Below, piece by piece: positions 1 to 64,000 of a DNA stretch of 64,000 nucleotides (position 1 is its first letter; the number at the start of each line of letters is the position of its first letter). A model generated the notes under the pieces. That model ran no database searches, was not told the DNA's origin, and saw only the letters and a list, made by a program, of their open reading frames with translations. A program made the position numbers and the translations under genes. The stretch is from contig JAUWLF010000007.1 of assembly GCA_030613785.1 (NCBI GenBank), forward strand, positions 1-64,000, in the 5' to 3' direction. The stretch comes from Chloroflexota bacterium (GTDB taxonomy: Bacteria; Chloroflexota; Anaerolineae; UBA7937; B3-Chlor).

Positions 1-26
1 GCGTTCGTCGCCAACAACTCGGACAA

Positions 27-55
27 TTGTCTTGGCTAGGTAGCTGTGATATAAT
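27..55 (+). promoter_or_regulatory. Sigma70-type promoter, extended -10
   Basis: A TTGTCT -35 (27-32) and a perfect TATAAT -10 (50-55) are separated by 17 bp. A TG one base upstream of the -10 makes it an extended -10. It points at the sugar-kinase remnant and the aldolase, so it may drive both. Prediction from sequence only. Confidence 0.5.
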
Positions 56-94
56 CGGAGCCGGTTTCAGGGCGAGCTAGTGACGTGAAGGGGA

Positions 95-796
95 GTGTGG
101 TGTGCCTCTTGTGCAAAGCGAGATCCTCATCGCTGCTCCGCAGGAGAAGGGATGGGCGTTGATCAGGGACCTGGAGAGAGGACCGGAGTGGAGTGTGGTT
201 ACCTTGAGCTGCGACATAACCTCTGGCAGGCCTTTGGGAACGATGAGTCTGTGGAGAAACCATACGAGCTATTGACGGCGGAGGCCAGCCAAGAGCGACC
301 AGGTTCAGCGATGGCCTTCATGGGGCCGTGGATCGCGGACCACAGCCGTCTGCAGTTCCCCTCGCAGGTAGGCTTCCTGGCCCCTTTTCCAACGCTGCTC
401 GCTCCGCCGATGACGAGACCGAAAATGGCCCGTGCTGTCTTGGAGAACATCGCCTTTGCGGTGTGGGGCAACCTTGGCCAATTGGAGGAGGTATCGGGCA
501 GGACAGTGGAATCGCTCAAGCTGTGTGGAGGCCTCACCAGATCCGGCCTCTTCAATCAGATTGTGGCCGACGTCTGCCAGATGCCGGTGCACGTCTCCGC
601 CATGAGGGAGACATCGGCGCTAGGGGCGGCCATGTGTGCCGCCGTGGGAGCTGGGGTCTATGGCGGTCTGCTGACTGCCACCGAGGGCATGGCCGGTTCG
701 GAGGAGACTGTGGAGCCAGACCCCACCATGCGCAGCAGGTATCGGACTCTGTACAAGCGGTGGCTGAAGACGTATCAGAAGCTATGGGGCCGGTAG
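95..796 (+). pseudogene. FGGY-family sugar kinase, C-terminal fragment
   Basis: From about base 220 the translation is a clear FGGY_C domain. It has the KPYELLTAEA entry segment, GFLAPFP, and a C-terminal LCGGLTRS...NQIVADV nucleotide-binding stretch followed by ETSALGAAMCAA. Such kinases phosphorylate xylulose, fuculose, glycerol and similar substrates and are about 490-520 residues long. Here only some 190 residues of the C-terminal half are recognisable. All three frames upstream carry stops (for example 37-39, 41-43, 78-80, 86-88), and the first roughly 40 residues from the GTG at 95 do not look like FGGY protein. The N-terminal ATPase half is therefore absent in this frame, through truncation, rearrangement or an upstream frameshift. 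A kinase next to a class II aldolase is a typical sugar-degradation pair, so an intact ancestor probably fed the aldolase at 870. Substrate cannot be assigned. Confidence 0.6.
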
Positions 797-869
797 CACC
801 GGACTTATGGCAAGGTTCCTTGTATGACTCGGCAGAGGTCGGAGCCTCTGCTAGGGAAGAGGTTGTGGC

Positions 870-1493
870 ATGTCTCAAGATATCAAGTACCAGATAGTCT
901 CTGTGGTGAATGAGCTGTATGACGCGGGCTTGATCACTCCGAAAGGTGGCAATGTGAGCACCCGCATTCCCGACAGTGAGGATATCTGGATCACACCGAC
1001 ACAGCTGTTCAAGGGTGCGCTGACCGAGGAAAGTCTGATCAGGGTCAACTTGCAGGGTAGGAAACTGGAAGGGCGAGACAGGCCGTCGGTGGAGATGCAG
1101 ATGCATCTGTTGGTCTATCGCACCAGGGAGGACGTGGGTGCCGTTGTCCATACCCACGCACCGATGGCGACCGTATTGGGGGTATTTGGTGACCCGATAC
1201 CACCGCTGACCATTGAGGCCATCGCCCTCAGTGACGCGCCGGTCGTCCCCTTTCTACTGTCAGGGACCAAGGAGCAGTGCCAGTCGGTGGTGGACGCGCT
1301 GGGGGACGGCTCAGCCGTGCTGTTGCAGAATCACGGTCTACTGACGGTGGGCGACGACCTGCGAGACGCGGCCACCAGGGCTCAGCAGCTAGAGTTCGCA
1401 GCTCGGACCGTAGTCGTGTGTCGCCTTCTGAGGGGGGAGCCAACTCTTATCCCTGAGAAGCTGGCTGAGTTCTTGAAGAAGATAGTAGCCTAG
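870..1493 (+). CDS. Class II aldolase/adducin family protein
   Basis: The 207-residue protein has the normal length and motifs of FucA/AraD-type zinc aldolases. It shows GGNVS near residue 27 (phosphate loop), a Glu in the PSVEMQMH segment (catalytic acid in FucA), the zinc-binding VHTHAP, and the late QNHGLLT that supplies the third His. The family cleaves or epimerises phosphorylated sugars such as L-fuculose-1-phosphate or L-ribulose-5-phosphate. The ATG is preceded by a GAAGAGG ribosome site. It follows the broken sugar kinase by about 70 bp in the same direction, suggesting a former kinase-aldolase pair. The exact substrate is not visible; family assignment is firm. Confidence 0.85.
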   Translation: MSQDIKYQIVSVVNELYDAGLITPKGGNVSTRIPDSEDIWITPTQLFKGALTEESLIRVNLQGRKLEGRDRPSVEMQMHLLVYRTREDVGAVVHTHAPMATVLGVFGDPIPPLTIEAIALSDAPVVPFLLSGTKEQCQSVVDALGDGSAVLLQNHGLLTVGDDLRDAATRAQQLEFAARTVVVCRLLRGEPTLIPEKLAEFLKKIVA

Positions 1494-1508
1494 TGCGGCG
1501 TTCCGCAC
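1493..1508 (+). terminator. Short hairpin between aldolase and ftsH
   Basis: A perfect 6-bp stem GTGCGG/CCGCAC with a CGTT loop begins at the aldolase stop and lies between two convergent genes. No T-tract follows, so terminator function is tentative. Confidence 0.35.
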
Positions 1509-1557
1509 GACTGCGTGCTAAGTGAAGAGTTGCCTGGTTCCTTGGAGGCAGACTGAG

Positions 1558-3366
1558 TCAGGCGAACATGGCTTCCAAGTCGGGCCCCTCGAGGGTCTCG
1601 ACCTCGATCAACCGCTGCGCTAGCTTCACTAGCTTGTCCTTGTTCTCGCTCAAGACGCGCAGTGCTGTCTCGTGGGCCTGGTTGATGAAGCGACGTACCT
1701 CTTCGTCTATGACCTTGGCGACCTCTTCGCTGTAGTTCCGTTGCTCGCCGATTTCCCGACCCAGGAAGACCAACTCTTCCTTACGTCCGAAGGTCAATGG
1801 CCCTAGCTTGTCGCTCATCCCGTATTCGGTGACCATCCTTCTAGCCAACTTTGTAGCCCGCTCCAGGTCGTTGCTGGCTCCCGTGGTTATGTCGTCGAAG
1901 ATGAGCTCCTCGGCCGCTCGCCCTCCCAGCAGCCCAGCCAACTCGTCCTGGAACCTCGATCGCTGCATGAGGTACCGATCATCCTCAGGGAGTGGCATGG
2001 TATAGCCCAGGGCCATGCCCCGCGACACGATGGATACCTTGTGGACCGGGTCACACCCCGGCAGCGACGCCATTACCAGCGCGTGCCCTGCCTCGTGGTG
2101 CGCGATTATCTCCTTCTCCTCGTCCCTGATCAGGCGGCTCTTTCGCTCGGGCCCGGCGATGACTCTCTCCACGGCCTCTTGGAGTTCCTCCATGCTGATT
2201 GATTTCTTGTCACGCCGCGCGGCCAGAATGGCTGCCTCGTTGAGCAGATTCTCTATGTCTGCTCCCGAGAAACCCGGGGTCTGCTTAGCTATCACTTTGA
2301 GGTTCACTTCTTCGGCGAGGGGCTTGCCCTTGGCGTGAATCTTGAGAATGTCGTTGCGGCCATTCATGTCTGGGAGATCCAAGATCACTCTGCGATCAAA
2401 ACGCCCAGGTCGCAGCAACGCCGGGTCCAGGATATCGGGACGGTTGGTCGCAGCCATAACGATGACGTTGGTGTCCGTGTCAAAACCGTCCATTTCCACC
2501 AGTATCTGGTTCAAGGTTTGCTCTCGCTCGTCGTGGCTCCCGCCAAGCCCAGCTCCTCGGTGGCGTCCGACCGCGTCTATCTCGTCCACGAACACTATGC
2601 AGGGTGAGTTACGCTTGGCTTGCTCGAAGAGGTCTCTCACCCGGGAGGCCCCGACGCCAACGAACATCTCCACGAATTCGGAGCCGCTGATGGAGAAGAA
2701 GGGCACCTCGGCCTCACCGGCCACCGCGCGTGCCATCAAGGTCTTGCCGCATCCTGGAGGGCCCAGCATCAGCACACCCTTGGGGATGCGAGCTCCCAGC
2801 GCGGTGAACTTCTCGGGCTCTTGCAGGAACTCCACCACTTCTTCCAGTTCCTGCTTAGCCTCCACCACGCCTGCCACGTCGTCGAAGGTGACGGTCGGCT
2901 GGTCTCCAGTAAACATGCGGGCGCGGCTCTTGCCAAAGGATAGAGCCTGGCTGTTGCCGGACTGAGCCTGGCGCATCATGAATAACAGTAAGCCACCGAT
3001 GAGTAGCAGCGGCAGAAAGGACGATAGGATGGCAAGCCAGCCGCCCCACTCACTGGGCGTTTGCACCTCAATGGTGATGTTATTCAGCATCTCCTGCGTC
3101 ACACCCAGATTGGTGAGAACGTCGGTGATGTCGGCCCCAGGCTCTTTGCGCGATACCACCTCCACGCCACTGGTGCGGGTGATTGTCAAATCATCGCCGG
3201 AAACCAGGATCTTGCTGACCCTGCCCTCCCGCACGTCTTTGGCTACGGTGGTGATTGGCACTGAGGTCGGGCCAGTAGAGGCACTGTAGACATTGTAGAA
3301 AAGGGCGACAACGATCACGACGATGATCAAGTATATCAGCCCATTACGGACCCATCTCGAACTCAC
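1558..3366 (-). CDS. ftsH: ATP-dependent zinc metalloprotease FtsH
   Basis: A 602-residue membrane AAA+ protease that degrades misfolded membrane proteins and short-lived regulators. Two N-terminal membrane helices (about 9-25 and 110-131) flank a periplasmic domain. The AAA module has Walker A GPPGCGKT (202-209), Walker B VFVDEID (to 264) and the second region of homology with Arg fingers (RPGRFDRR, about 319-326). The protease zinc site HEAGH is at 424-428. All hallmark residues are intact and length is near normal, though the C-terminal tail is short. The GTG start at 3366 is preceded by a strong GGAGG. It stands alone, and a TATAAT on the minus strand at 3452-3457 gives a plausible 80-nt leader. 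Confidence 0.97.
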
Positions 3367-3451
3367 TATTGATCCTCCAAAGATAGGGACTGCCTAGGCC
3401 GCATGAAACGCCACTTCAGCAGGTCCTCTGCACGCGAAGAGTAGCAACAGT

Positions 3452-3457
3452 ATTATA
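3452..3457 (-). promoter_or_regulatory. Extended -10 element upstream of ftsH
   Basis: The minus strand reads TGGTATAAT here, an extended -10, about 85 nt before the ftsH GTG. No convincing -35 hexamer is present. The rest of 3367-3627, the spacer to the pseudokinase gene, shows no gene. Confidence 0.45.
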
Positions 3458-3627
3458 CCACAAAACGCCACGAAAAGCTAGTGCACGCATCTCTTCTCCA
3501 CACCAGACTGGAGAGGACGGACTCCGAGCAGGTTTCCCAGCGACTGGCACCCTGTGGCACCGCAAGGCCTTCTTGGAAGGGGCAGCGCCCGACCCGCTCC
3601 TAATGTTCGGGCGGAAGTCTCAGTGCT

Positions 3628-4653
3628 TTAGGCGAAGTATCTCAAGAAAACTGTGACCCACAGAGGTATCAGGCCCAACACGGCCATGAATGCTATCATA
3701 CCCACCAGACAGCCCACCCAGTCGAGCCCTGCGATTTGTCCCGCGGCAGGGGGAGGAGTCCTCATCGCGCCCACGGGAACCCGGTCGGCCTCCATCTCCT
3801 CCTCTCTGATGCGCTCGACAAGCTCCAGCCTGCCACTTTGACGGCGGTAAGTCTCCAATGCTTCTTCCAAAGCCGTGGCTGTTCGGTAGCGGTCTCTCGA
3901 AGCCTTCGCCAGGGCTCGGTGAACCACTATGCTCAAAGATCGTGGCACCTGAGGATTGATCGATTCAAGCGGTTCGGGCTTCTCCCTGATGTGCTTGTCC
4001 GCAACTGCCGAGAAGCTCTCTCCCTCGAAGGGCGGATGCCCGGTGAGCATCTCGTACAGGATCACTCCCAGGGCGTAGACATCGGAGGCGGGAACAGGTC
4101 TGCGGCCCATGGCTCTCTCCGGCGAGAGGTAGAGGGCTGCATATAGGGAAAGGGATTCCTCGCCTGCTGGGGCAGGAGGGGTTGTGGCCACGACGCTGAA
4201 ATCGGATACTTTGACCTGTTGGTCGGTCGTCACCAAGATATCACGAGGAGTGAGGCCGCCGTGGATGTAGCCCGCCTGGTGAGCGGCACCCAGGGCAGAA
4301 CTCACCGGGATGGTGATGTCGAGGGCTCTTTCCGGGCCTAGGGGACCTTCCGATGCGACCAGCGACTCGAGGTTCTGTCCTTCGATGTACTCAGTCACAA
4401 TGTAGTGGAGATCTCTGTCGGTGCCGATGTCGTAGATGGCAACGATGTTGGGATGGGACAGCGCAGCAATGGCCTGAGCAGCGCCTTTGAAGCGATCCAC
4501 GAACTCTTCCTCGAGGGCGTACTGCTCCCGCAGCACTTTTACCGCCACCATTCGGTTCAACGAGGTGTCGTGAGCTTTGTAGGTCACGGTTCTCTCACCA
4601 CGACCTATCTCAGCGAGATAGCGATAACGGCTTTTCAGCAGGATCTCGGTCAT
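3628..4653 (-). CDS. Membrane-anchored Ser/Thr protein kinase homologue, probable pseudokinase
   Basis: A Hanks-type kinase fold of about 270 residues followed by a linker and one C-terminal membrane helix (about 305-335); 341 residues in all. The Gly-rich loop IGRGERTV (16-23) and VAVK with Lys39 are present. The catalytic loop is degenerate: HRDLKPxN is replaced by HGGLTPRDI (131-139), so the catalytic Asp, the Lys and the Asn are all lost. The DFG motif reads DFS (151-153), and the helix-C region lacks the usual Glu. The C-lobe (SPERA, SDVYALGVILYEML) is well preserved. This suggests a fold kept for binding or scaffolding rather than phosphotransfer. It lies upstream of ftsH in the same direction but has its own promoter. 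No PASTA or other sensor domain is seen. Confidence 0.85.
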   Translation of the reverse strand: MTEILLKSRYRYLAEIGRGERTVTYKAHDTSLNRMVAVKVLREQYALEEEFVDRFKGAAQAIAALSHPNIVAIYDIGTDRDLHYIVTEYIEGQNLESLVASEGPLGPERALDITIPVSSALGAAHQAGYIHGGLTPRDILVTTDQQVKVSDFSVVATTPPAPAGEESLSLYAALYLSPERAMGRRPVPASDVYALGVILYEMLTGHPPFEGESFSAVADKHIREKPEPLESINPQVPRSLSIVVHRALAKASRDRYRTATALEEALETYRRQSGRLELVERIREEEMEADRVPVGAMRTPPPAAGQIAGLDWVGCLVGMIAFMAVLGLIPLWVTVFLRYFA

Positions 4654-4694
4654 GTCTCTCCGTCAATCGGGTGATGATCTCCTCTTTCAGGCCC

Positions 4695-4723
4695 ATTTTA
4701 TCCTGTTGGTGGCCGTTTGTCAA
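4695..4723 (-). promoter_or_regulatory. Promoter of the pseudokinase gene
   Basis: On the minus strand a perfect TTGACA (4718-4723) and TAAAAT (4695-4700) are 17 bp apart, starting transcription about 35-40 nt before the pseudokinase ATG at 4653. It is back-to-back with the promoter at 4743-4770. Confidence 0.65.
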
Positions 4724-4742
4724 CGCCTCTTCGGTGCTGGGG

Positions 4743-4770
4743 TTGTCAAAGGAACGAGATGGGCTATAAT
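4743..4770 (+). promoter_or_regulatory. Promoter of the P-loop kinase/cax unit
   Basis: TTGTCA (4743-4748) and a perfect TATAAT (4765-4770) with a 16-bp spacer. Because the -10 overlaps the ATG at 4769, that ATG cannot be the start; the ATG at 4790 lies downstream of the expected transcription start. Confidence 0.65.
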
Positions 4771-4789
4771 GTTGAGGGAAACATGTGTG

Positions 4790-5377
4790 ATGGATGACAG
4801 GTTGGATCGCTCCGTGGCCAAGGTTGAGGAATACTTGACCAATACCGATGAGACTACCGCCAATCCGGTCCTCATCATGCTCACCGGACTGCCTGGGACC
4901 GGCAAGTCTTGCCTGGCCCAGAGCTTGGTTGAGATCTTGCCTTTCGTCATCATCGAGAGCGACCAGGTACGCAAGCTACTCTTCTCCAAGCCTCGGTACA
5001 CGGCCGAGGAAAGCTACTGGGTGCACCGTACGTGCCACGCCTTGATGGCTAAGCTTCTGAGAAAGGGTGTGCGTGTCATATACGATGCCACCAATCTGCA
5101 CGAGCGCCACCGGGAACTGGTGTATCGGCTGGCTGACAAGGAGGGAGCCAAGCTGCTAGTTGTCAAGACAGTGGCACCGGAGGGGGTGGCGTCGGAGCGG
5201 CTGAGGGGGCGACACGAGGAGAGCGAGGATGATCGCGATGTCTCAGACGCCGATTGGAGGGTCTACGAGCGCATGGCTCGGAGGGCTGAACCCATTGGCC
5301 GCAACCATGTGGTTGTTGATACGAGTCAGGACTTGAAGCCAGCTGTCACGAAGCTGCTACGGGTGATCCGGGGATAG
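4790..5377 (+). CDS. P-loop kinase of the AAA_33/zeta-toxin-like group
   Basis: A 195-residue ATP-binding protein with Walker A GLPGTGKS about 30 residues in, an ESDQVRKLL segment typical of small-molecule or nucleic-acid kinases of this group, and a central VIYDATNL motif (phosphoacceptor side). A lid-like RLRGRHEE region follows, with a C-terminal VVVDTSQ. Relatives phosphorylate gluconate, polynucleotide ends or UDP-sugars; the substrate cannot be told here. The start at 4790 was chosen because the -10 box covers the upstream ATG and a GAGGG sits 11 nt before 4790. The stop is 13 bp before the Ca2+/H+ exchanger gene, so the two are likely co-transcribed. Confidence 0.75.
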   Translation: MDDRLDRSVAKVEEYLTNTDETTANPVLIMLTGLPGTGKSCLAQSLVEILPFVIIESDQVRKLLFSKPRYTAEESYWVHRTCHALMAKLLRKGVRVIYDATNLHERHRELVYRLADKEGAKLLVVKTVAPEGVASERLRGRHEESEDDRDVSDADWRVYERMARRAEPIGRNHVVVDTSQDLKPAVTKLLRVIRG

Positions 5378-5390
5378 GAAGGATCCTGGC

Positions 5391-6434
5391 GTGAAGTACG
5401 TCTCTGCTCTTCTGATCTTGGTTCCTATCAGCATCATTGCCGCTCTGCTCGGGGGGGATGAGCGGTTGGTGTTCTTCTCCTCCGCTCTGGGCATAGTGCC
5501 ACTGGCCTGGATTCTGGGGAAGGCGACTGAGGAGTTGGCCGCTCATACCAGCTCTCGGGTGGGAGGGCTCCTCAACGCTACGTTGGGCAACGCCGCCGAG
5601 CTGATCATCACAATCTTCGCTATCCGCGAGGGTTTGCTTGAGTTAGTTTTGGCTTCCATCACTGGATCCATTATAGGCAATATCCTATTAGTGCTGGGGC
5701 TGAGCCTGCTTCTGGGTGGGCTGCGCAACGGAGTACAACGTTTCAATCGGTCCGAAGCGGGGCTCAACGCTACGATGATGACCCTAGCCATCATCGCTTT
5801 GCTCATCCCCTCTATCTTCGGCCACGCCATCGAGATCGAAGATCATGCGGCGGTCGAGTGGCTCAGTCTGGGCGTAGCGGTGGTGATGATAGGGATCTAC
5901 GTCCTGAGCCTCGTCTACTCCTTTTCCTCTGTCAGCAGCCAGGCGTCGGGTACGGGGCATGCGGTGACCACGTGGTCGGTGCGAAGGGCTGTGGTCACAC
6001 TCGCGGCGGCTACCATCTTCGTGGCTTGGCTCAGCCAGATCCTGGTATCCGCCGTGGAGCCGGTAGTCGAGTTGTTGGGCATTACGGAGTTCTTCCTCGG
6101 GGTGATTATCATCCCCTTGGTGGGCAACGTGGCCGAGCACCTAGTGGCGGTGCAGACGGCCTGGAAGAACAACATGGACCTTAGTCTAGCGATCTGTTTT
6201 GGCTCCAGTATGCAGATTGCCCTTTTCGTGGCCCCGCTGCTGGTCTTCCTCAGCCTGGCGATGGGTCATCCCCTCACTTTCCTCTTCAACCAGTTCGAGC
6301 TGCTAGCATTGGTGGCCGCTGTGGGCATCGCCGGACTCATATCTCTGGATGGGGAATCTAACTGGCTGGAGGGTGCACAACTCTTGACGGTTTACCTCAT
6401 CGTTGCTCTTGCGTTTTTCTTCCTGCCGACGTGA
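5391..6434 (+). CDS. cax: Ca2+/H+ antiporter (CaCA family)
   Basis: A 347-residue integral membrane protein with about 11 hydrophobic helices. It exports Ca2+ (or related divalents) in exchange for protons. The two inverted alpha-repeat signatures are both present: GNAAELIITIFA in the first half and GNVAEHLVAV in the second, each carrying the ion-binding Glu, each followed by a GSxxQ/GNILL-like helix. Length matches bacterial Cax proteins (about 350). A GTG start at 5391 follows GGATAGGAAGG. It is downstream of the P-loop kinase gene with a 13-bp gap. Confidence 0.92.
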   Translation: MKYVSALLILVPISIIAALLGGDERLVFFSSALGIVPLAWILGKATEELAAHTSSRVGGLLNATLGNAAELIITIFAIREGLLELVLASITGSIIGNILLVLGLSLLLGGLRNGVQRFNRSEAGLNATMMTLAIIALLIPSIFGHAIEIEDHAAVEWLSLGVAVVMIGIYVLSLVYSFSSVSSQASGTGHAVTTWSVRRAVVTLAAATIFVAWLSQILVSAVEPVVELLGITEFFLGVIIIPLVGNVAEHLVAVQTAWKNNMDLSLAICFGSSMQIALFVAPLLVFLSLAMGHPLTFLFNQFELLALVAAVGIAGLISLDGESNWLEGAQLLTVYLIVALAFFFLPT

Positions 6435-6437
6435 GCG

Positions 6438-6478
6438 AGAGGCCCACACCTAGAGCGGTCTCGCAGTTGTGGGTCTCT
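6438..6478 (+). terminator. Hairpin between convergent cax and htrA
   Basis: AGAGGCCCACA (6438-6448) pairs with TGTGGGTCTCT (6468-6478) with one G.U, giving an 11-bp stem and a 19-nt loop. It lies just after the cax stop and may serve both convergent genes. There is no long T-tract. Confidence 0.45.
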
Positions 6479-6521
6479 GGTGGCAAGTGAGATCCTGGGC
6501 GACCGGCGCGAGTCACGCCTG

Positions 6522-7661
6522 TCAGCGCGTACCAAGGGTCACGTTGAGCGTAACCTCCTCTTGCTCTCTAACGACGGTTATTCGGACACTTTCTCCCGGA
6601 TCGAAGCGCATCAAGATTGTGACCAAGTTGTTATCCTCGTCAATAGCCTGATCGTTGATGGCGGTGATGATATCGCCTCGACGCAGACCCGCTGTATCGG
6701 CTGGACTACCGGGCTGCACGTCTTGCACGTAGGCTCCAAACTGCACCGGCAAGTTGTATGCGGACGCCACTCGAGGCGTGATGGGCACCCATTCCACCCC
6801 GAGATAGGGCCTCCGCACATGTCCGTATTCGATGAGCTGTTGAGTTACTTCCTCAATGACATTGCTGGGGAGAGCAAAGCCCAGTCCCTCCGCCACCGGG
6901 CCACCCATCCCGCTACCTCGCACAATGGCGCTGTTGATGCCTATTACGTGGCCCAGCGCATTGACCAAAGGCCCGCCGCTGTTACCCTGATTGATGGCCG
7001 CATCGGTCTTGATCAGTCCCTCCATGGTCAGCCCTCCTCCTAGCTCGAGACGGCGGTCCAACGCACTCACCACACCCACTGCGACAGTGCCCTTGAAGTC
7101 GCCCAGCGGACTACCTATGGCGATGACAGCTTCCCCTGGCTGCAAGGCTGCCGAGTCGCCCAGCGCCGCTGTCGCCGGAACGCTTCCTTCCACGCGTATG
7201 ACTGCCAGGTCGGAGAAGGCATCAGCACCGATGAGAGTTGCGGGGACCTTGGTGTCGTCGGCGAAGATCACCTCGAGACTGCGGTTGTTCTCCACCACGT
7301 GGTTGTTGGTGACTATGTATCCCTTCTCGTCGATGATCACGCCCAACCCAGAGGCTTGAGGCTCAAGGATCTGCCCAAAGAATCCTCTCTGGGGAGGCAG
7401 AGTGTTGATCACCGTCACGCCACCGGGCTTCACTTTCGCGACCGCGGAGATGATCGCTGACTGCTCAGTCAGAGTCAGGTATGTAGGTGCGGGAGCCGCT
7501 CCGACGTCAGGAACACCCGAAAGAGCTGGCACTCGGTAACTCGCGACGATGTAGCCTGCCAGTCCGCCCACCACCGCGCTGCCAGCCGTGCCGAACAGAA
7601 GGGCTATTATCATCGCGACGATGATGAGCGCAGGCCTCAACCCATTGCTTTTGTTGTTCAT
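6522..7661 (-). CDS. HtrA/DegP-type serine protease, membrane-anchored
   Basis: A 379-residue S1C-family protease for envelope protein quality control. A single N-terminal membrane segment (about 10-40) anchors a trypsin-like domain with the complete triad: His121 in TNNHVV, Asp151 in SDLAV, Ser228 in GNSGGP. One PDZ domain follows (about 285-375, GSPADTAGLRRGD). The ATG at 7661 is preceded by GAGG at 8 nt. It lies 71 bp downstream of a PDZ-only membrane protein gene in the same direction, so the pair is likely an operon in which the PDZ partner modulates the protease (inference). Confidence 0.93.
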   Translation of the reverse strand: MNNKSNGLRPALIIVAMIIALLFGTAGSAVVGGLAGYIVASYRVPALSGVPDVGAAPAPTYLTLTEQSAIISAVAKVKPGGVTVINTLPPQRGFFGQILEPQASGLGVIIDEKGYIVTNNHVVENNRSLEVIFADDTKVPATLIGADAFSDLAVIRVEGSVPATAALGDSAALQPGEAVIAIGSPLGDFKGTVAVGVVSALDRRLELGGGLTMEGLIKTDAAINQGNSGGPLVNALGHVIGINSAIVRGSGMGGPVAEGLGFALPSNVIEEVTQQLIEYGHVRRPYLGVEWVPITPRVASAYNLPVQFGAYVQDVQPGSPADTAGLRRGDIITAINDQAIDEDNNLVTILMRFDPGESVRITVVREQEEVTLNVTLGTR

Positions 7662-7732
7662 GATTCGCCTCGTCAGACTTGACTTTATCCTTCTTGGCGG
7701 CGCACAAGATAGCCAGTGCACGTCTGCCGAGG

Positions 7733-8314
7733 TCAATTCCAGGGGCTTCCTGTGTGCGGCACGATTCGTATTCCAGCTCCTACGTTCCGGTAGAATACGC
7801 CTAGATAGGCGACCGCGTGGCCTTCGTCGTCTCTATTCCTGCCCAATGTGACGTCGATCTCGAATACCTCAATCTCCTCTCCGGGCCGCACCACCGTCAA
7901 GACTATTTCGTCTCCGGGGTCACGCTCACGTATCAATTCTGACAACCCTTGACGTTGGTCAAACGCCCTATTGTCGAGAGCGATGATGACATCTCCCTTC
8001 TCGACACCCGCCTCATCTGCAGGCCCACTCGGCACCACCTCGGTGACGAGGGCTCCACGCAATTGTGCGGAAAGAGGTCCGGGTATCTGCTCAGGCGCCC
8101 ACTCCCAGGGGGCAGGGACCTGTGGCCATTCTCCCTCCCAGTGCTCTTGCGGAGGCGCAAGTTCCTCCCACAGCCTTGGGACGGTGGCACGAGCGGCCTG
8201 ACGACCGCCCAGGTAGCCGGCGATGCCGCCGGCCATGCCTCCAGCCAGAACGGCCAGGAAACTTGCTGCCAGCACCGCCAATGCTATTCCCAGTGCAACT
8301 AGAGGTTTCTTCAT
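7733..8314 (-). CDS. Membrane-anchored PDZ-domain protein
   Basis: 193 residues: an N-terminal Gly/Ala-rich membrane segment (about 5-35), a Trp/Pro-rich linker, and one PDZ domain (about 80-150, containing PSGPADEAGVEKGDVI) that resembles the PDZ of the downstream HtrA. No protease domain is present. A GGAG ribosome site precedes the ATG. It probably binds C-terminal peptides or assists HtrA. The first 93 bp have a decayed copy at 10955-11047 (85% identity). Confidence 0.75.
   Translation of the reverse strand: MKKPLVALGIALAVLAASFLAVLAGGMAGGIAGYLGGRQAARATVPRLWEELAPPQEHWEGEWPQVPAPWEWAPEQIPGPLSAQLRGALVTEVVPSGPADEAGVEKGDVIIALDNRAFDQRQGLSELIRERDPGDEIVLTVVRPGEEIEVFEIDVTLGRNRDDEGHAVAYLGVFYRNVGAGIRIVPHTGSPWN
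8222..8314 (-). repeat. Intact copy of a duplicated 93-bp segment
   Basis: This segment encodes the N-terminal membrane part of the PDZ protein and aligns without gaps to 10955-11047; I count 79 identical bases of 93. Confidence 0.8.
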
Positions 8315-8607
8315 TCTGTTGGTGACTCCTTTCCATGTGTATTATGCCCCAAAGCATGAGGGAGAGATCGAGGCTGCTTTGGATCTGGATCGTTGAGTCC
8401 TTCGCGAAAGCCGGGAGATCGGGGCATTGTACGTGTCAGTGCGAGTGATGATGCCCAGCACATGCCCTGAGACATCGCTAGCAGAGATGCCTCGCAGCCT
8501 GGATTGCTGGGCGAAACGCCCTGGGTCACTCTTTCAAGGATCCTGTGCGTGGATCAGCACGCATGTCACGGGCTTTGGATGGTACACGCCTTTCAGGCGG
8601 ATGAGCC
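8315..8607. other. Intergenic region without recognisable gene
   Basis: About 290 bp between two minus-strand genes. Apart from a weak minus-strand CATAAT near 8341-8346 that could be a -10 for the PDZ/htrA pair, I see no gene, convincing promoter or repeat. Confidence 0.4.
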
Positions 8608-8970
8608 TCATGGTTCCTCCGGGTGCCGTTTCTCCAACCCCAGCACGCGGGTCACGGGAACGACAAAGAGGAGACCGGTGTCCCGGTGACTGAAGTCGCC
8701 GATGATGCCCTCGGTGGCCGAGATGACGCGTTGCAACGTTCCTTCGTCCTCGATGACGGCGAAAAGGGTACGGTGGTGCAACTCTCGTCTGGCCAAGAGG
8801 TTGTCCAGCGAGGGCAACAGGGGCAGGTCATCCCGCACGACGCCGCGCAGGCGCTGTAGCCCAGTGCTCTCAAGGATAGTCGCGCCCGGCACGCCGGACT
8901 CTTCCCAGGCCTCCAGGACGTCGGGGCAGTGCTCCAAGTTGTCCAATACAAGAACCAATAAGTGCGCCAT
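8608..8970 (-). CDS. PII-like signalling protein
   Basis: A 120-residue soluble protein with a PII/CutA-like ferredoxin-fold pattern: LLVLVLDN beta strand, a helix (PDVLEAWEESG), a strand ending ATILESTGL, a variable T-loop-like stretch, then HRTLFAVIEDE, a helix, and a terminal GLLFVVPVTRVLGL strand. PII-like trimers bind adenine nucleotides or bicarbonate-linked signals and act on membrane transporters or enzymes. The canonical PII T-loop Tyr and nucleotide signatures are not evident, so it is a divergent member. It sits 65 bp downstream of a CPA2 antiporter gene in the same direction, which suggests it regulates that antiporter (inference). Confidence 0.55.
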   Translation of the reverse strand: MAHLLVLVLDNLEHCPDVLEAWEESGVPGATILESTGLQRLRGVVRDDLPLLPSLDNLLARRELHHRTLFAVIEDEGTLQRVISATEGIIGDFSHRDTGLLFVVPVTRVLGLEKRHPEEP

Positions 8971-9035
8971 GATCGCTCTCCTTCTGTTCTTTTGTAGCGG
9001 GAACAGGGCCCGGCCTGTTCTCGCACGTGTCAGCG

Positions 9036-10253
9036 TTAGGCCGGACCGGGCTCTTGCTGCTCGGGTCGGGCCGCGGGCTTCGCGTAGAGTGCCCGTAGCA
9101 GCACGGGGGTTAGGAGTGTAGTAGTGAGGACCATGAGCAGCACAGTAGCGAAGACCCTGTCCCCAATCAGCCCGGCGCTCAGCCCTATGGAGGCCACAAT
9201 GAGTCCCACCTCGCCGCGCGAGGTCATGCCTATCCCCACCGCCAGGCTCTCTCTATTGGACAAGCCCCCCAAACGCGCGCCAATCCCAGCGCCGACCACT
9301 TTGGACAGCACAGCGATGATAATGATGATTATGGCGAAGGGCAGGTCCTTGAGGCCCAACGCTCGGACATTAGTCTGCAGCCCAATACTCACAAAAAAGA
9401 CCGGCACCAGCCAGCTGTAGGCCAGGGTGTGCATCCCTGTCTCAATATGTTGCCGAAACGAGGTGCGCGCAAACAGCAGCCCCGCCAGAAAGGCCCCGGT
9501 GATGGCAGCCACGCCGCCCAGGGCTTCAGCCGCCCAGGCGTAAAGGAGAGTGACTACGATCGCCAGTGCCATGACGCCCTCGCTGATAGGCAGCCGGCTT
9601 ATCAAGGAAGTCAAATGGGGAATGAAACGTCCACCCAGCCAGACGGCCAACCCGAAGAAGGCTGCCATCCTCGCTACCACCAAGAGCACTGCGAAGGCTC
9701 CGCCACCTCCTCGTACCAGCGCGACGAAGAGGGAGAGAAGCAGGATCACTAACACGTCGTCCACCACGGCCCCGCCGAGGAGGGTCACCCCGACTCGACT
9801 GCGCAGCACCCCTAAATCCATCAGGGTCTGGGCCGAGATGCTGACGCTGGTAGCGGCGAGCACGAGGCCGATGAGCAGGCTCTGTTGCAGTCCAAAGCTG
9901 AATGGGAGCGTTGCAGCAAACCCAAGGGCTACCGGGGCCACCACGCCCATTACGCCAGCCAGCGCTGCGGGCCGCCCCGCACGCACCATTGCTTCCAGAT
10001 CCACCTCCAGCCCAACGATGAACATCAAGAGCAGAACGCCCATGTGGGCCAAGTGGCTGAGTATGTGCCCCAGAAGCTGATCGCTGAAGACAGGCCAATG
10101 CAGCATGTTCAGCACAGTGGGACCGAGGATCAGCCCGGCCAGCAACTCTCCCAGGACAGCGGGTTGTCCTAACCGGGTGCTGAGATATCCAGAGGTTTTG
10201 GCAGCCATGACAACGATGGCAAGGGCAAGCAAGAATTGTAAGAATGGGTCCAT
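9036..10253 (-). CDS. CPA2-family Na+(K+)/H+ antiporter
   Basis: A 405-residue polytopic protein with about 12-13 hydrophobic helices. It shows the Kef/NapA-type N-terminal GQPAVLGELLAGLILGP segment, the central VGLEVDLEAM helix, a VVDDVLVILLLS motif with paired Asp residues as in the ion-binding site, and a late MTSRGEVGLIVASIG segment. No C-terminal TrkA-N domain is present, so it is a bare exchanger. The start at 10253 was chosen because it has AGGGAG just upstream and clears the UspA stop; an upstream extension would overlap uspA. Located between uspA and a PII-like gene, all minus strand. Confidence 0.88.
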   Translation of the reverse strand: MDPFLQFLLALAIVVMAAKTSGYLSTRLGQPAVLGELLAGLILGPTVLNMLHWPVFSDQLLGHILSHLAHMGVLLLMFIVGLEVDLEAMVRAGRPAALAGVMGVVAPVALGFAATLPFSFGLQQSLLIGLVLAATSVSISAQTLMDLGVLRSRVGVTLLGGAVVDDVLVILLLSLFVALVRGGGGAFAVLLVVARMAAFFGLAVWLGGRFIPHLTSLISRLPISEGVMALAIVVTLLYAWAAEALGGVAAITGAFLAGLLFARTSFRQHIETGMHTLAYSWLVPVFFVSIGLQTNVRALGLKDLPFAIIIIIIAVLSKVVGAGIGARLGGLSNRESLAVGIGMTSRGEVGLIVASIGLSAGLIGDRVFATVLLMVLTTTLLTPVLLRALYAKPAARPEQQEPGPA

Positions 10254-10267
10254 GGACTCTCCCTCCC

Positions 10268-10711
10268 CTAGGGTTGCTGCTTCCGGGCTCGCACCAACAG
10301 CACTGGCATGCGCGCTCCACGCACGACGCGATCGGCCACGCTGCCCATCAGCCAACGGCTGAGGCCTGAGGCACCACGCGAGGAGATCACGATGAGATCT
10401 ATCTGATTCGATTCGGCGAACCGTATGATCTCAAGGTGGGAACGCCCCTCGACGGTCACCGCGCGCACGGAGACACCCTGTTCTTCAACGCGTGCAGCGA
10501 TCGACTCCAGATACTCTTGAACTAGACGACGTGTTCGTTCCTCTGTCCGTTCGATGGCCACAGGCGACAGACCACTAGGGAGCCGTAATGGCTCAAGGAC
10601 TCTGAGGAGCACCAGTTCGCCCTCAAAGCGCTCAGCGTGGGCGATGGCGTGGGGCAGTGCCTGTTCGGCCAGGGGCGAGCCGTCAAGGGCTAGCAGAATG
10701 CGGTCGTACAT
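10268..10711 (-). CDS. Universal stress protein UspA family
   Basis: A 147-residue single-Usp-domain protein. MYDRILLALDGS opens the first strand with the conserved Asp, and the C-terminal SSRGASGLSRWLMGS carries the G-x9-GS nucleotide-binding signature, so it is probably an ATP-binding Usp. The ATG at 10711 has AAAGGAGG upstream. Its stop lies 14 bp before the antiporter start, making a uspA-antiporter-PII-like operon in which the Usp may couple energy status to ion exchange (inference). Confidence 0.9.
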   Translation of the reverse strand: MYDRILLALDGSPLAEQALPHAIAHAERFEGELVLLRVLEPLRLPSGLSPVAIERTEERTRRLVQEYLESIAARVEEQGVSVRAVTVEGRSHLEIIRFAESNQIDLIVISSRGASGLSRWLMGSVADRVVRGARMPVLLVRARKQQP

Positions 10712-10897
10712 GGTGTCAACCTCCTTTGAACGTCTTCTGCACCAAGTCCGTGGGCGAATGGTCCGCCGCATCGCGCCCAGCCACAGCCGGCCAGGCCTTC
10801 GGTGCGGGCCTGAAGATGAGGGCTCGCGGGAACACCGGAAGGATAAGCCCTCGGATCAGTTGGACTCGGGACGCTACATCGGACAGCCCGACGATGA

Positions 10898-11047
10898 TTA
10901 GGACAACCGGGTGAGGGCGGGATGAGCAGCTCGAGGGCTGCCCAGGTGGCCCATGATGCTGCCGGCCATGCCTCCAGCCATGACGGCCAGGAAACATGCT
11001 GCCAGCACCCCTAATGCTATTTCCAATCCGATAAGTGGTTTCTTCAG
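10898..11047 (-). pseudogene. Remnant of a duplicated PDZ-protein gene
   Basis: The minus strand encodes KKPLIGLEIALGVLAACFL and a Gly/Ala-rich membrane segment closely matching the start of the PDZ protein at 7733-8314, then stops after about 16 unrelated residues. The initiator position reads CTG instead of ATG and no PDZ domain follows. A minus-strand TGGTATAAT extended -10 remains at 11092-11097. This is a truncated copy that has lost start codon and body; expression as a tiny membrane peptide is unlikely but not excluded. Confidence 0.75.
10955..11047 (-). repeat. Decayed copy of the duplicated 93-bp segment
   Basis: Ungapped partner of 8222-8314, 79 of 93 bases identical by hand count; substitutions concentrate toward the former start codon side. 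Confidence 0.8.
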
Positions 11048-11097
11048 CCGATTTTCCCCATCCAAACCGCAGTCACCGATCTCTAAACACAATTATA

Positions 11098-11329
11098 CCA
11101 TAGAAGGGTCCATCTGGGACTTAGACAACGACATTGCTCCAAGATCATACTTTCAAACGATGGGTACCGCGATTCAGAGCGCCGACTCCCACGAACTCAG
11201 TGCTGCTCGATATCCTGTGGCTGCCAGCATGGCTATCAAGTATATGAGAAGTAGGAGGGAGACGATGGCAAGATGTGAGCTTGGTGATGCCACCGTGGTG
11301 TCACACCGCGTTCGTGAGAGGGGCCCGAC
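11098..11329. other. Intergenic region without recognisable gene
   Basis: About 230 bp between the PDZ remnant and the flippase-like gene. I see no gene or clear signal. Confidence 0.4.
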
Positions 11330-12388
11330 TCATAGCAGCGATCTGCGGCGAAGATCCCACATAGCCAGCAGTCCTACGCCAATGGGCAGCCAGAAGGCGA
11401 TGAAGCGAAACAGCAGTGTGGCCACCACGACGATACTCGTGGGCACCCCCAGACTCACGTAGATAGCACTTAGTGAGATTTCCGTCACGCCTATGCCCTC
11501 GGGCATGAGCAGCAGGCTGACGACATAGTTGGTGATCACGTACCCCACGACCAAGACATCCAGTCTGATGGGGAACCCCAGGGCACGAAAGACAAAGTAT
11601 AGACATACGATGTCGGAGAAGAGGGTCATCACGCCGTACAGAAATGCCTTTGCGGTCTCCAGCGGTTCATTTCGAGCTACGCCCACGGCTTCGTAGAGGT
11701 TCTTGACAGTGCGCAATAACTCCTTGGGATCGTATGCACTTCGCCCGGCGAACTTGCTGATGGGTGCGTCCACGAGTTTGACGAGCCCGGCCAGGAACCG
11801 CTTCAGTTGGCGGGGGTGTCTGTATAAGGCGACGGCAAGAGCCATTAAGGCCAGCATCACGCTCAGCATCGCCGTGCCGACCAGCAACTGGGTCATTCCC
11901 AGGAGTTCACGACTGAGCATGTACAGCAGGCCCATGATGAAGGTGCTCAGGAGGATGACTCCGGTCATCAGGTTCTGGAGGGTAAGGACGATAGCCAGGC
12001 TGCCAAAGGAGAGGCCATGCTTGTCGAAGAAGCGGTACCGCACATAGATACCAGCCGCCCCTCCCGCGGAGACGATGCGGTTTGCTGAGCCTGCAGCAAA
12101 CATGAGTTCTACGAAGGGCCATAGCCCGATGCGGTGTCCGAGGAACTGGAGCAACTTCTGGGTATATAGAGCCACGGCAAGGTAGCGCAGGGATTCGGCT
12201 ATGAGGGCGAGAATGACGAATTCGGTTCTTGCTGCGCCTATCAGCGCCAGTGCCTCGCGCTCCCCGGCCAGCTTCGTCAGGAGCAAGGCGACCCCCACTC
12301 CGACGAGGACCATCAGCAGGAGCTTCTTGTAGTCAATCCTTAGCGGTGCCTCCAACTCCTCGCGAGCTCTAGCGGTTCCGCGCACCAC
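11330..12388 (-). CDS. Lysylphosphatidylglycerol synthase TM region/flippase-like protein (UPF0104)
   Basis: 352 residues with about eight hydrophobic helices and the family's characteristic internal segments: NRIVSAGGAAGIYVRYRFF in the middle and MPEGIGVTEISLSAIY in the C-terminal half. The group includes YbhN, AglD-like proteins and the membrane half of MprF; members move or modify lipids. No soluble aminoacyl-transferase domain is attached, so it is not a full MprF. The GTG start is 9 bp after the corA stop and its ribosome site AAGGAG overlaps that region, so it is translated from the corA transcript. Confidence 0.82.
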   Translation of the reverse strand: MVRGTARAREELEAPLRIDYKKLLLMVLVGVGVALLLTKLAGEREALALIGAARTEFVILALIAESLRYLAVALYTQKLLQFLGHRIGLWPFVELMFAAGSANRIVSAGGAAGIYVRYRFFDKHGLSFGSLAIVLTLQNLMTGVILLSTFIMGLLYMLSRELLGMTQLLVGTAMLSVMLALMALAVALYRHPRQLKRFLAGLVKLVDAPISKFAGRSAYDPKELLRTVKNLYEAVGVARNEPLETAKAFLYGVMTLFSDIVCLYFVFRALGFPIRLDVLVVGYVITNYVVSLLLMPEGIGVTEISLSAIYVSLGVPTSIVVVATLLFRFIAFWLPIGVGLLAMWDLRRRSLL

Positions 12389-12397
12389 ACACTCCTT

Positions 12398-13318
12398 CTA
12401 TAGCCAGCCTTCTCGTTTGAAGTAGGCCAACATCCCAACCACAATGGCGACCATGACGCCGATGATGATGACGAAGGACAGGGGATGACTGGCCAGCGGG
12501 AGTCGGCCAAGATTCATGCCATAGATGCCCGAGATCACCGATAGAGGCAGCATGATCACAGAGAAGATGGTCAGGATCTTCATTACCTCGTTGATGCGGT
12601 GGGATGTGAGCGACTCCAGGGTCTCGTTGAGTCCCTCGACAACGTCCCACAGATCCTCCAGACGCTCCCATATCTGCAGGATGTGGTCGGAGACGTCTCC
12701 CCAGTAGACGTCTAGATCCCCCTTGAGGAAGTCCCAGTCTTTGCGCTCCAGACTGGCTACAACCCTCATTTGGGGTTTGATCGTTCGCCGGAAGTTGATC
12801 AGGTTTCGTCGCACGATGGAGATATCCTTGACGATTTCCTTGGCGTTGGCATCGAAGATCCTCTCGTCGATACGTTTGATGTTCTGATTCTCCTTGTCCA
12901 GAATGGGAAAACAGTAGTCAACCAGGTCATCAATGAGCATGTAGAGCAGGTAGTACGAACCCCGGGCCATGAACTGACGTTTGATACCCTCGTCTTTCTG
13001 GCTGTTGTCGAAGTCTTCGATCAGGGGTCTCAGCGTGCCGTCGCTGACAGTAACCAAAAAGCCACGACCAACGAAGATGTCCACCTCGCCTCGCCCAAGC
13101 CTCCTGGTTGCTTTGTCGAAGACCGGAAAGTGCATGACCACGAAGAGATAATTCTCATACTCATCGATCTTGGGCCTCTCGGTCTTGCTGAGACAGTCCT
13201 CCAGGTCGAGGGGGTGGAAGAACGGATAGTGCTCGCGAAGGTGTTCGATATCCTCGGGCGTGGCCTCCCGTATGTCGGTCCACGTGATGTCGTTGTGGGA
13301 CAGAGTCTGGGTGCTCAT
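12398..13318 (-). CDS. corA: CorA-family Mg2+/Co2+ channel
   Basis: A 306-residue protein with a cytoplasmic alpha/beta funnel domain, long coiled helices and two C-terminal membrane helices. The first helix ends in the diagnostic YGMN (in SGIYGMNLGRLP), where the Gly-Met-Asn selectivity filter lies. It mediates Mg2+ uptake. An in-frame ATG at 13390 overlaps the TATAAT of the promoter at 13389-13417 and cannot be transcribed with a leader, so I take the ATG at 13318, which has AGAGG 8 nt upstream. The flippase-like gene follows after 9 bp. Confidence 0.93.
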   Translation of the reverse strand: MSTQTLSHNDITWTDIREATPEDIEHLREHYPFFHPLDLEDCLSKTERPKIDEYENYLFVVMHFPVFDKATRRLGRGEVDIFVGRGFLVTVSDGTLRPLIEDFDNSQKDEGIKRQFMARGSYYLLYMLIDDLVDYCFPILDKENQNIKRIDERIFDANAKEIVKDISIVRRNLINFRRTIKPQMRVVASLERKDWDFLKGDLDVYWGDVSDHILQIWERLEDLWDVVEGLNETLESLTSHRINEVMKILTIFSVIMLPLSVISGIYGMNLGRLPLASHPLSFVIIIGVMVAIVVGMLAYFKREGWL

Positions 13319-13388
13319 TCTCACTTCCTCTCCGGCGGCAGCGGCAAGTTGCCGAAATGCCTGCTTCGATGGGAAATGGCCGCTGTCC

Positions 13389-13417
13389 ATTATACTTCCT
13401 CGATTTGTGAGTGGCAA
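13389..13417 (-). promoter_or_regulatory. corA promoter
   Basis: On the minus strand TTGCCA (13412-13417), a 17-bp spacer and a perfect TATAAT (13389-13394). It fixes the corA start at 13318 with a leader of about 65 nt. Confidence 0.65.
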
Positions 13418-13952
13418 GCAGTTTGCTGCTACACGGTGTTCCCCGGCCTGACGCGACGGCAGCACTTGGACCCTGTCACGTAGCGTCCGAGCGTGTTCAG
13501 AGCCCTCTTGGTCCCCGTTGGTGATTCGGAGGATAGGGGTGTGCGGAGGGGGGACGCCTGGGACATGATGCCGTGAGCCACAAATGGGATGTATCTGGCG
13601 AGCCTGCGGGGTCTGGGGGCCCGTTGAGTGGCACGGGGGTTCACAGGTGCGCTGAGTTCTGCCAGTGCCAGCAGCACTCAGGCAGTCTATCGTGCTGCTG
13701 AATCTGCAATCTGGCCCAGCCTGGAAACTTGTTTCCCCACACCTCTTGGGGTGACGGCGTATTGGAGAGTGCTAGCTGGATTGAGGAAGCGTGCGGGGAG
13801 CATCATGGCGCCAGCAAACGGCGATGAGCTTTTCACCCGGTCCGATGAACAGGTCGGGCGTGCGCTGAACAGCGATGTTCGCGTGGCGACACGGTTACGG
13901 GGTTCACGTGGCCTCGTGGCAGGGATGTCACATCCTCGGGGGCTCCCGCTAC
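13418..13952. other. Intergenic region upstream of the catabolic cluster
   Basis: About 530 bp with no convincing gene on either strand. I looked for a cobalamin riboswitch ahead of the B12-dependent mutase and saw no B12-box. Minor dyads such as GGAAAC/GTTTCC near 13730 are too short to call. Confidence 0.4.
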
Positions 13953-13981
13953 TTGACTAATGTGAAACTACCTTTTATAAT
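13953..13981 (+). promoter_or_regulatory. Promoter of the mutase/CoA-transferase/Hyu unit
   Basis: TTGACT (13953-13958), a 17-bp spacer and a perfect TATAAT (13976-13981) in an AT-rich island. Transcription from about 13988 leaves a leader of about 180 nt before the mutase ATG at 14170. Confidence 0.7.
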
Positions 13982-14169
13982 TGCAAAGTCCGTGGCAGGT
14001 GCTCCGACACTTCGTCGCAGTCCTGTGAGTGCGCTCCCTGAGCGAGGACGGCGGCATAGGGGCGGCCGGGGGAACTGTCCTTTGCACGACGAAGTCACTT
14101 GATCTGTCTGCCAAACTGGACGAGCCACTTGGCCTCGGGGGGTCGAAAGACAGCATGGAGGGTGTGACC

Positions 14170-15771
14170 ATGAAGGAGAAGAAGGTCCGAGATGTGGTTC
14201 TCGAATCCGGCATTTCCGTGAAGCCGATCTATGGCCCTGAGGATGTGGCTGACATAGACTACCTCAGGGACATCGGGGAGCCAGGTACCTATCCTTTCAC
14301 CCGCGGCATCCACAAGTACATGTACAGGTATCGTCCCTGGACCATGCGCCAGTACGCTGGCTTTGGAACCCCTCAGGAGAGCAATCAGCGTTTCAGGTAT
14401 CTCATTGAGCACGGACAGAACGCCCTCAATGTGGCTTTCGATCTACCCTCTCAAATGGGTCTAGATTCCGACGATCCCCTTGCCTGGGGTGAAGTGGGCC
14501 GGGTGGGGATGGCGGTGGACACCCTGCATGACATGGCGATGGCCTTCGAAGGCATCCCCGTGGACAAGATCAGCGTCAGCCTGACCATCAACGGCGTGGC
14601 CGCCATCATGATGGCCATGTACTTCGTGGTGGCTGAGACGCAGGGGGTGCCTCTGAACAAGTTGAGGGGCACGGCTCAAAATGACATCCTCAAGGAGTAC
14701 ATTGGGCGGGGAACCTGGATTTTTCCGGTGGAGCCCTCCATTCGTCTCATTGGCGACACCATCGAGTTCTGCGCGGAAAACGTGCCCTACTACTATCCCG
14801 TCAGCGTGTGCGGATATCACATCCGTGAGTCGGGAGCCAATCCGGTTCAGGAGATCGCGTATGCTTATGCCATCGCCTCGGCCTATGTCGAGCACGTGCG
14901 GGAACGGGGCGTGGATGTGGATGACTTCGTGGCTCGTCTTTCCTTCAATTTCGACATCTGGGGCAACATCTTCGAACAGGTGGCCAAGTTCCGCGCCGCA
15001 CGTCGTCTGTGGGCCAAGATAGTACGGGAGAGGTTCGGAGCTACCAATCCCAAGGCCATGCAGATGAAGATGATCGCCGGGGGTGGCGGTGGGGGCCTGA
15101 CTATCGAGCAGCCTGAGAACAACATCGTGCGCGGCGCTTACTATGCTCTCGTGTCGGCCCTTAGTGGCACCCAGACGATGGCTTTGTGTACTTATGACGA
15201 AGCTTACACCATACCGACGGAGAAAGCAGCCCTCATCGGCCTCCGCACTATGCAACTCCTGGTGGAGGAGATGGGGGTGTGTGACACGGTGGATCCCCTG
15301 GCCGGCTCGTACTACATCGAGCGCCTGACCGCTGACCTAGAGGAGAAGATCGTGGCAGAGATGGAGAAGGTGGAGCAAATGGGGGGCATCGTCAAAGCAA
15401 TCAGTGAGGGCCACATCCAGCGTGAGGTTGCGCGCCAAGCATACCTCTATGAGCAGGCCATCCAGAAAGGGGAGATCGTCAAGGTCGGCGTGAACAAGTA
15501 CCGTATCGAGGAAGAGGAGCGGGATGTCGAACTCCACGAATATAAGCCAGAGCAAGCGGAGGAGAAGCTTCGGCGCTTGAACGAGATCAGGTCTCAGCGC
15601 GATGGGGCCAAAGTGATTGAGGCTTTGGAGAACGTGCGTCGAGCGGCTGAAGGAACAGACAACCTGATGCCGTACATCATGGAAGCCGTGCGGGCCTATG
15701 CCACCGTCGGGGAGATGACGCAGGTTCTCAAGGATGTTTTCGGCGAGTTTAGGGAGCCGGTCGGGCTATGA
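14170..15771 (+). CDS. Coenzyme B12-dependent acyl-CoA mutase, large (catalytic) subunit, methylmalonyl-CoA mutase family
   Basis: A 533-residue TIM-barrel subunit without its own B12 domain; the B12-binding partner is at 39098. Such mutases move a CoA-thioester group between adjacent carbons by radical chemistry. Core features match methylmalonyl-CoA mutase: Tyr62 in RQYAGF, Arg192 in PSIRLIGD (equivalent of the carboxylate-binding Arg) and His217 in GYHIRESG. The usual HTQTSG substrate/cofactor strand is replaced by MKMIA plus six glycines (about 299-309), and GYDSD is GLDSD. Retained Arg suggests a carboxylated (succinyl-type) substrate; the Gly run suggests a larger pocket. With the Hyu, CoA-transferase and Mo-hydroxylase neighbours, (2-aminophenyl)succinyl-CoA is a better candidate than methylmalonyl-CoA (inference). 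The ATG at 14170 has GGAGGG 7 nt upstream. Confidence 0.85.
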   Translation: MKEKKVRDVVLESGISVKPIYGPEDVADIDYLRDIGEPGTYPFTRGIHKYMYRYRPWTMRQYAGFGTPQESNQRFRYLIEHGQNALNVAFDLPSQMGLDSDDPLAWGEVGRVGMAVDTLHDMAMAFEGIPVDKISVSLTINGVAAIMMAMYFVVAETQGVPLNKLRGTAQNDILKEYIGRGTWIFPVEPSIRLIGDTIEFCAENVPYYYPVSVCGYHIRESGANPVQEIAYAYAIASAYVEHVRERGVDVDDFVARLSFNFDIWGNIFEQVAKFRAARRLWAKIVRERFGATNPKAMQMKMIAGGGGGGLTIEQPENNIVRGAYYALVSALSGTQTMALCTYDEAYTIPTEKAALIGLRTMQLLVEEMGVCDTVDPLAGSYYIERLTADLEEKIVAEMEKVEQMGGIVKAISEGHIQREVARQAYLYEQAIQKGEIVKVGVNKYRIEEEERDVELHEYKPEQAEEKLRRLNEIRSQRDGAKVIEALENVRRAAEGTDNLMPYIMEAVRAYATVGEMTQVLKDVFGEFREPVGL

Positions 15772-15786
15772 ATTGGCGAGGTCAGC

Positions 15787-17017
15787 TTGGACCAAGCCAG
15801 TTCACCGATAAGAGAGGGGGCTGACAGACTGTTGCTGTCAGGAGTACGCATCGTGGACCTGACCCACATGCTCGCGGGGCCGTTCGGGTCCATGCTGTTG
15901 GCTGACCTCGTAGCAGAGGTCAGCAAGATCGAGAATCCTCAAGGAGGGGATCCGACCAGACGGGTAGGGCCGCCGTTCGTCGAAGGAGAGAGCGGCTATT
16001 TCATGAGCATCAACCGCAACAAGCGGAGCGCGGCGCTGGATCTTCGCCAGACTCAAGGCCGCCAGGTTCTCCACGATCTGGTGAAGGTCTCGGATGTGGT
16101 ATTCAATAACTTCCGGCCTGGCACGATGGAGAAGCTGGGATGCGGGTACGACGTTCTTGAGGAGATTAGCCCCCGGCTCATCTACTGTTCCCTCACAGGC
16201 TTTGCCGAAACGGGACCATACAGAGATCGTCCTGCGTTCGACCTGGCCATTCAGGCTATCAGCGGGGCAATGAGTATCACTGGTGAGCCTGACCGCCCAC
16301 CCGTGCGCATGGGTGTCCCATTGGGGGACTTGAGTGGCAGCTTGTTCTGCGCTTTCGCCATCTCCGCAGTTCTCTACGCGAGGGAGAAGTCAGGTGCCGG
16401 TCGCAGGATTGACGTTGCTCTGATGGATTGCATGATCTCATTGCTGACCTACGTGGGCCAGTATCACCTGATCGATGGACAGGTTCCAGGTCCCATCGGC
16501 TCCGCCCACCAGTCGGTGGTGCCGTATCAAGCCTTTGCGACCAAGGACACATACGTCGTGGTCGCCATCTTCGTGGAGAAGTTCTGGCACGCCTTCTGCC
16601 AGGTCTTGGGAGTCGAGGAACTGGCCGCCGATCCCCGTTTCGCCCACGGCGATCGGCGCGCTGAAAACCGGCATGAGTTGATACCCATCTTGGAGGAGAT
16701 CCTACGCAGCAAACGTGGCGATGAGTGGCTCGAACTGTTGGCCGAGGTGGGGGTGCCTTGCAGTCCGATCAACACTTTGGACCGCGTCTTCTCGGAGCCG
16801 CAGGTGGCTGCCCGCAACATGGTGGTGGAGGTGGATCACCCGACAGTTGGCCGTCTGCCCTCCATAGGGAATCCCGTGAAGACGTCTCCACAGGGTGAGG
16901 CACCCTTCCGACCCGCGCCCCCTGTGTGGCGAGCACACTGACGAAGTGTTGAGGGAGATCTTGCGATATTCGCCCAGCCGGATCGCAGCACTGCGTGACA
17001 AGGGCGTCATCGGCTAG
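15787..17017 (+). CDS. Type III CoA-transferase (CaiB/BaiF family), with apparent C-terminal frameshift
   Basis: A family III CoA-transferase that moves CoA between carboxylic acids through an aspartyl-CoA intermediate. LLLSGVRIVDLTHMLAGP opens the Rossmann fold, RPGTMEKLG and the catalytic-Asp region AFDLAIQAISG follow. In the starting frame translation stops at 16941, but the typical family tail GEHTDEVLREIL...RIAALRDKGVI continues in the +1 frame to a stop at 17015-17017. The break lies near a run of five C at 16918-16922, so one extra base (real or assembly) is the simplest cause. The truncated product would lose about 28 residues. The start is a TTG at 15787 with GAGG upstream. In context it could activate (2-aminophenyl)succinate or indoleacetate. 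Confidence 0.82.
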
Positions 17018-17107
17018 GCACGTGGTTTCACTGGCGAACTCGATGGAAAGTCATCTCTCACCCGCCCAAGGAGGGAGATGCAGTCACGGACTGGAGGATG
17101 GAGAAGT

Positions 17108-19162
17108 ATGCGTATCGGTATTGACGTTGGAGGGACCTTCACGGACATCGTACTCATAGATGATGCCACCAGAGAGGTACACTACACCAAGGTGCTGACC
17201 ACTCACGATGACCTGGCCAGGGGTGTCATCGCTGGCATCGACAAGATGCTGGAGATGGTGGGCGCCACTTTCGACAAGGTAGACTACACGGTGCATGGTA
17301 CGACGATTGGCACCAACGCTCTCATCGAGCGGAAGGGAGCACGTACAGGACTGATCACTACGCAGGGCATGAGGGACGTCTTGGAGATAGGTCGCATCGA
17401 GCGGCCCGCTGCGGGTCTGTATGATATCTTCGTTGACACCCCGCTGCCTCTTGTGCCGCGATACCTGCGTGTGGATGTCGAGGAGCGGGTCGGGGTAGAC
17501 GGGGAGGTGGTCGTTGCCCTTGACGAGGAATCGGCTCGCGAGGCGGTGCGCTTCCTCAAGGACCAGGCGGTGGAATCCATAGCCATCTCTTTTCTCTTCA
17601 GCTTTCGGAACCCCACACACGAGGAGCGAGTGCGGGAGTTCTGCCAGAGCATGTTCCCGGAGGCAGCCGTTTCCATATCCTCCGAGATCGCCCCCGAGTT
17701 CCGTGAATTTGAGCGTACTTCCACCACGGTCATCAACGCGTATCTGGCTCCGGTCGTTGAATACTATCTGGACAATCTAGAGGGACAACTTCAAGACCGG
17801 TACGGGGACGTAGACCTGCGTATCATGCAAGCCAGCGGTGGCTCCATGACCACGGAGATGGCCAAGCATCGAGCGGTCAACATCGTCAACTCAGGTCCTG
17901 CTGGCGGGGCACTGGCGGCTGCCTATGTGGGGCGACTGACGGGCGACGACCAGGTCATCAGCGTGGACATGGGTGGCACGAGTTTCGATGTGGGTGTGAT
18001 AGACCGTGGCGAACCTCGCGTAGCGCCCGAAAGCCAGTTTGAGGGTTTCCCCGTCAAGATACCCATCCTCGACGTGCAGGCCATCGGCGCGGGTGGCGGG
18101 AGCCTGGCGTGGATCGACGAGGGTGGCGCTCTGAATGTAGGGCCTGAGAGCGCCGGGTCGGAGCCTGGACCAGCTTGCTATGGATTGAGTGGAGAGCAAC
18201 CGACGGTCACCGACGCAAACCTGGTGTTGGGCCGGCTCAATCCCGAGTACTTCCTGGGCGGGGAGATGAAGCTATATCCGGAGTTGGCTGAGGCGGCCAT
18301 CGTGCAGCACGTGTCCGAACCGTTGGGGGTATCTCTTGAAGAGGCGGCGAGTGGAATAATCCGCGTGGTCAACGCCAATATGGAGAGGGCCATCAGCGTG
18401 AATTCGACTGAGAAGGGCTTCGATGTCCGGGAGTTCGCTCTGCTCCCCTTCGGAGGCGCAGGGCCGCTACACGCCGTAGAATTGGCACAGGACTTGGACA
18501 TGAAAAGGGTGGTTGTCCCTCCCTACGCGGGCACTTTCTCCGCAGTCGGACTTCTGGTGGCGAACACGCGCTACGACTATGCTTCCACAGTGGCCAAGAG
18601 CGAGAAGGAGCTGACGCCTGAGGAACTGCTCAGGAGGTTCAAGGAACTGGAGACTGAGGGCCGGGCTCAACTGAAGGCCCAAAACGTAGCTGAGGATCAG
18701 ATCGAGATTCTCTGGTCTGCCGATTTGCGGTATGAGGGCCAATCCTATGAGCTCAGCACACCGGTGAAGCGCAGCGAGGTTCTCACACAGTCCGACATCA
18801 GAGAAATCGTGAGCCTTTTCCACGACATGCACCACCGCATCTACGCCTATGGCTCGGTGGATGAGATCGTCGAGTTCATCAACTTGAGAGTGGCGGCCAT
18901 AGGCAAAGTGCCTGAGGTGTCACTGGCGCACAGCGGGGCCACAGGAGGTGACGCTGGAATTGCACGAAAGGACACTCGTCCGGTTCATTTCCTCAAGGAG
19001 GGCTTCATCGACACGGCGATCTACGACCGCGCTCTGCTCCGGCCAGGGCACGTGGTCACCGGCCCGGCTTTGATCGAGGAGATAGCGTCGACCACGGTCA
19101 TTGCTCCAGGCTCCGAGGGAACGGTAGACGAGTTTGGTAATATCATCATCCCTCTGTCATAG
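17108..19162 (+). CDS. HyuA-type ATP-dependent hydantoinase/oxoprolinase alpha subunit
   Basis: 684 residues. An acetate/sugar-kinase-like ATP-binding fold starts with MRIGIDVGGTFTDIVLID, followed by VHGTTIGTNALIERKG, a central VDMGGTSFDVGVI motif and GAGGGSLAWID. This family uses ATP to open cyclic amides or carboxylate ketones (5-oxoprolinase, N-methylhydantoinase, acetone and acetophenone carboxylases) together with a HyuB subunit, encoded 38 bp downstream. In the anaerobic indoleacetate route a HyuAB-like enzyme hydrolyses the lactam of oxindole-acetate to (2-aminophenyl)succinate; that role fits the neighbours here (inference). ATG at 17108 follows GGAGGATGGAG. Confidence 0.88.
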   Translation: MRIGIDVGGTFTDIVLIDDATREVHYTKVLTTHDDLARGVIAGIDKMLEMVGATFDKVDYTVHGTTIGTNALIERKGARTGLITTQGMRDVLEIGRIERPAAGLYDIFVDTPLPLVPRYLRVDVEERVGVDGEVVVALDEESAREAVRFLKDQAVESIAISFLFSFRNPTHEERVREFCQSMFPEAAVSISSEIAPEFREFERTSTTVINAYLAPVVEYYLDNLEGQLQDRYGDVDLRIMQASGGSMTTEMAKHRAVNIVNSGPAGGALAAAYVGRLTGDDQVISVDMGGTSFDVGVIDRGEPRVAPESQFEGFPVKIPILDVQAIGAGGGSLAWIDEGGALNVGPESAGSEPGPACYGLSGEQPTVTDANLVLGRLNPEYFLGGEMKLYPELAEAAIVQHVSEPLGVSLEEAASGIIRVVNANMERAISVNSTEKGFDVREFALLPFGGAGPLHAVELAQDLDMKRVVVPPYAGTFSAVGLLVANTRYDYASTVAKSEKELTPEELLRRFKELETEGRAQLKAQNVAEDQIEILWSADLRYEGQSYELSTPVKRSEVLTQSDIREIVSLFHDMHHRIYAYGSVDEIVEFINLRVAAIGKVPEVSLAHSGATGGDAGIARKDTRPVHFLKEGFIDTAIYDRALLRPGHVVTGPALIEEIASTTVIAPGSEGTVDEFGNIIIPLS

Positions 19163-19200
19163 GCAGAGAGCGAGTCAATTCTCAATCCAGGAGGTATTCC

Positions 19201-20919
19201 ATGGCTTACAAGGCTGATTCCATTACCATGCAGGTTATCCGCTATGCCATGGAGCAGGCGGCTGATGAGATGGGCCGAACACTAGTCCGCACGGCACGCT
19301 CGACGGTCATCAAGGAGATCGAGGATATGACGTGCTCCGTCTTCGACCGTTACGGCAATACCATCGCCCAGGCTCACCATGCTCCTATGCTTCTCACGGG
19401 GTTTGAACTTGGGATGCGCGCCCTTGTCGGGAAGTACAAGCCTGAGGATCTCGACCCCGGTGACATGATCATGTTCAACGATCCTTATGCCGGCGGCCAG
19501 CACGTCATGGATATGGTGACCTTTGCGCCGGCCCACTACGACGGGGAGTTGATCGGCTTCGCTGGTAGCATCGCGCATCACTCAGACATGGGCGGCGCGG
19601 TGCCCGGGGGAACGGCCGGCGGACTGACTGAGATCTATCTCGAGGGCCTACGTTTTCCGATGGTCAAGCTGTACAAGAAAGGTGAGGAGGACCCTGAACT
19701 CTTCGGCATCCTGGAGAACAACATCCGCGTTCCAGACAAGACACTGGGGGACATCCGCGCGCAGGCCTCAGCCGACTTCGTAGGCGTGCAGAGGCTGCGG
19801 GACATTTTTGAGAAGTACGGGGTCGAGGTAGTGCAGAAGTGTCAGGAGATGCTGCTGGACTATTCGGAGAGCCGCATCCGGGCCGGGTTGAGGAAGATCG
19901 CCGACGGCACATACAGCGGTGTGGACTGGATTGACGACGATGGTCAGACTGACGAGCCGATCAGGCTTCAAGTGAATATCCACAAGAAGGGCGATGAAGT
20001 CGCTGTTGATTTCGACGGCACGGCCAAGCAGGTGAAGGGCAATATCAACTGCCCCATAGCCACGGTCCACGCCGCTGTGTACTACGCCCTCATCGCCGTG
20101 ATCGATCCCCACGTGCCGCCGAACTCAGGCTGCTATCGCCCTTTCACCGTCGAGGCTGAGGAGGGGCTCATCGTCAACCCACGGATGCCTGCCGCGGTGG
20201 GTGCCCGAACCAATACGTCACAGAAAATCGCTGAGGCGATGATGCTGGCGCTGTCCGAGGTTGTCCCTGATCGTGTTCAAGCCGGCTGTCACGGTCAGAT
20301 TACCAACTGCGGATTCAGCGGCTACCACCCAAGATCGGGAAAGCGCTTCGTCTTCATCGACATCCAGGGTGGTGGCGCAGGTGCTCGACCCACCAAGGAT
20401 GGTCGGGATGGTCAGGACTCGCATCTAGCGCGCTTCAAGAACACGCCCATCGAGGCCGTCGAGATGGAGTACCCTGTACGTATCCTGAAATACGAGTTCA
20501 TTGCCGACTCAGGGGGAGCGGGCAAGTACAGGGGAGGCTTGGCCGTACGCCGAGACATCGAGGTGCTCACAGATGACATGTCACTGGCTCGATATGGCGA
20601 CCGTCAACGCTTCGGCGCCTTCGGCCTGTTTGGCGGCAAGGAGGGGAGCAAGGGCAAGTTCATACTCAACCCTGACACGCCCGAGGAACGCCAGCTCAAG
20701 TCCAAGGGGCTGGATGTCCTCAACAGCGGAGACGTCGTGAGCCTCCGATTGCCAGGTGCCGGGGGCTACGGCGATCCCCTGGAACGTGACCCGGAACTGC
20801 TCCTGCAAGATGTCAGAGATGGGAAGGTGACCCTGGAAAGCGCACGGGACGATTACAAGGTGGTCATAGATCCGGACACTTGGCAGATAGATGAAGAGGC
20901 GACCAAGAAGCTCAGGTGA
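19201..20919 (+). CDS. HyuB-type ATP-dependent hydantoinase/oxoprolinase beta subunit
   Basis: 572 residues, normal for HyuB. Diagnostic segments include EIEDMTCSVFDRYGN, MIMFNDPYAGGQHVMDM, the acid/His-rich AHHSDMGGAVPGG, and a C-terminal LPGAGGYGDPLERD that nearly all HyuB proteins share. It forms the hydrolytic half with the HyuA subunit upstream. An AGGAGG precedes the ATG. The V4R-domain gene follows after 9 bp, indicating one transcript. Confidence 0.9.
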   Translation: MAYKADSITMQVIRYAMEQAADEMGRTLVRTARSTVIKEIEDMTCSVFDRYGNTIAQAHHAPMLLTGFELGMRALVGKYKPEDLDPGDMIMFNDPYAGGQHVMDMVTFAPAHYDGELIGFAGSIAHHSDMGGAVPGGTAGGLTEIYLEGLRFPMVKLYKKGEEDPELFGILENNIRVPDKTLGDIRAQASADFVGVQRLRDIFEKYGVEVVQKCQEMLLDYSESRIRAGLRKIADGTYSGVDWIDDDGQTDEPIRLQVNIHKKGDEVAVDFDGTAKQVKGNINCPIATVHAAVYYALIAVIDPHVPPNSGCYRPFTVEAEEGLIVNPRMPAAVGARTNTSQKIAEAMMLALSEVVPDRVQAGCHGQITNCGFSGYHPRSGKRFVFIDIQGGGAGARPTKDGRDGQDSHLARFKNTPIEAVEMEYPVRILKYEFIADSGGAGKYRGGLAVRRDIEVLTDDMSLARYGDRQRFGAFGLFGGKEGSKGKFILNPDTPEERQLKSKGLDVLNSGDVVSLRLPGAGGYGDPLERDPELLLQDVRDGKVTLESARDDYKVVIDPDTWQIDEEATKKLR

Positions 20920-20928
20920 CGAGGAAGC

Positions 20929-21432
20929 ATGGAGAACTCGATCCTGGACAGCCTGGAATACGATGCGGAGGAAGGGCGTATCACCTTCAAAGACGTGCGT
21001 TACATGGTCATCCGGCCCGATACGGTGGTGGACTTTCAGAAGGCGGTGGAGGCCCAGGTCGGTGAAGGAGCGGCCGAGATGATGATGGCCGGCGGTTACA
21101 CGGGCGGGTCCCGCTCGTCGAGGAGGTACAAGCAGGTCTTCGAATACTCCGACGAGGAGACAGTCGCCTTCATGTGTAAGATGGGAGGCGAGATCGGCTG
21201 GGGTAGATTCGAGGTTGAGAAGCTGGACGTGGTTGGCAAGGAGTTAGTGATCACAGTCAGAAACTCCCCCTTTGCCGAGGCATACGGCAGGTCGGACAAG
21301 GGTGTCTGCCACATGATTCGCGGTGTGATGGCCGGGATGGCGGCCGGCATCTTCGGGAGTGACATCAACTCGGAGGAAACTCTGTGCGTGGCCAAGGGGG
21401 ACGCATTGTGCCGCTTCGTGCTCAGAGGATGA
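20929..21432 (+). CDS. V4R (4-vinyl reductase) domain protein
   Basis: 167 residues with a C-terminal V4R domain: NSPFAEAYG, VCHMIRGVMAGMAAGIFGS, and EETLCVAKGDALCRFVL. V4R domains bind small hydrophobic or aromatic ligands, often with a Cys-bound zinc, and occur as sensor domains of aromatic-degradation regulators (XylR/DmpR type) and in bacteriochlorophyll synthesis. Here it is stand-alone, with no DNA-binding or ATPase domain. At the 3' end of the mutase-CoA-transferase-Hyu unit it may sense or carry a pathway intermediate (inference). Confidence 0.75.
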   Translation: MENSILDSLEYDAEEGRITFKDVRYMVIRPDTVVDFQKAVEAQVGEGAAEMMMAGGYTGGSRSSRRYKQVFEYSDEETVAFMCKMGGEIGWGRFEVEKLDVVGKELVITVRNSPFAEAYGRSDKGVCHMIRGVMAGMAAGIFGSDINSEETLCVAKGDALCRFVLRG

Positions 21433-21479
21433 AGTTCGTACCGCTCATGGCGAAGCGGCGGCTGCGCGAGTGTTGAGAC

Positions 21480-21508
21480 TTGCTCGACGCGCCTTCTGAT
21501 GGTATAAT
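21480..21508 (+). promoter_or_regulatory. Promoter of the trpB2 unit
   Basis: TGGTATAAT extended -10 (TATAAT at 21503-21508) with a weak TTGCTC -35 17 bp upstream. It begins a leader of about 190 nt that contains a small reading frame before trpB2. Confidence 0.55.
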
Positions 21509-21561
21509 TACCAGCGTCTTGCCAGTCGGGTACTGACCATCAGAGTAGATGAAAGGGGGTG

Positions 21562-21642
21562 ATGTCTATCGATCGACGACGGTGGAAGCTTCTTTTCATC
21601 AGACCTCAGCCCGAGCTTCAGGGGGTCCCCATCCGCAGCTAG
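21562..21642 (+). CDS. Possible 26-residue leader peptide upstream of trpB2
   Basis: An ATG preceded at 3 nt by AAAGGGGGTG opens a 26-codon frame ([17 protein letters not shown], then nine more residues) ending at 21640-21642, 61 nt before trpB2. It contains an Arg-Arg-Arg-Trp stretch but only one Trp. I see no clear alternative terminator/antiterminator pair after it, so attenuation is only a possibility. It could equally be a chance frame; the ribosome site, although strong, is close to the ATG. Confidence 0.35.
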
Positions 21643-21703
21643 TCCTCAGGATAGACCGAGATGCTCCTGGAGTCTCCAAGTGCAACGCAAAGGAGAGAGA
21701 ACG

Positions 21704-23074
21704 ATGGAACAGACCAAGTTCATGTTGGGGGAGGAGGATATCCCCACCCACTGGTACAACATTCAGGCGGATCTGCCTGAGCCCTTGCCCCCGATCATTC
21801 ACCCGGGCAGGATGGACCCCGTGACACCAGACGACCTGGCTCCTATCTTCGCCATGGAGCTGATCAAGCAGGAAGTGAGCCAAGAGCGGTGGATAGAGAT
21901 CCCAGAGCCGGTGCGCGATGTCTACAAGCTGTGGCGTCCTACCCCCCTCTATCGGGCCCGTCGTTGGGAGCAGGCACTGGGCACGCCTGCCCGTATCTAC
22001 TACAAGTGGGAGGGGGTGAGCCCTCCAGGTAGCCATAAGCCCAACACGGCGGTGGCGCAAGCCTATTACAACAAAATGGAGGGTCAAACCCGCATCACCA
22101 CCGAGACGGGCGCCGGGCAGTGGGGCAGCGCCCTGTCGTTTGCCTGCAATCTCTTCGACATGGAATGCAAGGTGTACATGGTGGGGATCAGTTACGACCA
22201 GAAGCCCTATCGGAAGAGCATGATTGAGGCCTGGGGCGCTACAATCGTGCGCAGCCCCAGTCTGGAGACCTCCGTCGGGAAGAAGTATCTGGAAGAAGTT
22301 CCCGGGCACACAGGCAGCCTCGGGCTAGCCATAAGCGAGGGGGTGGAGGACGCTGTGACCCACGAGGGCAGCAAGTACGCCCTGGGCAGCGTCCTCAACC
22401 ATGTCCTACTGCACCAGACGGTCATCGGGCAGGAGATGAAGAAGCAGTTCGAGTTGGCGGATGACTATCCGGACATGCTGATCGGCTGCATCGGTGGCGG
22501 CAGCAGCATGGCCGGCTTCTCACTGCCGTGGGTCACGGACAAGATCAAGGATGGGAAAGACCTCCAGTTCATCTGTGTGGAGCCCATGGCCTCGCCGTCC
22601 GTGACCAAGGGGTTGTACAAGTTTGACTTCGGCGATGCGGCCGCAACGACGCCGCTGATGAAGATGTACACCCTGGGCCACAGCTTCATCCCCGCCCCTA
22701 TCCACGCCGGCGGGCTGCGCTACCACGGCATGGCGCCCATCATCTGCCACCTCAACGACCTGGGGATCATGGAAACTCTCGCCTTGCACCAGGTCCCTGT
22801 CTTTGACGCGGCTGTGAGTTTCGCCAAGGCCGAGGGCATCATACCTGCTCCGGAGCCATCCCATGCCATCAAGGTGGCTATGGACGAGGCCCTCAAGTGC
22901 AAGGAGACAGGCGAGGAGAAGGTCATCGCCTTCAACCTGTGCGGACATGGTCACTTTGACATGGCGGCGTACGACACCTACTTTGCCGGCGACTTGGTGA
23001 ACTACGAGTATCCCGCGGAGAAGGTCGCAGAGGCGCAGAAGGAACTGCCTGAGGTTCCACCAGAGTATCAGTAG
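21704..23074 (+). CDS. trpB2: Tryptophan synthase beta-like protein, TrpB2 type
   Basis: 456 residues, longer than TrpB1 (about 400) and typical of TrpB2. PLP Lys is Lys112 in PGSHKPNTA; the phosphate loop is [12 protein letters not shown]; the TETGAGQWG motif binds substrate. TrpB2 enzymes condense indole with serine, and some archaeal members prefer O-phosphoserine. No trpA is nearby, so indole must come from elsewhere. A gene resembling L-serine kinases of the SerK/SbnI group follows, which fits phosphoserine supply. Since IorAB and an aminotransferase are also downstream, free indole could be captured as tryptophan and then degraded (inference). ATG at 21704 follows AAAGGAGAG; own promoter and a strong 3' hairpin make it a separate unit. 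Confidence 0.9.
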
Positions 23075-23110
23075 AAACGGGAGTTCTGTATAGACGCTGC
23101 TAGTTAGGCC

Positions 23111-23146
23111 AGGGAAGGACGAGGATCAGCGTCCTTGTCCTTCCCT
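23111..23146 (+). terminator. Strong hairpin after trpB2
   Basis: A 15-bp stem (23111-23125 with 23132-23146, one G.U) and a 6-nt loop lie 36 bp after the trpB2 stop. The T content after the stem is low, so it is a terminator-like or 3'-stabilising hairpin rather than a textbook intrinsic terminator. Confidence 0.55.
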
Positions 23147-23173
23147 TCCAGCCTGCGAGGCTGACGAGAGCTC

Positions 23174-23998
23174 ATGAAACTTACTGATGTTGTCCTGCGC
23201 GTCGTCCATTCAACAGATGTGATCGGTCACGAGGAGGTAGATCCGAAACGGGTCGAAAGGCTCGCTCAGCGCCTCCAGAGCGATGGCATCCTCAAGAGCC
23301 CGCCGGTGGTGGCAGAGGCTGGAGATCAATACGTCGTCCTGGACGGGGCCACCAGGGTAGCGGCGTTGAGAGAGCTTGGAATACGAGACCTCCTGGTCCA
23401 GATTGTTGACTACCATGCGCCCAACATCCAGTTGCATGCCTGGTTTCATGCGATCATTGGCATGGCCAGGGATGGATTGGTGAAGGGGATGGAAGACCTC
23501 GAAGGGATCGAGGTCAAGTCGATGGACCTGCAACTAGCCCGTAGGGCGCTATCGCTGCGGAGCATCCTCTCTTACCTGGTTTTGCAGGACGGTACTGTCT
23601 TGGGCGCCAAGGGAGGGATGAACCTGGAAGCCCAGGTCGCCCTTTTAAACGACATAGTCGATCTCTACAAAGGGCAGGCCGAAGTGTACCGCGTAATGAC
23701 TGACGTAGTAGAGGACTTGTTGGAGGAGTACCCGGATCTGACCGCTGTGGTTGTCTTTCCCAGCTACAGTCGTGGGGAGATCATGCGGACATCCCTGAAT
23801 GGGGCGAAGCTACCCATGGGGGTGACCAGACATACCATCTCTGGCAGAGTGCTGGGGCTCAATGTGGACTTGGTGATGCTGGATTCTGACATACCTTTGG
23901 AGCAGAAGAACGTCTGGCTCGACAGCCTGATCAGAAGGAAGATAAAGGATCGGCGGGTCAGGTTTTATCAGGAGCCAGTTTTCAGATTTGATGAGTGA
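23174..23998 (+). CDS. ParB/Srx-fold protein resembling SerK/SbnI free L-serine kinases
   Basis: 274 residues. The N-terminal half is a ParB-like nucleotide-binding domain: DVIGHEEVDPKRVERL with the conserved His-Glu pair, ILKSPPVV, then VLDGATRVAALRELG, and a LHAWFHAI segment like the S/TWxH of SbnI. It lacks the DNA-binding helices of partition ParB. SbnI and archaeal SerK share this arrangement and phosphorylate free L-serine to O-phosphoserine; in them the loop usually reads DGxHR, here DGATR. Placement directly after trpB2 supports phosphoserine supply. A transcriptional-regulator role is the alternative. Confidence 0.55.
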   Translation: MKLTDVVLRVVHSTDVIGHEEVDPKRVERLAQRLQSDGILKSPPVVAEAGDQYVVLDGATRVAALRELGIRDLLVQIVDYHAPNIQLHAWFHAIIGMARDGLVKGMEDLEGIEVKSMDLQLARRALSLRSILSYLVLQDGTVLGAKGGMNLEAQVALLNDIVDLYKGQAEVYRVMTDVVEDLLEEYPDLTAVVVFPSYSRGEIMRTSLNGAKLPMGVTRHTISGRVLGLNVDLVMLDSDIPLEQKNVWLDSLIRRKIKDRRVRFYQEPVFRFDE

Positions 23999-24040
23999 AG
24001 CCGTTGCAGACCCGGCACCGGTGGAGGGTCTCGTCTGCGA

Positions 24041-25951
24041 TTGCCCTCCGTCGCCGAGTCGCTTGCCGAAAGGATTGACGGATTGAGCGAATTGAGACAA
24101 GAGGTACTTCTCGGAAACGAGGCTATCGCACGAGGCATAGTGGAGAGTGGATGCCATGTGGTAGCCTCTTATCCAGGTACGCCCAGTTCCGAGATCTTGC
24201 CTGCGGTCGTGAGGTTCAAGAAGGAACTGCGATTGGACACCCACGTAGAGTGGAGTATCAACGAGAAAGTGGCCTACGAGGTGGCGCTGGCCGCGAGCTA
24301 CACCGGCAAGAGGGCAGCGGTGATCATGAAACAGGTGGGGCTCAATGTGGCCGCTGACCCGTTGATGAGCTCCGCGTACACAGGTGTCAAAGGTGGTTTC
24401 GTCATCATCTGCTGTGACGACCCTGGTCCTCACTCCTCTCAGACGGAGCAAGATACGCGATTCTTCGCCATGTTCGCTAAGGTGCCCGCTTTGGATCCTT
24501 CCAGCCCGCGAGAGGCCAAGGAGATGGTCAAAGCCGCGTTCGAGCTCTCGGAGAAGCACCGTCTTCCGGTCATCTTGCGTCCCGCGATCCGCGTTTCCCA
24601 CGCCAGACAGAACATCACGTTTGCGCCAGTGCCCCAACTGGAGAGGCTCGCTGATTTCGAGAAGGATCCAGGCCGCTGGGCGGCCACGCCTCGCTTTCGC
24701 TACGTGCTGCACAAGGAGCTGAATGAAAAGCTGGCCACAATCGAGGAGGAGTTCGAGGCGTCGGAATTCAACGTACTTCACGAAGGCGAAGACAATAGAC
24801 TGGGTTTCATCGCCGCGGGGACCAGCTATGTGGTACTGACTGACACCTTGCGTGAGTTGAGCCTAGAAGGGCGGTTTCCTATTCTGAGAATCGGGACTCC
24901 CCATCCTCTGCCACAGAGCCTGGCGGCAGACTTCGTCTCCGGGTGCGATCAGGTGCTGGTGTTGGAGGAACCCGACGCCGTTATCGAGTTGCAGATCCTG
25001 GACAAGAGCAAGGTGCTGGGGCGATACAACGGCGTGGTGCCTTCGGCAGGCGAGCTGACGCCGGAAGTGGTGTATCGAATTCTGGCAGTGCAGATGGAGA
25101 AGCTGGGCGTAGATTTGGCTCCCGGGATAGATCCCGATGAGTTGGCGAAGCTAGTCGCTGGCTTGGAGCTTCCGATTCGACGACCACGGTTGTGCCCCGG
25201 CTGTGGGCATCGAGCCGCTTTTTTTGCCATGAAGAGGGCTTTGGGCTCGAAAGCCATCTATCCTGGCGACATTGGGTGCTACACTCTGGGTCTGAATCTG
25301 AAGGCAGTGGACACCTGTCTCGATATGGGAGGGGCTATCACCATCGCCAGTGGATTGTATCAGGCCTACCACCAAGACAGCGAGGACGTGCCCATCGCCG
25401 CCACCATTGGCGATTCCACTTTCCTGCATGCAGGAGTTCCTGCGTTGGCCAGTGCTGTGCACAACCAGGCTCGCTTTGTGCTGGTCATCCTTGACAACAG
25501 CATCACCGCCATGACGGGCATGCAGCCCACGGCAGACTCGGGCATCCTCGCCGACGGCCGGCAGGGCCAAAGGGTGGCCATCAAGGATCTGGTGCGGGCC
25601 TGTGGGGTGAGGTTTGTCGAGGAGATGGATCCCTACCGGGTGAGCGACTTCGAAACGCTGGTCAAGCGCGCGCGGGAGCATACCCGTCAGCCGGATGGGG
25701 CAGTCGCCGTCATCATAGCCAAGCGTCCGTGCGTTCTCTACGATCCCACATCCCTGCAGGAGAATCCGGTGCGGGTAACCGTGACCGAGGAGTGCGATGG
25801 CTGCAAGTACTGTCTGCTTGCCTTCGAGTGTCCGGCTCTGGTGCTGGATGAGGCTCTGAACCGGGTGGAGATTGATCGACGTATCTGTGTCAACTGCGGA
25901 GTGTGTATAGAGGCTTGTCCGAAGGCGTGCATTGTTGAGGCGAAGGAATGA
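24041..25951 (+). CDS. iorA: Indolepyruvate:ferredoxin oxidoreductase alpha subunit
   Basis: 636 residues, normal for IorA. An N-terminal pyrimidine-binding region (EVLLGNEAIARGIVESG, SYPGTPSSEIL) is followed by the TPP-binding domain (LCPGCGHRAAFFAMK, GDIGCYTLG, IGDSTFLHAGV) and a C-terminal ferredoxin domain with two [4Fe-4S] motifs (CDGCKYC...C and CVNCGVCIEACP). It oxidatively decarboxylates aryl pyruvates to aryl-acetyl-CoA, reducing ferredoxin. The best-supported initiator is a TTG at 24041 with a distant GGAGGG; internal starts cannot be excluded. IorB follows after 1 bp. In this cluster it would convert indolepyruvate to indoleacetyl-CoA. Confidence 0.95.
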   Translation: MPSVAESLAERIDGLSELRQEVLLGNEAIARGIVESGCHVVASYPGTPSSEILPAVVRFKKELRLDTHVEWSINEKVAYEVALAASYTGKRAAVIMKQVGLNVAADPLMSSAYTGVKGGFVIICCDDPGPHSSQTEQDTRFFAMFAKVPALDPSSPREAKEMVKAAFELSEKHRLPVILRPAIRVSHARQNITFAPVPQLERLADFEKDPGRWAATPRFRYVLHKELNEKLATIEEEFEASEFNVLHEGEDNRLGFIAAGTSYVVLTDTLRELSLEGRFPILRIGTPHPLPQSLAADFVSGCDQVLVLEEPDAVIELQILDKSKVLGRYNGVVPSAGELTPEVVYRILAVQMEKLGVDLAPGIDPDELAKLVAGLELPIRRPRLCPGCGHRAAFFAMKRALGSKAIYPGDIGCYTLGLNLKAVDTCLDMGGAITIASGLYQAYHQDSEDVPIAATIGDSTFLHAGVPALASAVHNQARFVLVILDNSITAMTGMQPTADSGILADGRQGQRVAIKDLVRACGVRFVEEMDPYRVSDFETLVKRAREHTRQPDGAVAVIIAKRPCVLYDPTSLQENPVRVTVTEECDGCKYCLLAFECPALVLDEALNRVEIDRRICVNCGVCIEACPKACIVEAKE

Positions 25952-25952
25952 G

Positions 25953-26504
25953 ATGGACTTGAAGATGATCCTGGCTGGTGTGGGAGGACAGGGGGTCCTC
26001 TTCGCCACCAGGGTATTCTCCGAGACGGCGCTGGCCCTAGGCTACGATGTGCTGGGCTCGGAAACCCATGGTATGAGCCAGCGAGGAGGGTCCGTCGTCT
26101 CGCATCTGAAGATAGACGGCTACGAGAGCCCTCTGATTCGGCAGGGCACGGCTGATGTCCTGCTCTCCTTCGATGAGGATGAGGCGTACCGCACCTTAGC
26201 TTTTGTCAGACGCGGGGGCCTCTGCTTCGTTAGCAGTCCTCATGGCGATTTCTGGGACAACGGGGTGAAGGCGTACCTGACCAAGAACAACATTGCAGCT
26301 CACAGCCTTGCAGCCGACGAGATAGCTCTGGAACTGGGCTCTCCGCGGTCTGCCAACCTGGCTCTCATCGGCTATGCTGTGAGCGTTCCGGAGGTGCGCT
26401 TCGGCTACGATGAGATCAAGGCCACGATTGAGCGCATCAGCCCGTCAAGATTCAAGGAGGTCAACTTGAGAGCTTTTGAGGGCGGCTACGGGAGGAAACA
26501 ATGA
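25953..26504 (+). CDS. iorB: Indolepyruvate:ferredoxin oxidoreductase beta subunit
   Basis: 183-residue gamma-type subunit with the typical opening MILAGVGGQGVLFATRVFSE and the GSETHGMSQRGGSVVSHLK motif. It completes IorA. Its stop overlaps the start of the FAD subunit of the molybdenum hydroxylase, indicating translational coupling between arylpyruvate oxidation and ring hydroxylation genes. Confidence 0.95.
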   Translation: MDLKMILAGVGGQGVLFATRVFSETALALGYDVLGSETHGMSQRGGSVVSHLKIDGYESPLIRQGTADVLLSFDEDEAYRTLAFVRRGGLCFVSSPHGDFWDNGVKAYLTKNNIAAHSLAADEIALELGSPRSANLALIGYAVSVPEVRFGYDEIKATIERISPSRFKEVNLRAFEGGYGRKQ

Positions 26505-27376
26505 AGTGGGAGAAGTACCTCTTCCCCGCCTCGATTGAAGAGGCCCTGGCGATGCTGGAAGAGCACCAAGGCAGGGCGAGGGTGATTGCTGGCGGGACAG
26601 ACCTAGTGCCGGAGCTGAAGCGGAGGGAACGCGAGGTGGAGTGCCTGGTGGACATCAGCCGCCTGGAGGAGTTGAAAGGCATCCAGCTTGAAGGAGACGT
26701 GATCAGGGTCGGTGCCTCCGTCACACACCAACAGTTGGCGGCCTCTGACCTCATCCGCGAAAGGGCCACTGCGTTGGCTGAGGGTGCGCATGCGGTTGGA
26801 TCTCCACAGATACGCTACATGGGCACGGTGGGCGGTAATATCGTCAACGCTCAACCCGCTGCGGACACAGCCATTCCCCTGATGGCCTTGGATGCAGAGG
26901 CTGAGATCGTGAGCTGTGAGGGATCCCGTGCTGAGCCACTGGAGAGCCTATATGTCAGACCAGGGGAATCCACCGTGGACGCCAGTACTGAGATCCTCGT
27001 AGCTTTGCGCTTTCGGGGCTTGGACGGCAATGAAGGCTCCGCCTTCGCTCGGTTGGCAAAGCGAAAGGCTCTGGCGCTGCCCATCTTGAACGCGGCGGTG
27101 GTAGCCAGCTTGAACGGAGCTGGAACGGCCTTCGAAGAGGTGAGATTGGCCCTCGGCCCCGTGGCCCTCATACCGTTCCGTGCTCGAAAGGCCGAGGAGG
27201 CTCTGCGGGGAAAGGCGATCGAGACTGAGGCCATCGCTTCCGCGTTGGAGATAGCGAGCGAAGAGGCACAGCCGCGAAGCAACCCCTTGCGGGCCACACG
27301 AGAGTATCGCCAAGAGATGGTTAGGGTCTTGCTGAGGCGTGCCCTCCAGAGGGCCGTGGAGTCCGCGCAGTCGTGA
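26501..27376 (+). CDS. Molybdenum hydroxylase, FAD-binding (CoxM/XdhB-type) subunit
   Basis: 291 residues. VIAGGTDLVPELK and MGTVGGNIVNAQPAADTAIPL are the two FAD-contact loops of CoxM-type flavoproteins; a C-terminal CO_deh_flav domain ends near TREYRQEMVRVLLRR. No extra Cys-rich loop is present, unlike the paralogue at 34920. With the [2Fe-2S] and Mo subunits downstream it forms a heterotrimeric hydroxylase. In context it may hydroxylate the indole ring at C2 (inference). Its ATG overlaps the iorB stop. Confidence 0.92.
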   Translation: MKWEKYLFPASIEEALAMLEEHQGRARVIAGGTDLVPELKRREREVECLVDISRLEELKGIQLEGDVIRVGASVTHQQLAASDLIRERATALAEGAHAVGSPQIRYMGTVGGNIVNAQPAADTAIPLMALDAEAEIVSCEGSRAEPLESLYVRPGESTVDASTEILVALRFRGLDGNEGSAFARLAKRKALALPILNAAVVASLNGAGTAFEEVRLALGPVALIPFRARKAEEALRGKAIETEAIASALEIASEEAQPRSNPLRATREYRQEMVRVLLRRALQRAVESAQS

Positions 27377-27413
27377 GAAAAGGAGGCAGATGGAACTCGA
27401 GGGAGCACGAGCT

Positions 27414-27872
27414 ATGGTATCTCTGACTATGACTCTGAATAACGAGGAGGTCACGATAGAGGTCGGGCCTGACGCGTTGCTGGTGGATGTGCTGCGCGAT
27501 CAACTTGAGCTAACGGGAACCAAGGAGGCGTGTGGGGAGGGTGAGTGTGGAGCCTGCACTGTGCTGCTGGACGGAGAACCGGTGACCTCTTGTCTGGTGC
27601 CGGCCCTGAAGGCTCAGGGGCGCGAGGTAATGACAGTAGAGGGCCTGGCCTCCGGCGGGGAACTCCACCCTCTTCAGAAGGCCTTCATCGAACACGGCGC
27701 AGTACAATGCGGGTACTGCACGCCTGGGATGTTGATGTCGGCCAAGGCGTTGCTGGACAAAAACCCGCACCCGACCGAGGGGGAGATCAGGCAGGCGATC
27801 TCTGGTAACCTCTGCCGCTGCACGGGATACGTGAAGATTGTTGAAGCTATCGAGGCGGCTAGCGAAGACTGA
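27414..27872 (+). CDS. Molybdenum hydroxylase, [2Fe-2S] subunit
   Basis: 152 residues with an N-terminal plant-type [2Fe-2S] cluster (CGEGECGACTVLLDG...C) and the second cluster of the hydroxylase family (CGYCTPGM, CRCTGY). It relays electrons from the Mo site to FAD. I prefer ATG 27414, with GAGGGAG at 8 nt, over ATG 27390, whose AGGAGG lies only 3 nt away. Confidence 0.93.
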   Translation: MVSLTMTLNNEEVTIEVGPDALLVDVLRDQLELTGTKEACGEGECGACTVLLDGEPVTSCLVPALKAQGREVMTVEGLASGGELHPLQKAFIEHGAVQCGYCTPGMLMSAKALLDKNPHPTEGEIRQAISGNLCRCTGYVKIVEAIEAASED

Positions 27873-27896
27873 CCAGTTTCTGTGGAGGAAGTAGTA

Positions 27897-30170
27897 ATGT
27901 CGGAAGAGCTCTTCTATGTAGGAAGGCGAGTGCCCAAGCTAGACGCACCGGCCAAGGTCACTGGCCAAGTCGTATACGGCCATGACATGAAGCTACCGCG
28001 GATGCTTCACGGCAAGATCCTCAGGAGCAAGCACGCGCACGCTCGCATATTGAACATCGATACCAGCAGGGCGAAGGCGTTGCCTGGAGTGAAGGCCGTG
28101 ATCACCGCTGAAGATACCCCTGAGATCAGGATCGGTTGGGCGCGTGATCATCCCGTTTTGAAATCGGGCAAGGTTCGGTCCATACGGGATGAGATTGCCG
28201 CGGTGGCGGCCGTCGATGAGTACACTGCGCAAGAGGCTCTAGAACTGATCAAAGTCGAATACGAGGAATTGCCTGGAGTATTCGATCCTGAAGAGGCCAT
28301 TAAGCCGGGCGCTCCCATCATTCATGAAGAGGCGCCAAACAACATCCAGGAGAAGATGCGGCAGTCCTATTTCCACGGCGATGTGCACCAGGGTTTCGTT
28401 GAGTCCGATGTCGTGATTGAAGATCGTTTGCGGCTGCCCTTCGTTACCCACTGCTGCATGGGCACTTGCTTCTGTCTGGCCAGTTTCAGCCCTTCGGGGG
28501 ACTTGACGGTCTGGAGTTCGACGCAGATGCCCTTCTTATATCAGCGTGACCTGAGCATGGCGCTGGGGATACCGGCCACCAAGATCAGGGTTATCAAGGT
28601 AACGATGGGTGGTGCCTTCGGCAGCAAACTGGACATGTATCCCTTCGAGCCTATCTGCATCCTGCTGGCCCAGAAGACGGGCTGCCCGGTGAGGATTACC
28701 TTCACTCGTGAAGAGGAGTTCATCGCATCTCCGACCCGGCAGCCGGTGATCTGTGACATCAAGAGTGGGGCAAAGAAGGATGGCACTCTGATGGCCCGGC
28801 AGGTCAGCATGATTCTGGACAATGGCGCGTATAGCTCATGGGGAGCAACGACTCCGCTTGTCATGATGCAGAGCATCTCTTCCCTCTATCGCGTTCCCAA
28901 CGTCAAGTATGACGTAGTGGTGGCCTATACCAACAACCTCTACAGCGGCGCAATGAGGGGGTACGGAAACCCTCAGGCCACTTTCGTGATCGAGTGCCAC
29001 ATGGACATGCTGGCCCACGAACTGGGTATGGACCCCATGCAGTTTCGGCTGAAGAACGCCAACCAACCCGGCGATGTGACCGGCCAGGGGGTGAAGATAA
29101 CCACCTGTGGCCTTACTGAATGCATCGAGAGGGCAGCCGACAGCGTAGCCTGGGTGGAGAAACGGGCCAAGCCGGGGAACCGAGGCGTGGGTATGGCGGC
29201 CATGATTCATGTAGGCGGCGGAGCGCGGATCTATCCGTCCGATGGCTGCGGAAGCACAGTGAAAGTGGATGACTATGGCAAGGTCACCCTGGTTACTGGC
29301 TCCACCGACATGGGACAGGGATCGGAGACGGTCTTGGCCCAGATCGTGGCCGAGGAGTTGGGAGTCCCGGTCGAGAATGTCACGGTGATCAATACCGACA
29401 CTGACATCACACCCTGGGACGTGGGAGCCCACGCCAGCCGCACCACTTTCATAGCTGGCAACTCGGCTCGCTTGGCCGCGGCCGATGCCAAGGGACAGAT
29501 CTTGGAGGCGGCGGCCCAGAACATAGGCGAGGATGTGGAAGACCTGGATATGAAGGACGGCAAGATCTTCCGCAAGGGAGAGCCTGAGGAATGGATTCCC
29601 TTCGCCAAGATGGTGCGCAGCAAGCACTTCCGCCCCGATGGGGATGTGATCTTGGCCAAGGGTTGGTACGAGCCTCCCACAGAGAGACAGGACAAAGAGT
29701 TCCGCGGCAACATCTCGGCTACCTATGGTTTCGCTGCTCAAGCTGTTGAGGTCGAGGTGGACACGGAGACCGGCGAGGTGACGGTGCTGAAGATCGCGGC
29801 TGCCCACGACGTAGGACGAGCCATTAATCCCATGGCGGTGGAGGGGCAGATCCATGGCGGAGTGTCCATGGGTCTGGGATATGGGCTCTATGAGGAACTA
29901 GTCGTGCAAGAGGGGGAGGTGCTCAACCCTAACTTCGCCGACTATGCGCTGCCTACAGCCCTCGACATGCCTCCCATCGAGTCGATCATCATCGAGACCG
30001 ATGATCCTGCTGGTCCTTTTGGTGCCAAGGGGATGGCGGAGCCGGCCTGCATACCCACGGCCCCGGCCATTGTCAATGCCGTCTATGACGCGGTCGGGGT
30101 GAGGATTCGAGACCTCCCCATCACCCCAGAGAAGGTATTGAATGCTCTGAAGGAGAAGGAGGCGAGATGA
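27897..30170 (+). CDS. Molybdenum hydroxylase, catalytic Mo-binding subunit
   Basis: 757 residues, xanthine-dehydrogenase family. Mo-cofactor loops are intact: GGAFGSKLD, AMRGYGNPQ, DMGQGSET, and the catalytic Glu715 in GAKGMAEPA. The enzyme inserts water-derived oxygen into an activated carbon of N-heteroaromatics or related rings. The active-site Phe/Arg pattern of xanthine dehydrogenase proper is not obvious, so purine is not implied. In the indoleacetate route a Mo enzyme of this family oxidises C2 of the indole ring. The ATG follows GTGGAGGAAGTA; the CoA-transferase gene overlaps its stop by 4 bp. Confidence 0.93.
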   Translation: MSEELFYVGRRVPKLDAPAKVTGQVVYGHDMKLPRMLHGKILRSKHAHARILNIDTSRAKALPGVKAVITAEDTPEIRIGWARDHPVLKSGKVRSIRDEIAAVAAVDEYTAQEALELIKVEYEELPGVFDPEEAIKPGAPIIHEEAPNNIQEKMRQSYFHGDVHQGFVESDVVIEDRLRLPFVTHCCMGTCFCLASFSPSGDLTVWSSTQMPFLYQRDLSMALGIPATKIRVIKVTMGGAFGSKLDMYPFEPICILLAQKTGCPVRITFTREEEFIASPTRQPVICDIKSGAKKDGTLMARQVSMILDNGAYSSWGATTPLVMMQSISSLYRVPNVKYDVVVAYTNNLYSGAMRGYGNPQATFVIECHMDMLAHELGMDPMQFRLKNANQPGDVTGQGVKITTCGLTECIERAADSVAWVEKRAKPGNRGVGMAAMIHVGGGARIYPSDGCGSTVKVDDYGKVTLVTGSTDMGQGSETVLAQIVAEELGVPVENVTVINTDTDITPWDVGAHASRTTFIAGNSARLAAADAKGQILEAAAQNIGEDVEDLDMKDGKIFRKGEPEEWIPFAKMVRSKHFRPDGDVILAKGWYEPPTERQDKEFRGNISATYGFAAQAVEVEVDTETGEVTVLKIAAAHDVGRAINPMAVEGQIHGGVSMGLGYGLYEELVVQEGEVLNPNFADYALPTALDMPPIESIIIETDDPAGPFGAKGMAEPACIPTAPAIVNAVYDAVGVRIRDLPITPEKVLNALKEKEAR

Positions 30171-31360
30171 AGGATCTGTTCACCGATATCACGGTGCTGA
30201 GCATGGAGCAGGCGACCGTCCTGCCGTATCTCACCTACAGATTGGCTGCTGAGGGCATGAGGGTCATCAGGGTGGAACATCCGGAGCGAGGTGATCCCAA
30301 CCGGCTGGTCGGTACCAATGTCCTCGGAGAGGAGGGGATGGATAGCTACTTTCTACCCAACAACGTGGGTAAGAAGGCCATCACCCTGAACCTGAGAGGC
30401 GAGGAAGGGCCGGCGATCTTGCGTGACCTGATTCTCGAGTTGGATGTGGATGTCTTCGCCTCCAACATGTTGCCGCGGAACTATGCCAAGCTAGGAATAT
30501 CCTACGAGCAACTCAGAGCCATCAAGGAAGACATCATCTGGATCGGTATGACTGGCTTCGGGCCGCAGAGTAATGAAGCGGCTTATGACCCCATCCTGCA
30601 AGCCAGGGCTGGGATCATGGACCTGACCGGTGAGCGCGATGGCCCCCCACAGGTGTTTGGGCTGCCCATGGCCGACCTGGGGGCGAGCGAGCAAGGTTAT
30701 GGCCAGATCATGAGAGCGCTGTACATTCGGCAGGCCACTGGCGAAGGTTCGCGGGTGGACATTTCCATGTTCCAGAGCTTGGGCTCCTGGGAGGTGAATC
30801 CTGTCATGCTCGCCAAGAGCTTCGGCGCGGAGATCACGCGGCGGGGGAACACTCACGAGTTCTTTGCCCCGGTCTCAGTGTATGAGACCAAGGATGGATA
30901 CGTCTACATCGCTGTCGGCAATGACCGGCAGTGGCAGGCCATGACCGAGCTATCAGGGTTCGAGTCGCTAAATCGAGAAGAGCGCACGGTGAACGCCGGG
31001 CGGATAAAGGATGTGGACCGTCTGAATGCCGAGATAAGCGAGATAACTAGGACGAGGATGACCAATGAGCTCATAGAACTGTTCAACAGCATAACTGTTC
31101 CCATCTCCACAGTTAGTAGCATTGACGACGTAATAGAAGACCCTCTTGTCAAGGACAAGATGATAACAGCCAAGGATCCCCGCACTGGCAGGGAGGTCTT
31201 CTTGCCACCAACGCCGGTTATCACCCCTTACCTGGAGTCGGCGGGAATGCAGATGTCCTTCCCTCCGCGTATGGGCGAGCACAACGAGGAGATCTACGGA
31301 GACATCCTGGGATACGATGCCCAGAAGATGAACGAGTTGAAAGGGGCTGGTGTGATCTGA
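30167..31360 (+). CDS. Type III CoA-transferase (CaiB/BaiF family)
   Basis: 397 residues, complete. DITVLSMEQATVLPYLTYRLA opening, the catalytic-Asp region AAYDPILQARAGIMDLTG and the later HEFFAPVSVYETKDGYVYIAVG are all family features. It is a second, more divergent paralogue of the transferase at 15787. It overlaps the Mo subunit and the aminotransferase gene by 4 and 1 bp, so it belongs tightly to the hydroxylase unit. It probably moves CoA to or from an acid made by IorAB or the hydroxylase (inference). Confidence 0.9.
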   Translation: MKDLFTDITVLSMEQATVLPYLTYRLAAEGMRVIRVEHPERGDPNRLVGTNVLGEEGMDSYFLPNNVGKKAITLNLRGEEGPAILRDLILELDVDVFASNMLPRNYAKLGISYEQLRAIKEDIIWIGMTGFGPQSNEAAYDPILQARAGIMDLTGERDGPPQVFGLPMADLGASEQGYGQIMRALYIRQATGEGSRVDISMFQSLGSWEVNPVMLAKSFGAEITRRGNTHEFFAPVSVYETKDGYVYIAVGNDRQWQAMTELSGFESLNREERTVNAGRIKDVDRLNAEISEITRTRMTNELIELFNSITVPISTVSSIDDVIEDPLVKDKMITAKDPRTGREVFLPPTPVITPYLESAGMQMSFPPRMGEHNEEIYGDILGYDAQKMNELKGAGVI

Positions 31361-32508
31361 TGAGCCTTTCTGGCAAAGGAGCAGAGTCTGAGATGCAGGA
31401 ACTGACGCTCAATGAGAATCTGTTGGCCGCGCCTGTCCATGTGGCCGGCAAACCTATAGAGGAAGTGCGGAGGGAATATGGTCTAGAGAGGATCATCAAG
31501 CTGGCCTCGAACGAGAACCCTCTCGGCCCATCGCCTCTGGCCGTGGAAGCGATCAAGAAGGCTCTCCCAAACGCCCATCGGTATCCGGGAACAGTCGAAG
31601 CCAATTTGCGTGCGAGGCTGGCCCAGCTCATGGGCGGCGACTTTGACGAAGACAACATCATCATCGGCAATGGTTCGTGCGACGTGCTGCGTATGGTATG
31701 CCTGGCTTTCCTGCATGACGGAGGCGAGAGTGTTGTTTGTCCCTCCACGTTTCCCATGTACAGGATCTACACTCAGATGTTTGGTGGCAACCTGGTGCCA
31801 GTCGAGGCTCGGGACTATGCCTATGATCTGCCTGCGATGGTGGAGAAGATCGGTGACGCCACGAGGTTGATCTTCGTTTGCAATCCCAACAATCCCACAG
31901 GCACGATGCTGACCCAGCAGCAGGTTGATGATTTCATGGAGCAAGTGCCCGAGCGGGTGGTAGTGGTGGTCGATGAGGCGTACTACGATTACGTTGCTGA
32001 CGAGCACTACGCCAGCGTCAAGGAGTACATTGAGGAGGGCCGCAACGTCATCTTGACGCGAACCTTCTCCAAGATCCATGGCTTGGCCGGTCTTCGAGTG
32101 GGATATGGCGTTGCCAAGAAGGAGATGATCCAATACTTGCAACACGCCCGTTCACCCTTCCATGTGGGGTCGGTGAACCTGATCGGAGCCACAGCTAGCC
32201 TGGATGATGTAGAACACATACAGCGGAGCAGAACGCTGAACGCGGCCGAGAAAGAATACCTCTACGAGCAGTTCGACAGACTGGATCTGCGCCACATTCC
32301 CTCTGAAACCAATTTCATACTGCTTCCGGAGTTGAGGCACGACGCGGTGGCTATGAGCGAGGCGCTCTTACGTCAAGGGGTGATCGTGCGTCCGGCAGGC
32401 GGTTTCGGTGTCCCGGGAGCCATTCGAGTGACCATAGGTACGAGGGAGGAGAACGAGCGCCTCGTGTGGGCGCTGGAACAGGTACTGCACGAACTGACAG
32501 AGGGGTGA
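31360..32508 (+). CDS. Histidinol-phosphate/aromatic aminotransferase (class I/II, HisC-like)
   Basis: 382 residues. KLASNENPLGPSP is the HisC-family N-terminal motif, NPNNPTGTML and the PLP Lys238 in TFSKIHGLAGLRVGY follow, with an Arg-containing C-terminal PGAIRVTIG that binds the substrate carboxylate. HisC-like enzymes often act on aromatic amino acids. No other his genes are present, and iorAB is 5 kb upstream in the same direction, so an aromatic amino acid to aryl-pyruvate role is likely (inference). The ATG at 31360 overlaps the preceding stop; an ATG at 31393 behind AAAGGAG is an alternative. Confidence 0.88.
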   Translation: MSLSGKGAESEMQELTLNENLLAAPVHVAGKPIEEVRREYGLERIIKLASNENPLGPSPLAVEAIKKALPNAHRYPGTVEANLRARLAQLMGGDFDEDNIIIGNGSCDVLRMVCLAFLHDGGESVVCPSTFPMYRIYTQMFGGNLVPVEARDYAYDLPAMVEKIGDATRLIFVCNPNNPTGTMLTQQQVDDFMEQVPERVVVVVDEAYYDYVADEHYASVKEYIEEGRNVILTRTFSKIHGLAGLRVGYGVAKKEMIQYLQHARSPFHVGSVNLIGATASLDDVEHIQRSRTLNAAEKEYLYEQFDRLDLRHIPSETNFILLPELRHDAVAMSEALLRQGVIVRPAGGFGVPGAIRVTIGTREENERLVWALEQVLHELTEG

Positions 32509-32566
32509 TTCGCTTCCATGGCACGAGGCGTTGAGGAAGCGGGATTCCGCGTCAGAGTAGTGGATC

Positions 32567-33706
32567 ATGGATTTCGGGTTCACCCAGGATCAGGAGCTCT
32601 TGAAGAGCAGCGTGGCGAGTTTCGTGGACAGGGAGGTCATCCCCGCTGCGGCCCGGATCGATGAGGAGGGCCGCTTTCCCGGCGAGCTATTCCGGAAGGC
32701 GGGTGAACTGGGGTATTTCGGGATTCGCTATCCAGGGACGTACGGCGGCTCGGGCGGGGACAACGTGATGTTCGCTTTGATGTGCGAGGAACTGGCCAGG
32801 GGCTGCATGAGTCTGGCCGCCAGTGTTGTCATGCAGTGTCTGATGGGCACTAGTTTCGTTCACCGTTTTGGGACGGAGAAGCAAAGACAGCAATTGCTTG
32901 TTCCCGCCATCCGAGGCGAGAAAATCGGGGTCATCGCCATGACTGAGCCCGATGCCGGGTCTGACCTGGGAGCCATCACAACCAGCGCCTGCCGCGATCA
33001 CGACGGCTACGTCTTGAAAGGGCGCAAGACGTGGGTCACCAACGCCAGCCTGGCTGATTTCTTCACGGTGGCTGCCAAGACTGATCCCGAAGCCGGATTC
33101 AGGGGCATTGACATGTTCTTGGTGGAAAAGGAGAGGCCTGGCGTCAGTATCGGAAAGGACATCGCCAAGATGGGGGTGCGGGGTCTAGGGACTGGTGAGT
33201 TGATCCTGGAGGATTGCCGCATCCCCGCCGACAACCTTTTCGGCAAGGAGGGAACTGGCTTTCGGAACCTGCAAGGGATCCTGGAGGAGATCCGCATCAT
33301 GATGGGATCATTGAGCCTGGGCCTGGGGCAAGCTGCTCTGGACGGGGCCGTGCGATATGCTCAGGAGAGAGTCCAGTTCAACCGTCCCATCGCCAAGTTC
33401 CAAGCCATCTCCCACAAGTTGGCGGATATGGCTACACAGTTGGAAGCCGCCAGGCTGCTGGTCTATCGGGCGGCCTGGCTTGTTGATCAGGATGAGCGAG
33501 ACATGAAACTGGCTTCCATGGCCAAGCTGTTCGCCTCGGAGATGGCCAACCAAGTCGCCGACGGTGCCTCTCGCATCTTCGCCAGCTACGGGTTCGCCAT
33601 GGAGTATGATGCACAGCGGTACTTTCGCGACGCACGGTTCCTATTGCTTGGTGGAGGAACATCGGAGGTCCTACGAGGGATCATTGCCTACCAGATGTGC
33701 CTGTGA
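32567..33706 (+). CDS. Acyl-CoA dehydrogenase family protein (first of two)
   Basis: 379 residues with full ACAD domains: DFGFTQDQELLKSSVASF N-terminal helices, MTEPDAGSDLGAI flavin strand, and a C-terminal helical domain (NRPIAKFQAISHKLADMA). At the usual YEGT catalytic-base position it has GGGT (Gly363 for Glu), and the alternative Glu of isovaleryl-CoA dehydrogenase is not evident either. If the substrate is a malonyl-type thioester, decarboxylation could replace proton abstraction, as in (2-aminobenzyl)malonyl-CoA oxidation (inference). It is the paralogue of the next gene. Confidence 0.92.
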   Translation: MDFGFTQDQELLKSSVASFVDREVIPAAARIDEEGRFPGELFRKAGELGYFGIRYPGTYGGSGGDNVMFALMCEELARGCMSLAASVVMQCLMGTSFVHRFGTEKQRQQLLVPAIRGEKIGVIAMTEPDAGSDLGAITTSACRDHDGYVLKGRKTWVTNASLADFFTVAAKTDPEAGFRGIDMFLVEKERPGVSIGKDIAKMGVRGLGTGELILEDCRIPADNLFGKEGTGFRNLQGILEEIRIMMGSLSLGLGQAALDGAVRYAQERVQFNRPIAKFQAISHKLADMATQLEAARLLVYRAAWLVDQDERDMKLASMAKLFASEMANQVADGASRIFASYGFAMEYDAQRYFRDARFLLLGGGTSEVLRGIIAYQMCL

Positions 33707-33758
33707 GGCCGATCATAGAGGCGTAGGCGCCATTACCACTGAAGGGAGCTGAGGAACG

Positions 33759-34904
33759 ATGGATTTCGATTTCACTCCTGAACAAGAGCTTTTCCGTCAG
33801 AGCGTGAGGGAGTTCGCCGACAGATATGTCCGTCCACGCATCAAGGAAATGGAGGAGAAGGGGGACGTTCCCCAAGGTCTAATGCAGCAGATGGCCGAGC
33901 AAGGTTTCTACGGCATCCGCTATGCAGAGGAGTGGGGTGGACAGGGTGGGGACAATGTCATGTTCGCTATCCTCAACGAGGAACTGGCACGCTGCTACAT
34001 GAGTGTGGCAGCCAGGTGCATGATGCAATGCCTCATGGGCACCGAGTTCATCAACCTCTATGGCACCGAGGAGCAGAAGCGGAACTTCCTCGTCCCGGCC
34101 ATCAGGGGGGAGAAGTACGGTACGCTGGCCATCACTGAACCGGCTGGCGGAACAGACCTGGGGGCCATGCAGACGCTTGCCGTGCGGGACGGCGATGAGT
34201 ACGTCATCAACGGCCAGAAGACCTGGATTACCGGCGCACATGTGGTCGACTTTTTCACCATAGCCGCCAAGACCGACCCTGAAGCAGGGTTCAGGGGTGT
34301 GGACATGTTTCTCGTGGACAGGCACACCCCGGGCGTAAGAGTGGGTGATCGAATCGAGAAGCTGATCGCGTTCGCTTCGGGGTGTTATGAGCTGTTCTTC
34401 GACGATGTGCGGATTCCGGCGGATCGGCTGTTCGGAGGAGAGGAGGGCGAGGGTTTCGCGCTGCTACGCAGTATCCTGAACGATATTCGCGTCCACACCG
34501 CTGCTCTAGGCTTGGGGATAGCCCGAGCTGCCTACGAGGAATCGGTGGAGTACGCAAAGCAGCGTGTGGCCTACGGACGCCCCATCATCAAGTGGCAGGC
34601 CATACAGCACAAGCTGGCTAGGATGAGGATTGACATAGACGCGGCCAAGCTGATGATCTACTGCGCTGCCTGGCGAATGGATCAGGGCTTTCCGGTCAAT
34701 GTCGAGGCTGCCACCGCCAAGTGGTTCATCACGGAGGCGGTGTTGAGGATTGTTGATGATGCCACTCGCATTTTCGGGGCCTATGGTGCCTCAATGGACA
34801 TGAACGCCCAGAGGTACTTGCGTGACGCGCGGTGGCTTCTCTACGGTGGCGGGACGCAGACGATGATTCTCAACATCATCGGCATTGAGATAGGCAAGGA
34901 GTAG
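33759..34904 (+). CDS. Acyl-CoA dehydrogenase family protein (second of two)
   Basis: 381 residues, clearly homologous throughout to the gene 52 bp upstream. ITEPAGGTDLGAM replaces the usual EPxAGSD, and the catalytic Glu position is again Gly (GGGT, Gly364). Paired ACAD genes may encode a heteromeric enzyme, as in some steroid and aromatic pathways, or two successive steps. A GGGAGCTGAGGAACG ribosome site precedes the ATG. The 4-hydroxybenzoyl-CoA-reductase-like genes follow after 15 bp. Confidence 0.92.
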   Translation: MDFDFTPEQELFRQSVREFADRYVRPRIKEMEEKGDVPQGLMQQMAEQGFYGIRYAEEWGGQGGDNVMFAILNEELARCYMSVAARCMMQCLMGTEFINLYGTEEQKRNFLVPAIRGEKYGTLAITEPAGGTDLGAMQTLAVRDGDEYVINGQKTWITGAHVVDFFTIAAKTDPEAGFRGVDMFLVDRHTPGVRVGDRIEKLIAFASGCYELFFDDVRIPADRLFGGEEGEGFALLRSILNDIRVHTAALGLGIARAAYEESVEYAKQRVAYGRPIIKWQAIQHKLARMRIDIDAAKLMIYCAAWRMDQGFPVNVEAATAKWFITEAVLRIVDDATRIFGAYGASMDMNAQRYLRDARWLLYGGGTQTMILNIIGIEIGKE

Positions 34905-34919
34905 CAGACGGAGGGAAAG

Positions 34920-35909
34920 ATGGGGCTGCCCAAGTTCGAACATCTGCAACCGGAGTCGTTGGACGAGGCCCTGGGAGTGCTCTCTGAACATGGGGAGCAG
35001 GCCAAGATCATCGCTGGTGGAACTGAGCTTCTGGTGTCCATGAAGCAGGGCTTGCTGACTCCGAACTATCTGGTGAACCTGAAGGCGATTCCCGAGCTAA
35101 GCTTCATCGCGTACGATGAAGAGAGAGGGCTGCGCATCGGCGCACTCACCAAGTTGACCACACTGACGAGTTCCCAGGTGATACAGGACGGTTTCTCGAT
35201 CTTGGCGCAGACGGCCAATTTGGTGGCTGCTCCTCCTCTTCAGAACATGGGTACCCTGGGGGGTAATCTCTGCCTCAATACGAGGTGCTTCTACTACAAT
35301 CAGTCACAGTTCTGGAGGCAAGCTCGACCCCGCTGCTATAAGACCGGCGGGGATCTGTGTCACGTGGTGAAGGGTGGAAACCGGTGTTTCGCGACGTACC
35401 AGGGGGACATGGCTCCAGCTCTGATCGCCCTCGAAGCCACCGTCAAGATAGCGAAGAGGGGCGGCGAGCGAGTCATCCCGCTGGCTGACCTCTACACTGG
35501 AAAGGGGAAGCGACCTCTGGCCCTGAAGGCCAACGAAATGCTGGTTGAAGTGCAGGTGCCTATGTCAGCCTCTGCGTGGTCCGGCGAATACCAGAAGCTC
35601 CGCTACCGTGGGGCGATGGATTTCCCACTGGCGGGGGTAGCCGCTGTTGTCGGAAGAGATGGTTCTGAAACCTGCTCCAAGGCTGGCGTGGTGCTGACCG
35701 CTGTCGGCACAGGCCCCATCCTCGTGGAGGAAGCCAGCGTGCTTCTTGAAGGGCAGGGGGTAACCGACGAACGGGTGGCCCAGGTCGCAAGCGCGGCCCA
35801 CGAGGTGGCTCGTCCTGTGGACAACATTGGCAGCGACCCCTCATACAGGAGGAAGATGGTTCGCGTTCTCACGAAGAGGGCCCTAGTGAATGCGTGGGAA
35901 AGGGAATGA
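34920..35909 (+). CDS. 4-hydroxybenzoyl-CoA reductase-like beta subunit (FAD plus extra [4Fe-4S])
   Basis: 329 residues of the CoxM flavoprotein family with IIAGGTELLVSMK and MGTLGGNLCLNTRCF. After the second FAD loop comes an insertion with Cys at 118, 123, 139, 147 and 156; the last four have the spacing (16, 8, 9) I recall for the [4Fe-4S] ligands of Thauera HcrB. The insertion is absent from the paralogue at 26501. In HcrB it lets the enzyme run backwards, reducing substrates with low-potential ferredoxin electrons. This points to reductive aromatic chemistry in an anaerobe rather than oxidation. Confidence 0.9.
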   Translation: MGLPKFEHLQPESLDEALGVLSEHGEQAKIIAGGTELLVSMKQGLLTPNYLVNLKAIPELSFIAYDEERGLRIGALTKLTTLTSSQVIQDGFSILAQTANLVAAPPLQNMGTLGGNLCLNTRCFYYNQSQFWRQARPRCYKTGGDLCHVVKGGNRCFATYQGDMAPALIALEATVKIAKRGGERVIPLADLYTGKGKRPLALKANEMLVEVQVPMSASAWSGEYQKLRYRGAMDFPLAGVAAVVGRDGSETCSKAGVVLTAVGTGPILVEEASVLLEGQGVTDERVAQVASAAHEVARPVDNIGSDPSYRRKMVRVLTKRALVNAWERE

Positions 35910-35912
35910 GTC

Positions 35913-36380
35913 ATGGAAAAGCAGCTTATCCAGTTGACCGTGAACGGTGAGGATCATGATGTCGTCGTTACACCCAACCAGACGCTGGTTGATGTGCTAC
36001 GGGAGGATCTAGAGCTGACTGGGACCAAGGTGGGATGCGACGAGGGGGCCTGCGGAACCTGCACCGTGCTCATGGATGGAAAGCCCGTGCGTTCCTGCCT
36101 CACTCTCGCTGTCGAAGCACAGGGGAAGTCGATCGAGACCATCGAGGGGCTGGCTTCAGGTGGAGAGTTGCATCCTGTGCAGAAGGCCTTCATTGAACAC
36201 GGGGCCATCCAGTGTGGCTTCTGCACTCCGGCCATGATCCTGACCAGCAAGGCGTTTCTTGAGCAGAACCCCCATCCCACAGAGGAGGAAGTGAGACGCG
36301 CCATCTCGGGTGTGGTGTGTCGCTGTACTGGATACGCCAAGATCGTGGAAGCAATCATGGCGGCAGCGGGAGAGTCTTAG
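35913..36380 (+). CDS. 4-hydroxybenzoyl-CoA reductase-like gamma subunit ([2Fe-2S])
   Basis: 155 residues with both [2Fe-2S] motifs (CDEGACGTCTVLMDG...C; CGFCTPAM; CRCTGY). It is highly similar to the subunit at 27414, indicating an in-cluster duplication. It starts 4 bp after the beta subunit. Confidence 0.92.
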   Translation: MEKQLIQLTVNGEDHDVVVTPNQTLVDVLREDLELTGTKVGCDEGACGTCTVLMDGKPVRSCLTLAVEAQGKSIETIEGLASGGELHPVQKAFIEHGAIQCGFCTPAMILTSKAFLEQNPHPTEEEVRRAISGVVCRCTGYAKIVEAIMAAAGES

Positions 36381-36397
36381 AAAGGAAGGACGGCACC

Positions 36398-38677
36398 ATG
36401 GCAGAGCATACTCTTGTCGGCCAGCGGGTGGTGAGGATCGATTCCCGGGCCAAGGCGACCGGGCAGGCTCGCTACACGGCGGACTTGACCCTTCCCCGCA
36501 TGCTATGTGGCAAGGTGCTGAGGAGCCCGCACGCTCATGCCAGGATCCTTAACATCGATACCAGCAAGGCCGAGAGACTTCGCGGTGTGAGGGCAATTGT
36601 GACCGGGAAGGACGCGGCAGGAGTGAAATGGGGGGTGTTCGGTTATACTCGCGATCAAGAGCTTCTGACTCGCGACAAGGTTCGGTACATCGGAGAAGAC
36701 GTGGCAGCAGTGGCGGCCGAGGACGAGGACACCGCTGTGGAGGCCTTGAAGCTGATCGAGGTGGAGTATGAGGTCCTGCCCGCCGTCTTCGACCCCCTTG
36801 AGGCCACACAGGAAGGTGCACCCCAGATCCACGATCACGCCGAAAACAACATCAATATCCATGTGCCCATTGAAATAGGGGACGTTGATAAGGCGTTCAG
36901 GGACGCGTACTACGTGAGAGAGGACCGCTTTGTCAATACCGAATACGGCTACTGTCAGACTGAGCCGTACGCTGTACTAGCCAGCTACGACTCGGACGGC
37001 AACTTGGAGATATGGACACCCAACGCCTCTCCACACACCAAGGCCAAGGCACTGTCGAATCTGTTGCAGAAACCTCTGAGCAAGGTCAAAGTGCGAAAGG
37101 TCTATACAGGCGGGGCCTTCGGCGGTCGCTCGGATATCTTCCCTGGCGAGTTTATCGCCGCCCTCTTGACCATGAAAGCTCGCAGACCGGTGAAGTTGGT
37201 CTACACGAGAGAGGAGAGCTTCACTAGCGTGAGACAGGTGCACTCCATGGTCGTGGACCTGAAGACAGGTGTGGCCGAGGACGGGAGGCTTCTGGCCAAC
37301 GAGATCAAGGTCGTCATGGACGGAGGGGCATACAGCAGCACAGGACCGATCGCCACCTCGGTGCCCTTCCTCGTCTGGGAGGAGACGTATCGTCTACCCA
37401 ATGTCCGCTTCAACGGGTACCGCGTGTATACTAACAAGCCCGTTCGAGGGATGTACCGCTGTCACGGGCGAGCCTTTCTCGGGGGGCTGGGGATGCAGTT
37501 GGACATGATCGCTGAGGAGTTGGGCATTGATCCGGTAGAGATGCGTCTGAGGAACGCCCTCACTACCGGAGACACCCAGGCCACGGGTTCGAAGATCATC
37601 AGTTGCGGCCTCAGCGAGGCGATGGAACAAGCGGCTGAGGAATCCGGGTGGAAGCACAAGCGGGGAAAGCTGCCCCATGGCAAGGGGATCGGCATGGGTG
37701 CTAACGGCATGATGGTGGGGTTTCCGATGGGCATACGCGGTGGTTCGTCGGCCATGATCAAGTTCAACGAGGATGCGGGAGCCACACTCATCTCAGGGGT
37801 GGTGGACAACGGCCAGGGCAACGAGAGCATGGTGGTGCAGGTCGCGGCTGACGTGCTTGGTTTGAAGATGGAGGACATCAACCTAGTATGCTCGGATTCG
37901 GAGATTACTCCTCTGGATCAGGGCGCGTACTCCCAAGCCGCCGCTTTTGTCTCCGCGAATGCGGCCATGGGGGCGGCTATAGACTCTAGAGAGCAGATTC
38001 TGGAGATCGCCTCTGAGATGCTGGACGCAACCGTTGACGAGTTGGACCTCAGAGATGGCTACGTCTTCGTGAAGGAAAGACCCGAGCGGAACATGTGGAT
38101 GGGCAAGGCCATTCGCAAAGCGCTGATCGAGGATACCCCGATCATGGGCCGAGGCTCGTACATGCCCAAGGTCGATCAGAGGCGGGAGTGGGTCAGTAAC
38201 CCCCGAGGACAGCACGCTGGCACCTTCAGCTTTGGAGCTGTCATCGCAGAGGTGGAGGTGGACACTGAGACCGGACAGGTGAGAGTGACCAACGTCACTG
38301 GTGCCCATGACTGCGGTTTCGCCATCAATCCCATGGCTGTAGAGGGGCAACTGGAGGGTTCCGTTGCTTCAGGAGGAGTGGGGGCGACGTTGCTCGAGGA
38401 GCACTCCTGGGACGGCGGACAGATGCTGAACGCCAACATGCTGGAGTACAAGGTACCTCTCTCCGTGGATATGCCTCAGATCACGCCTATCATTGTGGAA
38501 ACGATCGACCCCGAGGGCCCATTTGGGGCCAAGGAAGCCGGCTTATGGGGTTCCATGAACATGTTCCAGGCCATCGGCAACGCCATCTACGATGCCGTGG
38601 GCGTCTGGATCAAGGAGTTTCCCATCACTCCGGACAAGGTGCTCGCTGCGCTTGAGGAGAAGGACAAGGACCGATGA
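36398..38677 (+). CDS. 4-hydroxybenzoyl-CoA reductase-like alpha subunit, Mo-binding, with divergent active-site motifs
   Basis: 759 residues of the xanthine-dehydrogenase family. GGAFGGRSD and DNGQGNES Mo-cofactor loops are present, but two others differ from the paralogue at 27897: the RGYGxPQ loop reads VRGMYRCHGRA, and the catalytic Glu of GAKxxxE is Leu716 in GAKEAGLWG (Glu715 in the paralogue). If the alignment holds, it lacks the Glu used for hydroxylation, which suggests different chemistry or an unusual substrate. It partners with the [4Fe-4S]-containing beta subunit. ATG at 36398 follows AAGGAAGGACGG; the stop overlaps the next ATG. Confidence 0.85.
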   Translation: MAEHTLVGQRVVRIDSRAKATGQARYTADLTLPRMLCGKVLRSPHAHARILNIDTSKAERLRGVRAIVTGKDAAGVKWGVFGYTRDQELLTRDKVRYIGEDVAAVAAEDEDTAVEALKLIEVEYEVLPAVFDPLEATQEGAPQIHDHAENNINIHVPIEIGDVDKAFRDAYYVREDRFVNTEYGYCQTEPYAVLASYDSDGNLEIWTPNASPHTKAKALSNLLQKPLSKVKVRKVYTGGAFGGRSDIFPGEFIAALLTMKARRPVKLVYTREESFTSVRQVHSMVVDLKTGVAEDGRLLANEIKVVMDGGAYSSTGPIATSVPFLVWEETYRLPNVRFNGYRVYTNKPVRGMYRCHGRAFLGGLGMQLDMIAEELGIDPVEMRLRNALTTGDTQATGSKIISCGLSEAMEQAAEESGWKHKRGKLPHGKGIGMGANGMMVGFPMGIRGGSSAMIKFNEDAGATLISGVVDNGQGNESMVVQVAADVLGLKMEDINLVCSDSEITPLDQGAYSQAAAFVSANAAMGAAIDSREQILEIASEMLDATVDELDLRDGYVFVKERPERNMWMGKAIRKALIEDTPIMGRGSYMPKVDQRREWVSNPRGQHAGTFSFGAVIAEVEVDTETGQVRVTNVTGAHDCGFAINPMAVEGQLEGSVASGGVGATLLEEHSWDGGQMLNANMLEYKVPLSVDMPQITPIIVETIDPEGPFGAKEAGLWGSMNMFQAIGNAIYDAVGVWIKEFPITPDKVLAALEEKDKDR

Positions 38678-39117
38678 AACTTCGGGCCATAGATCATCTG
38701 TGCATCGCGGTCAAGGACTTGGAGAAAGCGCGCCGCGCGTATGAAGAGGACCTGGGGCTGGAGTTGCACAGCCTCTACGAGGCGGAGAGCGAGAAGATCA
38801 AGGTAGCGCGCTACTATCTAGGAGACGTGGCTTTGGAGTTGATCCAGGCCACTTCTTCGGACAGCGAGGTGGCCAAGTTCCTCCGGAAGCGCGGTGAGGG
38901 TTTCTTCCTGATCTCGTACCGAGTGGATGACGTAGAGGACGCCCTGGCCGAGTTGAAAGCAAAGAGAGTGAAGACGATTGACCAACGGCCCCGTCGCGTG
39001 AAGGGCAACCGATATGCCTTCATCCACTATCCCGCAGAACTCGCCGGAGTGCTCACGGAAGTGCTGGACGGGGAATTCAAGTGCGACGAGGAGGACAATG
39101 CAGAAGAGGCCGGTTAG
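38674..39117 (+). CDS. VOC-family protein resembling methylmalonyl-CoA epimerase
   Basis: 147 residues with two glyoxalase-fold modules. AIDHLCIAVKDLEKARRAY supplies the first metal His; LGDVALELI and the final GVLTEVLDG Glu match methylmalonyl-CoA epimerase. The diagnostic GEGLHHI segment is GEGFFLI (74-80), so the His pair containing a metal ligand is missing. It is therefore unlikely to be a standard epimerase; it may act on a related alpha-branched CoA ester such as an arylmalonyl-CoA (inference). It overlaps the preceding stop by 4 bp and the B12 subunit start by 20 bp. Confidence 0.75.
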   Translation: MKLRAIDHLCIAVKDLEKARRAYEEDLGLELHSLYEAESEKIKVARYYLGDVALELIQATSSDSEVAKFLRKRGEGFFLISYRVDDVEDALAELKAKRVKTIDQRPRRVKGNRYAFIHYPAELAGVLTEVLDGEFKCDEEDNAEEAG

Positions 39118-39496
39118 GGTGTTGGTGGCGAAGCCAGGTCTGGATGGTCACGATCGAGGGGCCAAGGTCGTTGCCCACGCCTTGCGTGACGCTGGCATGG
39201 AGATCATCTACACGGGCCTGCACCAGACGGTGGAGCAGATCGTGGAGGCAGCGCTGCAAGAAGATGTGGATGTGCTCGGCCTTTCCGTCCTATCGGGAGC
39301 TCATCTGCCTTTGACCGAGAAGCTCATGGGGCTGCTGAGTGAGAAGGGCTTGGACGATCTAGTGGTTATCGTGGGGGGCAACATCCCCCGTGGGGACATA
39401 CAGAAGCTGGAGGCCTTGGGAGTGGACCGGGTGTTCCGTACCGGTTCACGCTTCGATGACATGGTTAGCTTCATTGAGGAGAGTGTCGGCGAGTGA
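39098..39496 (+). CDS. Coenzyme B12-binding subunit of an acyl-CoA mutase
   Basis: 132 residues, exactly one B12-binding Rossmann domain. KPGLDGHDRGAKVVAHAL contains the DxHxxG motif with His18 as lower cobalt ligand; SVLSGAH and VGGNIPRGD complete the nucleotide-loop pocket. It is the only B12 domain in the window and should complete the large subunit at 14170, although the two genes are 25 kb apart at opposite ends of the cluster. Split mutases of this kind are known in archaea and for 2-hydroxyisobutyryl- or isobutyryl-CoA mutases. Confidence 0.9.
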   Translation: MQKRPVRVLVAKPGLDGHDRGAKVVAHALRDAGMEIIYTGLHQTVEQIVEAALQEDVDVLGLSVLSGAHLPLTEKLMGLLSEKGLDDLVVIVGGNIPRGDIQKLEALGVDRVFRTGSRFDDMVSFIEESVGE

Positions 39497-39517
39497 CGCA
39501 CCGACAGGGACGCGTCA
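39494..39517 (+). terminator. Inverted repeat at the end of the catabolic cluster
   Basis: TGACGC (39494-39499) and GCGTCA (39512-39517) form a 6-bp stem starting at the stop codon of the B12 subunit, between convergent genes. Weak; no T-tract. Confidence 0.3.
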
Positions 39518-39550
39518 TGCTCTGCATGTCTTCCGCAGCACCTTGTCAGA

Positions 39551-40696
39551 TCAACGATTTCGCGCACGTGGGTTCTCACCGATCAGTTTCGCACCGCGAA
39601 GCTGGTCAGAGAAGAGCCTCTTGAGCGGCAAGGTGAAGCGGAAGGTGCTTCCTTTGCCCACCTCGCTTTCCACCTCGATCTGTCCTCCGTGCTCCATGAC
39701 AATGGCCTGGGCGATGTGTAATCCTAGACCGGCGCCCGTTATGGCTTGACCAGCCACGTTCTCCCCACGGTGAAAGCGACTGAATAGATGAGGCATGTCA
39801 GCGGATGGTATGCCTATCCCCGTATCTATCACCTCGACCTGCACCTCGTACGGTTGTCTGGACTGGACTCGGACGGTGATCTGACCCCCGCTAGGCGTGA
39901 ACTTCACGGCGTTGTTGAGCAGATTGTCCATTACTTGCTCTAGACGTTCAGGATCGCCTTTGATGATTGGTAGAGGCGGGCCCATCTCTAGCTCCAGGGC
40001 GATCTCCTTCGATTCAGCCAAGTGACGCGCAGATCTGACCGCTCTGGCAACCACCTCTTCCAGGCGTATCCGCTGGATCCGCAAATCGAGGTCCCCCGCC
40101 TCGATCCTCGACACATCCAAGATATCGTTGACCATTCCCAGGAGCCTGTGGCTGCTCTCCAGCATGATCTCGAGGAACTCCCGTTGCGTGGGTGTTAGCT
40201 CACCAGGTTCCTCCCCCAGAAGCAGTTCCACGAAACCCATGATCGACGCCAGAGGTGTGCGCAACTCGTGGAAGACGGAGGCCAGAAACTCCGATTTCAT
40301 CCGTTCCAATCGCTTCCGTTCGCGGATGTCGCGAGCGATGATCTGTCCGCCCACGATCCTGCCTTGGTGTTTGAGAACGCTCAGCCTGACGCCCAAGGGG
40401 ACTAGTTCCGCTTCCTTGGTCACGATCTCGATCTCGTGAATGTCGTGATACCGCCCGTCTCGCTCGCCCCCTCTCAGGAGACCAGACATCAGATCCCAGT
40501 ATCCAGGATGTACCAGAGTGGTGAAATGCTGGCCAAGCAAGTCCTGCCTTTCATATCCCGAGATGAGTTCGGCCATCCGGTTGACAAGGGTGAACCGACC
40601 CTCCAGGTTCACGTTGACGATAGCGTCGCCAGCGTGCTCTATCTGGTACGCCAGCTCTTGCTCCTTCTCGGCGATCTCCAACCTGTTCATAGCCAT
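39551..40696 (-). CDS. PAS-domain sensor histidine kinase
   Basis: 381 residues, soluble. One PAS domain (about 15-125), a HisKA dimerisation domain with phospho-accepting His143 (FHELRTPLAS) and a HATPase domain (NLLNNAVKFTPSGG, DTGIGIP, GAGLGLHIAQAI). No membrane segment is seen, so it likely senses a cytoplasmic signal through PAS. It is transcribed away from the OmpR-type regulator gene at 41319, separated by about 620 bp that include an operator of four 11-bp repeats. These two may form a PhoR-PhoB-like pair (inference). Confidence 0.92.
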   Translation of the reverse strand: MAMNRLEIAEKEQELAYQIEHAGDAIVNVNLEGRFTLVNRMAELISGYERQDLLGQHFTTLVHPGYWDLMSGLLRGGERDGRYHDIHEIEIVTKEAELVPLGVRLSVLKHQGRIVGGQIIARDIRERKRLERMKSEFLASVFHELRTPLASIMGFVELLLGEEPGELTPTQREFLEIMLESSHRLLGMVNDILDVSRIEAGDLDLRIQRIRLEEVVARAVRSARHLAESKEIALELEMGPPLPIIKGDPERLEQVMDNLLNNAVKFTPSGGQITVRVQSRQPYEVQVEVIDTGIGIPSADMPHLFSRFHRGENVAGQAITGAGLGLHIAQAIVMEHGGQIEVESEVGKGSTFRFTLPLKRLFSDQLRGAKLIGENPRARNR

Positions 40697-40826
40697 GTCT
40701 TCCTGCCCCTCTGAGCGCTAGTCTGTATGAGCGCCCCAATGATTGGCCGGAGAAGGCGTGTCCCACAGACGCCACCGCTTTCATGCGGGCTGCCAAAGGG
40801 AGCACGTGATTCTGGCCCCGACTGGT

Positions 40827-40882
40827 ATTCTACAACGGGCAGATTAAGACGCCATAGAGAACCCATTAAGATCGCATTAAAA
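40827..40882 (-). promoter_or_regulatory. PhoB-type operator: four 11-bp direct repeats plus -10
   Basis: On the minus strand four consecutive 11-bp units run from 40882 to 40839: TTTTAATGCGA, TCTTAATGGGT, TCTCTATGGCG, TCTTAATCTGC. Six bases later comes a TAGAAT -10 (40827-40832). No -35 is needed if a regulator bound to the last two units contacts RNA polymerase, which is how PhoB/OmpR-type activators work. The site is about 130 nt before the histidine kinase start. Confidence 0.6.
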
Positions 40883-41318
40883 CGTGTCTCTTGACCAGTC
40901 CAATGCGCAGGAATTGGGGATGGGCATCCGACTTCCGCGTGTGTTCGCGTTCGGATCACCCTTGTCGCTGGTGACGGGGTTCGCTGGCTGGCCAAGTGCG
41001 CGCACCAGGGACCGCGTCAGCGGGTCAAGTATGCTGTCGTCATGGTGAAGATTAGTTAGATGGAAGCGGAACGGTCAGACCCCGAAGCAGGCGGCACTGC
41101 TCTGAGGCGGGGAGATGGTCCACCGAGAAGCCTCATGACTGCCTGCCCAGCCGACGGCGGAGGGCAGTCAGGCGGCAAGGGCCAAGCCCGTGTGGCGTTG
41201 CGAAACGGAGCAAACAGGAGATGCGGCACATGCGGCGGAGGATAGGAGCCGGAGTGCGGGGCCGAAGGCTGCCGTGCGTTTTGAGGCCACTAGCCGTGGT
41301 GCCTCGCAGAGACGTGCT
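40883..41318. other. Intergenic region without recognisable gene
   Basis: About 435 bp between the operator and the 3' end of the response-regulator gene. I find no credible gene, hairpin with T-tract or repeat. Confidence 0.4.
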
Positions 41319-42017
41319 CTAGATGGCCTTCTCGAAGCGGTATCCTGCACCCAGTTCGGTCAATATGTACTTGGGGTTCTTGGGGTCTTCTTCCAACTTC
41401 TGGCGCAGATGCCAGACGTACACCCGCACGTAGTCCAGTTCATTCTGATATTCCCAGCCCCACACGTTCTCCAGGATTTGCTGGAAGGTGAGGACCTGGC
41501 CTGCGTTCTGCACCAGGTAGGCCAGCAGCCGGTATTCCGTCGGCGTCAGCTTCACAGGATCACCGTTGACGGTTATGCGGCGCTCTTTGAGATCCACAGT
41601 CAGGTATTCATCCCGGTAGGTAGTAGGTTCCCCGAAATCTGGGGGAGGCAGAGCGGCGCGGCGGAGGACCGCGCGAGCGTGGGCCAGTAGAACCTTGATG
41701 CTAAAGGGCTTGGTCATGTAGTCGTCAGCGCCATATTCGAGGCCGCGGATGATATCTTCGTCCTGCCCGCGTGCGGTGAGCATCAGAATGGGTACGTCGG
41801 AAACCTCTCTAATGCGGCGGCATGTTTCCCAGCCGTCCATGCCTGGCATCATGATGTCCAGTATGATGAGGTCTGGTCGGTGGGCATAGAACTGGCGCAG
41901 CGCCTCCCGCCCATCGGCGGCGGTATACACCTCGTAGCCTTCTTTGGCAAAGGTGTACTCCATCAAGGGGAGCAGTGCAGGATCATCGTCAACGACCAGG
42001 ACCGAGTATTCTTCCAT
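41319..42017 (-). CDS. OmpR/PhoB-family response regulator
   Basis: 232 residues: receiver domain with phospho-Asp54 (LIILDIMMPGMDG), the DDD acidic triad at 10-12, Thr in LMLTARG and Lys in MTKPF, then a winged-helix DNA-binding domain ending LGAGYRFEKAI. It should bind 11-bp direct repeats; an array of these lies about 440 bp downstream ahead of a PAS kinase. The ATG at 42017 is preferred because the promoter at 42061-42089 would start transcription near 42055. GAGG lies about 9 nt upstream. Confidence 0.93.
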   Translation of the reverse strand: MEEYSVLVVDDDPALLPLMEYTFAKEGYEVYTAADGREALRQFYAHRPDLIILDIMMPGMDGWETCRRIREVSDVPILMLTARGQDEDIIRGLEYGADDYMTKPFSIKVLLAHARAVLRRAALPPPDFGEPTTYRDEYLTVDLKERRITVNGDPVKLTPTEYRLLAYLVQNAGQVLTFQQILENVWGWEYQNELDYVRVYVWHLRQKLEEDPKNPKYILTELGAGYRFEKAI

Positions 42018-42060
42018 GCCCCATGCCTCACGAGTGTCGATCGCAGTGCATCTCTCAAAC

Positions 42061-42089
42061 ATCATACCATAACTAGTGGGTCAGGGCAA
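42061..42089 (-). promoter_or_regulatory. Promoter of the response regulator gene
   Basis: Minus strand TTGCCC (42084-42089), 17-bp spacer, TATGAT (42061-42066) with an upstream TGG extension. Confidence 0.5.
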
Positions 42090-42267
42090 AAGGTGAAGCG
42101 ATACATGCCGGTGCATAGCCGTCTCAACTCTGTACCGATGTGCCAAGGAGTCAGCCGAACGAGCAGATGGTAATCGAGATGTTACCCATCCTTTGGTAGA
42201 GATTCAAGACGCCCTTCAGGATGTTGGAGAAGTGGTCGCGATGTCCAGGCTCACCTACGTCCCCGAC

Positions 42268-42295
42268 TTGCAGCAATCGGCGATTTGGGTATAAT
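42268..42295 (+). promoter_or_regulatory. Promoter of the ferredoxin gene
   Basis: TATAAT (42290-42295) with a weak TTGCAG -35 at 42268-42273, 16-bp spacer; 66 nt ahead of the ferredoxin ATG. Confidence 0.5.
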
Positions 42296-42360
42296 TACGG
42301 TCGGCGATTCTGACGTCGCTGGAATGATCTAGGTGGAAACCAAAGAAAGGAGATTCAGAA

Positions 42361-42633
42361 ATGGCTTACATCATCGATCCGGAGGAGTGCATCGCCTGCG
42401 CTGCTTGCGAGGAGGAATGCCCAAACGAGGCTATCAGCGAGGGGGATGAGGTCTACGTCATAGAGGCTGACAAGTGCACGGAGTGCGTTGGCTTCTTTGA
42501 GGAGTCGCAATGCGCACTGGTCTGCCCCGTGGATGCCTGCGTGCCTGACCCGGATCACGAAGAGAGCCACGACGACTTGGTGGCGAAGTTCAAGAAGGTG
42601 CATCCCGACAAGGAACCCAAGCTCTTCCAATAG
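42361..42633 (+). CDS. 2[4Fe-4S] ferredoxin, Allochromatium type
   Basis: 90 residues. First cluster CIACAACEEECP; second cluster motif CTECVGFFEESQC...CP with the eight-residue insertion between the second and third Cys and a C-terminal helical tail, both typical of Allochromatium/Thauera-type ferredoxins of very low potential. Such ferredoxins feed 4-hydroxybenzoyl-CoA and benzoyl-CoA reductases in anaerobic aromatic degraders and accept electrons from 2-oxoacid oxidoreductases, so it may link IorAB with the HcrABC-like enzyme (inference). GAAAGGAG ribosome site; followed by a strong terminator. Confidence 0.93.
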   Translation: MAYIIDPEECIACAACEEECPNEAISEGDEVYVIEADKCTECVGFFEESQCALVCPVDACVPDPDHEESHDDLVAKFKKVHPDKEPKLFQ

Positions 42634-42682
42634 ACACAGTGAGAGCTCTGAGGGATGTTGCCTTCGAAGGCCATCGCCAGCC

Positions 42683-42731
42683 AAAAGCCCGGGAGAGGGT
42701 TTCGTCTGAGTCTACCCTCACCCAGGCTTTT
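42683..42731 (+). terminator. Intrinsic terminator after ferredoxin
   Basis: An 18-bp stem with two mismatches (42683-42700 with 42714-42731), 13-nt loop, ending GGCTTTTCTTAT. Good rho-independent terminator for the ferredoxin transcript; it lies 27 bp ahead of the next gene. Confidence 0.8.
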
Positions 42732-42758
42732 CTTATCCCTGGTGAGTGTGTAAAGTAG

Positions 42759-43817
42759 ATGGTGGGCCAAGAGACGGTGGATCGCCTGCTGGCAATGGAT
42801 GTGGGAGCGGGGACGCAGGATATTCTGCTGTACGAGAGCGACAAGCCGCTGGAGAACTGTGTCAAGTTGGTGCTCCCCTCTAGGACCAGTATTGTGGCGG
42901 GCAGGATCCAGAAGGCCACGCGGCGAGGGAAAGACGTTTTTCTCACCGGCAACTTGATGGGAGGTGGACCTAGTGTCAGTGCCATCAAGAAGCACTTGAA
43001 GGTAGGTCTAAGGGTTCTCGCCACTCCGCGAGCGGCAAAGACCATCCGTGACGATCCTGTTGAGGTTGTGGAAATGGGGGTGGAGATCGTGGATCAACCT
43101 CCTCGGAGTGGGGTGGTCATCGTGGAGACTTGTGACGTGGACCTGTCCGCCCTGCGCCAGGCATTGGCCTTGTTCGACGTGCAACTGCCTGCGCTATACG
43201 CCATCGCGGTGCAGGATCACGGGGAGGTGATAGGGGGAGGGAGCAACCGCGAATTCCGGTTTCGACACTGGGAGAGGTTCGTTGAGGCCGGTGGCAGCAT
43301 CAACGCCTTGGCTTACCAGGTAGTGCCTGACTACATGACTCGAATGAAGGCGGTGCAGCGCGATGTGCCGGGCGCTGTTATGATGGATACCGGCTCGGCG
43401 GCTATCTGGGGGGCTCTATGCGACCGGCAGGCGGCGGCCCATCAGGAGCAGGGACTGGTTGTGGTCAATGTGGGCAACCAGCATGTCGTAGGAGTTCTGT
43501 TGCAGGGGGAGAGGATCTGGGGACTGTTTGAACATCACACGGTGTTGATGGATACAGCAAAGCTGGATGATCATGTGCAGCGTCTGAAGTCGGGGGCGCT
43601 GACCAACGCAGAGGTCTTCTCTGACAACGGCCATGGGGCAGCCATTCACCCTGACTATTCGACCCTCAATCCCTTTGGGTTCGTGGCCGTTACCGGGCCC
43701 AATCGTGGCATGGCTGAGCCTCTTGGCTATCACATGGCTGCACCATACGGTGACATGATGCTGACCGGTGCCTTCGGCCTGGTTGCCGCAACTCGACGCC
43801 TCCTTGAAGGCGCGTAG
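42759..43817 (+). CDS. DUF1786 family protein
   Basis: 352 residues. LLAMDVGAGTQDILLYE at the N-terminus, PSRTSIVAGRI, QDHGEVIGGGSNREFRF and VVNVGNQHVVGVLL are consistent with DUF1786, an uncharacterised family with an ASKHA-like (actin/hexokinase) ATPase look, found in anaerobic bacteria and archaea and sometimes annotated as related to pyruvate-formate-lyase activating enzyme. The function is unknown. The ribosome site before ATG 42759 is weak (GGTGAG); GTG 42777 is an alternative start. Confidence 0.7.
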   Translation: MVGQETVDRLLAMDVGAGTQDILLYESDKPLENCVKLVLPSRTSIVAGRIQKATRRGKDVFLTGNLMGGGPSVSAIKKHLKVGLRVLATPRAAKTIRDDPVEVVEMGVEIVDQPPRSGVVIVETCDVDLSALRQALALFDVQLPALYAIAVQDHGEVIGGGSNREFRFRHWERFVEAGGSINALAYQVVPDYMTRMKAVQRDVPGAVMMDTGSAAIWGALCDRQAAAHQEQGLVVVNVGNQHVVGVLLQGERIWGLFEHHTVLMDTAKLDDHVQRLKSGALTNAEVFSDNGHGAAIHPDYSTLNPFGFVAVTGPNRGMAEPLGYHMAAPYGDMMLTGAFGLVAATRRLLEGA

Positions 43818-43873
43818 GCAAGAGGAGATCAGGGGCTCAACTGGAACAGCGGAAGATGCCGACGGCCCAGTGC

Positions 43874-44068
43874 CTAGAGGACAGAGGCTAGCAAGGGAGC
43901 CAAGAACGCCTCGGGCGTGACTGTGGGAAAGGGAGTCGGCGTGGGTGGAGAAGGTGGCGGCAGCATGGTGATCAGAGCTCCTATGGCCATACTGACCACC
44001 ACCAAGATGCTCAGGATCAAGAAGATGATCTGACTGGTCTTGCGCTTTCGCGGACGTTTTCGAGCCAA
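43874..44068 (-). CDS. Small membrane protein with Pro/Thr-rich tail
   Basis: 64 residues: a basic N-terminus (ARKRPRKRK), one membrane helix (about 12-35), and a Pro/Thr-rich extracytoplasmic tail (PPPSPPTPTPFPTVTP). A TTG start at 44068 has GGGAGGAAG upstream and fits the promoter at 44100-44128. I do not recognise a family; TPTP-rich tails are common in Chloroflexota surface proteins. Divergently transcribed from the large histidine kinase. Confidence 0.6.
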   Translation of the reverse strand: MARKRPRKRKTSQIIFLILSILVVVSMAIGALITMLPPPSPPTPTPFPTVTPEAFLAPLLASVL

Positions 44069-44099
44069 GTGCTTCCTCCCACTGTCTAACTGGCATCTT

Positions 44100-44128
44100 A
44101 TTATACGAGAGTTCCGCTGCCATCGCAA
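44100..44128 (-). promoter_or_regulatory. Promoter of the small membrane protein gene
   Basis: Minus strand TTGCGA (44123-44128), 17-bp spacer, perfect TATAAT (44100-44105). Confidence 0.55.
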
Positions 44129-44159
44129 GGTCAGGGAGCGAGCCCGGTCTAGTCTGCAC

Positions 44160-44188
44160 TTGACATTGGTCTATAACGGTGATATTCT
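44160..44188 (+). promoter_or_regulatory. Promoter of the histidine kinase/gdh unit
   Basis: Perfect TTGACA (44160-44165), 17-bp spacer, TATTCT (44183-44188). It supports the kinase start at 44250. The -35 elements of this and the divergent promoter are about 30 bp apart. Confidence 0.5.
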
Positions 44189-44249
44189 TAATTGTTCGTG
44201 TGACGAGTTCCAGGCCCACCGAGAGGATACGTCAGGGGGTTGTACGGCC

Positions 44250-46580
44250 ATGTCCGCCGGAACGGCTGACGTCAAAGAACACGATGCGGGGATTTCCCAG
44301 CGTGAACTCACCGTCCTCGACGCGGTTTGCGCGCTAGCAGGAGAGTCACTGGAGCTGGAAGAGGTACTCAGCCTTGCCCTGGACAAGGTATCGGAGATCG
44401 TGGGGGTTGGGCTAGCCTGCATCCACCTGGTTGATGAGGAAACTGGAGAATTGAAGCCCACGGCGCTCAGCAGGGCAGGCGAGGATTCCCTTGGACAAGC
44501 GAGCGTAACCCGGATGGTTGGAGGTCTCGCTCAACGTGTAACAGAGACAGGACACTTGTTAGTCGTTGAGGATATCTCGTCGGCTCCAGACCGCTCAAGC
44601 CCCATCACCCAGGAAGAACCGCGTAGCTACGCCGGGGTGCCCCTCAAATGGAGGGGGAGGGTGCTAGGCGTGATCAGCGTGATCAGTCCTCAATCCCATC
44701 GATTCGCTCCAGCCCATCTAGGCTTCCTCACGACCATGGCTAGTCAGCTCGGCGGAGTCGTCGAGAATGCATTGCTCCGTGAGGAGCTTGGCAGTTCTCA
44801 GTTCCGGCTGCGAGAGCGGGTCAAGGAACTTAGCATTCTGTATGACGTCAGTCGGGAGGCTCTGGGTGCGCCGGATGTCAATTCGTTCCTGTCTCTTGTG
44901 GCACGACGATTGCCAGCCTCGATGCAGTATCAGCAAGCAGTGGCGGTCATCTTCTGCACGGCCGGCGGGAGTGGACACCTGGCTTGGTCAGACAATGTTG
45001 ATGAAGCCATCGCCCAGCAGGTTCGCATTGTGCCCGGTGAGAAAACACTGGGGAGGCTTCTGGTTGACAGGGGGGTAGTCTTGGAGTACGAGATCTCCAG
45101 ACTAGACGCCTTCTGGGCAGACTGCGATGTGAAATCCGTTCTCGCGGTTCCTGTGGCCGTCAATGGGCACACGGTGGGCTCGATCGGCGTGTACTATCTG
45201 AGCGACAAGTGGCGCTTCCTGGAGGAAGAGGAGTACCTTCTTCGTGGCATCTCCGAGCAGGTCTCACAGTTCATCGCCAGAGATGCAATCGAGCGGGAGA
45301 ACCGCCGCCGCGCTCAAGAGATATCGACTCTCCTCGAAGCGTCCAAAGTTCTGGCTTCGGTGGTGAAGTTGGGGGACTTGCTACCTGCCATCGAAGACAC
45401 TCTGATGGAGACGCTGCAGCCAGCCGATGCGGGGGCTCTTCTGCTTTTCGATGAGGGGACTGGGATGCTCACGGTAGAATCCGCCTTTGGCTACGATATG
45501 AATGCCTTGCGCAGCACAAGCCTCCGGGTTGGCGAGTCTATGTCCGGCAAAGTCTTCGAGTCTGGGAAGGCCGAAGTGTGGGCCACGGCGGAGGAGTCGG
45601 CTTCTGCCATGGACAACATGACATCCCATAACCGGAGATACTTTGTGCAGGCATCTGGGGGGTTGGATCATCCAAGAAGCGCCATCGGAGTTCCGTTGGT
45701 CTATCGCGATGAGAAGATAGGCGTGCTCGCCTTGGAGGCGTTGCGAAGTGAGGTAGGATTCTCAATCTCACACCTCCCGTTCCTCCAGGCGTTGGCGGAA
45801 CTGATAGTCATCAACGTGAGTCAGATTCAACTGCTGCAACAGACGGGGCAGACCAGGGCTGCCGAGGAAGCAGACCGTTTGAAGTCGGAACTGATCGCGG
45901 CTCTAGCTCATGAAATGCGCACCCCGCTGACCTCGATACAGGGTTACACGTCCGCTCTGCTGCTGGAGGATGTGGAGTGGGATGAGGAGACCAGGGCGAG
46001 GCATTTGCAGATCATCGACGAAGAAGCCAGGGAACTGCAAGAGATGATACAGGATTTGCTGGAATCCTCGATCATCGACGCGGGCTTGTTGTTGATAGAG
46101 AAAGAACCCACGCTGATCCCGCGCGTGGTAGAGGGACTTGTCAAAGAGATGACTCGTCGCACTGCAAGGCATCGTTTTGTGATTAGCTTCCCCTCCGACT
46201 TCCCGATAGTGGATGCCGACCCTCGTCGTCTCGAACAGGTGATGCGCAACCTGCTGGACAACGCGGTGAAGTATTCACCGGATGGCGGGCTCGTCGTGGT
46301 CAGGGGCCAGGTTGCTGGTGGCGAGGTGATCGTGAGTGTGGCCGACAACGGTATGGGCATCGCCCCTGAACACCTGAACAGGCTGTTCGAGAAGTTCTTC
46401 CGGGTGAAGTCGCCGCTGGGTGACCAAGTGAGAGGGTCAGGTCTGGGACTGCCCGTGTCGCGCACCATTGTGGAGAGCCACGGAGGAAGGATTTGGGCCG
46501 AGAGCGAGCTGGGGAAGGGAACCACCATCTACTTCTCCTTGCCTGGCGAAGGATCGTACGTGGAAAGAGATCAAGATTGA
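44250..46580 (+). CDS. Triple-GAF sensor histidine kinase
   Basis: 776 residues, soluble. Three consecutive GAF-like domains (about 25-170, 190-350, 370-520) precede HisKA with phospho-His554 ([11 protein letters not shown]) and a HATPase domain ([37 protein letters not shown]). The GAF domains suggest sensing of small ligands or redox state. The ATG at 44250 follows AGGGGG and lies after the mapped promoter; a longer upstream frame would run through the promoter. It is followed within about 55 bp by glutamate dehydrogenase and then a response regulator. Confidence 0.92.
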
Positions 46581-46633
46581 CCGCTGGTCAATTCGGAGAA
46601 CTATGTAAGGAGAAACGTAAGGAGAAATGGAGA

Positions 46634-47884
46634 ATGTCTGAAGAGCTGAATCCTTTTGAGATCGCACAAAGGCAGCTGGATGAGGCGGCGGAGCTCCTGA
46701 AGCTTGGCCCGGGAATGCACGCCTTCCTACGAGAGCCGATGCGCGAACTGCACGTCAGCCTGCCAGTGAGAATGGACGATGGGTCGGTCAAGGTGTTCAA
46801 GGGCTTTCGAGTTCAATACAATGATGCCCGAGGGCCTGCCAAGGGCGGCCTGCGCTTTCACCCCGACGAGACCATTGACACAGTCCGGGCTCTCGCTGCG
46901 TGGATGACTTGGAAGACGGCGGTGGTGGACATACCCCTGGGCGGCGGTAAGGGTGGTGTCATCTGTAACCCTAAAGAGATGTCTCAGGCGGAACTCGAGA
47001 GAGTGAGTCGAGCGTACATCAGGCAAGTGGGACCGATTCTGGGACCGAAGCGAGACGTGCCGGCGCCAGACGTGTATACCAATCCCCAGATCATGGCTTG
47101 GATGATGGATGAGTTTTCGGCGATGCAGGGCCATGGTGAACCAGGCGTGATCACCGGAAAGCCTCTTGCCCTCGGAGGATCCGCCGGCAGGATGGACGCC
47201 ACCGCGAGGGGAGGCATGTATTGCCTGCGTGAGGCGGCCAAGATTCTGGGAATGGACCTAAAGGGTGCCACTGCTGCCATCCAGGGCTACGGCAACGCCG
47301 GCTACTATGCCCAGGTTCTGGGCGAGGAACTGCTGGGGTTGAACGTAGTATGTGTCAGCGACTCGAAAGGTGCGATCCTTCGCGAAGATGGCCTGGAGTG
47401 TGAGCAGGTGAAGGCCCAGAAGGACGAGACAGGGACCTGCGTCGGTCTCTCCGATGCTGAGATCATCAGCAACGAGGAGCTATTGGAGTTGGATGTTGAC
47501 GTCCTGATCCCTGCCGCGCTGGAGAACGTCATCACAGCCGAGAACGCTGATCGGGTGAAGGCGAAGATCGTGGTCGAACTCGCGAACGGCCCGACGACTC
47601 CCGAGGCCGACGAGATCCTTCACAAGAACGGCGTGTATGTCATCCCGGACTTTTTGTGCAATGCCGGTGGAGTAGTTGTCTCCTACTTCGAGGGCGTGCA
47701 GAACGCCTATAACTACTACTGGGAGCTCGAGGAGGTCCACGACAAGCTCGACAAGAAGATGACGGCGGCCTTCAAGGCTGTTCACCAGACGGCTGAGGCC
47801 AAGAAGGTTCACAATCGCCTGGCGGCTTACTTGGTCGGAGTCGCGAGGGTAGCTGGGGCCGTCACGCTACGTGGTTGGGTGTGA
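46634..47884 (+). CDS. gdhA: Glutamate dehydrogenase
   Basis: 416 residues, the hexameric 45-kDa type. [25 protein letters not shown] and GGGKGGV carry the substrate-binding and catalytic Lys residues, [14 protein letters not shown] the conserved Asp, and [12 protein letters not shown] the nucleotide-binding fold. It interconverts glutamate with 2-oxoglutarate plus ammonia. The ATG at 46634 follows GGAGAAATGGAG. Lying between a histidine kinase and an OmpR-type regulator, it is probably controlled with nitrogen or redox signalling genes, and it would consume or supply glutamate for the GltB-like genes downstream. Confidence 0.95.
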
Positions 47885-47948
47885 GCAACTCGCCTCATGG
47901 TGTAGGCGTTGAACTGGCGAGCATGATTCCAAGCTGACAGGCGGTGGA

Positions 47949-48656
47949 GTGAGGAAGGAAACCATCCTCGTAGTGGATGACGAACCGCGACTGGTTAGGC
48001 TGGTGCGCGAGGTGCTCACGGCGGTGGGGTACGACGTGCTCAGTGCAGGCGAAGGCAAGGGCGCACTGGAAACCTTGGCCGTCGAGCAACCAGATCTCGT
48101 GCTGCTGGACATAATGTTGCCTGGTGGCATGGACGGCTACGAGGTATGTAGCCAGGTGAGGGAGTTCTCGGCGGTTCCCATCATCATGTTGACCGCCAAG
48201 ACTCGAGAGGTAGACATGCTTCACGGCTTCGATGTCGGCGCTGATGACTACCTGACCAAGCCTTTCAACGCCAAGGAGTTGATCGCCAGGGTGAAGGCCG
48301 TATTGCGTCGCAGCAAACTGCCGGGGAAGGAGGCAATGATCGCCGCCGATCTCACATGTGGCGATCTGGTTATCAGCTTCGCTCGGCGCAAGGTGAGGGT
48401 GCGGGGCCGCGAAACCGCTCTCACGCCCACGGAGTTCAGGTTGCTGCAACAACTGGCGCTCAACACCAACCGCGTCATGCTCCACGAGGACCTGCTGACC
48501 AAGGTTTGGGGGTCGGAGTACCGTGATGACATTGATTACCTCAGAGCCTACGTGCGCCATCTGCGTCGCAAAATAGAAGAGGACCCCGCAGAACCCCAGT
48601 ACATCCTCACCACACCAGGGGTGGGATATATGCTCTGCTGCCCTGAAGGAACCTGA
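47949..48656 (+). CDS. OmpR-family response regulator
   Basis: 235 residues: receiver with phospho-Asp54 (LVLLDIMLPGG) and Lys in LTKPF, winged-helix domain with RGRETALTPTEFRLL and a terminal PGVGYMLCCPEGT. Likely partner of the triple-GAF kinase in the same unit. GTG start; GGCGGTGGA upstream is a modest ribosome site. A perfect intrinsic terminator follows. Confidence 0.92.
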   Translation: MRKETILVVDDEPRLVRLVREVLTAVGYDVLSAGEGKGALETLAVEQPDLVLLDIMLPGGMDGYEVCSQVREFSAVPIIMLTAKTREVDMLHGFDVGADDYLTKPFNAKELIARVKAVLRRSKLPGKEAMIAADLTCGDLVISFARRKVRVRGRETALTPTEFRLLQQLALNTNRVMLHEDLLTKVWGSEYRDDIDYLRAYVRHLRRKIEEDPAEPQYILTTPGVGYMLCCPEGT

Positions 48657-48698
48657 CCGTGGCCTCATAGAAGGCAGAATGGCACCGGACCCCACGAG

Positions 48699-48729
48699 AA
48701 ACCCGTGATTTTGCACGGGTTTTTCATTT
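48699..48729 (+). terminator. Intrinsic terminator after the response regulator
   Basis: Perfect 9-bp stem AAACCCGTG/CACGGGTTT (48699-48707, 48714-48722), 6-nt loop, followed by a T-rich run. Ends the kinase-gdh-regulator transcript. Confidence 0.88.
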
Positions 48730-48770
48730 TCTACCCCCTCGTTTCTATGAGAACGCCATGGTTTCTCTGA

Positions 48771-48815
48771 TAGAATGAAGCTGGCTTGATGTGTCAGCTT
48801 GTGAGCACTTCACAC
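48771..48815 (+). promoter_or_regulatory. Promoter region of the nuo/hdr/glt operon with a Rex-like dyad
   Basis: TAGAAT (48771-48776) is a plausible -10 with a poor -35. Downstream are the inverted repeat AAGCTG/CAGCTT (from 48779 to 48800) and the dyad GTGAgcactTCAC inside TTGTGA...TCACAC (48799-48815). The latter resembles a Rex (NADH sensor) operator but has a 5-bp rather than the usual 6-bp centre. Confidence 0.35.
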
Positions 48816-48870
48816 TGTTCGCCTGATACTCGTGTGGTTGGATAGGGAGTAACTGCAAGGAGGGGTAAAG

Positions 48871-49362
48871 GTGAGTCTCCAACCGGCGGTTGATGTCAGC
48901 GAGATAGAGGATTTGCTGAACGGCAGGAAAGATGGTGAGAACGAATCCCTGATGAGCGTTCTCGAAGACGTCCAGGCTCGGTATCGGTACCTACCGAAAG
49001 ATGCTCTGATTCTGATCAGCGAGAGGATGGGTGTGCCTTTGAGCCAGGCGTACAGCGTGGCCACTTTCTATAACGCCTTCAGCTTGCAGCCCAAGGGTAG
49101 GCACGTCATTAGTGTCTGCCTGGGGACAGCCTGCATTGTGCGGGGGGCCAGAAAGGTCTTGGAGAGAGCCTCCGACAAACTGGGGATACAGCCAGGTGAA
49201 ACGACGGAGGATGGCGAGTTCACTCTGGAAACAGTGAATTGCCTGGGGGCGTGCGCGCTCGGACCTGTGGCGGTGGTCGATGGCACCTACTATGGGCAGA
49301 TGAGCGGCCTCGAGGCGGATGCCTTGCTCCGCGAAGTAATGGGTGAGGCTGAGACGCTGTAG
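48871..49362 (+). CDS. nuoE: NADH dehydrogenase-type subunit NuoE ([2Fe-2S], thioredoxin fold)
   Basis: 163 residues. The four cluster Cys lie in CLGTACIVRGA and CLGACALGP, with LPKDALILISERMGVPLSQAYSVATFYNAF being the usual NuoE helix region. It passes electrons to or from the flavin subunit next door. GTG start with AAGGAGGGG. First gene of a tightly packed operon with no membrane Nuo genes, so a soluble NADH module rather than complex I. Confidence 0.92.
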   Translation: MSLQPAVDVSEIEDLLNGRKDGENESLMSVLEDVQARYRYLPKDALILISERMGVPLSQAYSVATFYNAFSLQPKGRHVISVCLGTACIVRGARKVLERASDKLGIQPGETTEDGEFTLETVNCLGACALGPVAVVDGTYYGQMSGLEADALLREVMGEAETL

Positions 49363-49364
49363 CC

Positions 49365-51218
49365 ATGACGACAGTACGAACTCCAGACGAACTGAAGCGT
49401 TTCAGAGAGACGCTAGTCGCCAGCAGGGACCCAGACAAGCTTCGCATTTCGGTCTGTTGTGGGACTGGCTGTCGGGTCTATGGGAGTATGAAGGTAAAGG
49501 AGGCGTTTTCAGAGGAGATTAACCGAAGGGGCCTGGACAACAAGATCGATATCATCAGCACCGGGTGTCACGGCTTCTGCGAAAAGGGGCCTGTGGTCGT
49601 TCTCAATCCTAGCGGGATCTTCTATCAACGCGTGGCCGTTGGTGATGTGTCGGACATTCTATCAGAGACCATGCTTGCGGGAACGGTGATTGATAGACTG
49701 CTGTATGAAGATCCGGGCACGGGGGAGAGGATCGTCCATGAACATGACGTGCCCTTCTATCAGAAACAGCGGCGACTCGTACTGGATTTGAACGGTGACA
49801 TCGATCCCACAAACATAGAGGACTATGTTGCCTTCGGTGGGTATTCCGCTTTGAGCAAGGTCGTGCAGGGAATGTCGCCGGAGGAGATCATTGAGGAAGT
49901 CCGTAAGTCCGGCTTGAGGGGACGGGGGGGTGCAGGGTTTCCAACAGGCCTCAAATGGAAGCTCTGCAGGAAGGCAGAAGGAGACTCAAAGTACATTATC
50001 TGCAACGCGGACGAGGGCGACCCAGGCGCGTACATGGACCGCAGCATCATGGAAGGGAATCCTCATCGAGTGCTCGAGGGAATGATCATTGGTGCTCGCG
50101 CCATCGGTGCTCACGAGGGGTATGTGTACATCCGCAATGAGTACCCGCTGGCTGTTGAGAACCTGAGGATAGCGATAGCCCAAGCAGAAGCGTGCGGCTT
50201 CCTGGGCAAGAACATCCTGGGCTCGGGGTTTGATTGCTCGATCCACATACGACCCGGAAGTGGTGCCTTCGTCTGCGGCGAGGAGACCGCTCTGATGGCG
50301 TCCATCGAGGACAGAGTAGGTGAGCCCAAGCCACGGCCTCCCTATCCGGCGGTGAGCGGTCTGTGGGGCAAGCCGACGAACATCAACAACGTGGAGACCT
50401 GGGCCAACGTGCCTATCATCATTGAGCGAGGAGGAGATTGGTACTCTCAGATAGGGAGTGCCGACAGCAAGGGAACGAAGATATTCTCCGTGGTAGGCAA
50501 TATCAACAACACGGGCTTGGTTGAGGTGCCCATGGGAGCCACCTTGTCAGAGATCGTGTACGACATTGGAGGAGGCATCCCGGGGGGAAAGGCGTGCAAG
50601 GCAGTTCAGCTAGGAGGGCCGTCGGGGGGCTGTATACCCCGAGAGCATTTCGATGTTCCCATTGACTATGAGTCCCTCCAAGAACTGGGCTCGATTATGG
50701 GTTCAGGAGGAATGGTTGTCTGTGATGAAGACACGTGCATGGTGGAGTTCGCCAGGTTCTTCATGAACTTCGTGCAAGAGGAATCTTGCGGCAAATGTGT
50801 CCCCTGCCGTCTGGGGACCAAAGCTATGCTGGACGTGCTAACCAGGATCACCGAGGGAAATGGTCAGGATGGCGACATCGAATACCTGCTGGAACTGGGA
50901 GAGCAGATCAAGGAATCCTCCCTCTGCGGCTTGGGGCAGACAGCGCCAAATCCAGTGCTCTCGACGATAAGGTATTTCCGTGACGAATACGAGGCTCACA
51001 TCCAGGACGCGTGCTGTCCGGCTCACGTGTGTAAGCCTCTGATTCAGTACTCGATAGACGTGGAGGCATGCACCGGCTGTGGCCGATGCCTTCGCGCGTG
51101 TCCAGTGGAGGCCATAAGCGGGGCAAAGAAGGAAACCCACATCATAGATCAGGAGAAATGCATCAAGTGTGGGTCCTGTCTTGAGGTGTGCAAGTTCGAT
51201 GCGGTCATGGTGGAGTAG
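49365..51218 (+). CDS. NuoF-like NADH-binding flavoprotein with extra ferredoxin domains (HydB/HndC type)
   Basis: 617 residues, longer than NuoF (about 440). An N-terminal thioredoxin-like [2Fe-2S] domain (CCGTGCRVYGS...C...GFCEKGP), the FMN/NADH domain (GRGGAGFPTGLKWK, NADEGDPGAYMDR), the [4Fe-4S] ligand motif ESCGKCVPCRLGT, and a C-terminal pair of [4Fe-4S] motifs (CTGCGRCLRACP, CIKCGSCLEVCK). This layout is that of HydB/HndC subunits of NAD-linked, often electron-bifurcating, soluble complexes. No hydrogenase subunit is in the window; the partner is likely the HdrA-type protein downstream. Confidence 0.92.
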   Translation: MTTVRTPDELKRFRETLVASRDPDKLRISVCCGTGCRVYGSMKVKEAFSEEINRRGLDNKIDIISTGCHGFCEKGPVVVLNPSGIFYQRVAVGDVSDILSETMLAGTVIDRLLYEDPGTGERIVHEHDVPFYQKQRRLVLDLNGDIDPTNIEDYVAFGGYSALSKVVQGMSPEEIIEEVRKSGLRGRGGAGFPTGLKWKLCRKAEGDSKYIICNADEGDPGAYMDRSIMEGNPHRVLEGMIIGARAIGAHEGYVYIRNEYPLAVENLRIAIAQAEACGFLGKNILGSGFDCSIHIRPGSGAFVCGEETALMASIEDRVGEPKPRPPYPAVSGLWGKPTNINNVETWANVPIIIERGGDWYSQIGSADSKGTKIFSVVGNINNTGLVEVPMGATLSEIVYDIGGGIPGGKACKAVQLGGPSGGCIPREHFDVPIDYESLQELGSIMGSGGMVVCDEDTCMVEFARFFMNFVQEESCGKCVPCRLGTKAMLDVLTRITEGNGQDGDIEYLLELGEQIKESSLCGLGQTAPNPVLSTIRYFRDEYEAHIQDACCPAHVCKPLIQYSIDVEACTGCGRCLRACPVEAISGAKKETHIIDQEKCIKCGSCLEVCKFDAVMVE

Positions 51219-51232
51219 AGAGGCTGTTGCGC

Positions 51233-51916
51233 ATGATAACCTTGACGATTGACGGTCAGGAGATGGAAGCCCTGGAGGGGTCAACCCTATTGGAGGCGGC
51301 GCGAGAGAACGGTATTGAGATACCCACGCTGTGCTACCACGAGGCGCTGGAGCCTTACGGTGGGTGTCGGCTCTGTGTGGTCGAGTTAGTGGGCTCAAAG
51401 GGGTCGACGTTGGTTGCTTCCTGCGTGCACCCCGCGGAGGAGGGTGCAGTGGTGAGGACCGATTCGGAGATGGTCCGGAGATCTCGCTGTATGACTGTAG
51501 AACTGCTGTTGGCTGCCGCGCCCAACGCGAAAGTGATTCAAGACCTGGCGGCCCAGATGGGGGTTGAAGAGCCAAGGGTAAGGCTGGGGGATAACGACTG
51601 CATCTTGTGTGGCTTGTGCGTGCGAGCCTGCAACGAGATAGTGGGCGCCAACGCCATCAGCTTGGTCAATCGGGGTTTTGTGAAAGAGGTGAAGCCTCCC
51701 TTCGAGATCGGATCCAACGCCTGCATCGGCTGTGCGACCTGTGTGCTTGTTTGCCCGACGGGGGCGATCAAGCTGGACGATGTGCTCACCAACAGGTCTG
51801 TGCATGAGTGGGAGTCGGATTTCGAGGCCAGGGCGTGCAAGATCTGTGGTGACCACTACTTGGCGCCTGAGTCAAGGGAGGACTCTCAAGCGTTACTCCG
51901 TGAGGGAGAAGGCTAG
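51233..51916 (+). CDS. NuoG/HoxU-like iron-sulfur protein (N-terminal part only)
   Basis: 227 residues with a plant-type [2Fe-2S] domain (CYHEALEPYGGCRLCVVEL), a His/Cys-containing segment, and two [4Fe-4S] motifs (CILCGLCVRACN and CIGCATCVLVCP). The molybdopterin half of NuoG is absent, as in HoxU and the small subunits of NAD-linked hydrogenase complexes. It probably wires NuoEF to the HdrA-type subunit. ATG at 51233, GAGAGG upstream. Confidence 0.9.
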   Translation: MITLTIDGQEMEALEGSTLLEAARENGIEIPTLCYHEALEPYGGCRLCVVELVGSKGSTLVASCVHPAEEGAVVRTDSEMVRRSRCMTVELLLAAAPNAKVIQDLAAQMGVEEPRVRLGDNDCILCGLCVRACNEIVGANAISLVNRGFVKEVKPPFEIGSNACIGCATCVLVCPTGAIKLDDVLTNRSVHEWESDFEARACKICGDHYLAPESREDSQALLREGEG

Positions 51917-51951
51917 CGTCAGGCTGCCTTGTTGGGAGAGGAGCGTTCGAA

Positions 51952-54093
51952 GTGGACCATGAGAGCGAAACCAGGATCGGGGTTTTCATCTGCGATTGTG
52001 GAAGGAAGATCGCGGAATTCCTAGATGTCGCTCAGCTTGAGAGCCGTGCGGAGGACATTCCCGACGTGGTCTTGGTGCAGCGGGAGCGATATTGCTGTTC
52101 CAAGAAAGGGCTTTATGAGATCAAGGAGGCCATTGGAAAGCACGGCCTGAACCGCATCGTTGTGGCGGGCTGCACGCCTAGGACTCATGAACATCTCTTC
52201 GAAGCGGCGCTGGAAGAGGCAGGGTTGAGTGGCGACCTCTTCGAGATGGCAAACATCAGGGAGCAATGTGCCTGGGTGCACGCCGACGACCAGGCGGCAG
52301 CGACTAGTAAGGCGCTTGACCTGATAAGGATGGGCGTGGCCAAGGTCGCATTGGTGCACCCGGGACAAGGGTTACAGATCAATGTAACTCCTGCCGCCCT
52401 GGTGATCGGAGGGGGAATAGCGGGCCTCACAGCTGCCTTGACTGTAGCCAATGGAGGCTTTCCTGTCATATTGGTGGAAAAGGAGGAGCGGCTGGGAGGG
52501 CAAGTTGCAAAACTACACAAGCTCTATCCCGGCGATCGAAGCGCCAGGGAGTTCGTTGGACAGAGAGTAGAGTCAGTGAAAGATCATCCGGCTATTGAAA
52601 CCTTCCCTGGCGGGAGGGTGGTGGACATCAGTGGTTCGGTTGGGGACTACCGGATCACCGTTGAGCAGGAGGGTGGGACGTCCAAGCTCAACGTGGGTGC
52701 TATCATCGTCGCCATTGGGGCTCAGGAGTGCAAGCCGGATGAGAGGTTTGGACATGATGGAGCCAGGGTCATCACCCAGCTCGAGCTAGAGGAGGCACTG
52801 CGAGAGCGGACGGTGGATGCGCAACGAATCGTAGTAATCCTGGACGGGGCGGGCATGCCTGGGCGCTCAGCCCTACCAGCCACGACTGCGTTAAAGAACT
52901 CCATCCTGTTGAAGCGTGGAGACACGAAGATGGAGGTCTCGGTACTGTACAAGAGCCTGAGCGCTGATCTCAGCGAGAAACAGATTAGAGAAGCGAGGGA
53001 TCTGGGAGTGCGTTTCGTTAGATATGGCGAGCGGGCAACACCGATTGTGAAGGACAAGGCGGTGGAAGTGTACGACCAGGCACGTGGTGAGGAAGCGATC
53101 ATACCTTACGATCTGCTAGTGCTGGCGCTGCCTCTTGTTCCCAGGGAGGATGTCGCGAAGACGGCCACTTTGCTTAGAACGTCGCTAGACAGAAATGGTT
53201 TCGTCCTGGAGCCGAACGTGCGACTACGGCCGGGGACTTATGTGCCAGATGGCGTCTACGTTTGCGGCAGTGCTCACTATCCGGCGGGTGTGGACGAGAG
53301 CGTGTTCCAGGCCTACAGGGCAGCTGCCAAGACGTTGCACTATCTGTCCGAGGGGCGTGTTGGCAGCGAGGCGGCCCCAGCTATGGTGATCGAGGAACTC
53401 TGCACGGGATGCGGTATCTGTGTAAGGGCTTGTCCTTTCCAAGCGATCAGCATGGAAGAGAGGAACGGAATCCTCAGCGTCTGCAGGATTGAGCCCTCAC
53501 TGTGCAAGCGCTGTGGCAACTGCGTGGTGGAGTGTCCAGTGAAGGCCATTGTCATGGAACCCTACACGGATAGGGAACTGATTGCTCAGATCAATGCTGC
53601 TTTGGCTTTCCCTGCCGGCGCTCAACCGCGCATGCTGGCTTTCTTGTGTGAGTGGAGTGGCTATGCGGCGGCGGACCTGGCTGGGGCTGAAGGACGTCAG
53701 TATTCGGCAGATGTCCGGATCATCCCGTTGGGTTGCTCGGCACGGTTCGACCCTTATCACATCCTCTGGTCTTTCCTCCAAGGTGCCGATGGCGTTCTGG
53801 TGGGCGCTTGTGATCCGGGGATGTGCCACTACGTGGAAGGCAATCGGTATGCCAAGCAGAGGGTTGAGACGCTTCGGAAGATGCTGAAGGAGAGTGGGTT
53901 TGACCCCAGAAGGCTGAGTCTGCACTGGTTCAAGCCGGATGATGCACAGGGGTTCGTTGAGGCTGTGACGGAGTTCACGGAAGAGATTGAGCACCTGGGG
54001 CCTAGTCACCTGCACTCAGGCAGCGTAGGAGCCTGGGATGCTCCTCTCATCACTGCTTCCCTCTTATCACCAGCCATGGCGGGCAAGTCATAG
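51952..54093 (+). CDS. hdrA: HdrA-like flavoprotein fused to an MvhD-type domain
   Basis: 713 residues. N-terminal HdrA Cys region (VFICDCG, RYCCSKKG), FAD Rossmann fold GGGIAGL (153-159), two [4Fe-4S] motifs (CTGCGICVRACP at about 484, CKRCGNCVVECP), and a C-terminal MvhD-like domain (about 565-690: FLCEWSGYAAADLAG, LGCSARFDP, GVLVGACDPGMCHY). HdrA is the flavin-bifurcating subunit of heterodisulfide reductase; MvhD carries electrons into it. No hdrB/hdrC is present, so the electron acceptor must be something else, plausibly the FrhB/GltB proteins encoded next (inference). GTG start. Confidence 0.93.
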   Translation: MDHESETRIGVFICDCGRKIAEFLDVAQLESRAEDIPDVVLVQRERYCCSKKGLYEIKEAIGKHGLNRIVVAGCTPRTHEHLFEAALEEAGLSGDLFEMANIREQCAWVHADDQAAATSKALDLIRMGVAKVALVHPGQGLQINVTPAALVIGGGIAGLTAALTVANGGFPVILVEKEERLGGQVAKLHKLYPGDRSAREFVGQRVESVKDHPAIETFPGGRVVDISGSVGDYRITVEQEGGTSKLNVGAIIVAIGAQECKPDERFGHDGARVITQLELEEALRERTVDAQRIVVILDGAGMPGRSALPATTALKNSILLKRGDTKMEVSVLYKSLSADLSEKQIREARDLGVRFVRYGERATPIVKDKAVEVYDQARGEEAIIPYDLLVLALPLVPREDVAKTATLLRTSLDRNGFVLEPNVRLRPGTYVPDGVYVCGSAHYPAGVDESVFQAYRAAAKTLHYLSEGRVGSEAAPAMVIEELCTGCGICVRACPFQAISMEERNGILSVCRIEPSLCKRCGNCVVECPVKAIVMEPYTDRELIAQINAALAFPAGAQPRMLAFLCEWSGYAAADLAGAEGRQYSADVRIIPLGCSARFDPYHILWSFLQGADGVLVGACDPGMCHYVEGNRYAKQRVETLRKMLKESGFDPRRLSLHWFKPDDAQGFVEAVTEFTEEIEHLGPSHLHSGSVGAWDAPLITASLLSPAMAGKS

Positions 54094-54109
54094 AGCAGGG
54101 GGATACGTT

Positions 54110-55291
54110 ATGTCGAAGCTGTTGGAAAGGGACGTCTGGGTACTGGACAGGTGTGCTGGCTGCGGCCTCTGCATCGCTACTTGCTCCAAAGGCATGCTGT
54201 ACTGGGATGGGGAAGGAGGACATCCGGCAAAAGAGATGAGGCAGAAAACCATCGGTCTGACCACGATTCCCTTTGATAGTTGCACTTTCTGCCGGGCGTT
54301 TTGTGAGCAGACCTGTCCCCGGCTCCACGAGTGGGAGGGATTGCCGGCCAGACAAGTGGTGTCCGCAAAGACCAAAGGCGTCACGGACAGCGGCGAGCCC
54401 AACGAAGTGATTAGGAATCTGTTGATCGCTGGCCTCTCGGCGGGCCTGATTGATGGGGCAATCATGAGCTGTATGGATGGGTGGACTGTGCAGCCCCTAG
54501 CCAAGGTCTTGACGAGCGTGGAGGAAGTCGCGGATTGTCTGGGCGTGCAAGGGCTGTGGGTGCCCACGTTGGGCGTGCTCAATGAGGCGGTCTACGAAAG
54601 GAAGCTTCGCAGAATCGCGGTCATCGGGGCTCCGTGTGCGAGCGAGGCGATCAGAACGCTGCTGGCTTCACAGGACGAGAGACTGAACCCGTACAAGGAG
54701 GCGATAGCGCTGACGATTGCCACCTTCTGCACGGGGGTGTACTACCCGAGGCCTGTGTTCGAGTACCTCGAGGAGATGCTGGGCATTTCCCGCCAGGATG
54801 TGAAGAGGGCGTATGCGTCACCACGGGACAAAGAACTGAGGGTGGTGCTGTGGAATGACTCAACGAAGACGGTCCCTCTAGCCAAGATAGAAGGGCATAC
54901 CCGGCCAGGCTGCGCCAGTTGTGATGATTTCCTGGGGGAGTCGGCCGACATCAGCGTGGGCAAGGTGGGTGCGAAAGATGAGCATTGCACACTCATGACC
55001 CGGAGCGAGGTTGGCGATCAATGCCTGCAAAACGCGCTCGATTTTGGACTGCTGGAGGTGGTGGACGAAGTGGATGAGGAGGCCTTGAGGAGAGCGAAGG
55101 AGGACAAGGAGCGCAGAGACAGAGCTGAAGCCTTCGATGAACTGATGTTGACGATGTTGGATGCTCTGAGGGAGCCTCAGAAACAAGCTGAGGTCAGGGA
55201 GAAGTTCGTACGACTGTATGAGGTGGATCGCGTGCCTGAACGCACAGAGGAGGGACAGCGCTATGACCCATGTGCTGGATGTCAAGGGTAA
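54110..55291 (+). CDS. FrhB-family (coenzyme F420 hydrogenase/dehydrogenase beta) iron-sulfur flavoprotein
   Basis: 393 residues. An N-terminal Cys motif CAGCGLCIATCSKG, a further Cys set (CTFCRAFCEQTCP), the FrhB N and C domains (VIGAPCASEAIRTLL, PGCASCDDFLGESADISVG), and an acidic/basic helical tail. FrhB proteins bind FAD and F420 or act as ferredoxin-linked electron gates to partner enzymes. It occupies the operon position where a split glutamate synthase would encode its glutaminase. ATG at 54110; the next gene starts inside its 3' end. Confidence 0.88.
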   Translation: MSKLLERDVWVLDRCAGCGLCIATCSKGMLYWDGEGGHPAKEMRQKTIGLTTIPFDSCTFCRAFCEQTCPRLHEWEGLPARQVVSAKTKGVTDSGEPNEVIRNLLIAGLSAGLIDGAIMSCMDGWTVQPLAKVLTSVEEVADCLGVQGLWVPTLGVLNEAVYERKLRRIAVIGAPCASEAIRTLLASQDERLNPYKEAIALTIATFCTGVYYPRPVFEYLEEMLGISRQDVKRAYASPRDKELRVVLWNDSTKTVPLAKIEGHTRPGCASCDDFLGESADISVGKVGAKDEHCTLMTRSEVGDQCLQNALDFGLLEVVDEVDEEALRRAKEDKERRDRAEAFDELMLTMLDALREPQKQAEVREKFVRLYEVDRVPERTEEGQRYDPCAGCQG

Positions 55292-55934
55292 GGAGCTCAG
55301 AGCCGCGAGCAATCAGTTGAAGGAGGCACTCGCCAAGAACCCGACCACCGTGAAGAACGCCTCTCACTTGCACGGCCTGTGCGGAGGGCTCAAGTCCGGG
55401 GACGTGACCATACAGGGCGACAGTGGCGACTACTTGGCTGTGCTCAATGATGGAGCTGTCATCAGAGTGACCGGCAGCGCTGGCAAGTATGTGGCCGATA
55501 ATATGACCGAAGGAAAGGTTCTGGTCGAAGGGGATGCCGACTACGGAGCGGGTCAGTATTGCTATGGCGGTACTGTGGTCGTCAAGGGTAGCGCTGGCGA
55601 CTTCGCCGGCACCATGAACAAGGGAGCGACCATCATCGTCGGTGGAGACGTAGGTGATGAGGTTGGTACGTACATGGTTGGTGGAGATGTGGTTATCGCG
55701 GGTGACGCTGGACGGAATCTCGGCAATTATCTGATCAGAGGGAATATCTATATCAAAGGGGATTGGGCGAGTTTGGGGCATAACTGCAAGGTCGAAAACG
55801 TTGCCGCTGAGGACGGCCAGAGGTTGGAGGCGCTGTTGGCAGAACATGGCATGGCTGGGAATGGGAAGGATTTCCGGAAGATAACACCTGTGTCGGACAA
55901 GCCCTTCTACTCTCATGAGGAGGCAGAACAATGA
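55263..55934 (+). CDS. GltB domain 3-like protein (GXGXG beta-helix)
   Basis: 223 residues built of repeated GxGxxG strands (GDVTIQGDSGDYL, GKVLVEGDADYGAGQY, GTVVVKGSAGDFAG, GDVVIAGDAGRNLG), the right-handed beta-helix of glutamate synthase C-termini and FwdC/FmdC. In split archaeal-type glutamate synthases this is a separate subunit (GltB3). It overlaps the FrhB gene by 29 bp and the next gene by 4 bp. Confidence 0.9.
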   Translation: MTHVLDVKGKELRAASNQLKEALAKNPTTVKNASHLHGLCGGLKSGDVTIQGDSGDYLAVLNDGAVIRVTGSAGKYVADNMTEGKVLVEGDADYGAGQYCYGGTVVVKGSAGDFAGTMNKGATIIVGGDVGDEVGTYMVGGDVVIAGDAGRNLGNYLIRGNIYIKGDWASLGHNCKVENVAAEDGQRLEALLAEHGMAGNGKDFRKITPVSDKPFYSHEEAEQ

Positions 55935-57475
55935 CCACTGTTGGTGCGTTCTGTGTGACTCTTGATCGAGAGCGATGCATAAACTCTCGCATGCCTGGGA
56001 AGTGCGCCGCTTGCGTAGAGGTATGTCCGTACGGGGTCTTCAGTCTCAATGGCCACAACGAGGTGGTGATACAGAACTACAACACGTGTGTAGGTTGCCG
56101 GATATGTGTGGAGTTCTGTCCTGAGGATGCCATCCGTATCAACCCCGCGGAGTCGGAGATCGTTTCCAGATATCCATGGACTTTTGGGGCCATGGAGGAG
56201 ATCCATCATAAGGCATTGACGGGAGACTATCTGCTGAGAGGCTTCGGCACGATGGGACCTACGCCCCACTTCGATAACATCGTGGTGGTGCCTTCACAGC
56301 TTGCCTCCCCTGCCCCGAGGGACAAGTATCGCGAGGAATGCAACATGGAGGTCGTCATAGGTGAGGAGACCTGCGAGAAGCCTATCAGACTGCAGTATCC
56401 CCTCATCTTCCCAGCCATGTCGTACGGCGCTCTTTCCAAGGAGGCGAAGCTGGCGCTGGCTATCGGGGCGGCCAAGACGGGCATCATGACCAATACCGGC
56501 GAGGGCGGCGTGGTCGAAGAGGAACCGTATTACGCCAAAGGCTTCGAGAGACCGAATGGCTCTAGACAGAGGTGGCGTCCGGGAGGCTACCTGGCGATCC
56601 AGTGGTCCACAGGGCGATGGGGCGTATCGGCCGACTATGTCAACGCCGGCGATGCCGTGGAAATCAAGATTGGGCAGGGGGCGAAACCAGGAATGGGGGG
56701 GCACCTCCTGGGAGAGAAGGTGACGGAGGACATAGCCAGGATCCGTGGCATACCTGTGGGCAGCGATGCCCTTTCCCCGTGCCGGTACTATGATGTCCTG
56801 GCCCCTGAGGATATCAAGAAGCAGGTTGATTTCTTGAGGGACATTACCAACTACGAGAAGCCGATATTGATGAAGCTGGGGCCTAGCAGGCCCTACGAAG
56901 ATGTGAAGATGGCAGCTCTGGCTGGCGTGGATGCCATCTCGATTGATGGCCTCGTCGGCGGAACCGGTTGCTCACCGGATGTCGTGACGCAGGGCGTAGG
57001 CATACCTACCATTGCTTGCATAGGGCCAGCCGCCAGGGCCCTCAAGGATCTGGGGTTGCACCGCAAGGTGAAGCTCTTCGCGCTGGGTGGCATGAGGAAT
57101 GGATTGGATGCCTTCAAAGCCATAGCCATGGGCGCCGACGGGGTGGGTTTCGGCACAGCGGCTCAAATAGCTATGGGGTGTCGAGGCTGTATGGCTTGCC
57201 ATCAAGGCGACTGCCCCTACGGCATCACGTCCCAGAACCCTAAGATGACTGAGGGTCTGGATCCCGAAGAGATCGGTCAGCGCCTGGCGAACTTCATCAG
57301 GGCTACGGCAGAGGAGGTCAAGATTCTGACCATGCTCTCGGGGCACAGTGACATACAGGAGTTGAGCGAGGAAGACCTACGGGCACTGGACGTAAACACT
57401 GCTGCCATAACTGGTTTGAAGCTGGTGGGCTATGAGCGTGCTTTGCCCTGGTGGGAGAATGGCCAGGGAAGCTAG
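55931..57475 (+). CDS. Archaeal-type glutamate synthase FMN subunit with N-terminal ferredoxin domain
   Basis: 514 residues. Two [4Fe-4S] motifs at the N-terminus (CAACVEVCP, CVGCRICVEFCP), the FMN-binding TIM barrel of glutamate synthase (MSYGALSKEAKLALAIGA, GQGAKPGMGGHLLGEKV, SIDGLVGGTGCSPDV), and the [3Fe-4S] Cys set in GCRGCMACHQGDCPYGI. It should form glutamate from 2-oxoglutarate, but needs ammonia from a glutaminase domain that is not encoded nearby. Either it uses free ammonia, borrows a distant subunit, or acts on another substrate, as the related N-methylglutamate synthase does. Confidence 0.9.
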   Translation: MTTVGAFCVTLDRERCINSRMPGKCAACVEVCPYGVFSLNGHNEVVIQNYNTCVGCRICVEFCPEDAIRINPAESEIVSRYPWTFGAMEEIHHKALTGDYLLRGFGTMGPTPHFDNIVVVPSQLASPAPRDKYREECNMEVVIGEETCEKPIRLQYPLIFPAMSYGALSKEAKLALAIGAAKTGIMTNTGEGGVVEEEPYYAKGFERPNGSRQRWRPGGYLAIQWSTGRWGVSADYVNAGDAVEIKIGQGAKPGMGGHLLGEKVTEDIARIRGIPVGSDALSPCRYYDVLAPEDIKKQVDFLRDITNYEKPILMKLGPSRPYEDVKMAALAGVDAISIDGLVGGTGCSPDVVTQGVGIPTIACIGPAARALKDLGLHRKVKLFALGGMRNGLDAFKAIAMGADGVGFGTAAQIAMGCRGCMACHQGDCPYGITSQNPKMTEGLDPEEIGQRLANFIRATAEEVKILTMLSGHSDIQELSEEDLRALDVNTAAITGLKLVGYERALPWWENGQGS

Positions 57476-57601
57476 TACGCTGCTTGGCAGCGGAGACCTG
57501 CTGTTGTGCGGACTGCTCAGCTCCGAGTGGGGACACACAGGCGTGAATGGCGCATCACTACAGCGGTTGTTGAAGGCAATACTACCAGGAAAGGAGAAAA
57601 G

Positions 57602-58174
57602 ATGAACGCGGTTACTGCTGGTGCTGTCATGACACGTGAAGGAGGCGAGATGGGCACGGTCAATATCGATGCCGCTGCAATCGGCGGTATGGTGGAGAAC
57701 GCTCTGGTGTTCTGCGCCCAAAAGGCGCGGCTGCAGGATGGAGAGGATGCCGTGAAGGCCATCCAAAGCGGAGATTGTGTTACCTGTGGCTACCTGAGGT
57801 ACGGCCTATGCAAGGGGATTGGCGAATACCTGGGTAGTATAGACGACTCGGTGCGGGCGGTGTATGCCTACGATCCTGACTATTGCACTGATGCGCACCA
57901 CCTTGATGGCCGGGAGCGAGCGGGTGAGCGGGGGATCAACGTTGTTGTCTCCGTGGATCACAGGAGCGCTGCTTTGACTTCCATTGTCGCGTCCCTGGAG
58001 GACGCTGTGAGGGAGGGTGTAAGGCCTCTTGTCTGCTCCAAGGCCAATGGTTCCTGCTACGCTCTGGATGTGAAAGTCGCGGATGCGGAAGAAGTGGCCT
58101 CCAGACGGGGCTACGGAGCGCTTATCTCCTCTCTCTACGTGGCACCGCTCAAGGTCTGGGCGAGGGGCGAATAG
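57602..58174 (+). CDS. Unrecognised Cys-containing protein
   Basis: 190 residues, soluble. I do not recognise the family. A central CVTCGYLRYGLCKG motif, followed by YAYDPDYCTD and a later LVCSKANGSCYALDVK, could bind metal or a small cluster. The C-terminal half (VVVSVDHRSAALTSIVASLEDAVREG) looks like an alpha/beta domain. ATG at 57602 has a strong GGAAAGGAG. It is the last gene of the nuo-hdr-frhB-glt operon, 126 bp after the FMN subunit, so it may assemble or regulate that complex. Confidence 0.6.
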   Translation: MNAVTAGAVMTREGGEMGTVNIDAAAIGGMVENALVFCAQKARLQDGEDAVKAIQSGDCVTCGYLRYGLCKGIGEYLGSIDDSVRAVYAYDPDYCTDAHHLDGRERAGERGINVVVSVDHRSAALTSIVASLEDAVREGVRPLVCSKANGSCYALDVKVADAEEVASRRGYGALISSLYVAPLKVWARGE

Positions 58175-58267
58175 TCAACGCGGCTTCGCCGGAGTCCTGG
58201 CAGCGCTGGCACGAACCGTGTTGAGGCAGGAATTGGAGACCGGGACATTCTTCTTTCTCCTTACATT

Positions 58268-58299
58268 CCCGCAGCGCGGGTGCTAACCCGTGCTGCGGG
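58268..58299. terminator. GC-rich hairpin between convergent operons
   Basis: 14-bp stem with one G.U (58268-58281 with 58286-58299) and a GCTA loop. It is the only structure in 58175-58527, which otherwise has no gene. No T-tract on either side, so it may act as a bidirectional blocking or 3'-protecting hairpin. Confidence 0.45.
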
Positions 58300-58527
58300 G
58301 GCAACCTCGTCCCCAGTAGTCGGGATGAGCCACGCCCAAGCGCAAGAAACCCCGATGTCGCGTGGCCGCTTCTGGGTAGAAGCCTCTGTGGGTTGGGTCA
58401 GGGAATCTGCGCGTTTCTCCTCCAAACACTGTTGCTCGCCAACCGAGCGCCGGCTGCCGCAGGCCGACCAGAAGTTCCGGCCCTTCTCCGCAGCCTCAGT
58501 TCTCGCGAGGACACCCGGAAGGGTGAT

Positions 58528-59328
58528 CTAGAAGGCTTCTAACGTACCCCGACGCTTGGCCAGCATCTCGAACCAACTGAAAAGCAGGTAGCCTGTGGCG
58601 ACATAGCACATGCCGATCAGGATCTCCCCGGCCAGGAAAGGAGCTACTTCCACGAGATTGGCACCGGCGATGACCTGGCGAGCAGCTTGGATGCCTCTGG
58701 TCAGAGGCAGGAGGTGGGCCGCTCTCTGGACCCAAACGGGGAAGTTCGCCAGGGGCACATTGGCGCCACTGAAGACCAGTAGCAGGAAGTAGACGGTGTT
58801 GTTGATGAACATGACGTTCACCGTCACCAGGCTCAGACAGCCCATCAGCAGACCGAAGCCCGCGGTGCTGACTGTGGTGATGAGGATGGTGAGTGCCAGA
58901 AGTGGCAGATCTGCCTTTGAGTAGTCAACCCCTAGAAGCAAACCAGCCCAAACGAGACCCATGATTACTCCCAGCATACCATCGAGGATGTGGACGAGGG
59001 ATCTTCCCAAGAAGGTGAGCAGGCGGTTCGCAGGGCTGCCGAAGAGATAGATCAACGTACCCTCGTTGCGTTCCCCACCAATGCTCATGGTGACTCCGTA
59101 GATGCCGCTCATGGGCGTCAACTGTATGGCGTTACCGATGGCGTAGAAGCTGGCGGTGTCGGGGCCGGTGGCGAAGGTGCCCAGCAAAGTGAAGAACAGT
59201 ATCTGGCTGAGGGGCGCTATGACCTTCGTGGCGAGATATGGCTCCAATCTGAACCAGCGGAATAGGGCCTTGTAGGAGAGAACCGCGCCACTGAAGAATA
59301 TGCGAGCGGAGTTCGAGAACCTCTTCAT
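58528..59328 (-). CDS. ABC-2 type transporter permease
   Basis: 266 residues with six predicted membrane helices and the ABC2_membrane pattern (LFGSPANRLLTFLGRSLVHIL after the second helix, FSGANVPLANFPVWVQRAAHLLPLTRGIQAARQV in the C-terminal half). It probably exports drugs or lipids with the ATPase at 60122. It is intact, unlike its neighbour at 59342. Last gene of the operon that starts with the ArsR-type regulator. Confidence 0.88.
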   Translation of the reverse strand: MKRFSNSARIFFSGAVLSYKALFRWFRLEPYLATKVIAPLSQILFFTLLGTFATGPDTASFYAIGNAIQLTPMSGIYGVTMSIGGERNEGTLIYLFGSPANRLLTFLGRSLVHILDGMLGVIMGLVWAGLLLGVDYSKADLPLLALTILITTVSTAGFGLLMGCLSLVTVNVMFINNTVYFLLLVFSGANVPLANFPVWVQRAAHLLPLTRGIQAARQVIAGANLVEVAPFLAGEILIGMCYVATGYLLFSWFEMLAKRRGTLEAF

Positions 59329-59341
59329 ACCAGTAGGTACC

Positions 59342-60125
59342 TCACATCAAGCTCAGAGTGGCATCCACACGTGCCCGACGAAGCACGACAGTGAAAAGAC
59401 GGTAGGAGATCGCGATGTATGCGCCGCCGAGAAGCAGCATCATGGCCCAGCACAGGAGTATGTCAGGCACAGTAGCCAGCCCGCTGCTTGTGAGGTGGAG
59501 TGCTCTGGCCGCCCAATAGGGCGCCAGAATGTAGCTGACCGGGTTCGTTCAGCCCGGCAGCAGTAGGATTGGGAACAGGAAACCTCCCAGGATGTACATC
59601 GGGTATTCCAGGGCGTTCACCCAGCCGGTCAGAGACAGGTTGACCGCCATCAGGGGCGAGATTAACAGACCAAAGGATATGAAGGCCAGCATGGTTATCA
59701 CCAGAGAGGCGAAGAAGGGAAGTGGCTGCGCGATGGTCAGGGGGAGGCGGAACACGAGGGCCGCCACAGAGTAGCTACGTATCATGGAAAGGAGAGACAC
59801 GCTGACACTAGCCAACGTCTTGCCGATGACGACGGTGCCCGAGGAAGTTGGGCTGGCCACTATGCCTTCCAGGGTCCCCATGAACCGCTCGGTATTGATA
59901 TTGAAGGTCCCTCTGAAAAGCAGACTGGTCCATAACCCCGTCATGCCGCTGCCGACGACTACATAGATGCCACGGGAGATGTCTTGTCCCTTCAGCATGT
60001 AGATGGCCATGGTCGCGATGAGCAGGGGCTGTATCACCACGCCGAAGATCATGAACAGGTCTACAGCCTGCTGCTTGATGTCCAGTACGAAAGCAATGCG
60101 AACGACTCCGCAGGTTCGCTATCAT
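59342..60125 (-). pseudogene. ABC-2 permease interrupted by an in-frame TGA and an N-terminal frameshift
   Basis: The minus strand encodes a second ABC-2 permease. The main frame runs from about 60097 to a TGA at 59549-59551, then continues in the same frame with typical permease sequence (NPVSYILAPYWAARALHL) to a TGA at 59342-59344. The interrupting codon sits where relatives have Trp (LPGWxNP), so TGG to TGA is the simplest change. The natural start, an ATGA overlap with the ATPase stop at 60122-60125, is in another frame; the shift would be near 60100. Two lesions make it a likely pseudogene or an error-prone stretch. Confidence 0.7.
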
Positions 60126-61099
60126 GCTGCTCCTCCCACCAGGCGGACGTAGGCGTCCTCCAGAGTCGGTTCTCGGACGCTCACTTTCCCCATCCTGATG
60201 CCGTTACCATCGAGGCTGTGCAGGATCTGGGGCACAATGGCCGAGCCAATCCTCGAATGTATGAGCAATGCTTGTTTCTGGTCCCGATCTTCCACCGATA
60301 CTGTGTCCACCTCCGGCATTTGCCGTAGTTGGTCCACCGTCTCATGCCCGATGCCGAATACTTCCACCTCGACGATGTGGAGATCTTCCGCATGACGCTT
60401 CAAGCCCTCGGGGGTGTCCAGGGCCACTATCTTGCCGTGGTTGATGACCGCGACACGTTCGCAGAGGGCATCCGCCTCGAACATGTAGTGAGTGGTCAGC
60501 AAGACCGTCTTCTCCTGGGCCACCAGATCTCTGATCACCTGCCTCAATTCGCGCGCCCCTACGGGGTCTAGTCCCATGGTGGGCTCGTCGAGAAAGAGGA
60601 CCTGTGGGTCGTGGAGGAGGCAGCGGGCGATGTGCAATCGCTGGCGCATGCCCCGGGAATAGCCCTCTACCTTCTCGTCCTCACGGCCGGCGAGACCGAC
60701 TAGTTCCAGGAGTTCCGATATGCGTCGCTTGGCCACATCGGGATCCACGTGGTACAGGTCTGCGAAGTAGCGCAGGTTGTCCTTCGCTGAGAGGCGCCAA
60801 TACAGGCCGCGTTCGCCGCCGAAGATGAAGCCAATCCGGGGCCTGATGGCGCTTGCTTCTTTCACCACATCGTGGCCGAGAACGGCGGCCGTCCCACTCG
60901 TGGGAATGAGCAAGGTAGTGAGCATCTTGACGGTGGTTGTCTTACCGGCCCCATTGGGCCCCAGGAGCCCGAATAGCTCGCCGTCTCGGACCCCAAAGGA
61001 AATGCCGTCAACGGCGACCACCTCCTTCGTTCGTCGGCGTATCGTGCCGATGGTGGCTCGGAAGACTCGATGTAGGTCGTGTACTTCGATGGCGTCCAT
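60122..61099 (-). CDS. ABC transporter ATPase, DrrA/NodI type
   Basis: 325 residues. Walker A GPNGAGKTT, signature SRGMRQRLHIAR, Walker B VLFLDEP with GLDP, and the His switch TTHYMFEAD. A C-terminal extension (about 240-325, DUF4162-like) is typical of multidrug or antibiotic exporters. It pairs with the permeases encoded downstream. Third gene of the regulator-MFS-ABC operon. Confidence 0.93.
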   Translation of the reverse strand: MDAIEVHDLHRVFRATIGTIRRRTKEVVAVDGISFGVRDGELFGLLGPNGAGKTTTVKMLTTLLIPTSGTAAVLGHDVVKEASAIRPRIGFIFGGERGLYWRLSAKDNLRYFADLYHVDPDVAKRRISELLELVGLAGREDEKVEGYSRGMRQRLHIARCLLHDPQVLFLDEPTMGLDPVGARELRQVIRDLVAQEKTVLLTTHYMFEADALCERVAVINHGKIVALDTPEGLKRHAEDLHIVEVEVFGIGHETVDQLRQMPEVDTVSVEDRDQKQALLIHSRIGSAIVPQILHSLDGNGIRMGKVSVREPTLEDAYVRLVGGAA

Positions 61100-61124
61100 G
61101 TGTTCTCACCTCCGCAATGGGCTG

Positions 61125-62414
61125 TCACTCATCTGAGTTCCCCTCATCCCTGTGAGAGTCATGGTTCCCGCCGGGGGTGGCAGAAGCTGGGCCGGCGGGC
61201 GTGATCGCGAACCGCTTCTTGCCCCCGGCCATCTTTCCGATGAGGAGGAAGGCCACAGCAGAGACCAACCCTATGGCGGCCATGACGGGCCAGATGAGGA
61301 TGGGGCTTAGCCTATCGTTTATCATACCACCAGCCACGGGACCGAGTCCAAAGGACAGACCCCAAGTCATACCGTACACCCCCATGTAGCGGCCTCGCAT
61401 GTCCTCTGGGGCCACATTGGCGACGAAGGCTGTTGAGGCGGGAGCGAAGATCAGCTCACCGATGGTCACGATCACCATGCTCAAGAGGAACGTGCCGAAG
61501 CTGCTGGAGAAGGCCACGGCTCCCACGCCCAGGGCCGTGAACAGGGCGCCCCATGCCATGGCAGATCCCATGCGATAGCGTCTCAGGACACGTGTTATGG
61601 GGTACTGGAAGAGCACTACCATGGCTGCATTCGTGGCCATGATCAGCCCAAACTGACTCTCGAGTATCTGGTACTGATCTTTGATATAGACGGGGAAGAT
61701 GGTCATCATCTGGACATAGGCTATGCCCATCACCGCGAAGGCAAGACAAAAGAGCAGGAAGGTGCGGTCTCGCAGCAGATAGCCATAGCCGCCGTTTCCA
61801 GGTCCCGAATTGCGACTGGCCTCCTCGGACTCCGGCTTGGTCTCCCTGACGAAGAGCAGGATGATGAGGAAGTACAAGGCTGAGGAGACGGCAGCGGCCA
61901 GGAAGGAGATGAAATACGAGCGAGTGGCGATGAAGCCGCCGATGGCGGGGCCGATGGCGATCCCCAGGTTCGACACAATCCGTATCAGGCCGTAGGCCTC
62001 CACTCGTTTCTCGGACCGGACAATGTCCGCGACCATGGCGTTCATGCCCGGGTTGTACATGGAACCGAAAAACCCAGAGATGACAATGAGAATTACGAAA
62101 GAGGGGAGGGAGTTGGCCAGTCCAAGCCCGACCATGACGATGGCCCGAGTGCCCAGGCTGACGGTCATGGCCATCTTCCTCCCGAAGCGGTCCACCAAAG
62201 GCCCTGCCACAAGCTGGGAGAGCAGACCAGCCGCAGCGCTCGCGGCCAGGACCAAGCCCACCACGGTCAGTGGAACGCCCAGCTTGTCGTGAACGTAGAT
62301 GGTCATGAAGGGCCATATCAGACTGGTGCCGCTGGCGCTCACCAGCGTGCCGAAAAACAGAACCCAGAACTGCCTGGGATAGCCCGACAGAGCCGCTTTG
62401 AGCCTCGATGTCAC
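61125..62414 (-). CDS. Major facilitator superfamily efflux transporter
   Basis: 429 residues, 12 predicted helices. The MFS motif between helices 2 and 3 is GPLVDRFGRKMAMTV, and the DHA1-like motif GxxxGPxxGG appears as GIAIGPAIGGFI. Probably a drug/H+ antiporter. Its ATG overlaps the stop of the ArsR-type regulator gene by 4 bp, so it is translationally coupled to it. Confidence 0.9.
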   Translation of the reverse strand: MTSRLKAALSGYPRQFWVLFFGTLVSASGTSLIWPFMTIYVHDKLGVPLTVVGLVLAASAAAGLLSQLVAGPLVDRFGRKMAMTVSLGTRAIVMVGLGLANSLPSFVILIVISGFFGSMYNPGMNAMVADIVRSEKRVEAYGLIRIVSNLGIAIGPAIGGFIATRSYFISFLAAAVSSALYFLIILLFVRETKPESEEASRNSGPGNGGYGYLLRDRTFLLFCLAFAVMGIAYVQMMTIFPVYIKDQYQILESQFGLIMATNAAMVVLFQYPITRVLRRYRMGSAMAWGALFTALGVGAVAFSSSFGTFLLSMVIVTIGELIFAPASTAFVANVAPEDMRGRYMGVYGMTWGLSFGLGPVAGGMINDRLSPILIWPVMAAIGLVSAVAFLLIGKMAGGKKRFAITPAGPASATPGGNHDSHRDEGNSDE

Positions 62415-63496
62415 TTGTCTTGCTGCTCCTGTTCGTACAGGTAGGCCATGAGCTGCGCTGAGAGGTTCTTTATCTCGCCGCGGCGCGCTTCGTACGCGAT
62501 GTGGTTGTCCATCGGCCTTTCCTCTATCAGACTCGCCTCCTTGAGGATGCGCAGATGGCGCGAGACCGACGGCTGAGAGATGTGGCAGATCTCAGCCAGC
62601 TTCCGTCCATATAGCTGAGGCTCTCGTACGATCCACTTCAGCAACCGCAACCGTGTCTTGTCGCCCAACGCCTTTCCGATGGCGATGATGTCCTCTTCGA
62701 GTTTTCCCAACTCCTCCCGGCGCTGTTCCGTGAAGTGACAGTCATAGATCACGGTGATGGAGCCATATCCGTAGAACATCAGGTGAGGGGGGCCAAAATG
62801 CGATGGCACCAAGACTATCTCCCTCGTGGAATACCCTCGCGGAATCTGCTCAGGAAGCTCAGACTTGCCAGACAGCTTCCTCACGAACTCCTGCGCATCT
62901 TGGCGGGACAAGGCCATCGATTTCTCAGCGATGCTCTCGTCCCAGGTTTCATGGCATGCTTTGCTCTTCTCTTTGAAGTGGACGGTCCAGTACCGTCTCC
63001 ACAGTCTCACTATTCTCGCTTTGAATGTCTCCGGTTCAGCCAACAGCTCCAGGTACCCTGCCGTTCGATATCTCCTCTTGGTGTGAGCAGACACTTCCTG
63101 GAAGGCATGGGTGATGAGGGATAGCAACGACTGCTCGTTCGGTTCCAGTCTTGCCATCTCCTCAGGTGTGGCCAGGCGGCCGAGTACGTAGAACAAGAAC
63201 TGGGGGACGCTCAACTGCTCCACCCAGTTGAGAAACCCGTCAACGTCGTGGTGGTCAGGATAGTCAATGGCCAGTTCCATCAATAGGATGCCGTTCTCAA
63301 AGCGGCCATACAAGAAGTCCAGATCGTCCAGTACGTCCTGCGGCAATACAGCATTGGTCTGCTCGACCCAGCTCTCGTGGCGCCGGCTTGGATGCTGCAA
63401 GGCCCCTAGACTGAGCAACATCTCATATATGGTGGAGGTTCGAAAAGTGATCATAGAGCGGAACTCGTCCGTGTCCGTAGCTACTAGTGGTGCCAT
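62411..63496 (-). CDS. ArsR-type transcriptional regulator with large N-terminal domain
   Basis: 361 residues: a helical N-terminal domain of about 250 residues that I do not recognise, and a C-terminal winged helix of the ArsR class (GKALGDKTRLRLLKWI, LAEICHISQPSVSRHLRILKEASLI). No clear metal-binding Cys motif (ELCVCDL) is present, so it probably responds to an organic ligand via the N-terminal domain. First gene of the efflux operon; the repeats at 63590-63628 between promoter and gene are a likely autoregulatory operator. Confidence 0.87.
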   Translation of the reverse strand: MAPLVATDTDEFRSMITFRTSTIYEMLLSLGALQHPSRRHESWVEQTNAVLPQDVLDDLDFLYGRFENGILLMELAIDYPDHHDVDGFLNWVEQLSVPQFLFYVLGRLATPEEMARLEPNEQSLLSLITHAFQEVSAHTKRRYRTAGYLELLAEPETFKARIVRLWRRYWTVHFKEKSKACHETWDESIAEKSMALSRQDAQEFVRKLSGKSELPEQIPRGYSTREIVLVPSHFGPPHLMFYGYGSITVIYDCHFTEQRREELGKLEEDIIAIGKALGDKTRLRLLKWIVREPQLYGRKLAEICHISQPSVSRHLRILKEASLIEERPMDNHIAYEARRGEIKNLSAQLMAYLYEQEQQDK

Positions 63497-63589
63497 GATG
63501 CCTCTCCTACAGGTTATGTGCCAGGAACCGATATCGTTCGACGCCGCGATGCGCAGTTCTTGTACACAAGAGGTATGAGGAGTATAGTC

Positions 63590-63639
63590 TATTCGCTAAT
63601 TGTCTCATAGCTTATAGCGTATTGTCTCCTGCTTGTCAA
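63590..63639 (-). promoter_or_regulatory. Promoter and repeated operator of the efflux operon
   Basis: Minus strand: perfect TTGACA (63634-63639), 17-bp spacer, TATAAG (63611-63616). Two copies of GAGACAAT(A/T)(C/A)GC followed by an AT-rich tail occupy 63613-63628 and 63590-63606, spaced about 22 bp, or two helical turns. One copy lies inside the promoter, as expected for a repressor site. Confidence 0.65.
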
Positions 63640-63681
63640 GCTCCCGGAGTCCGACAAACCTTGAACCTGGGCAGGATATGT

Positions 63682-63710
63682 TTGACTTTGCATCCACAGG
63701 CAGCTAGAAT
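63682..63710 (+). promoter_or_regulatory. Promoter of the divergent lipoprotein gene
   Basis: TTGACT (63682-63687), 17-bp spacer, TAGAAT (63705-63710), 44 nt before the ATG at 63754. Confidence 0.55.
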
Positions 63711-63753
63711 GAGTATGGTGGCTCACCATCAGTTGGTATGAAGAGCAGAGATC

Positions 63754-64000
63754 ATGGTTCGTGCCTTGAGAGAGAAGCTACGGGGATGTGTCTATCGGCG
63801 GTGGGTTTGCCTGGTAGCTGCCTTCTGGGTGCTTGTGACGGTGACGCTCCTGGCGTGTACATCCCTTCCTGCGGTTCTGAGTCCCACCTCTGAGTTGGGA
63901 GCCAGGGAGACAGTAACGCCCATCATAGTGGTGGTCACCCCAACATCGCTTCCTCAGGCGATGGTGGATGAGGCCAGCGCCGAGGATCGGCTGCTGATCA
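63754..64000 (+). CDS. Secreted lipoprotein, 5' part only
   Basis: 82 residues before the window ends. Basic N-terminus, a hydrophobic signal segment (WVCLVAAFWVLVTVT) and a lipobox LLAC with Cys35, then a Ser/Thr/Pro-rich linker (VTPIIVVVTPTSLPQ). What follows (DEASAEDRLLI) is too short to name; in Chloroflexota such openings can precede HtrA-like proteases, but this is a guess. Confidence 0.6.
   Translation, partial: MVRALREKLRGCVYRRWVCLVAAFWVLVTVTLLACTSLPAVLSPTSELGARETVTPIIVVVTPTSLPQAMVDEASAEDRLLI

Follow-up and report, generated by a model that had tools for sequence, protein, structure and literature searches.

The closest described system is the iaa operon of Aromatoleum aromaticum, Aromatoleum evansii and their relatives, to which a Hyu-like hydrolase belongs. 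The operon further encodes the mutase IaaGH, the dehydrogenase IaaF with its GGG motif and a type III CoA-transferase, and the end product of the route is 2-aminobenzoyl-CoA (outlined in sections of PMC8360864 and PMC9613470). The same sections of PMC8360864 name similar operons in Ferroglobus placidus and in several sulfate reducers, among them Desulfatiglans anilini, and list an IaaF of Thermoplasmatales. Since the published iaa operons already include some from archaea and sulfate reducers, occurrence outside the Proteobacteria is not new, and the statement of a preliminary description of the present locus that the pathway is known from betaproteobacteria was too narrow. The mechanism of anaerobic indole degradation was termed a “black box” in a 2018 review, and earlier anaerobic indole work found oxindole, which points to direct hydroxylation of indole at C2 (summarized in part of PMC6221969). 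According to passages of PMC11917138, which refer to Busch 2014 and to Hettwer & Sterner 2002, TrpB2-type tryptophan synthases use O-phosphoserine and have affinity for indole, and the role of archaeal TrpB2 is given as biosynthesis and indole salvage (part of PMC11085991). In Bifidobacterium, exogenous indole is converted to tryptophan and then to indole-3-lactate by a system in which TrpB is fused to TrpC and serine is supplied; the passages of PMC11085991 used here describe no ring opening.

The window, a stretch of 64,000 nt from a Chloroflexota metagenome-assembled genome (completeness 95%, contamination 6.6%), contains a cluster of 21 genes between positions 14170 and 39496, all located on the + strand and separated by gaps of -104 to +247 bases. 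A predicted sigma-70-like promoter site (13953..13981, + strand, 11/12 consensus matches) precedes the first gene and was the only one found in a consensus scan of positions 13400-14300, with 0.2 expected in shuffled sequences. Profile and domain searches recovered all gene families that the preliminary description had listed; an epimerase-like VOC protein resembling methylmalonyl-CoA epimerase (38674..39117; TIGR03081, 98.4 bits, below the cut-off of 115) had been overlooked. No CoA ligase, thiolase or enoyl-CoA hydratase was matched among the 21 genes, as already noted for the latter two. The earlier placement of the last beta-oxidation steps elsewhere presumably holds for the host genome, whereas thiolase, hydratase and SDR genes sit within the cluster in many relatives. 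Because IaaB is not among the 21 genes, the cluster represents a variant of the iaa-type pathway and not a strict member. It shares with the iaa operon the mutase, GGG-type dehydrogenase, CoA-transferase and hydrolase kinds, but is entered by an aminotransferase and the oxidoreductase IorAB, and adds TrpB2 and a SerK-like kinase, an Hcr-like Mo enzyme, a second GGG-type dehydrogenase, and V4R and epimerase-like genes, in a comparison that relied on sequences other than those of Aromatoleum. Its TrpB2 is of the same TIGR01415 class as those of Thermococcus kodakarensis and other archaea, and its neighbor resembles SerK, but it is located in a degradation operon, directly ahead of SerK and IorA. 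As in the partly consulted account of Bifidobacterium, outside indole would be captured as tryptophan and metabolized further.

It is probable that the cluster serves to convert free indole or tryptophan into 2-aminobenzoyl-CoA without oxygen, with indole entering via O-phosphoserine and TrpB2; all functions, including every substrate and direction, are assigned from sequence and synteny. In this scheme, the SerK-like kinase would convert serine to O-phosphoserine, which TrpB2 would combine with indole to yield tryptophan. Transamination by a HisC-like enzyme would give indolepyruvate, and its oxidative decarboxylation by IorAB would generate indoleacetyl-CoA and reduced ferredoxin. The first Mo enzyme would then hydroxylate ring position C2 with oxygen from water, and HyuAB, with V4R as a likely partner, would open the lactam in an ATP-dependent manner to (2-aminophenyl)succinyl-CoA, the type III transferases being responsible for CoA transfer. 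MutL/MutS would rearrange the carbon skeleton to (2-aminobenzyl)malonyl-CoA, for which the epimerase-like protein may set the stereoisomer, and decarboxylating oxidation by ACAD1/ACAD2 would produce 2-aminocinnamoyl-CoA. Hydration, oxidation and thiolysis by enzymes presumably encoded elsewhere in the host genome would lead to 2-aminobenzoyl-CoA. Since the carbon of serine would be released in acetyl-CoA and CO2, and transamination would recover the amino group, serine would act as a recycled co-substrate. Toluene activation, in which fumarate is the co-substrate, would be analogous. What looks new is the TrpB2 and SerK-like module as a likely entry point for indole. If this is correct, the cell likely degrades indole itself.

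The TrpB2 gene (21680..23074, likely start M9) scores 622 bits with TIGR01415 (cut-off 519), and the protein keeps the PLP lysine motif GSHK and a glycine loop, which reads GGGSS in the window and GGGSN in most relatives; its use of O-phosphoserine is predicted from protein class and neighboring genes. The adjacent kinase gene (23174..23998), the predicted O-phosphoserine source, resembles free serine kinases of the SerK/SbnI kind and matches the PDB structures of SbnI and SerK (5x0b). Its scores are far below the NCBIfam equivalog cut-offs (SbnI 69 bits, cut-off 350; SerK 64 bits, cut-off 380), and it is consequently said to work like these enzymes rather than to be one of them. The motifs HE, DGATR and TRH are kept in 12/12 aligned proteins, the window's included, and HE and DG..R, which presumably hold the catalytic residues of SerK/SbnI, line up with SbnI. 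These scores count against the kinase assignment, as does an archaeal fusion protein similar to SerK that bound CTP instead of ATP (reported in part of PMC12704722).

The strongest competing explanation, though a somewhat unlikely one, is that only tryptophan, which may derive from protein, is degraded and that TrpB2 and SerK provide indole salvage or tryptophan for protein, merely sharing the operon. Linkage was examined in 25 Chloroflexota genomes with cluster mutase and TrpB2, the window's own included, and in 22 of them TrpB2 precedes IorA at a distance of at most 5 kb. In 15 of these 22, SerK, a SerA-like dehydrogenase and/or a class-V aminotransferase lie in between: SerK only in eight (G000, G005, G113, G176, G103, G309, G315, G316), class-V aminotransferase, SerA and SerK in four (G155, G184, G216, G317), SerA and aminotransferase in G322, and SerA alone in G171 and G320. 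Such additions of SerA and aminotransferase to the module argue against mere salvage, as does the futility of co-transcribing a biosynthetic gene with the breakdown of its own product. Five SerA-like proteins that were scanned reached 374-428 bits with the PGDH model. Against an indole-entry module, the remaining seven (G300, G303, G306, G308, G310, G311, G321) have no phosphoserine gene in the interval, and BhcA rather than SerC is the best-scoring assignment of the class-V aminotransferases. Among the three other genomes, TrpB2 is on the same contig as IorA at 12 kb in G071, where SerA alone accompanies it, and at 13 kb in G034, where the adjoining gene resembles tryptophan 2,3-dioxygenase (167 bits, below the cut-off of 391), likewise a catabolic setting; in G299, it is not linked to IorA.

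The host genome yielded no match for TrpA (22 bits), TrpB1 or TrpC, so that TrpB2 could there supply tryptophan for protein, in agreement with salvage. However, 14 of the 22 IorA-linked genomes carry separate TrpA and TrpB1-like genes elsewhere, and G171 and G317 possess an unlinked TrpB2-SerK pair outside the cluster, which falls into a different tree group than their IorA-linked TrpB2. The pair of G171 also adjoins TrpB1-TrpA, which favors salvage. G100 of the same family, whose cluster shows the same order with neither TrpB2 nor SerK, can be read for either explanation. TrpB2 was likewise not seen in G157, G291 and G298, the first and second of which are only 68-70% complete. In the control, TrpB2-SerK pairs from six genomes that lack the cluster mutase and offer 3 kb or more of readable contig downstream, IorA was present in 0/6 (Fisher p = 1e-4, relatedness ignored), or in 0/9 when three poorly informative contigs are counted (p = 4e-6, relatedness ignored). 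One of them, G118, is not a clean control: a gene homologous to the cluster aminotransferase (50%) comes after its TrpB2-SerK pair, and in the tree its TrpB2 groups with those linked to IorA. Among 35 genomes of other phyla, TrpB2 (at least 55%) was found in seven and inside the cluster in none; in G344 (Myxococcales) and G335 (Aminicenantes), it shares a contig with the mutase at a distance of 22-26 kb. A gene that resembles tryptophanase or tyrosine phenol-lyase but scores below the cut-off for tnaA occurs in 13/27 genomes, 9 kb from TrpB2 in G315, though none was found in the host genome; this is compatible with degradation of tryptophan only, as is the need of the IorAB entry for tryptophan in either case. 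The published finding of oxindole also counts against indole entering through tryptophan. On balance, indole entry through TrpB2 is preferred, and of the TrpB2, kinase, V4R and Hcr genes that had been listed as additions, all are present, the first two probably forming a module through which indole enters.

Far less probable is classic Aromatoleum-type degradation of externally supplied indoleacetate (auxin), the route treated in parts of PMC8360864, although in kind the core enzymes correspond to IaaF, IaaGH, Hyu and type III CoA-transferase. The cluster lacks a CoA ligase (IaaB) and contains aminotransferase and IorAB genes instead; elsewhere in the host genome, locus L307 contains a frame that resembles phenylacetate-CoA ligase by eye. 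As the predicted alpha subunit of indolepyruvate:ferredoxin oxidoreductase, IorA (24041..25951) passes the family cut-off (TIGR03336, 668.7 bits, cut-off 650.9), IorB (25932..26504) reaches 142 bits with the best IOR-beta model (cut-off 227), and more distant IorAB (28-38%) adjoin the mutase in several other phyla. The aminotransferase (31360..32508) scores 332 bits with TIGR01141; as this exceeds the curated HisC cut-off of 277, tryptophan is predicted as its substrate from gene position only. Of the earlier label “tryptophan/indoleacetate,” the tryptophan part is consequently retained, while indoleacetate is the less likely name.

The core itself very likely represents an iaa-type pathway, in line with the original proposal, as judged from mutase clade, GGG motifs, families and kept gene order. 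MutL (14170..15771; open frame from 14029, likely start M48), the IaaG-like large subunit by profile families, groups with 80 other cluster mutases, and a branch with support 100 separates these 81 from 21 methylmalonyl-CoA mutase paralogs, in a tree whose cluster side held Ferroglobus and Thermoplasmata mutases but not Aromatoleum IaaG. Both are lineages with a published iaa operon or IaaF (sections of PMC8360864). The nearest mutase is that of “Chloroflexi bacterium B3_Chlor” (90%). The IaaH-like B12-binding subunit MutS (39014..39496, likely start ~39095; PF02310) adjoins MutL in 71/80 named loci. In both ACAD1 (32567..33706) and ACAD2 (33759..34904), which are putative IaaF-like benzylmalonyl-CoA dehydrogenases, GGG replaces YEG; it is found in 38/38 ACAD1-type rows from named loci and in one of two ACAD2-type rows, the other (L108) reading GAG. 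HyuA (17078..19162) matches caprolactamase alpha best (627 bits, below the cut-off of 1000; acetophenone carboxylase, 336) which by profile score speaks against a grouping with hydantoinases or acetone carboxylases, and HyuB (19201..20919; PF02538) reaches 348 bits with caprolactamase beta, below cut-off; both are candidate subunits of an ATP-dependent lactam hydrolase. Together with CoA-transferase 1 (15787..16941; PF02515), for which an IaaL-like role is suggested, and CoA-transferase 2 (30167..31360; PF02515), present in 42/80 named loci, Hyu-type ring opening and type III CoA transfer are represented at family level only. The V4R protein (20929..21432; PF02830, PF06505) does carry a V4R domain and is probably tied to the HyuAB-type lactamase: it follows HyuAB of the window's type in 12/15 versus 1/23 loci, and no DNA-binding domain was found in a Pfam domain search. 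The predicted indoleacetyl-CoA C2 hydroxylase consists, by profile families, of an FAD subunit without [4Fe-4S] loop (26501..27376), a [2Fe-2S] subunit (27339..27872) and a large subunit with the catalytic Glu (27882..30170).

Many genomes contain this set of genes, more than by chance, and the genes stay together in related genomes, as had been anticipated. Cluster-type mutase (at least 66% identity) and Mo large subunit (at least 56%) share one set of 13 carriers among the 35 genomes chosen for the search (Fisher p = 7e-10, relatedness ignored); in a 14th, G256, the Mo subunit is split into pieces with 46 and 53% identity, which do not reach the 56% line. That mutase, Hyu and CoA-transferase act on another succinate (phenylsuccinate, alkylsuccinate) next to unrelated IorAB, TrpB2 and Mo enzymes is barely credible, for while HMM families alone give no substrate and the closest solved structure to MutL by sequence is 2-hydroxyisobutyryl-CoA mutase, the IorAB, Mo hydroxylase, aminotransferase, CoA-transferase, GGG-type ACAD, mutase and HyuAB genes recur together, and GGG is found only in the benzylmalonyl-CoA type among the acyl-CoA dehydrogenase subclasses listed in the consulted part of PMC8360864.

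The second Mo enzyme resembles 4-hydroxybenzoyl-CoA reductase (PDB 1rm6) in its three subunits, HcrB-like (34920..35909), HcrC-like with [2Fe-2S] by profile families (35913..36380) and HcrA-like (36398..38677; open frame from 36317), all of which score below the respective equivalog cut-offs. In the HcrB-like subunit, the region of the [4Fe-4S] loop retains all five cysteines relative to 1rm6_B, and the loop is present in 4/4 proteins, the window's included. The HcrA-like Mo subunit differs from 1rm6 in having Leu in place of E726, which we take to be the number and role of the catalytic Glu; Leu or Met occupies this position in 5/5 cluster proteins and in 118/118 readable sequences among the best 120 homologs, the window's included in both. 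Removal of the amino group of 2-aminobenzoyl-CoA is known physiologically, and we know of no gene identified for it. We tentatively consider deamination by the HcrABC-like enzyme a possibility, in which case it may strip the 2-amino group and benzoyl-CoA would pass to the dearomatization genes of the host genome. The wider proposition, that O-phosphoserine supplied by dedicated SerK, SerA and aminotransferase genes activates indole for anaerobic mineralization, that a catabolic tryptophan synthase makes tryptophan solely for IorAB and the ring-opening route with its B12 mutase, and that a Glu-less Mo/[4Fe-4S] enzyme deaminates 2-aminobenzoyl-CoA in the window's lineage, is doubtful as a whole. 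Of the dearomatization enzymes, the host genome encodes a 6-hydroxycyclohexenecarbonyl-CoA dehydrogenase (473 bits) and a 6-oxocyclohexenecarbonyl-CoA hydrolase (516 bits), each of which passes its cut-off.

Profile matches bear out the gene families named in the preliminary description for the 21 plus-strand genes at 14170-39496, which follow each other on a single strand with intergenic gaps of -104 to +247 bases. One gene beyond that description is epimerase-like (38674-39117; TIGR03081, 98.4 bits, cut-off 115). In profile scans, none of the 21 genes matched a CoA ligase, a thiolase or an enoyl-CoA hydratase, which for the latter two agrees with the earlier statement; the classic indoleacetate route is rejected because no ligase lies within the cluster. 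The contig measures 82,869 bases, in an assembly of 4.29 Mb and 184 contigs. A histidine kinase and a response regulator follow the operon (39551-42065), and the regulator is 78-89% identical to its counterpart at the equivalent place in G005 and in G100, a genome of the same family.

The cluster is real, widespread and of the iaa type. The tree of the mutase large subunit (MutL) that had been proposed as a check (quick method, SH-aLRT only) parts all 81 cluster mutases from 21 paralogs by a branch of support 100, setting them apart from methylmalonyl-CoA mutases and ruling out that identity for MutL. Both acyl-CoA dehydrogenases of the window (ACAD1 and ACAD2) carry GGG instead of the YEG of most acyl-CoA dehydrogenases, as do 38/38 ACAD1-type rows and one of two ACAD2-type rows, the other having GAG; GGG is described as the mark of the IaaF subclass (PMC8360864). 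A search of 35 genomes, comprising eight relatives of the window and, from the remaining genomes with the SerK-like kinase, the 27 best, found cluster-type MutL (at least 66% identity, where full-length matches to other mutases reach at most 53%) and the cluster-type large subunit of the first Mo enzyme (MoL1; at least 56%) in the identical 13 genomes. When the genome collection was scanned with the MutL alignment, the best 80 of 218 relatives were kept; these came from Chloroflexota, Acidobacteria, Thermoplasmata, Archaeoglobus, Ferroglobus, Aminicenantes, Latescibacteria, Planctomycetes, Myxococcota, Ignavibacteria and others. Among these 80 loci, many of which end at contig ends, the neighbors were the B12-binding subunit MutS (71), HyuA (56), HyuB (47), the second CoA-transferase (42), ACAD1 (40), MoL1 (34), the aminotransferase (24), IorB (22) and IorA (19). 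Such a spread beyond the Proteobacteria is already known in kind, since iaa operons are named in Desulfatiglans anilini, other sulfate reducers and Ferroglobus placidus (PMC8360864). Chloroflexi are reported to carry loci for auxin degradation of the aerobic iac/iad kinds (PMC9613470).

In relatives, candidate genes for the last β-oxidation steps lie between ACAD1 and MutS, encoding a hydratase of the MaoC type, a dehydrogenase of the SDR type and a thiolase (by profile in L110); by similarity these occur in 19, 20 and 16 of the best 80 of 218 MutL loci, respectively. Of 14 cluster genomes searched, 10 have a cluster-type thiolase (64-84% alike), as do L107 and L108, which branch close to the window in the tree. 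The other four genomes make up the window's family, and their best thiolase reaches at most 33%; other thiolases must therefore presumably serve there. The Thermoplasmata clusters L115, L116, L126 and L129 contain MaoC and SDR, and the search with the bacterial thiolase gave no match in them; at that place L126 encodes a KASIII-like protein bearing a ChsH2 OB-fold.

TrpB2 (21680-23074) and the SerK-like kinase lie directly ahead of IorA and IorB. Twenty-five Chloroflexota genomes, including the window's own, have a cluster mutase and a TrpB2 of at least 55%, in searches that covered the Chloroflexota loci other than L124, L125, L133, L140, L142, L143 and L164 and part of those from other phyla. 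In 22 of the 25, TrpB2 lies at most 5 kb upstream of IorA (G000, G005, G113, G155, G184, G171, G176, G103, G216, G300, G303, G306, G308, G309, G310, G311, G315, G316, G317, G320, G321 and G322); in G071 and G034 it lies 12-13 kb off on the same contig and in G299 it is unlinked. TrpB2 was not found in four further cluster genomes (G100, G157, G291 and G298), and the contig of G157 stops at SerK, which adjoins IorA. TrpB2 and IorA are separated by SerK in 12 of the 22 linked genomes, by a SerA-like phosphoglycerate dehydrogenase in seven and by a class-V aminotransferase in five; 15 have at least one of these genes and seven have none. The SerA-like proteins were named by similarity except for five, whose matches to the first ~300 of the 525 positions of the PGDH model reach 374-428 bits (cut-off 454). 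Where genomes of the class lack the cluster mutase, none of six informative TrpB2-SerK pairs has IorA beside it, and in one, G118, a homolog of the cluster aminotransferase adjoins SerK. The TrpB2 tree places the IorA-linked rows in two supported groups, one of four rows including the window (99/99) and one of 22 rows (99/99) including two unlinked and two loosely linked ones, while a third (98/97) consists of nine TrpB2 from the class that have no link to IorA. Beyond Chloroflexota, 7 of 35 genomes searched have a TrpB2 of at least 55%. It shares a contig with the mutase in G335 (Aminicenantes, 26 kb apart, with TrpB2 0.9 kb from an IorBA of opposite orientation), G344 (Myxococcales, 22 kb) and G332 (52 kb); in the others it is far from the mutase or on a different contig. 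Across the class, many genomes have the SerK-like domain within open frames of ~560-1015 aa, far above 274 residues, which are perhaps fusions.

Indole is a common breakdown product of tryptophan and also a pollutant. The mechanism of its anaerobic degradation was called a black box in a 2018 review (PMC6221969). For TrpB2 enzymes, use of O-phosphoserine and a high affinity for indole are reported (PMC11917138, citing others), and O-phosphoserine is given as the product of SbnI (PMC7139808). The TrpB2-SerK pair is predicted to turn indole into tryptophan. Because it heads IorAB and a ring-opening pathway and has its own phosphoserine supply, it is best explained as a means of capturing indole for breakdown. 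The cluster likely has a new entry for indole, by which indole (C8) and serine (C3) would yield 2-aminobenzoyl (C7), acetyl-CoA (C2) and two CO2. TrpA and a TrpB1-like gene occur elsewhere in 14 of the 22 linked genomes. The chief point against indole capture is that the window's own genome has no matches to TrpA, TrpB1 or TrpC, and therefore TrpB2 may serve in salvage there. The oxindole found in published anaerobic indole work also counts against an entry via tryptophan (PMC6221969). Titles and abstract beginnings listed in searches of the open-access literature gave no report of indole degradation via TrpB2 or of Chloroflexota iaa clusters, which is weak evidence. If indole capture is right, the gene set offers an enzyme to test for every early step, a biosynthetic reaction becomes an activation reaction, comparable to fumarate addition to toluene, and the 22 linked Chloroflexota genomes, plus G071, are candidate indole degraders. 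In G034, a tryptophan 2,3-dioxygenase-like gene (L304, 12163-13134; 167 bits, cut-off 391) adjoins TrpB2, which suggests an oxygen-dependent branch that would be fed by the same capture.

In loci with room for it, the V4R protein (20929-21432) accompanies the window-type HyuB in 12 of 15, also in Archaeoglobus, but HyuAB of the other type in 1 of 23 (relatedness ignored). As it tracks one HyuAB type, a lone sensor is rejected and the protein may instead be a partner of the lactamase.

Among the loci read, the cluster includes HcrA-like genes in the window's family, in L107 and in L108 but nowhere else. In 4/4 cases (the window and three others), the Hcr-like beta subunit retains the [4Fe-4S] cysteine loop found in 4-hydroxybenzoyl-CoA reductase, and 8/8 FAD subunits of the first Mo enzyme are without it. 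The Mo subunit (36398-38677) has lost the glutamate aligned to E726, the catalytic residue of the xanthine oxidase family, in 5/5 cluster proteins. In the HcrA-like search 7127 proteins passed the E-value line; the best 120 were examined, so that the nearest homologs are covered, and the glutamate is absent from all 118 with a readable motif (61-100% identity; two lacked one). It is present in 15/15 rows of the first Mo enzyme and missing from one (L077) of five other Mo enzymes aligned. At the physiological level, 2-aminobenzoyl-CoA is known to be converted to benzoyl-CoA (PMC4539516). The Glu-less family is a candidate for such a reductive deamination of aminobenzoyl-CoA, although its assignment to this step is a guess.

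Had and Oah of the benzoyl-CoA pathway are encoded in the window's own genome (L306), both over the cut-off, beside an activase over the general CoA_E_activ cut-off. A subunit there scores higher as 2-hydroxyisocaproyl-CoA dehydratase (217 bits) than as benzoyl-CoA reductase B (177 bits), both under the cut-off, and a benzoyl-CoA reductase at this locus is therefore at most putative. The cluster contig of G034 encodes subunits whose best matches are benzoyl-CoA reductase B (384 bits) and C (366 bits), under the cut-off, and that of G103 a 39% relative of the B-like subunit. One apparently internal TAG in G000, G005 and G100 had raised the suspicion of pyrrolysine in a benzoyl-CoA-reductase-like protein; this was rejected after a check in G000, where the frame simply ends at this TAG as its normal stop codon. 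Also in the window's own genome, an aldehyde ferredoxin oxidoreductase-like gene (206 bits, under the cut-off) is followed by frames that by eye resemble ferredoxin and HdrA (L307, C73, 9302-15339), a run reminiscent of the Bam genes of class II benzoyl-CoA reductase. In G071, a respiratory nitrate reductase narG over the cut-off lies between TrpB2-SerA and IorA (L309, 8124-11924).
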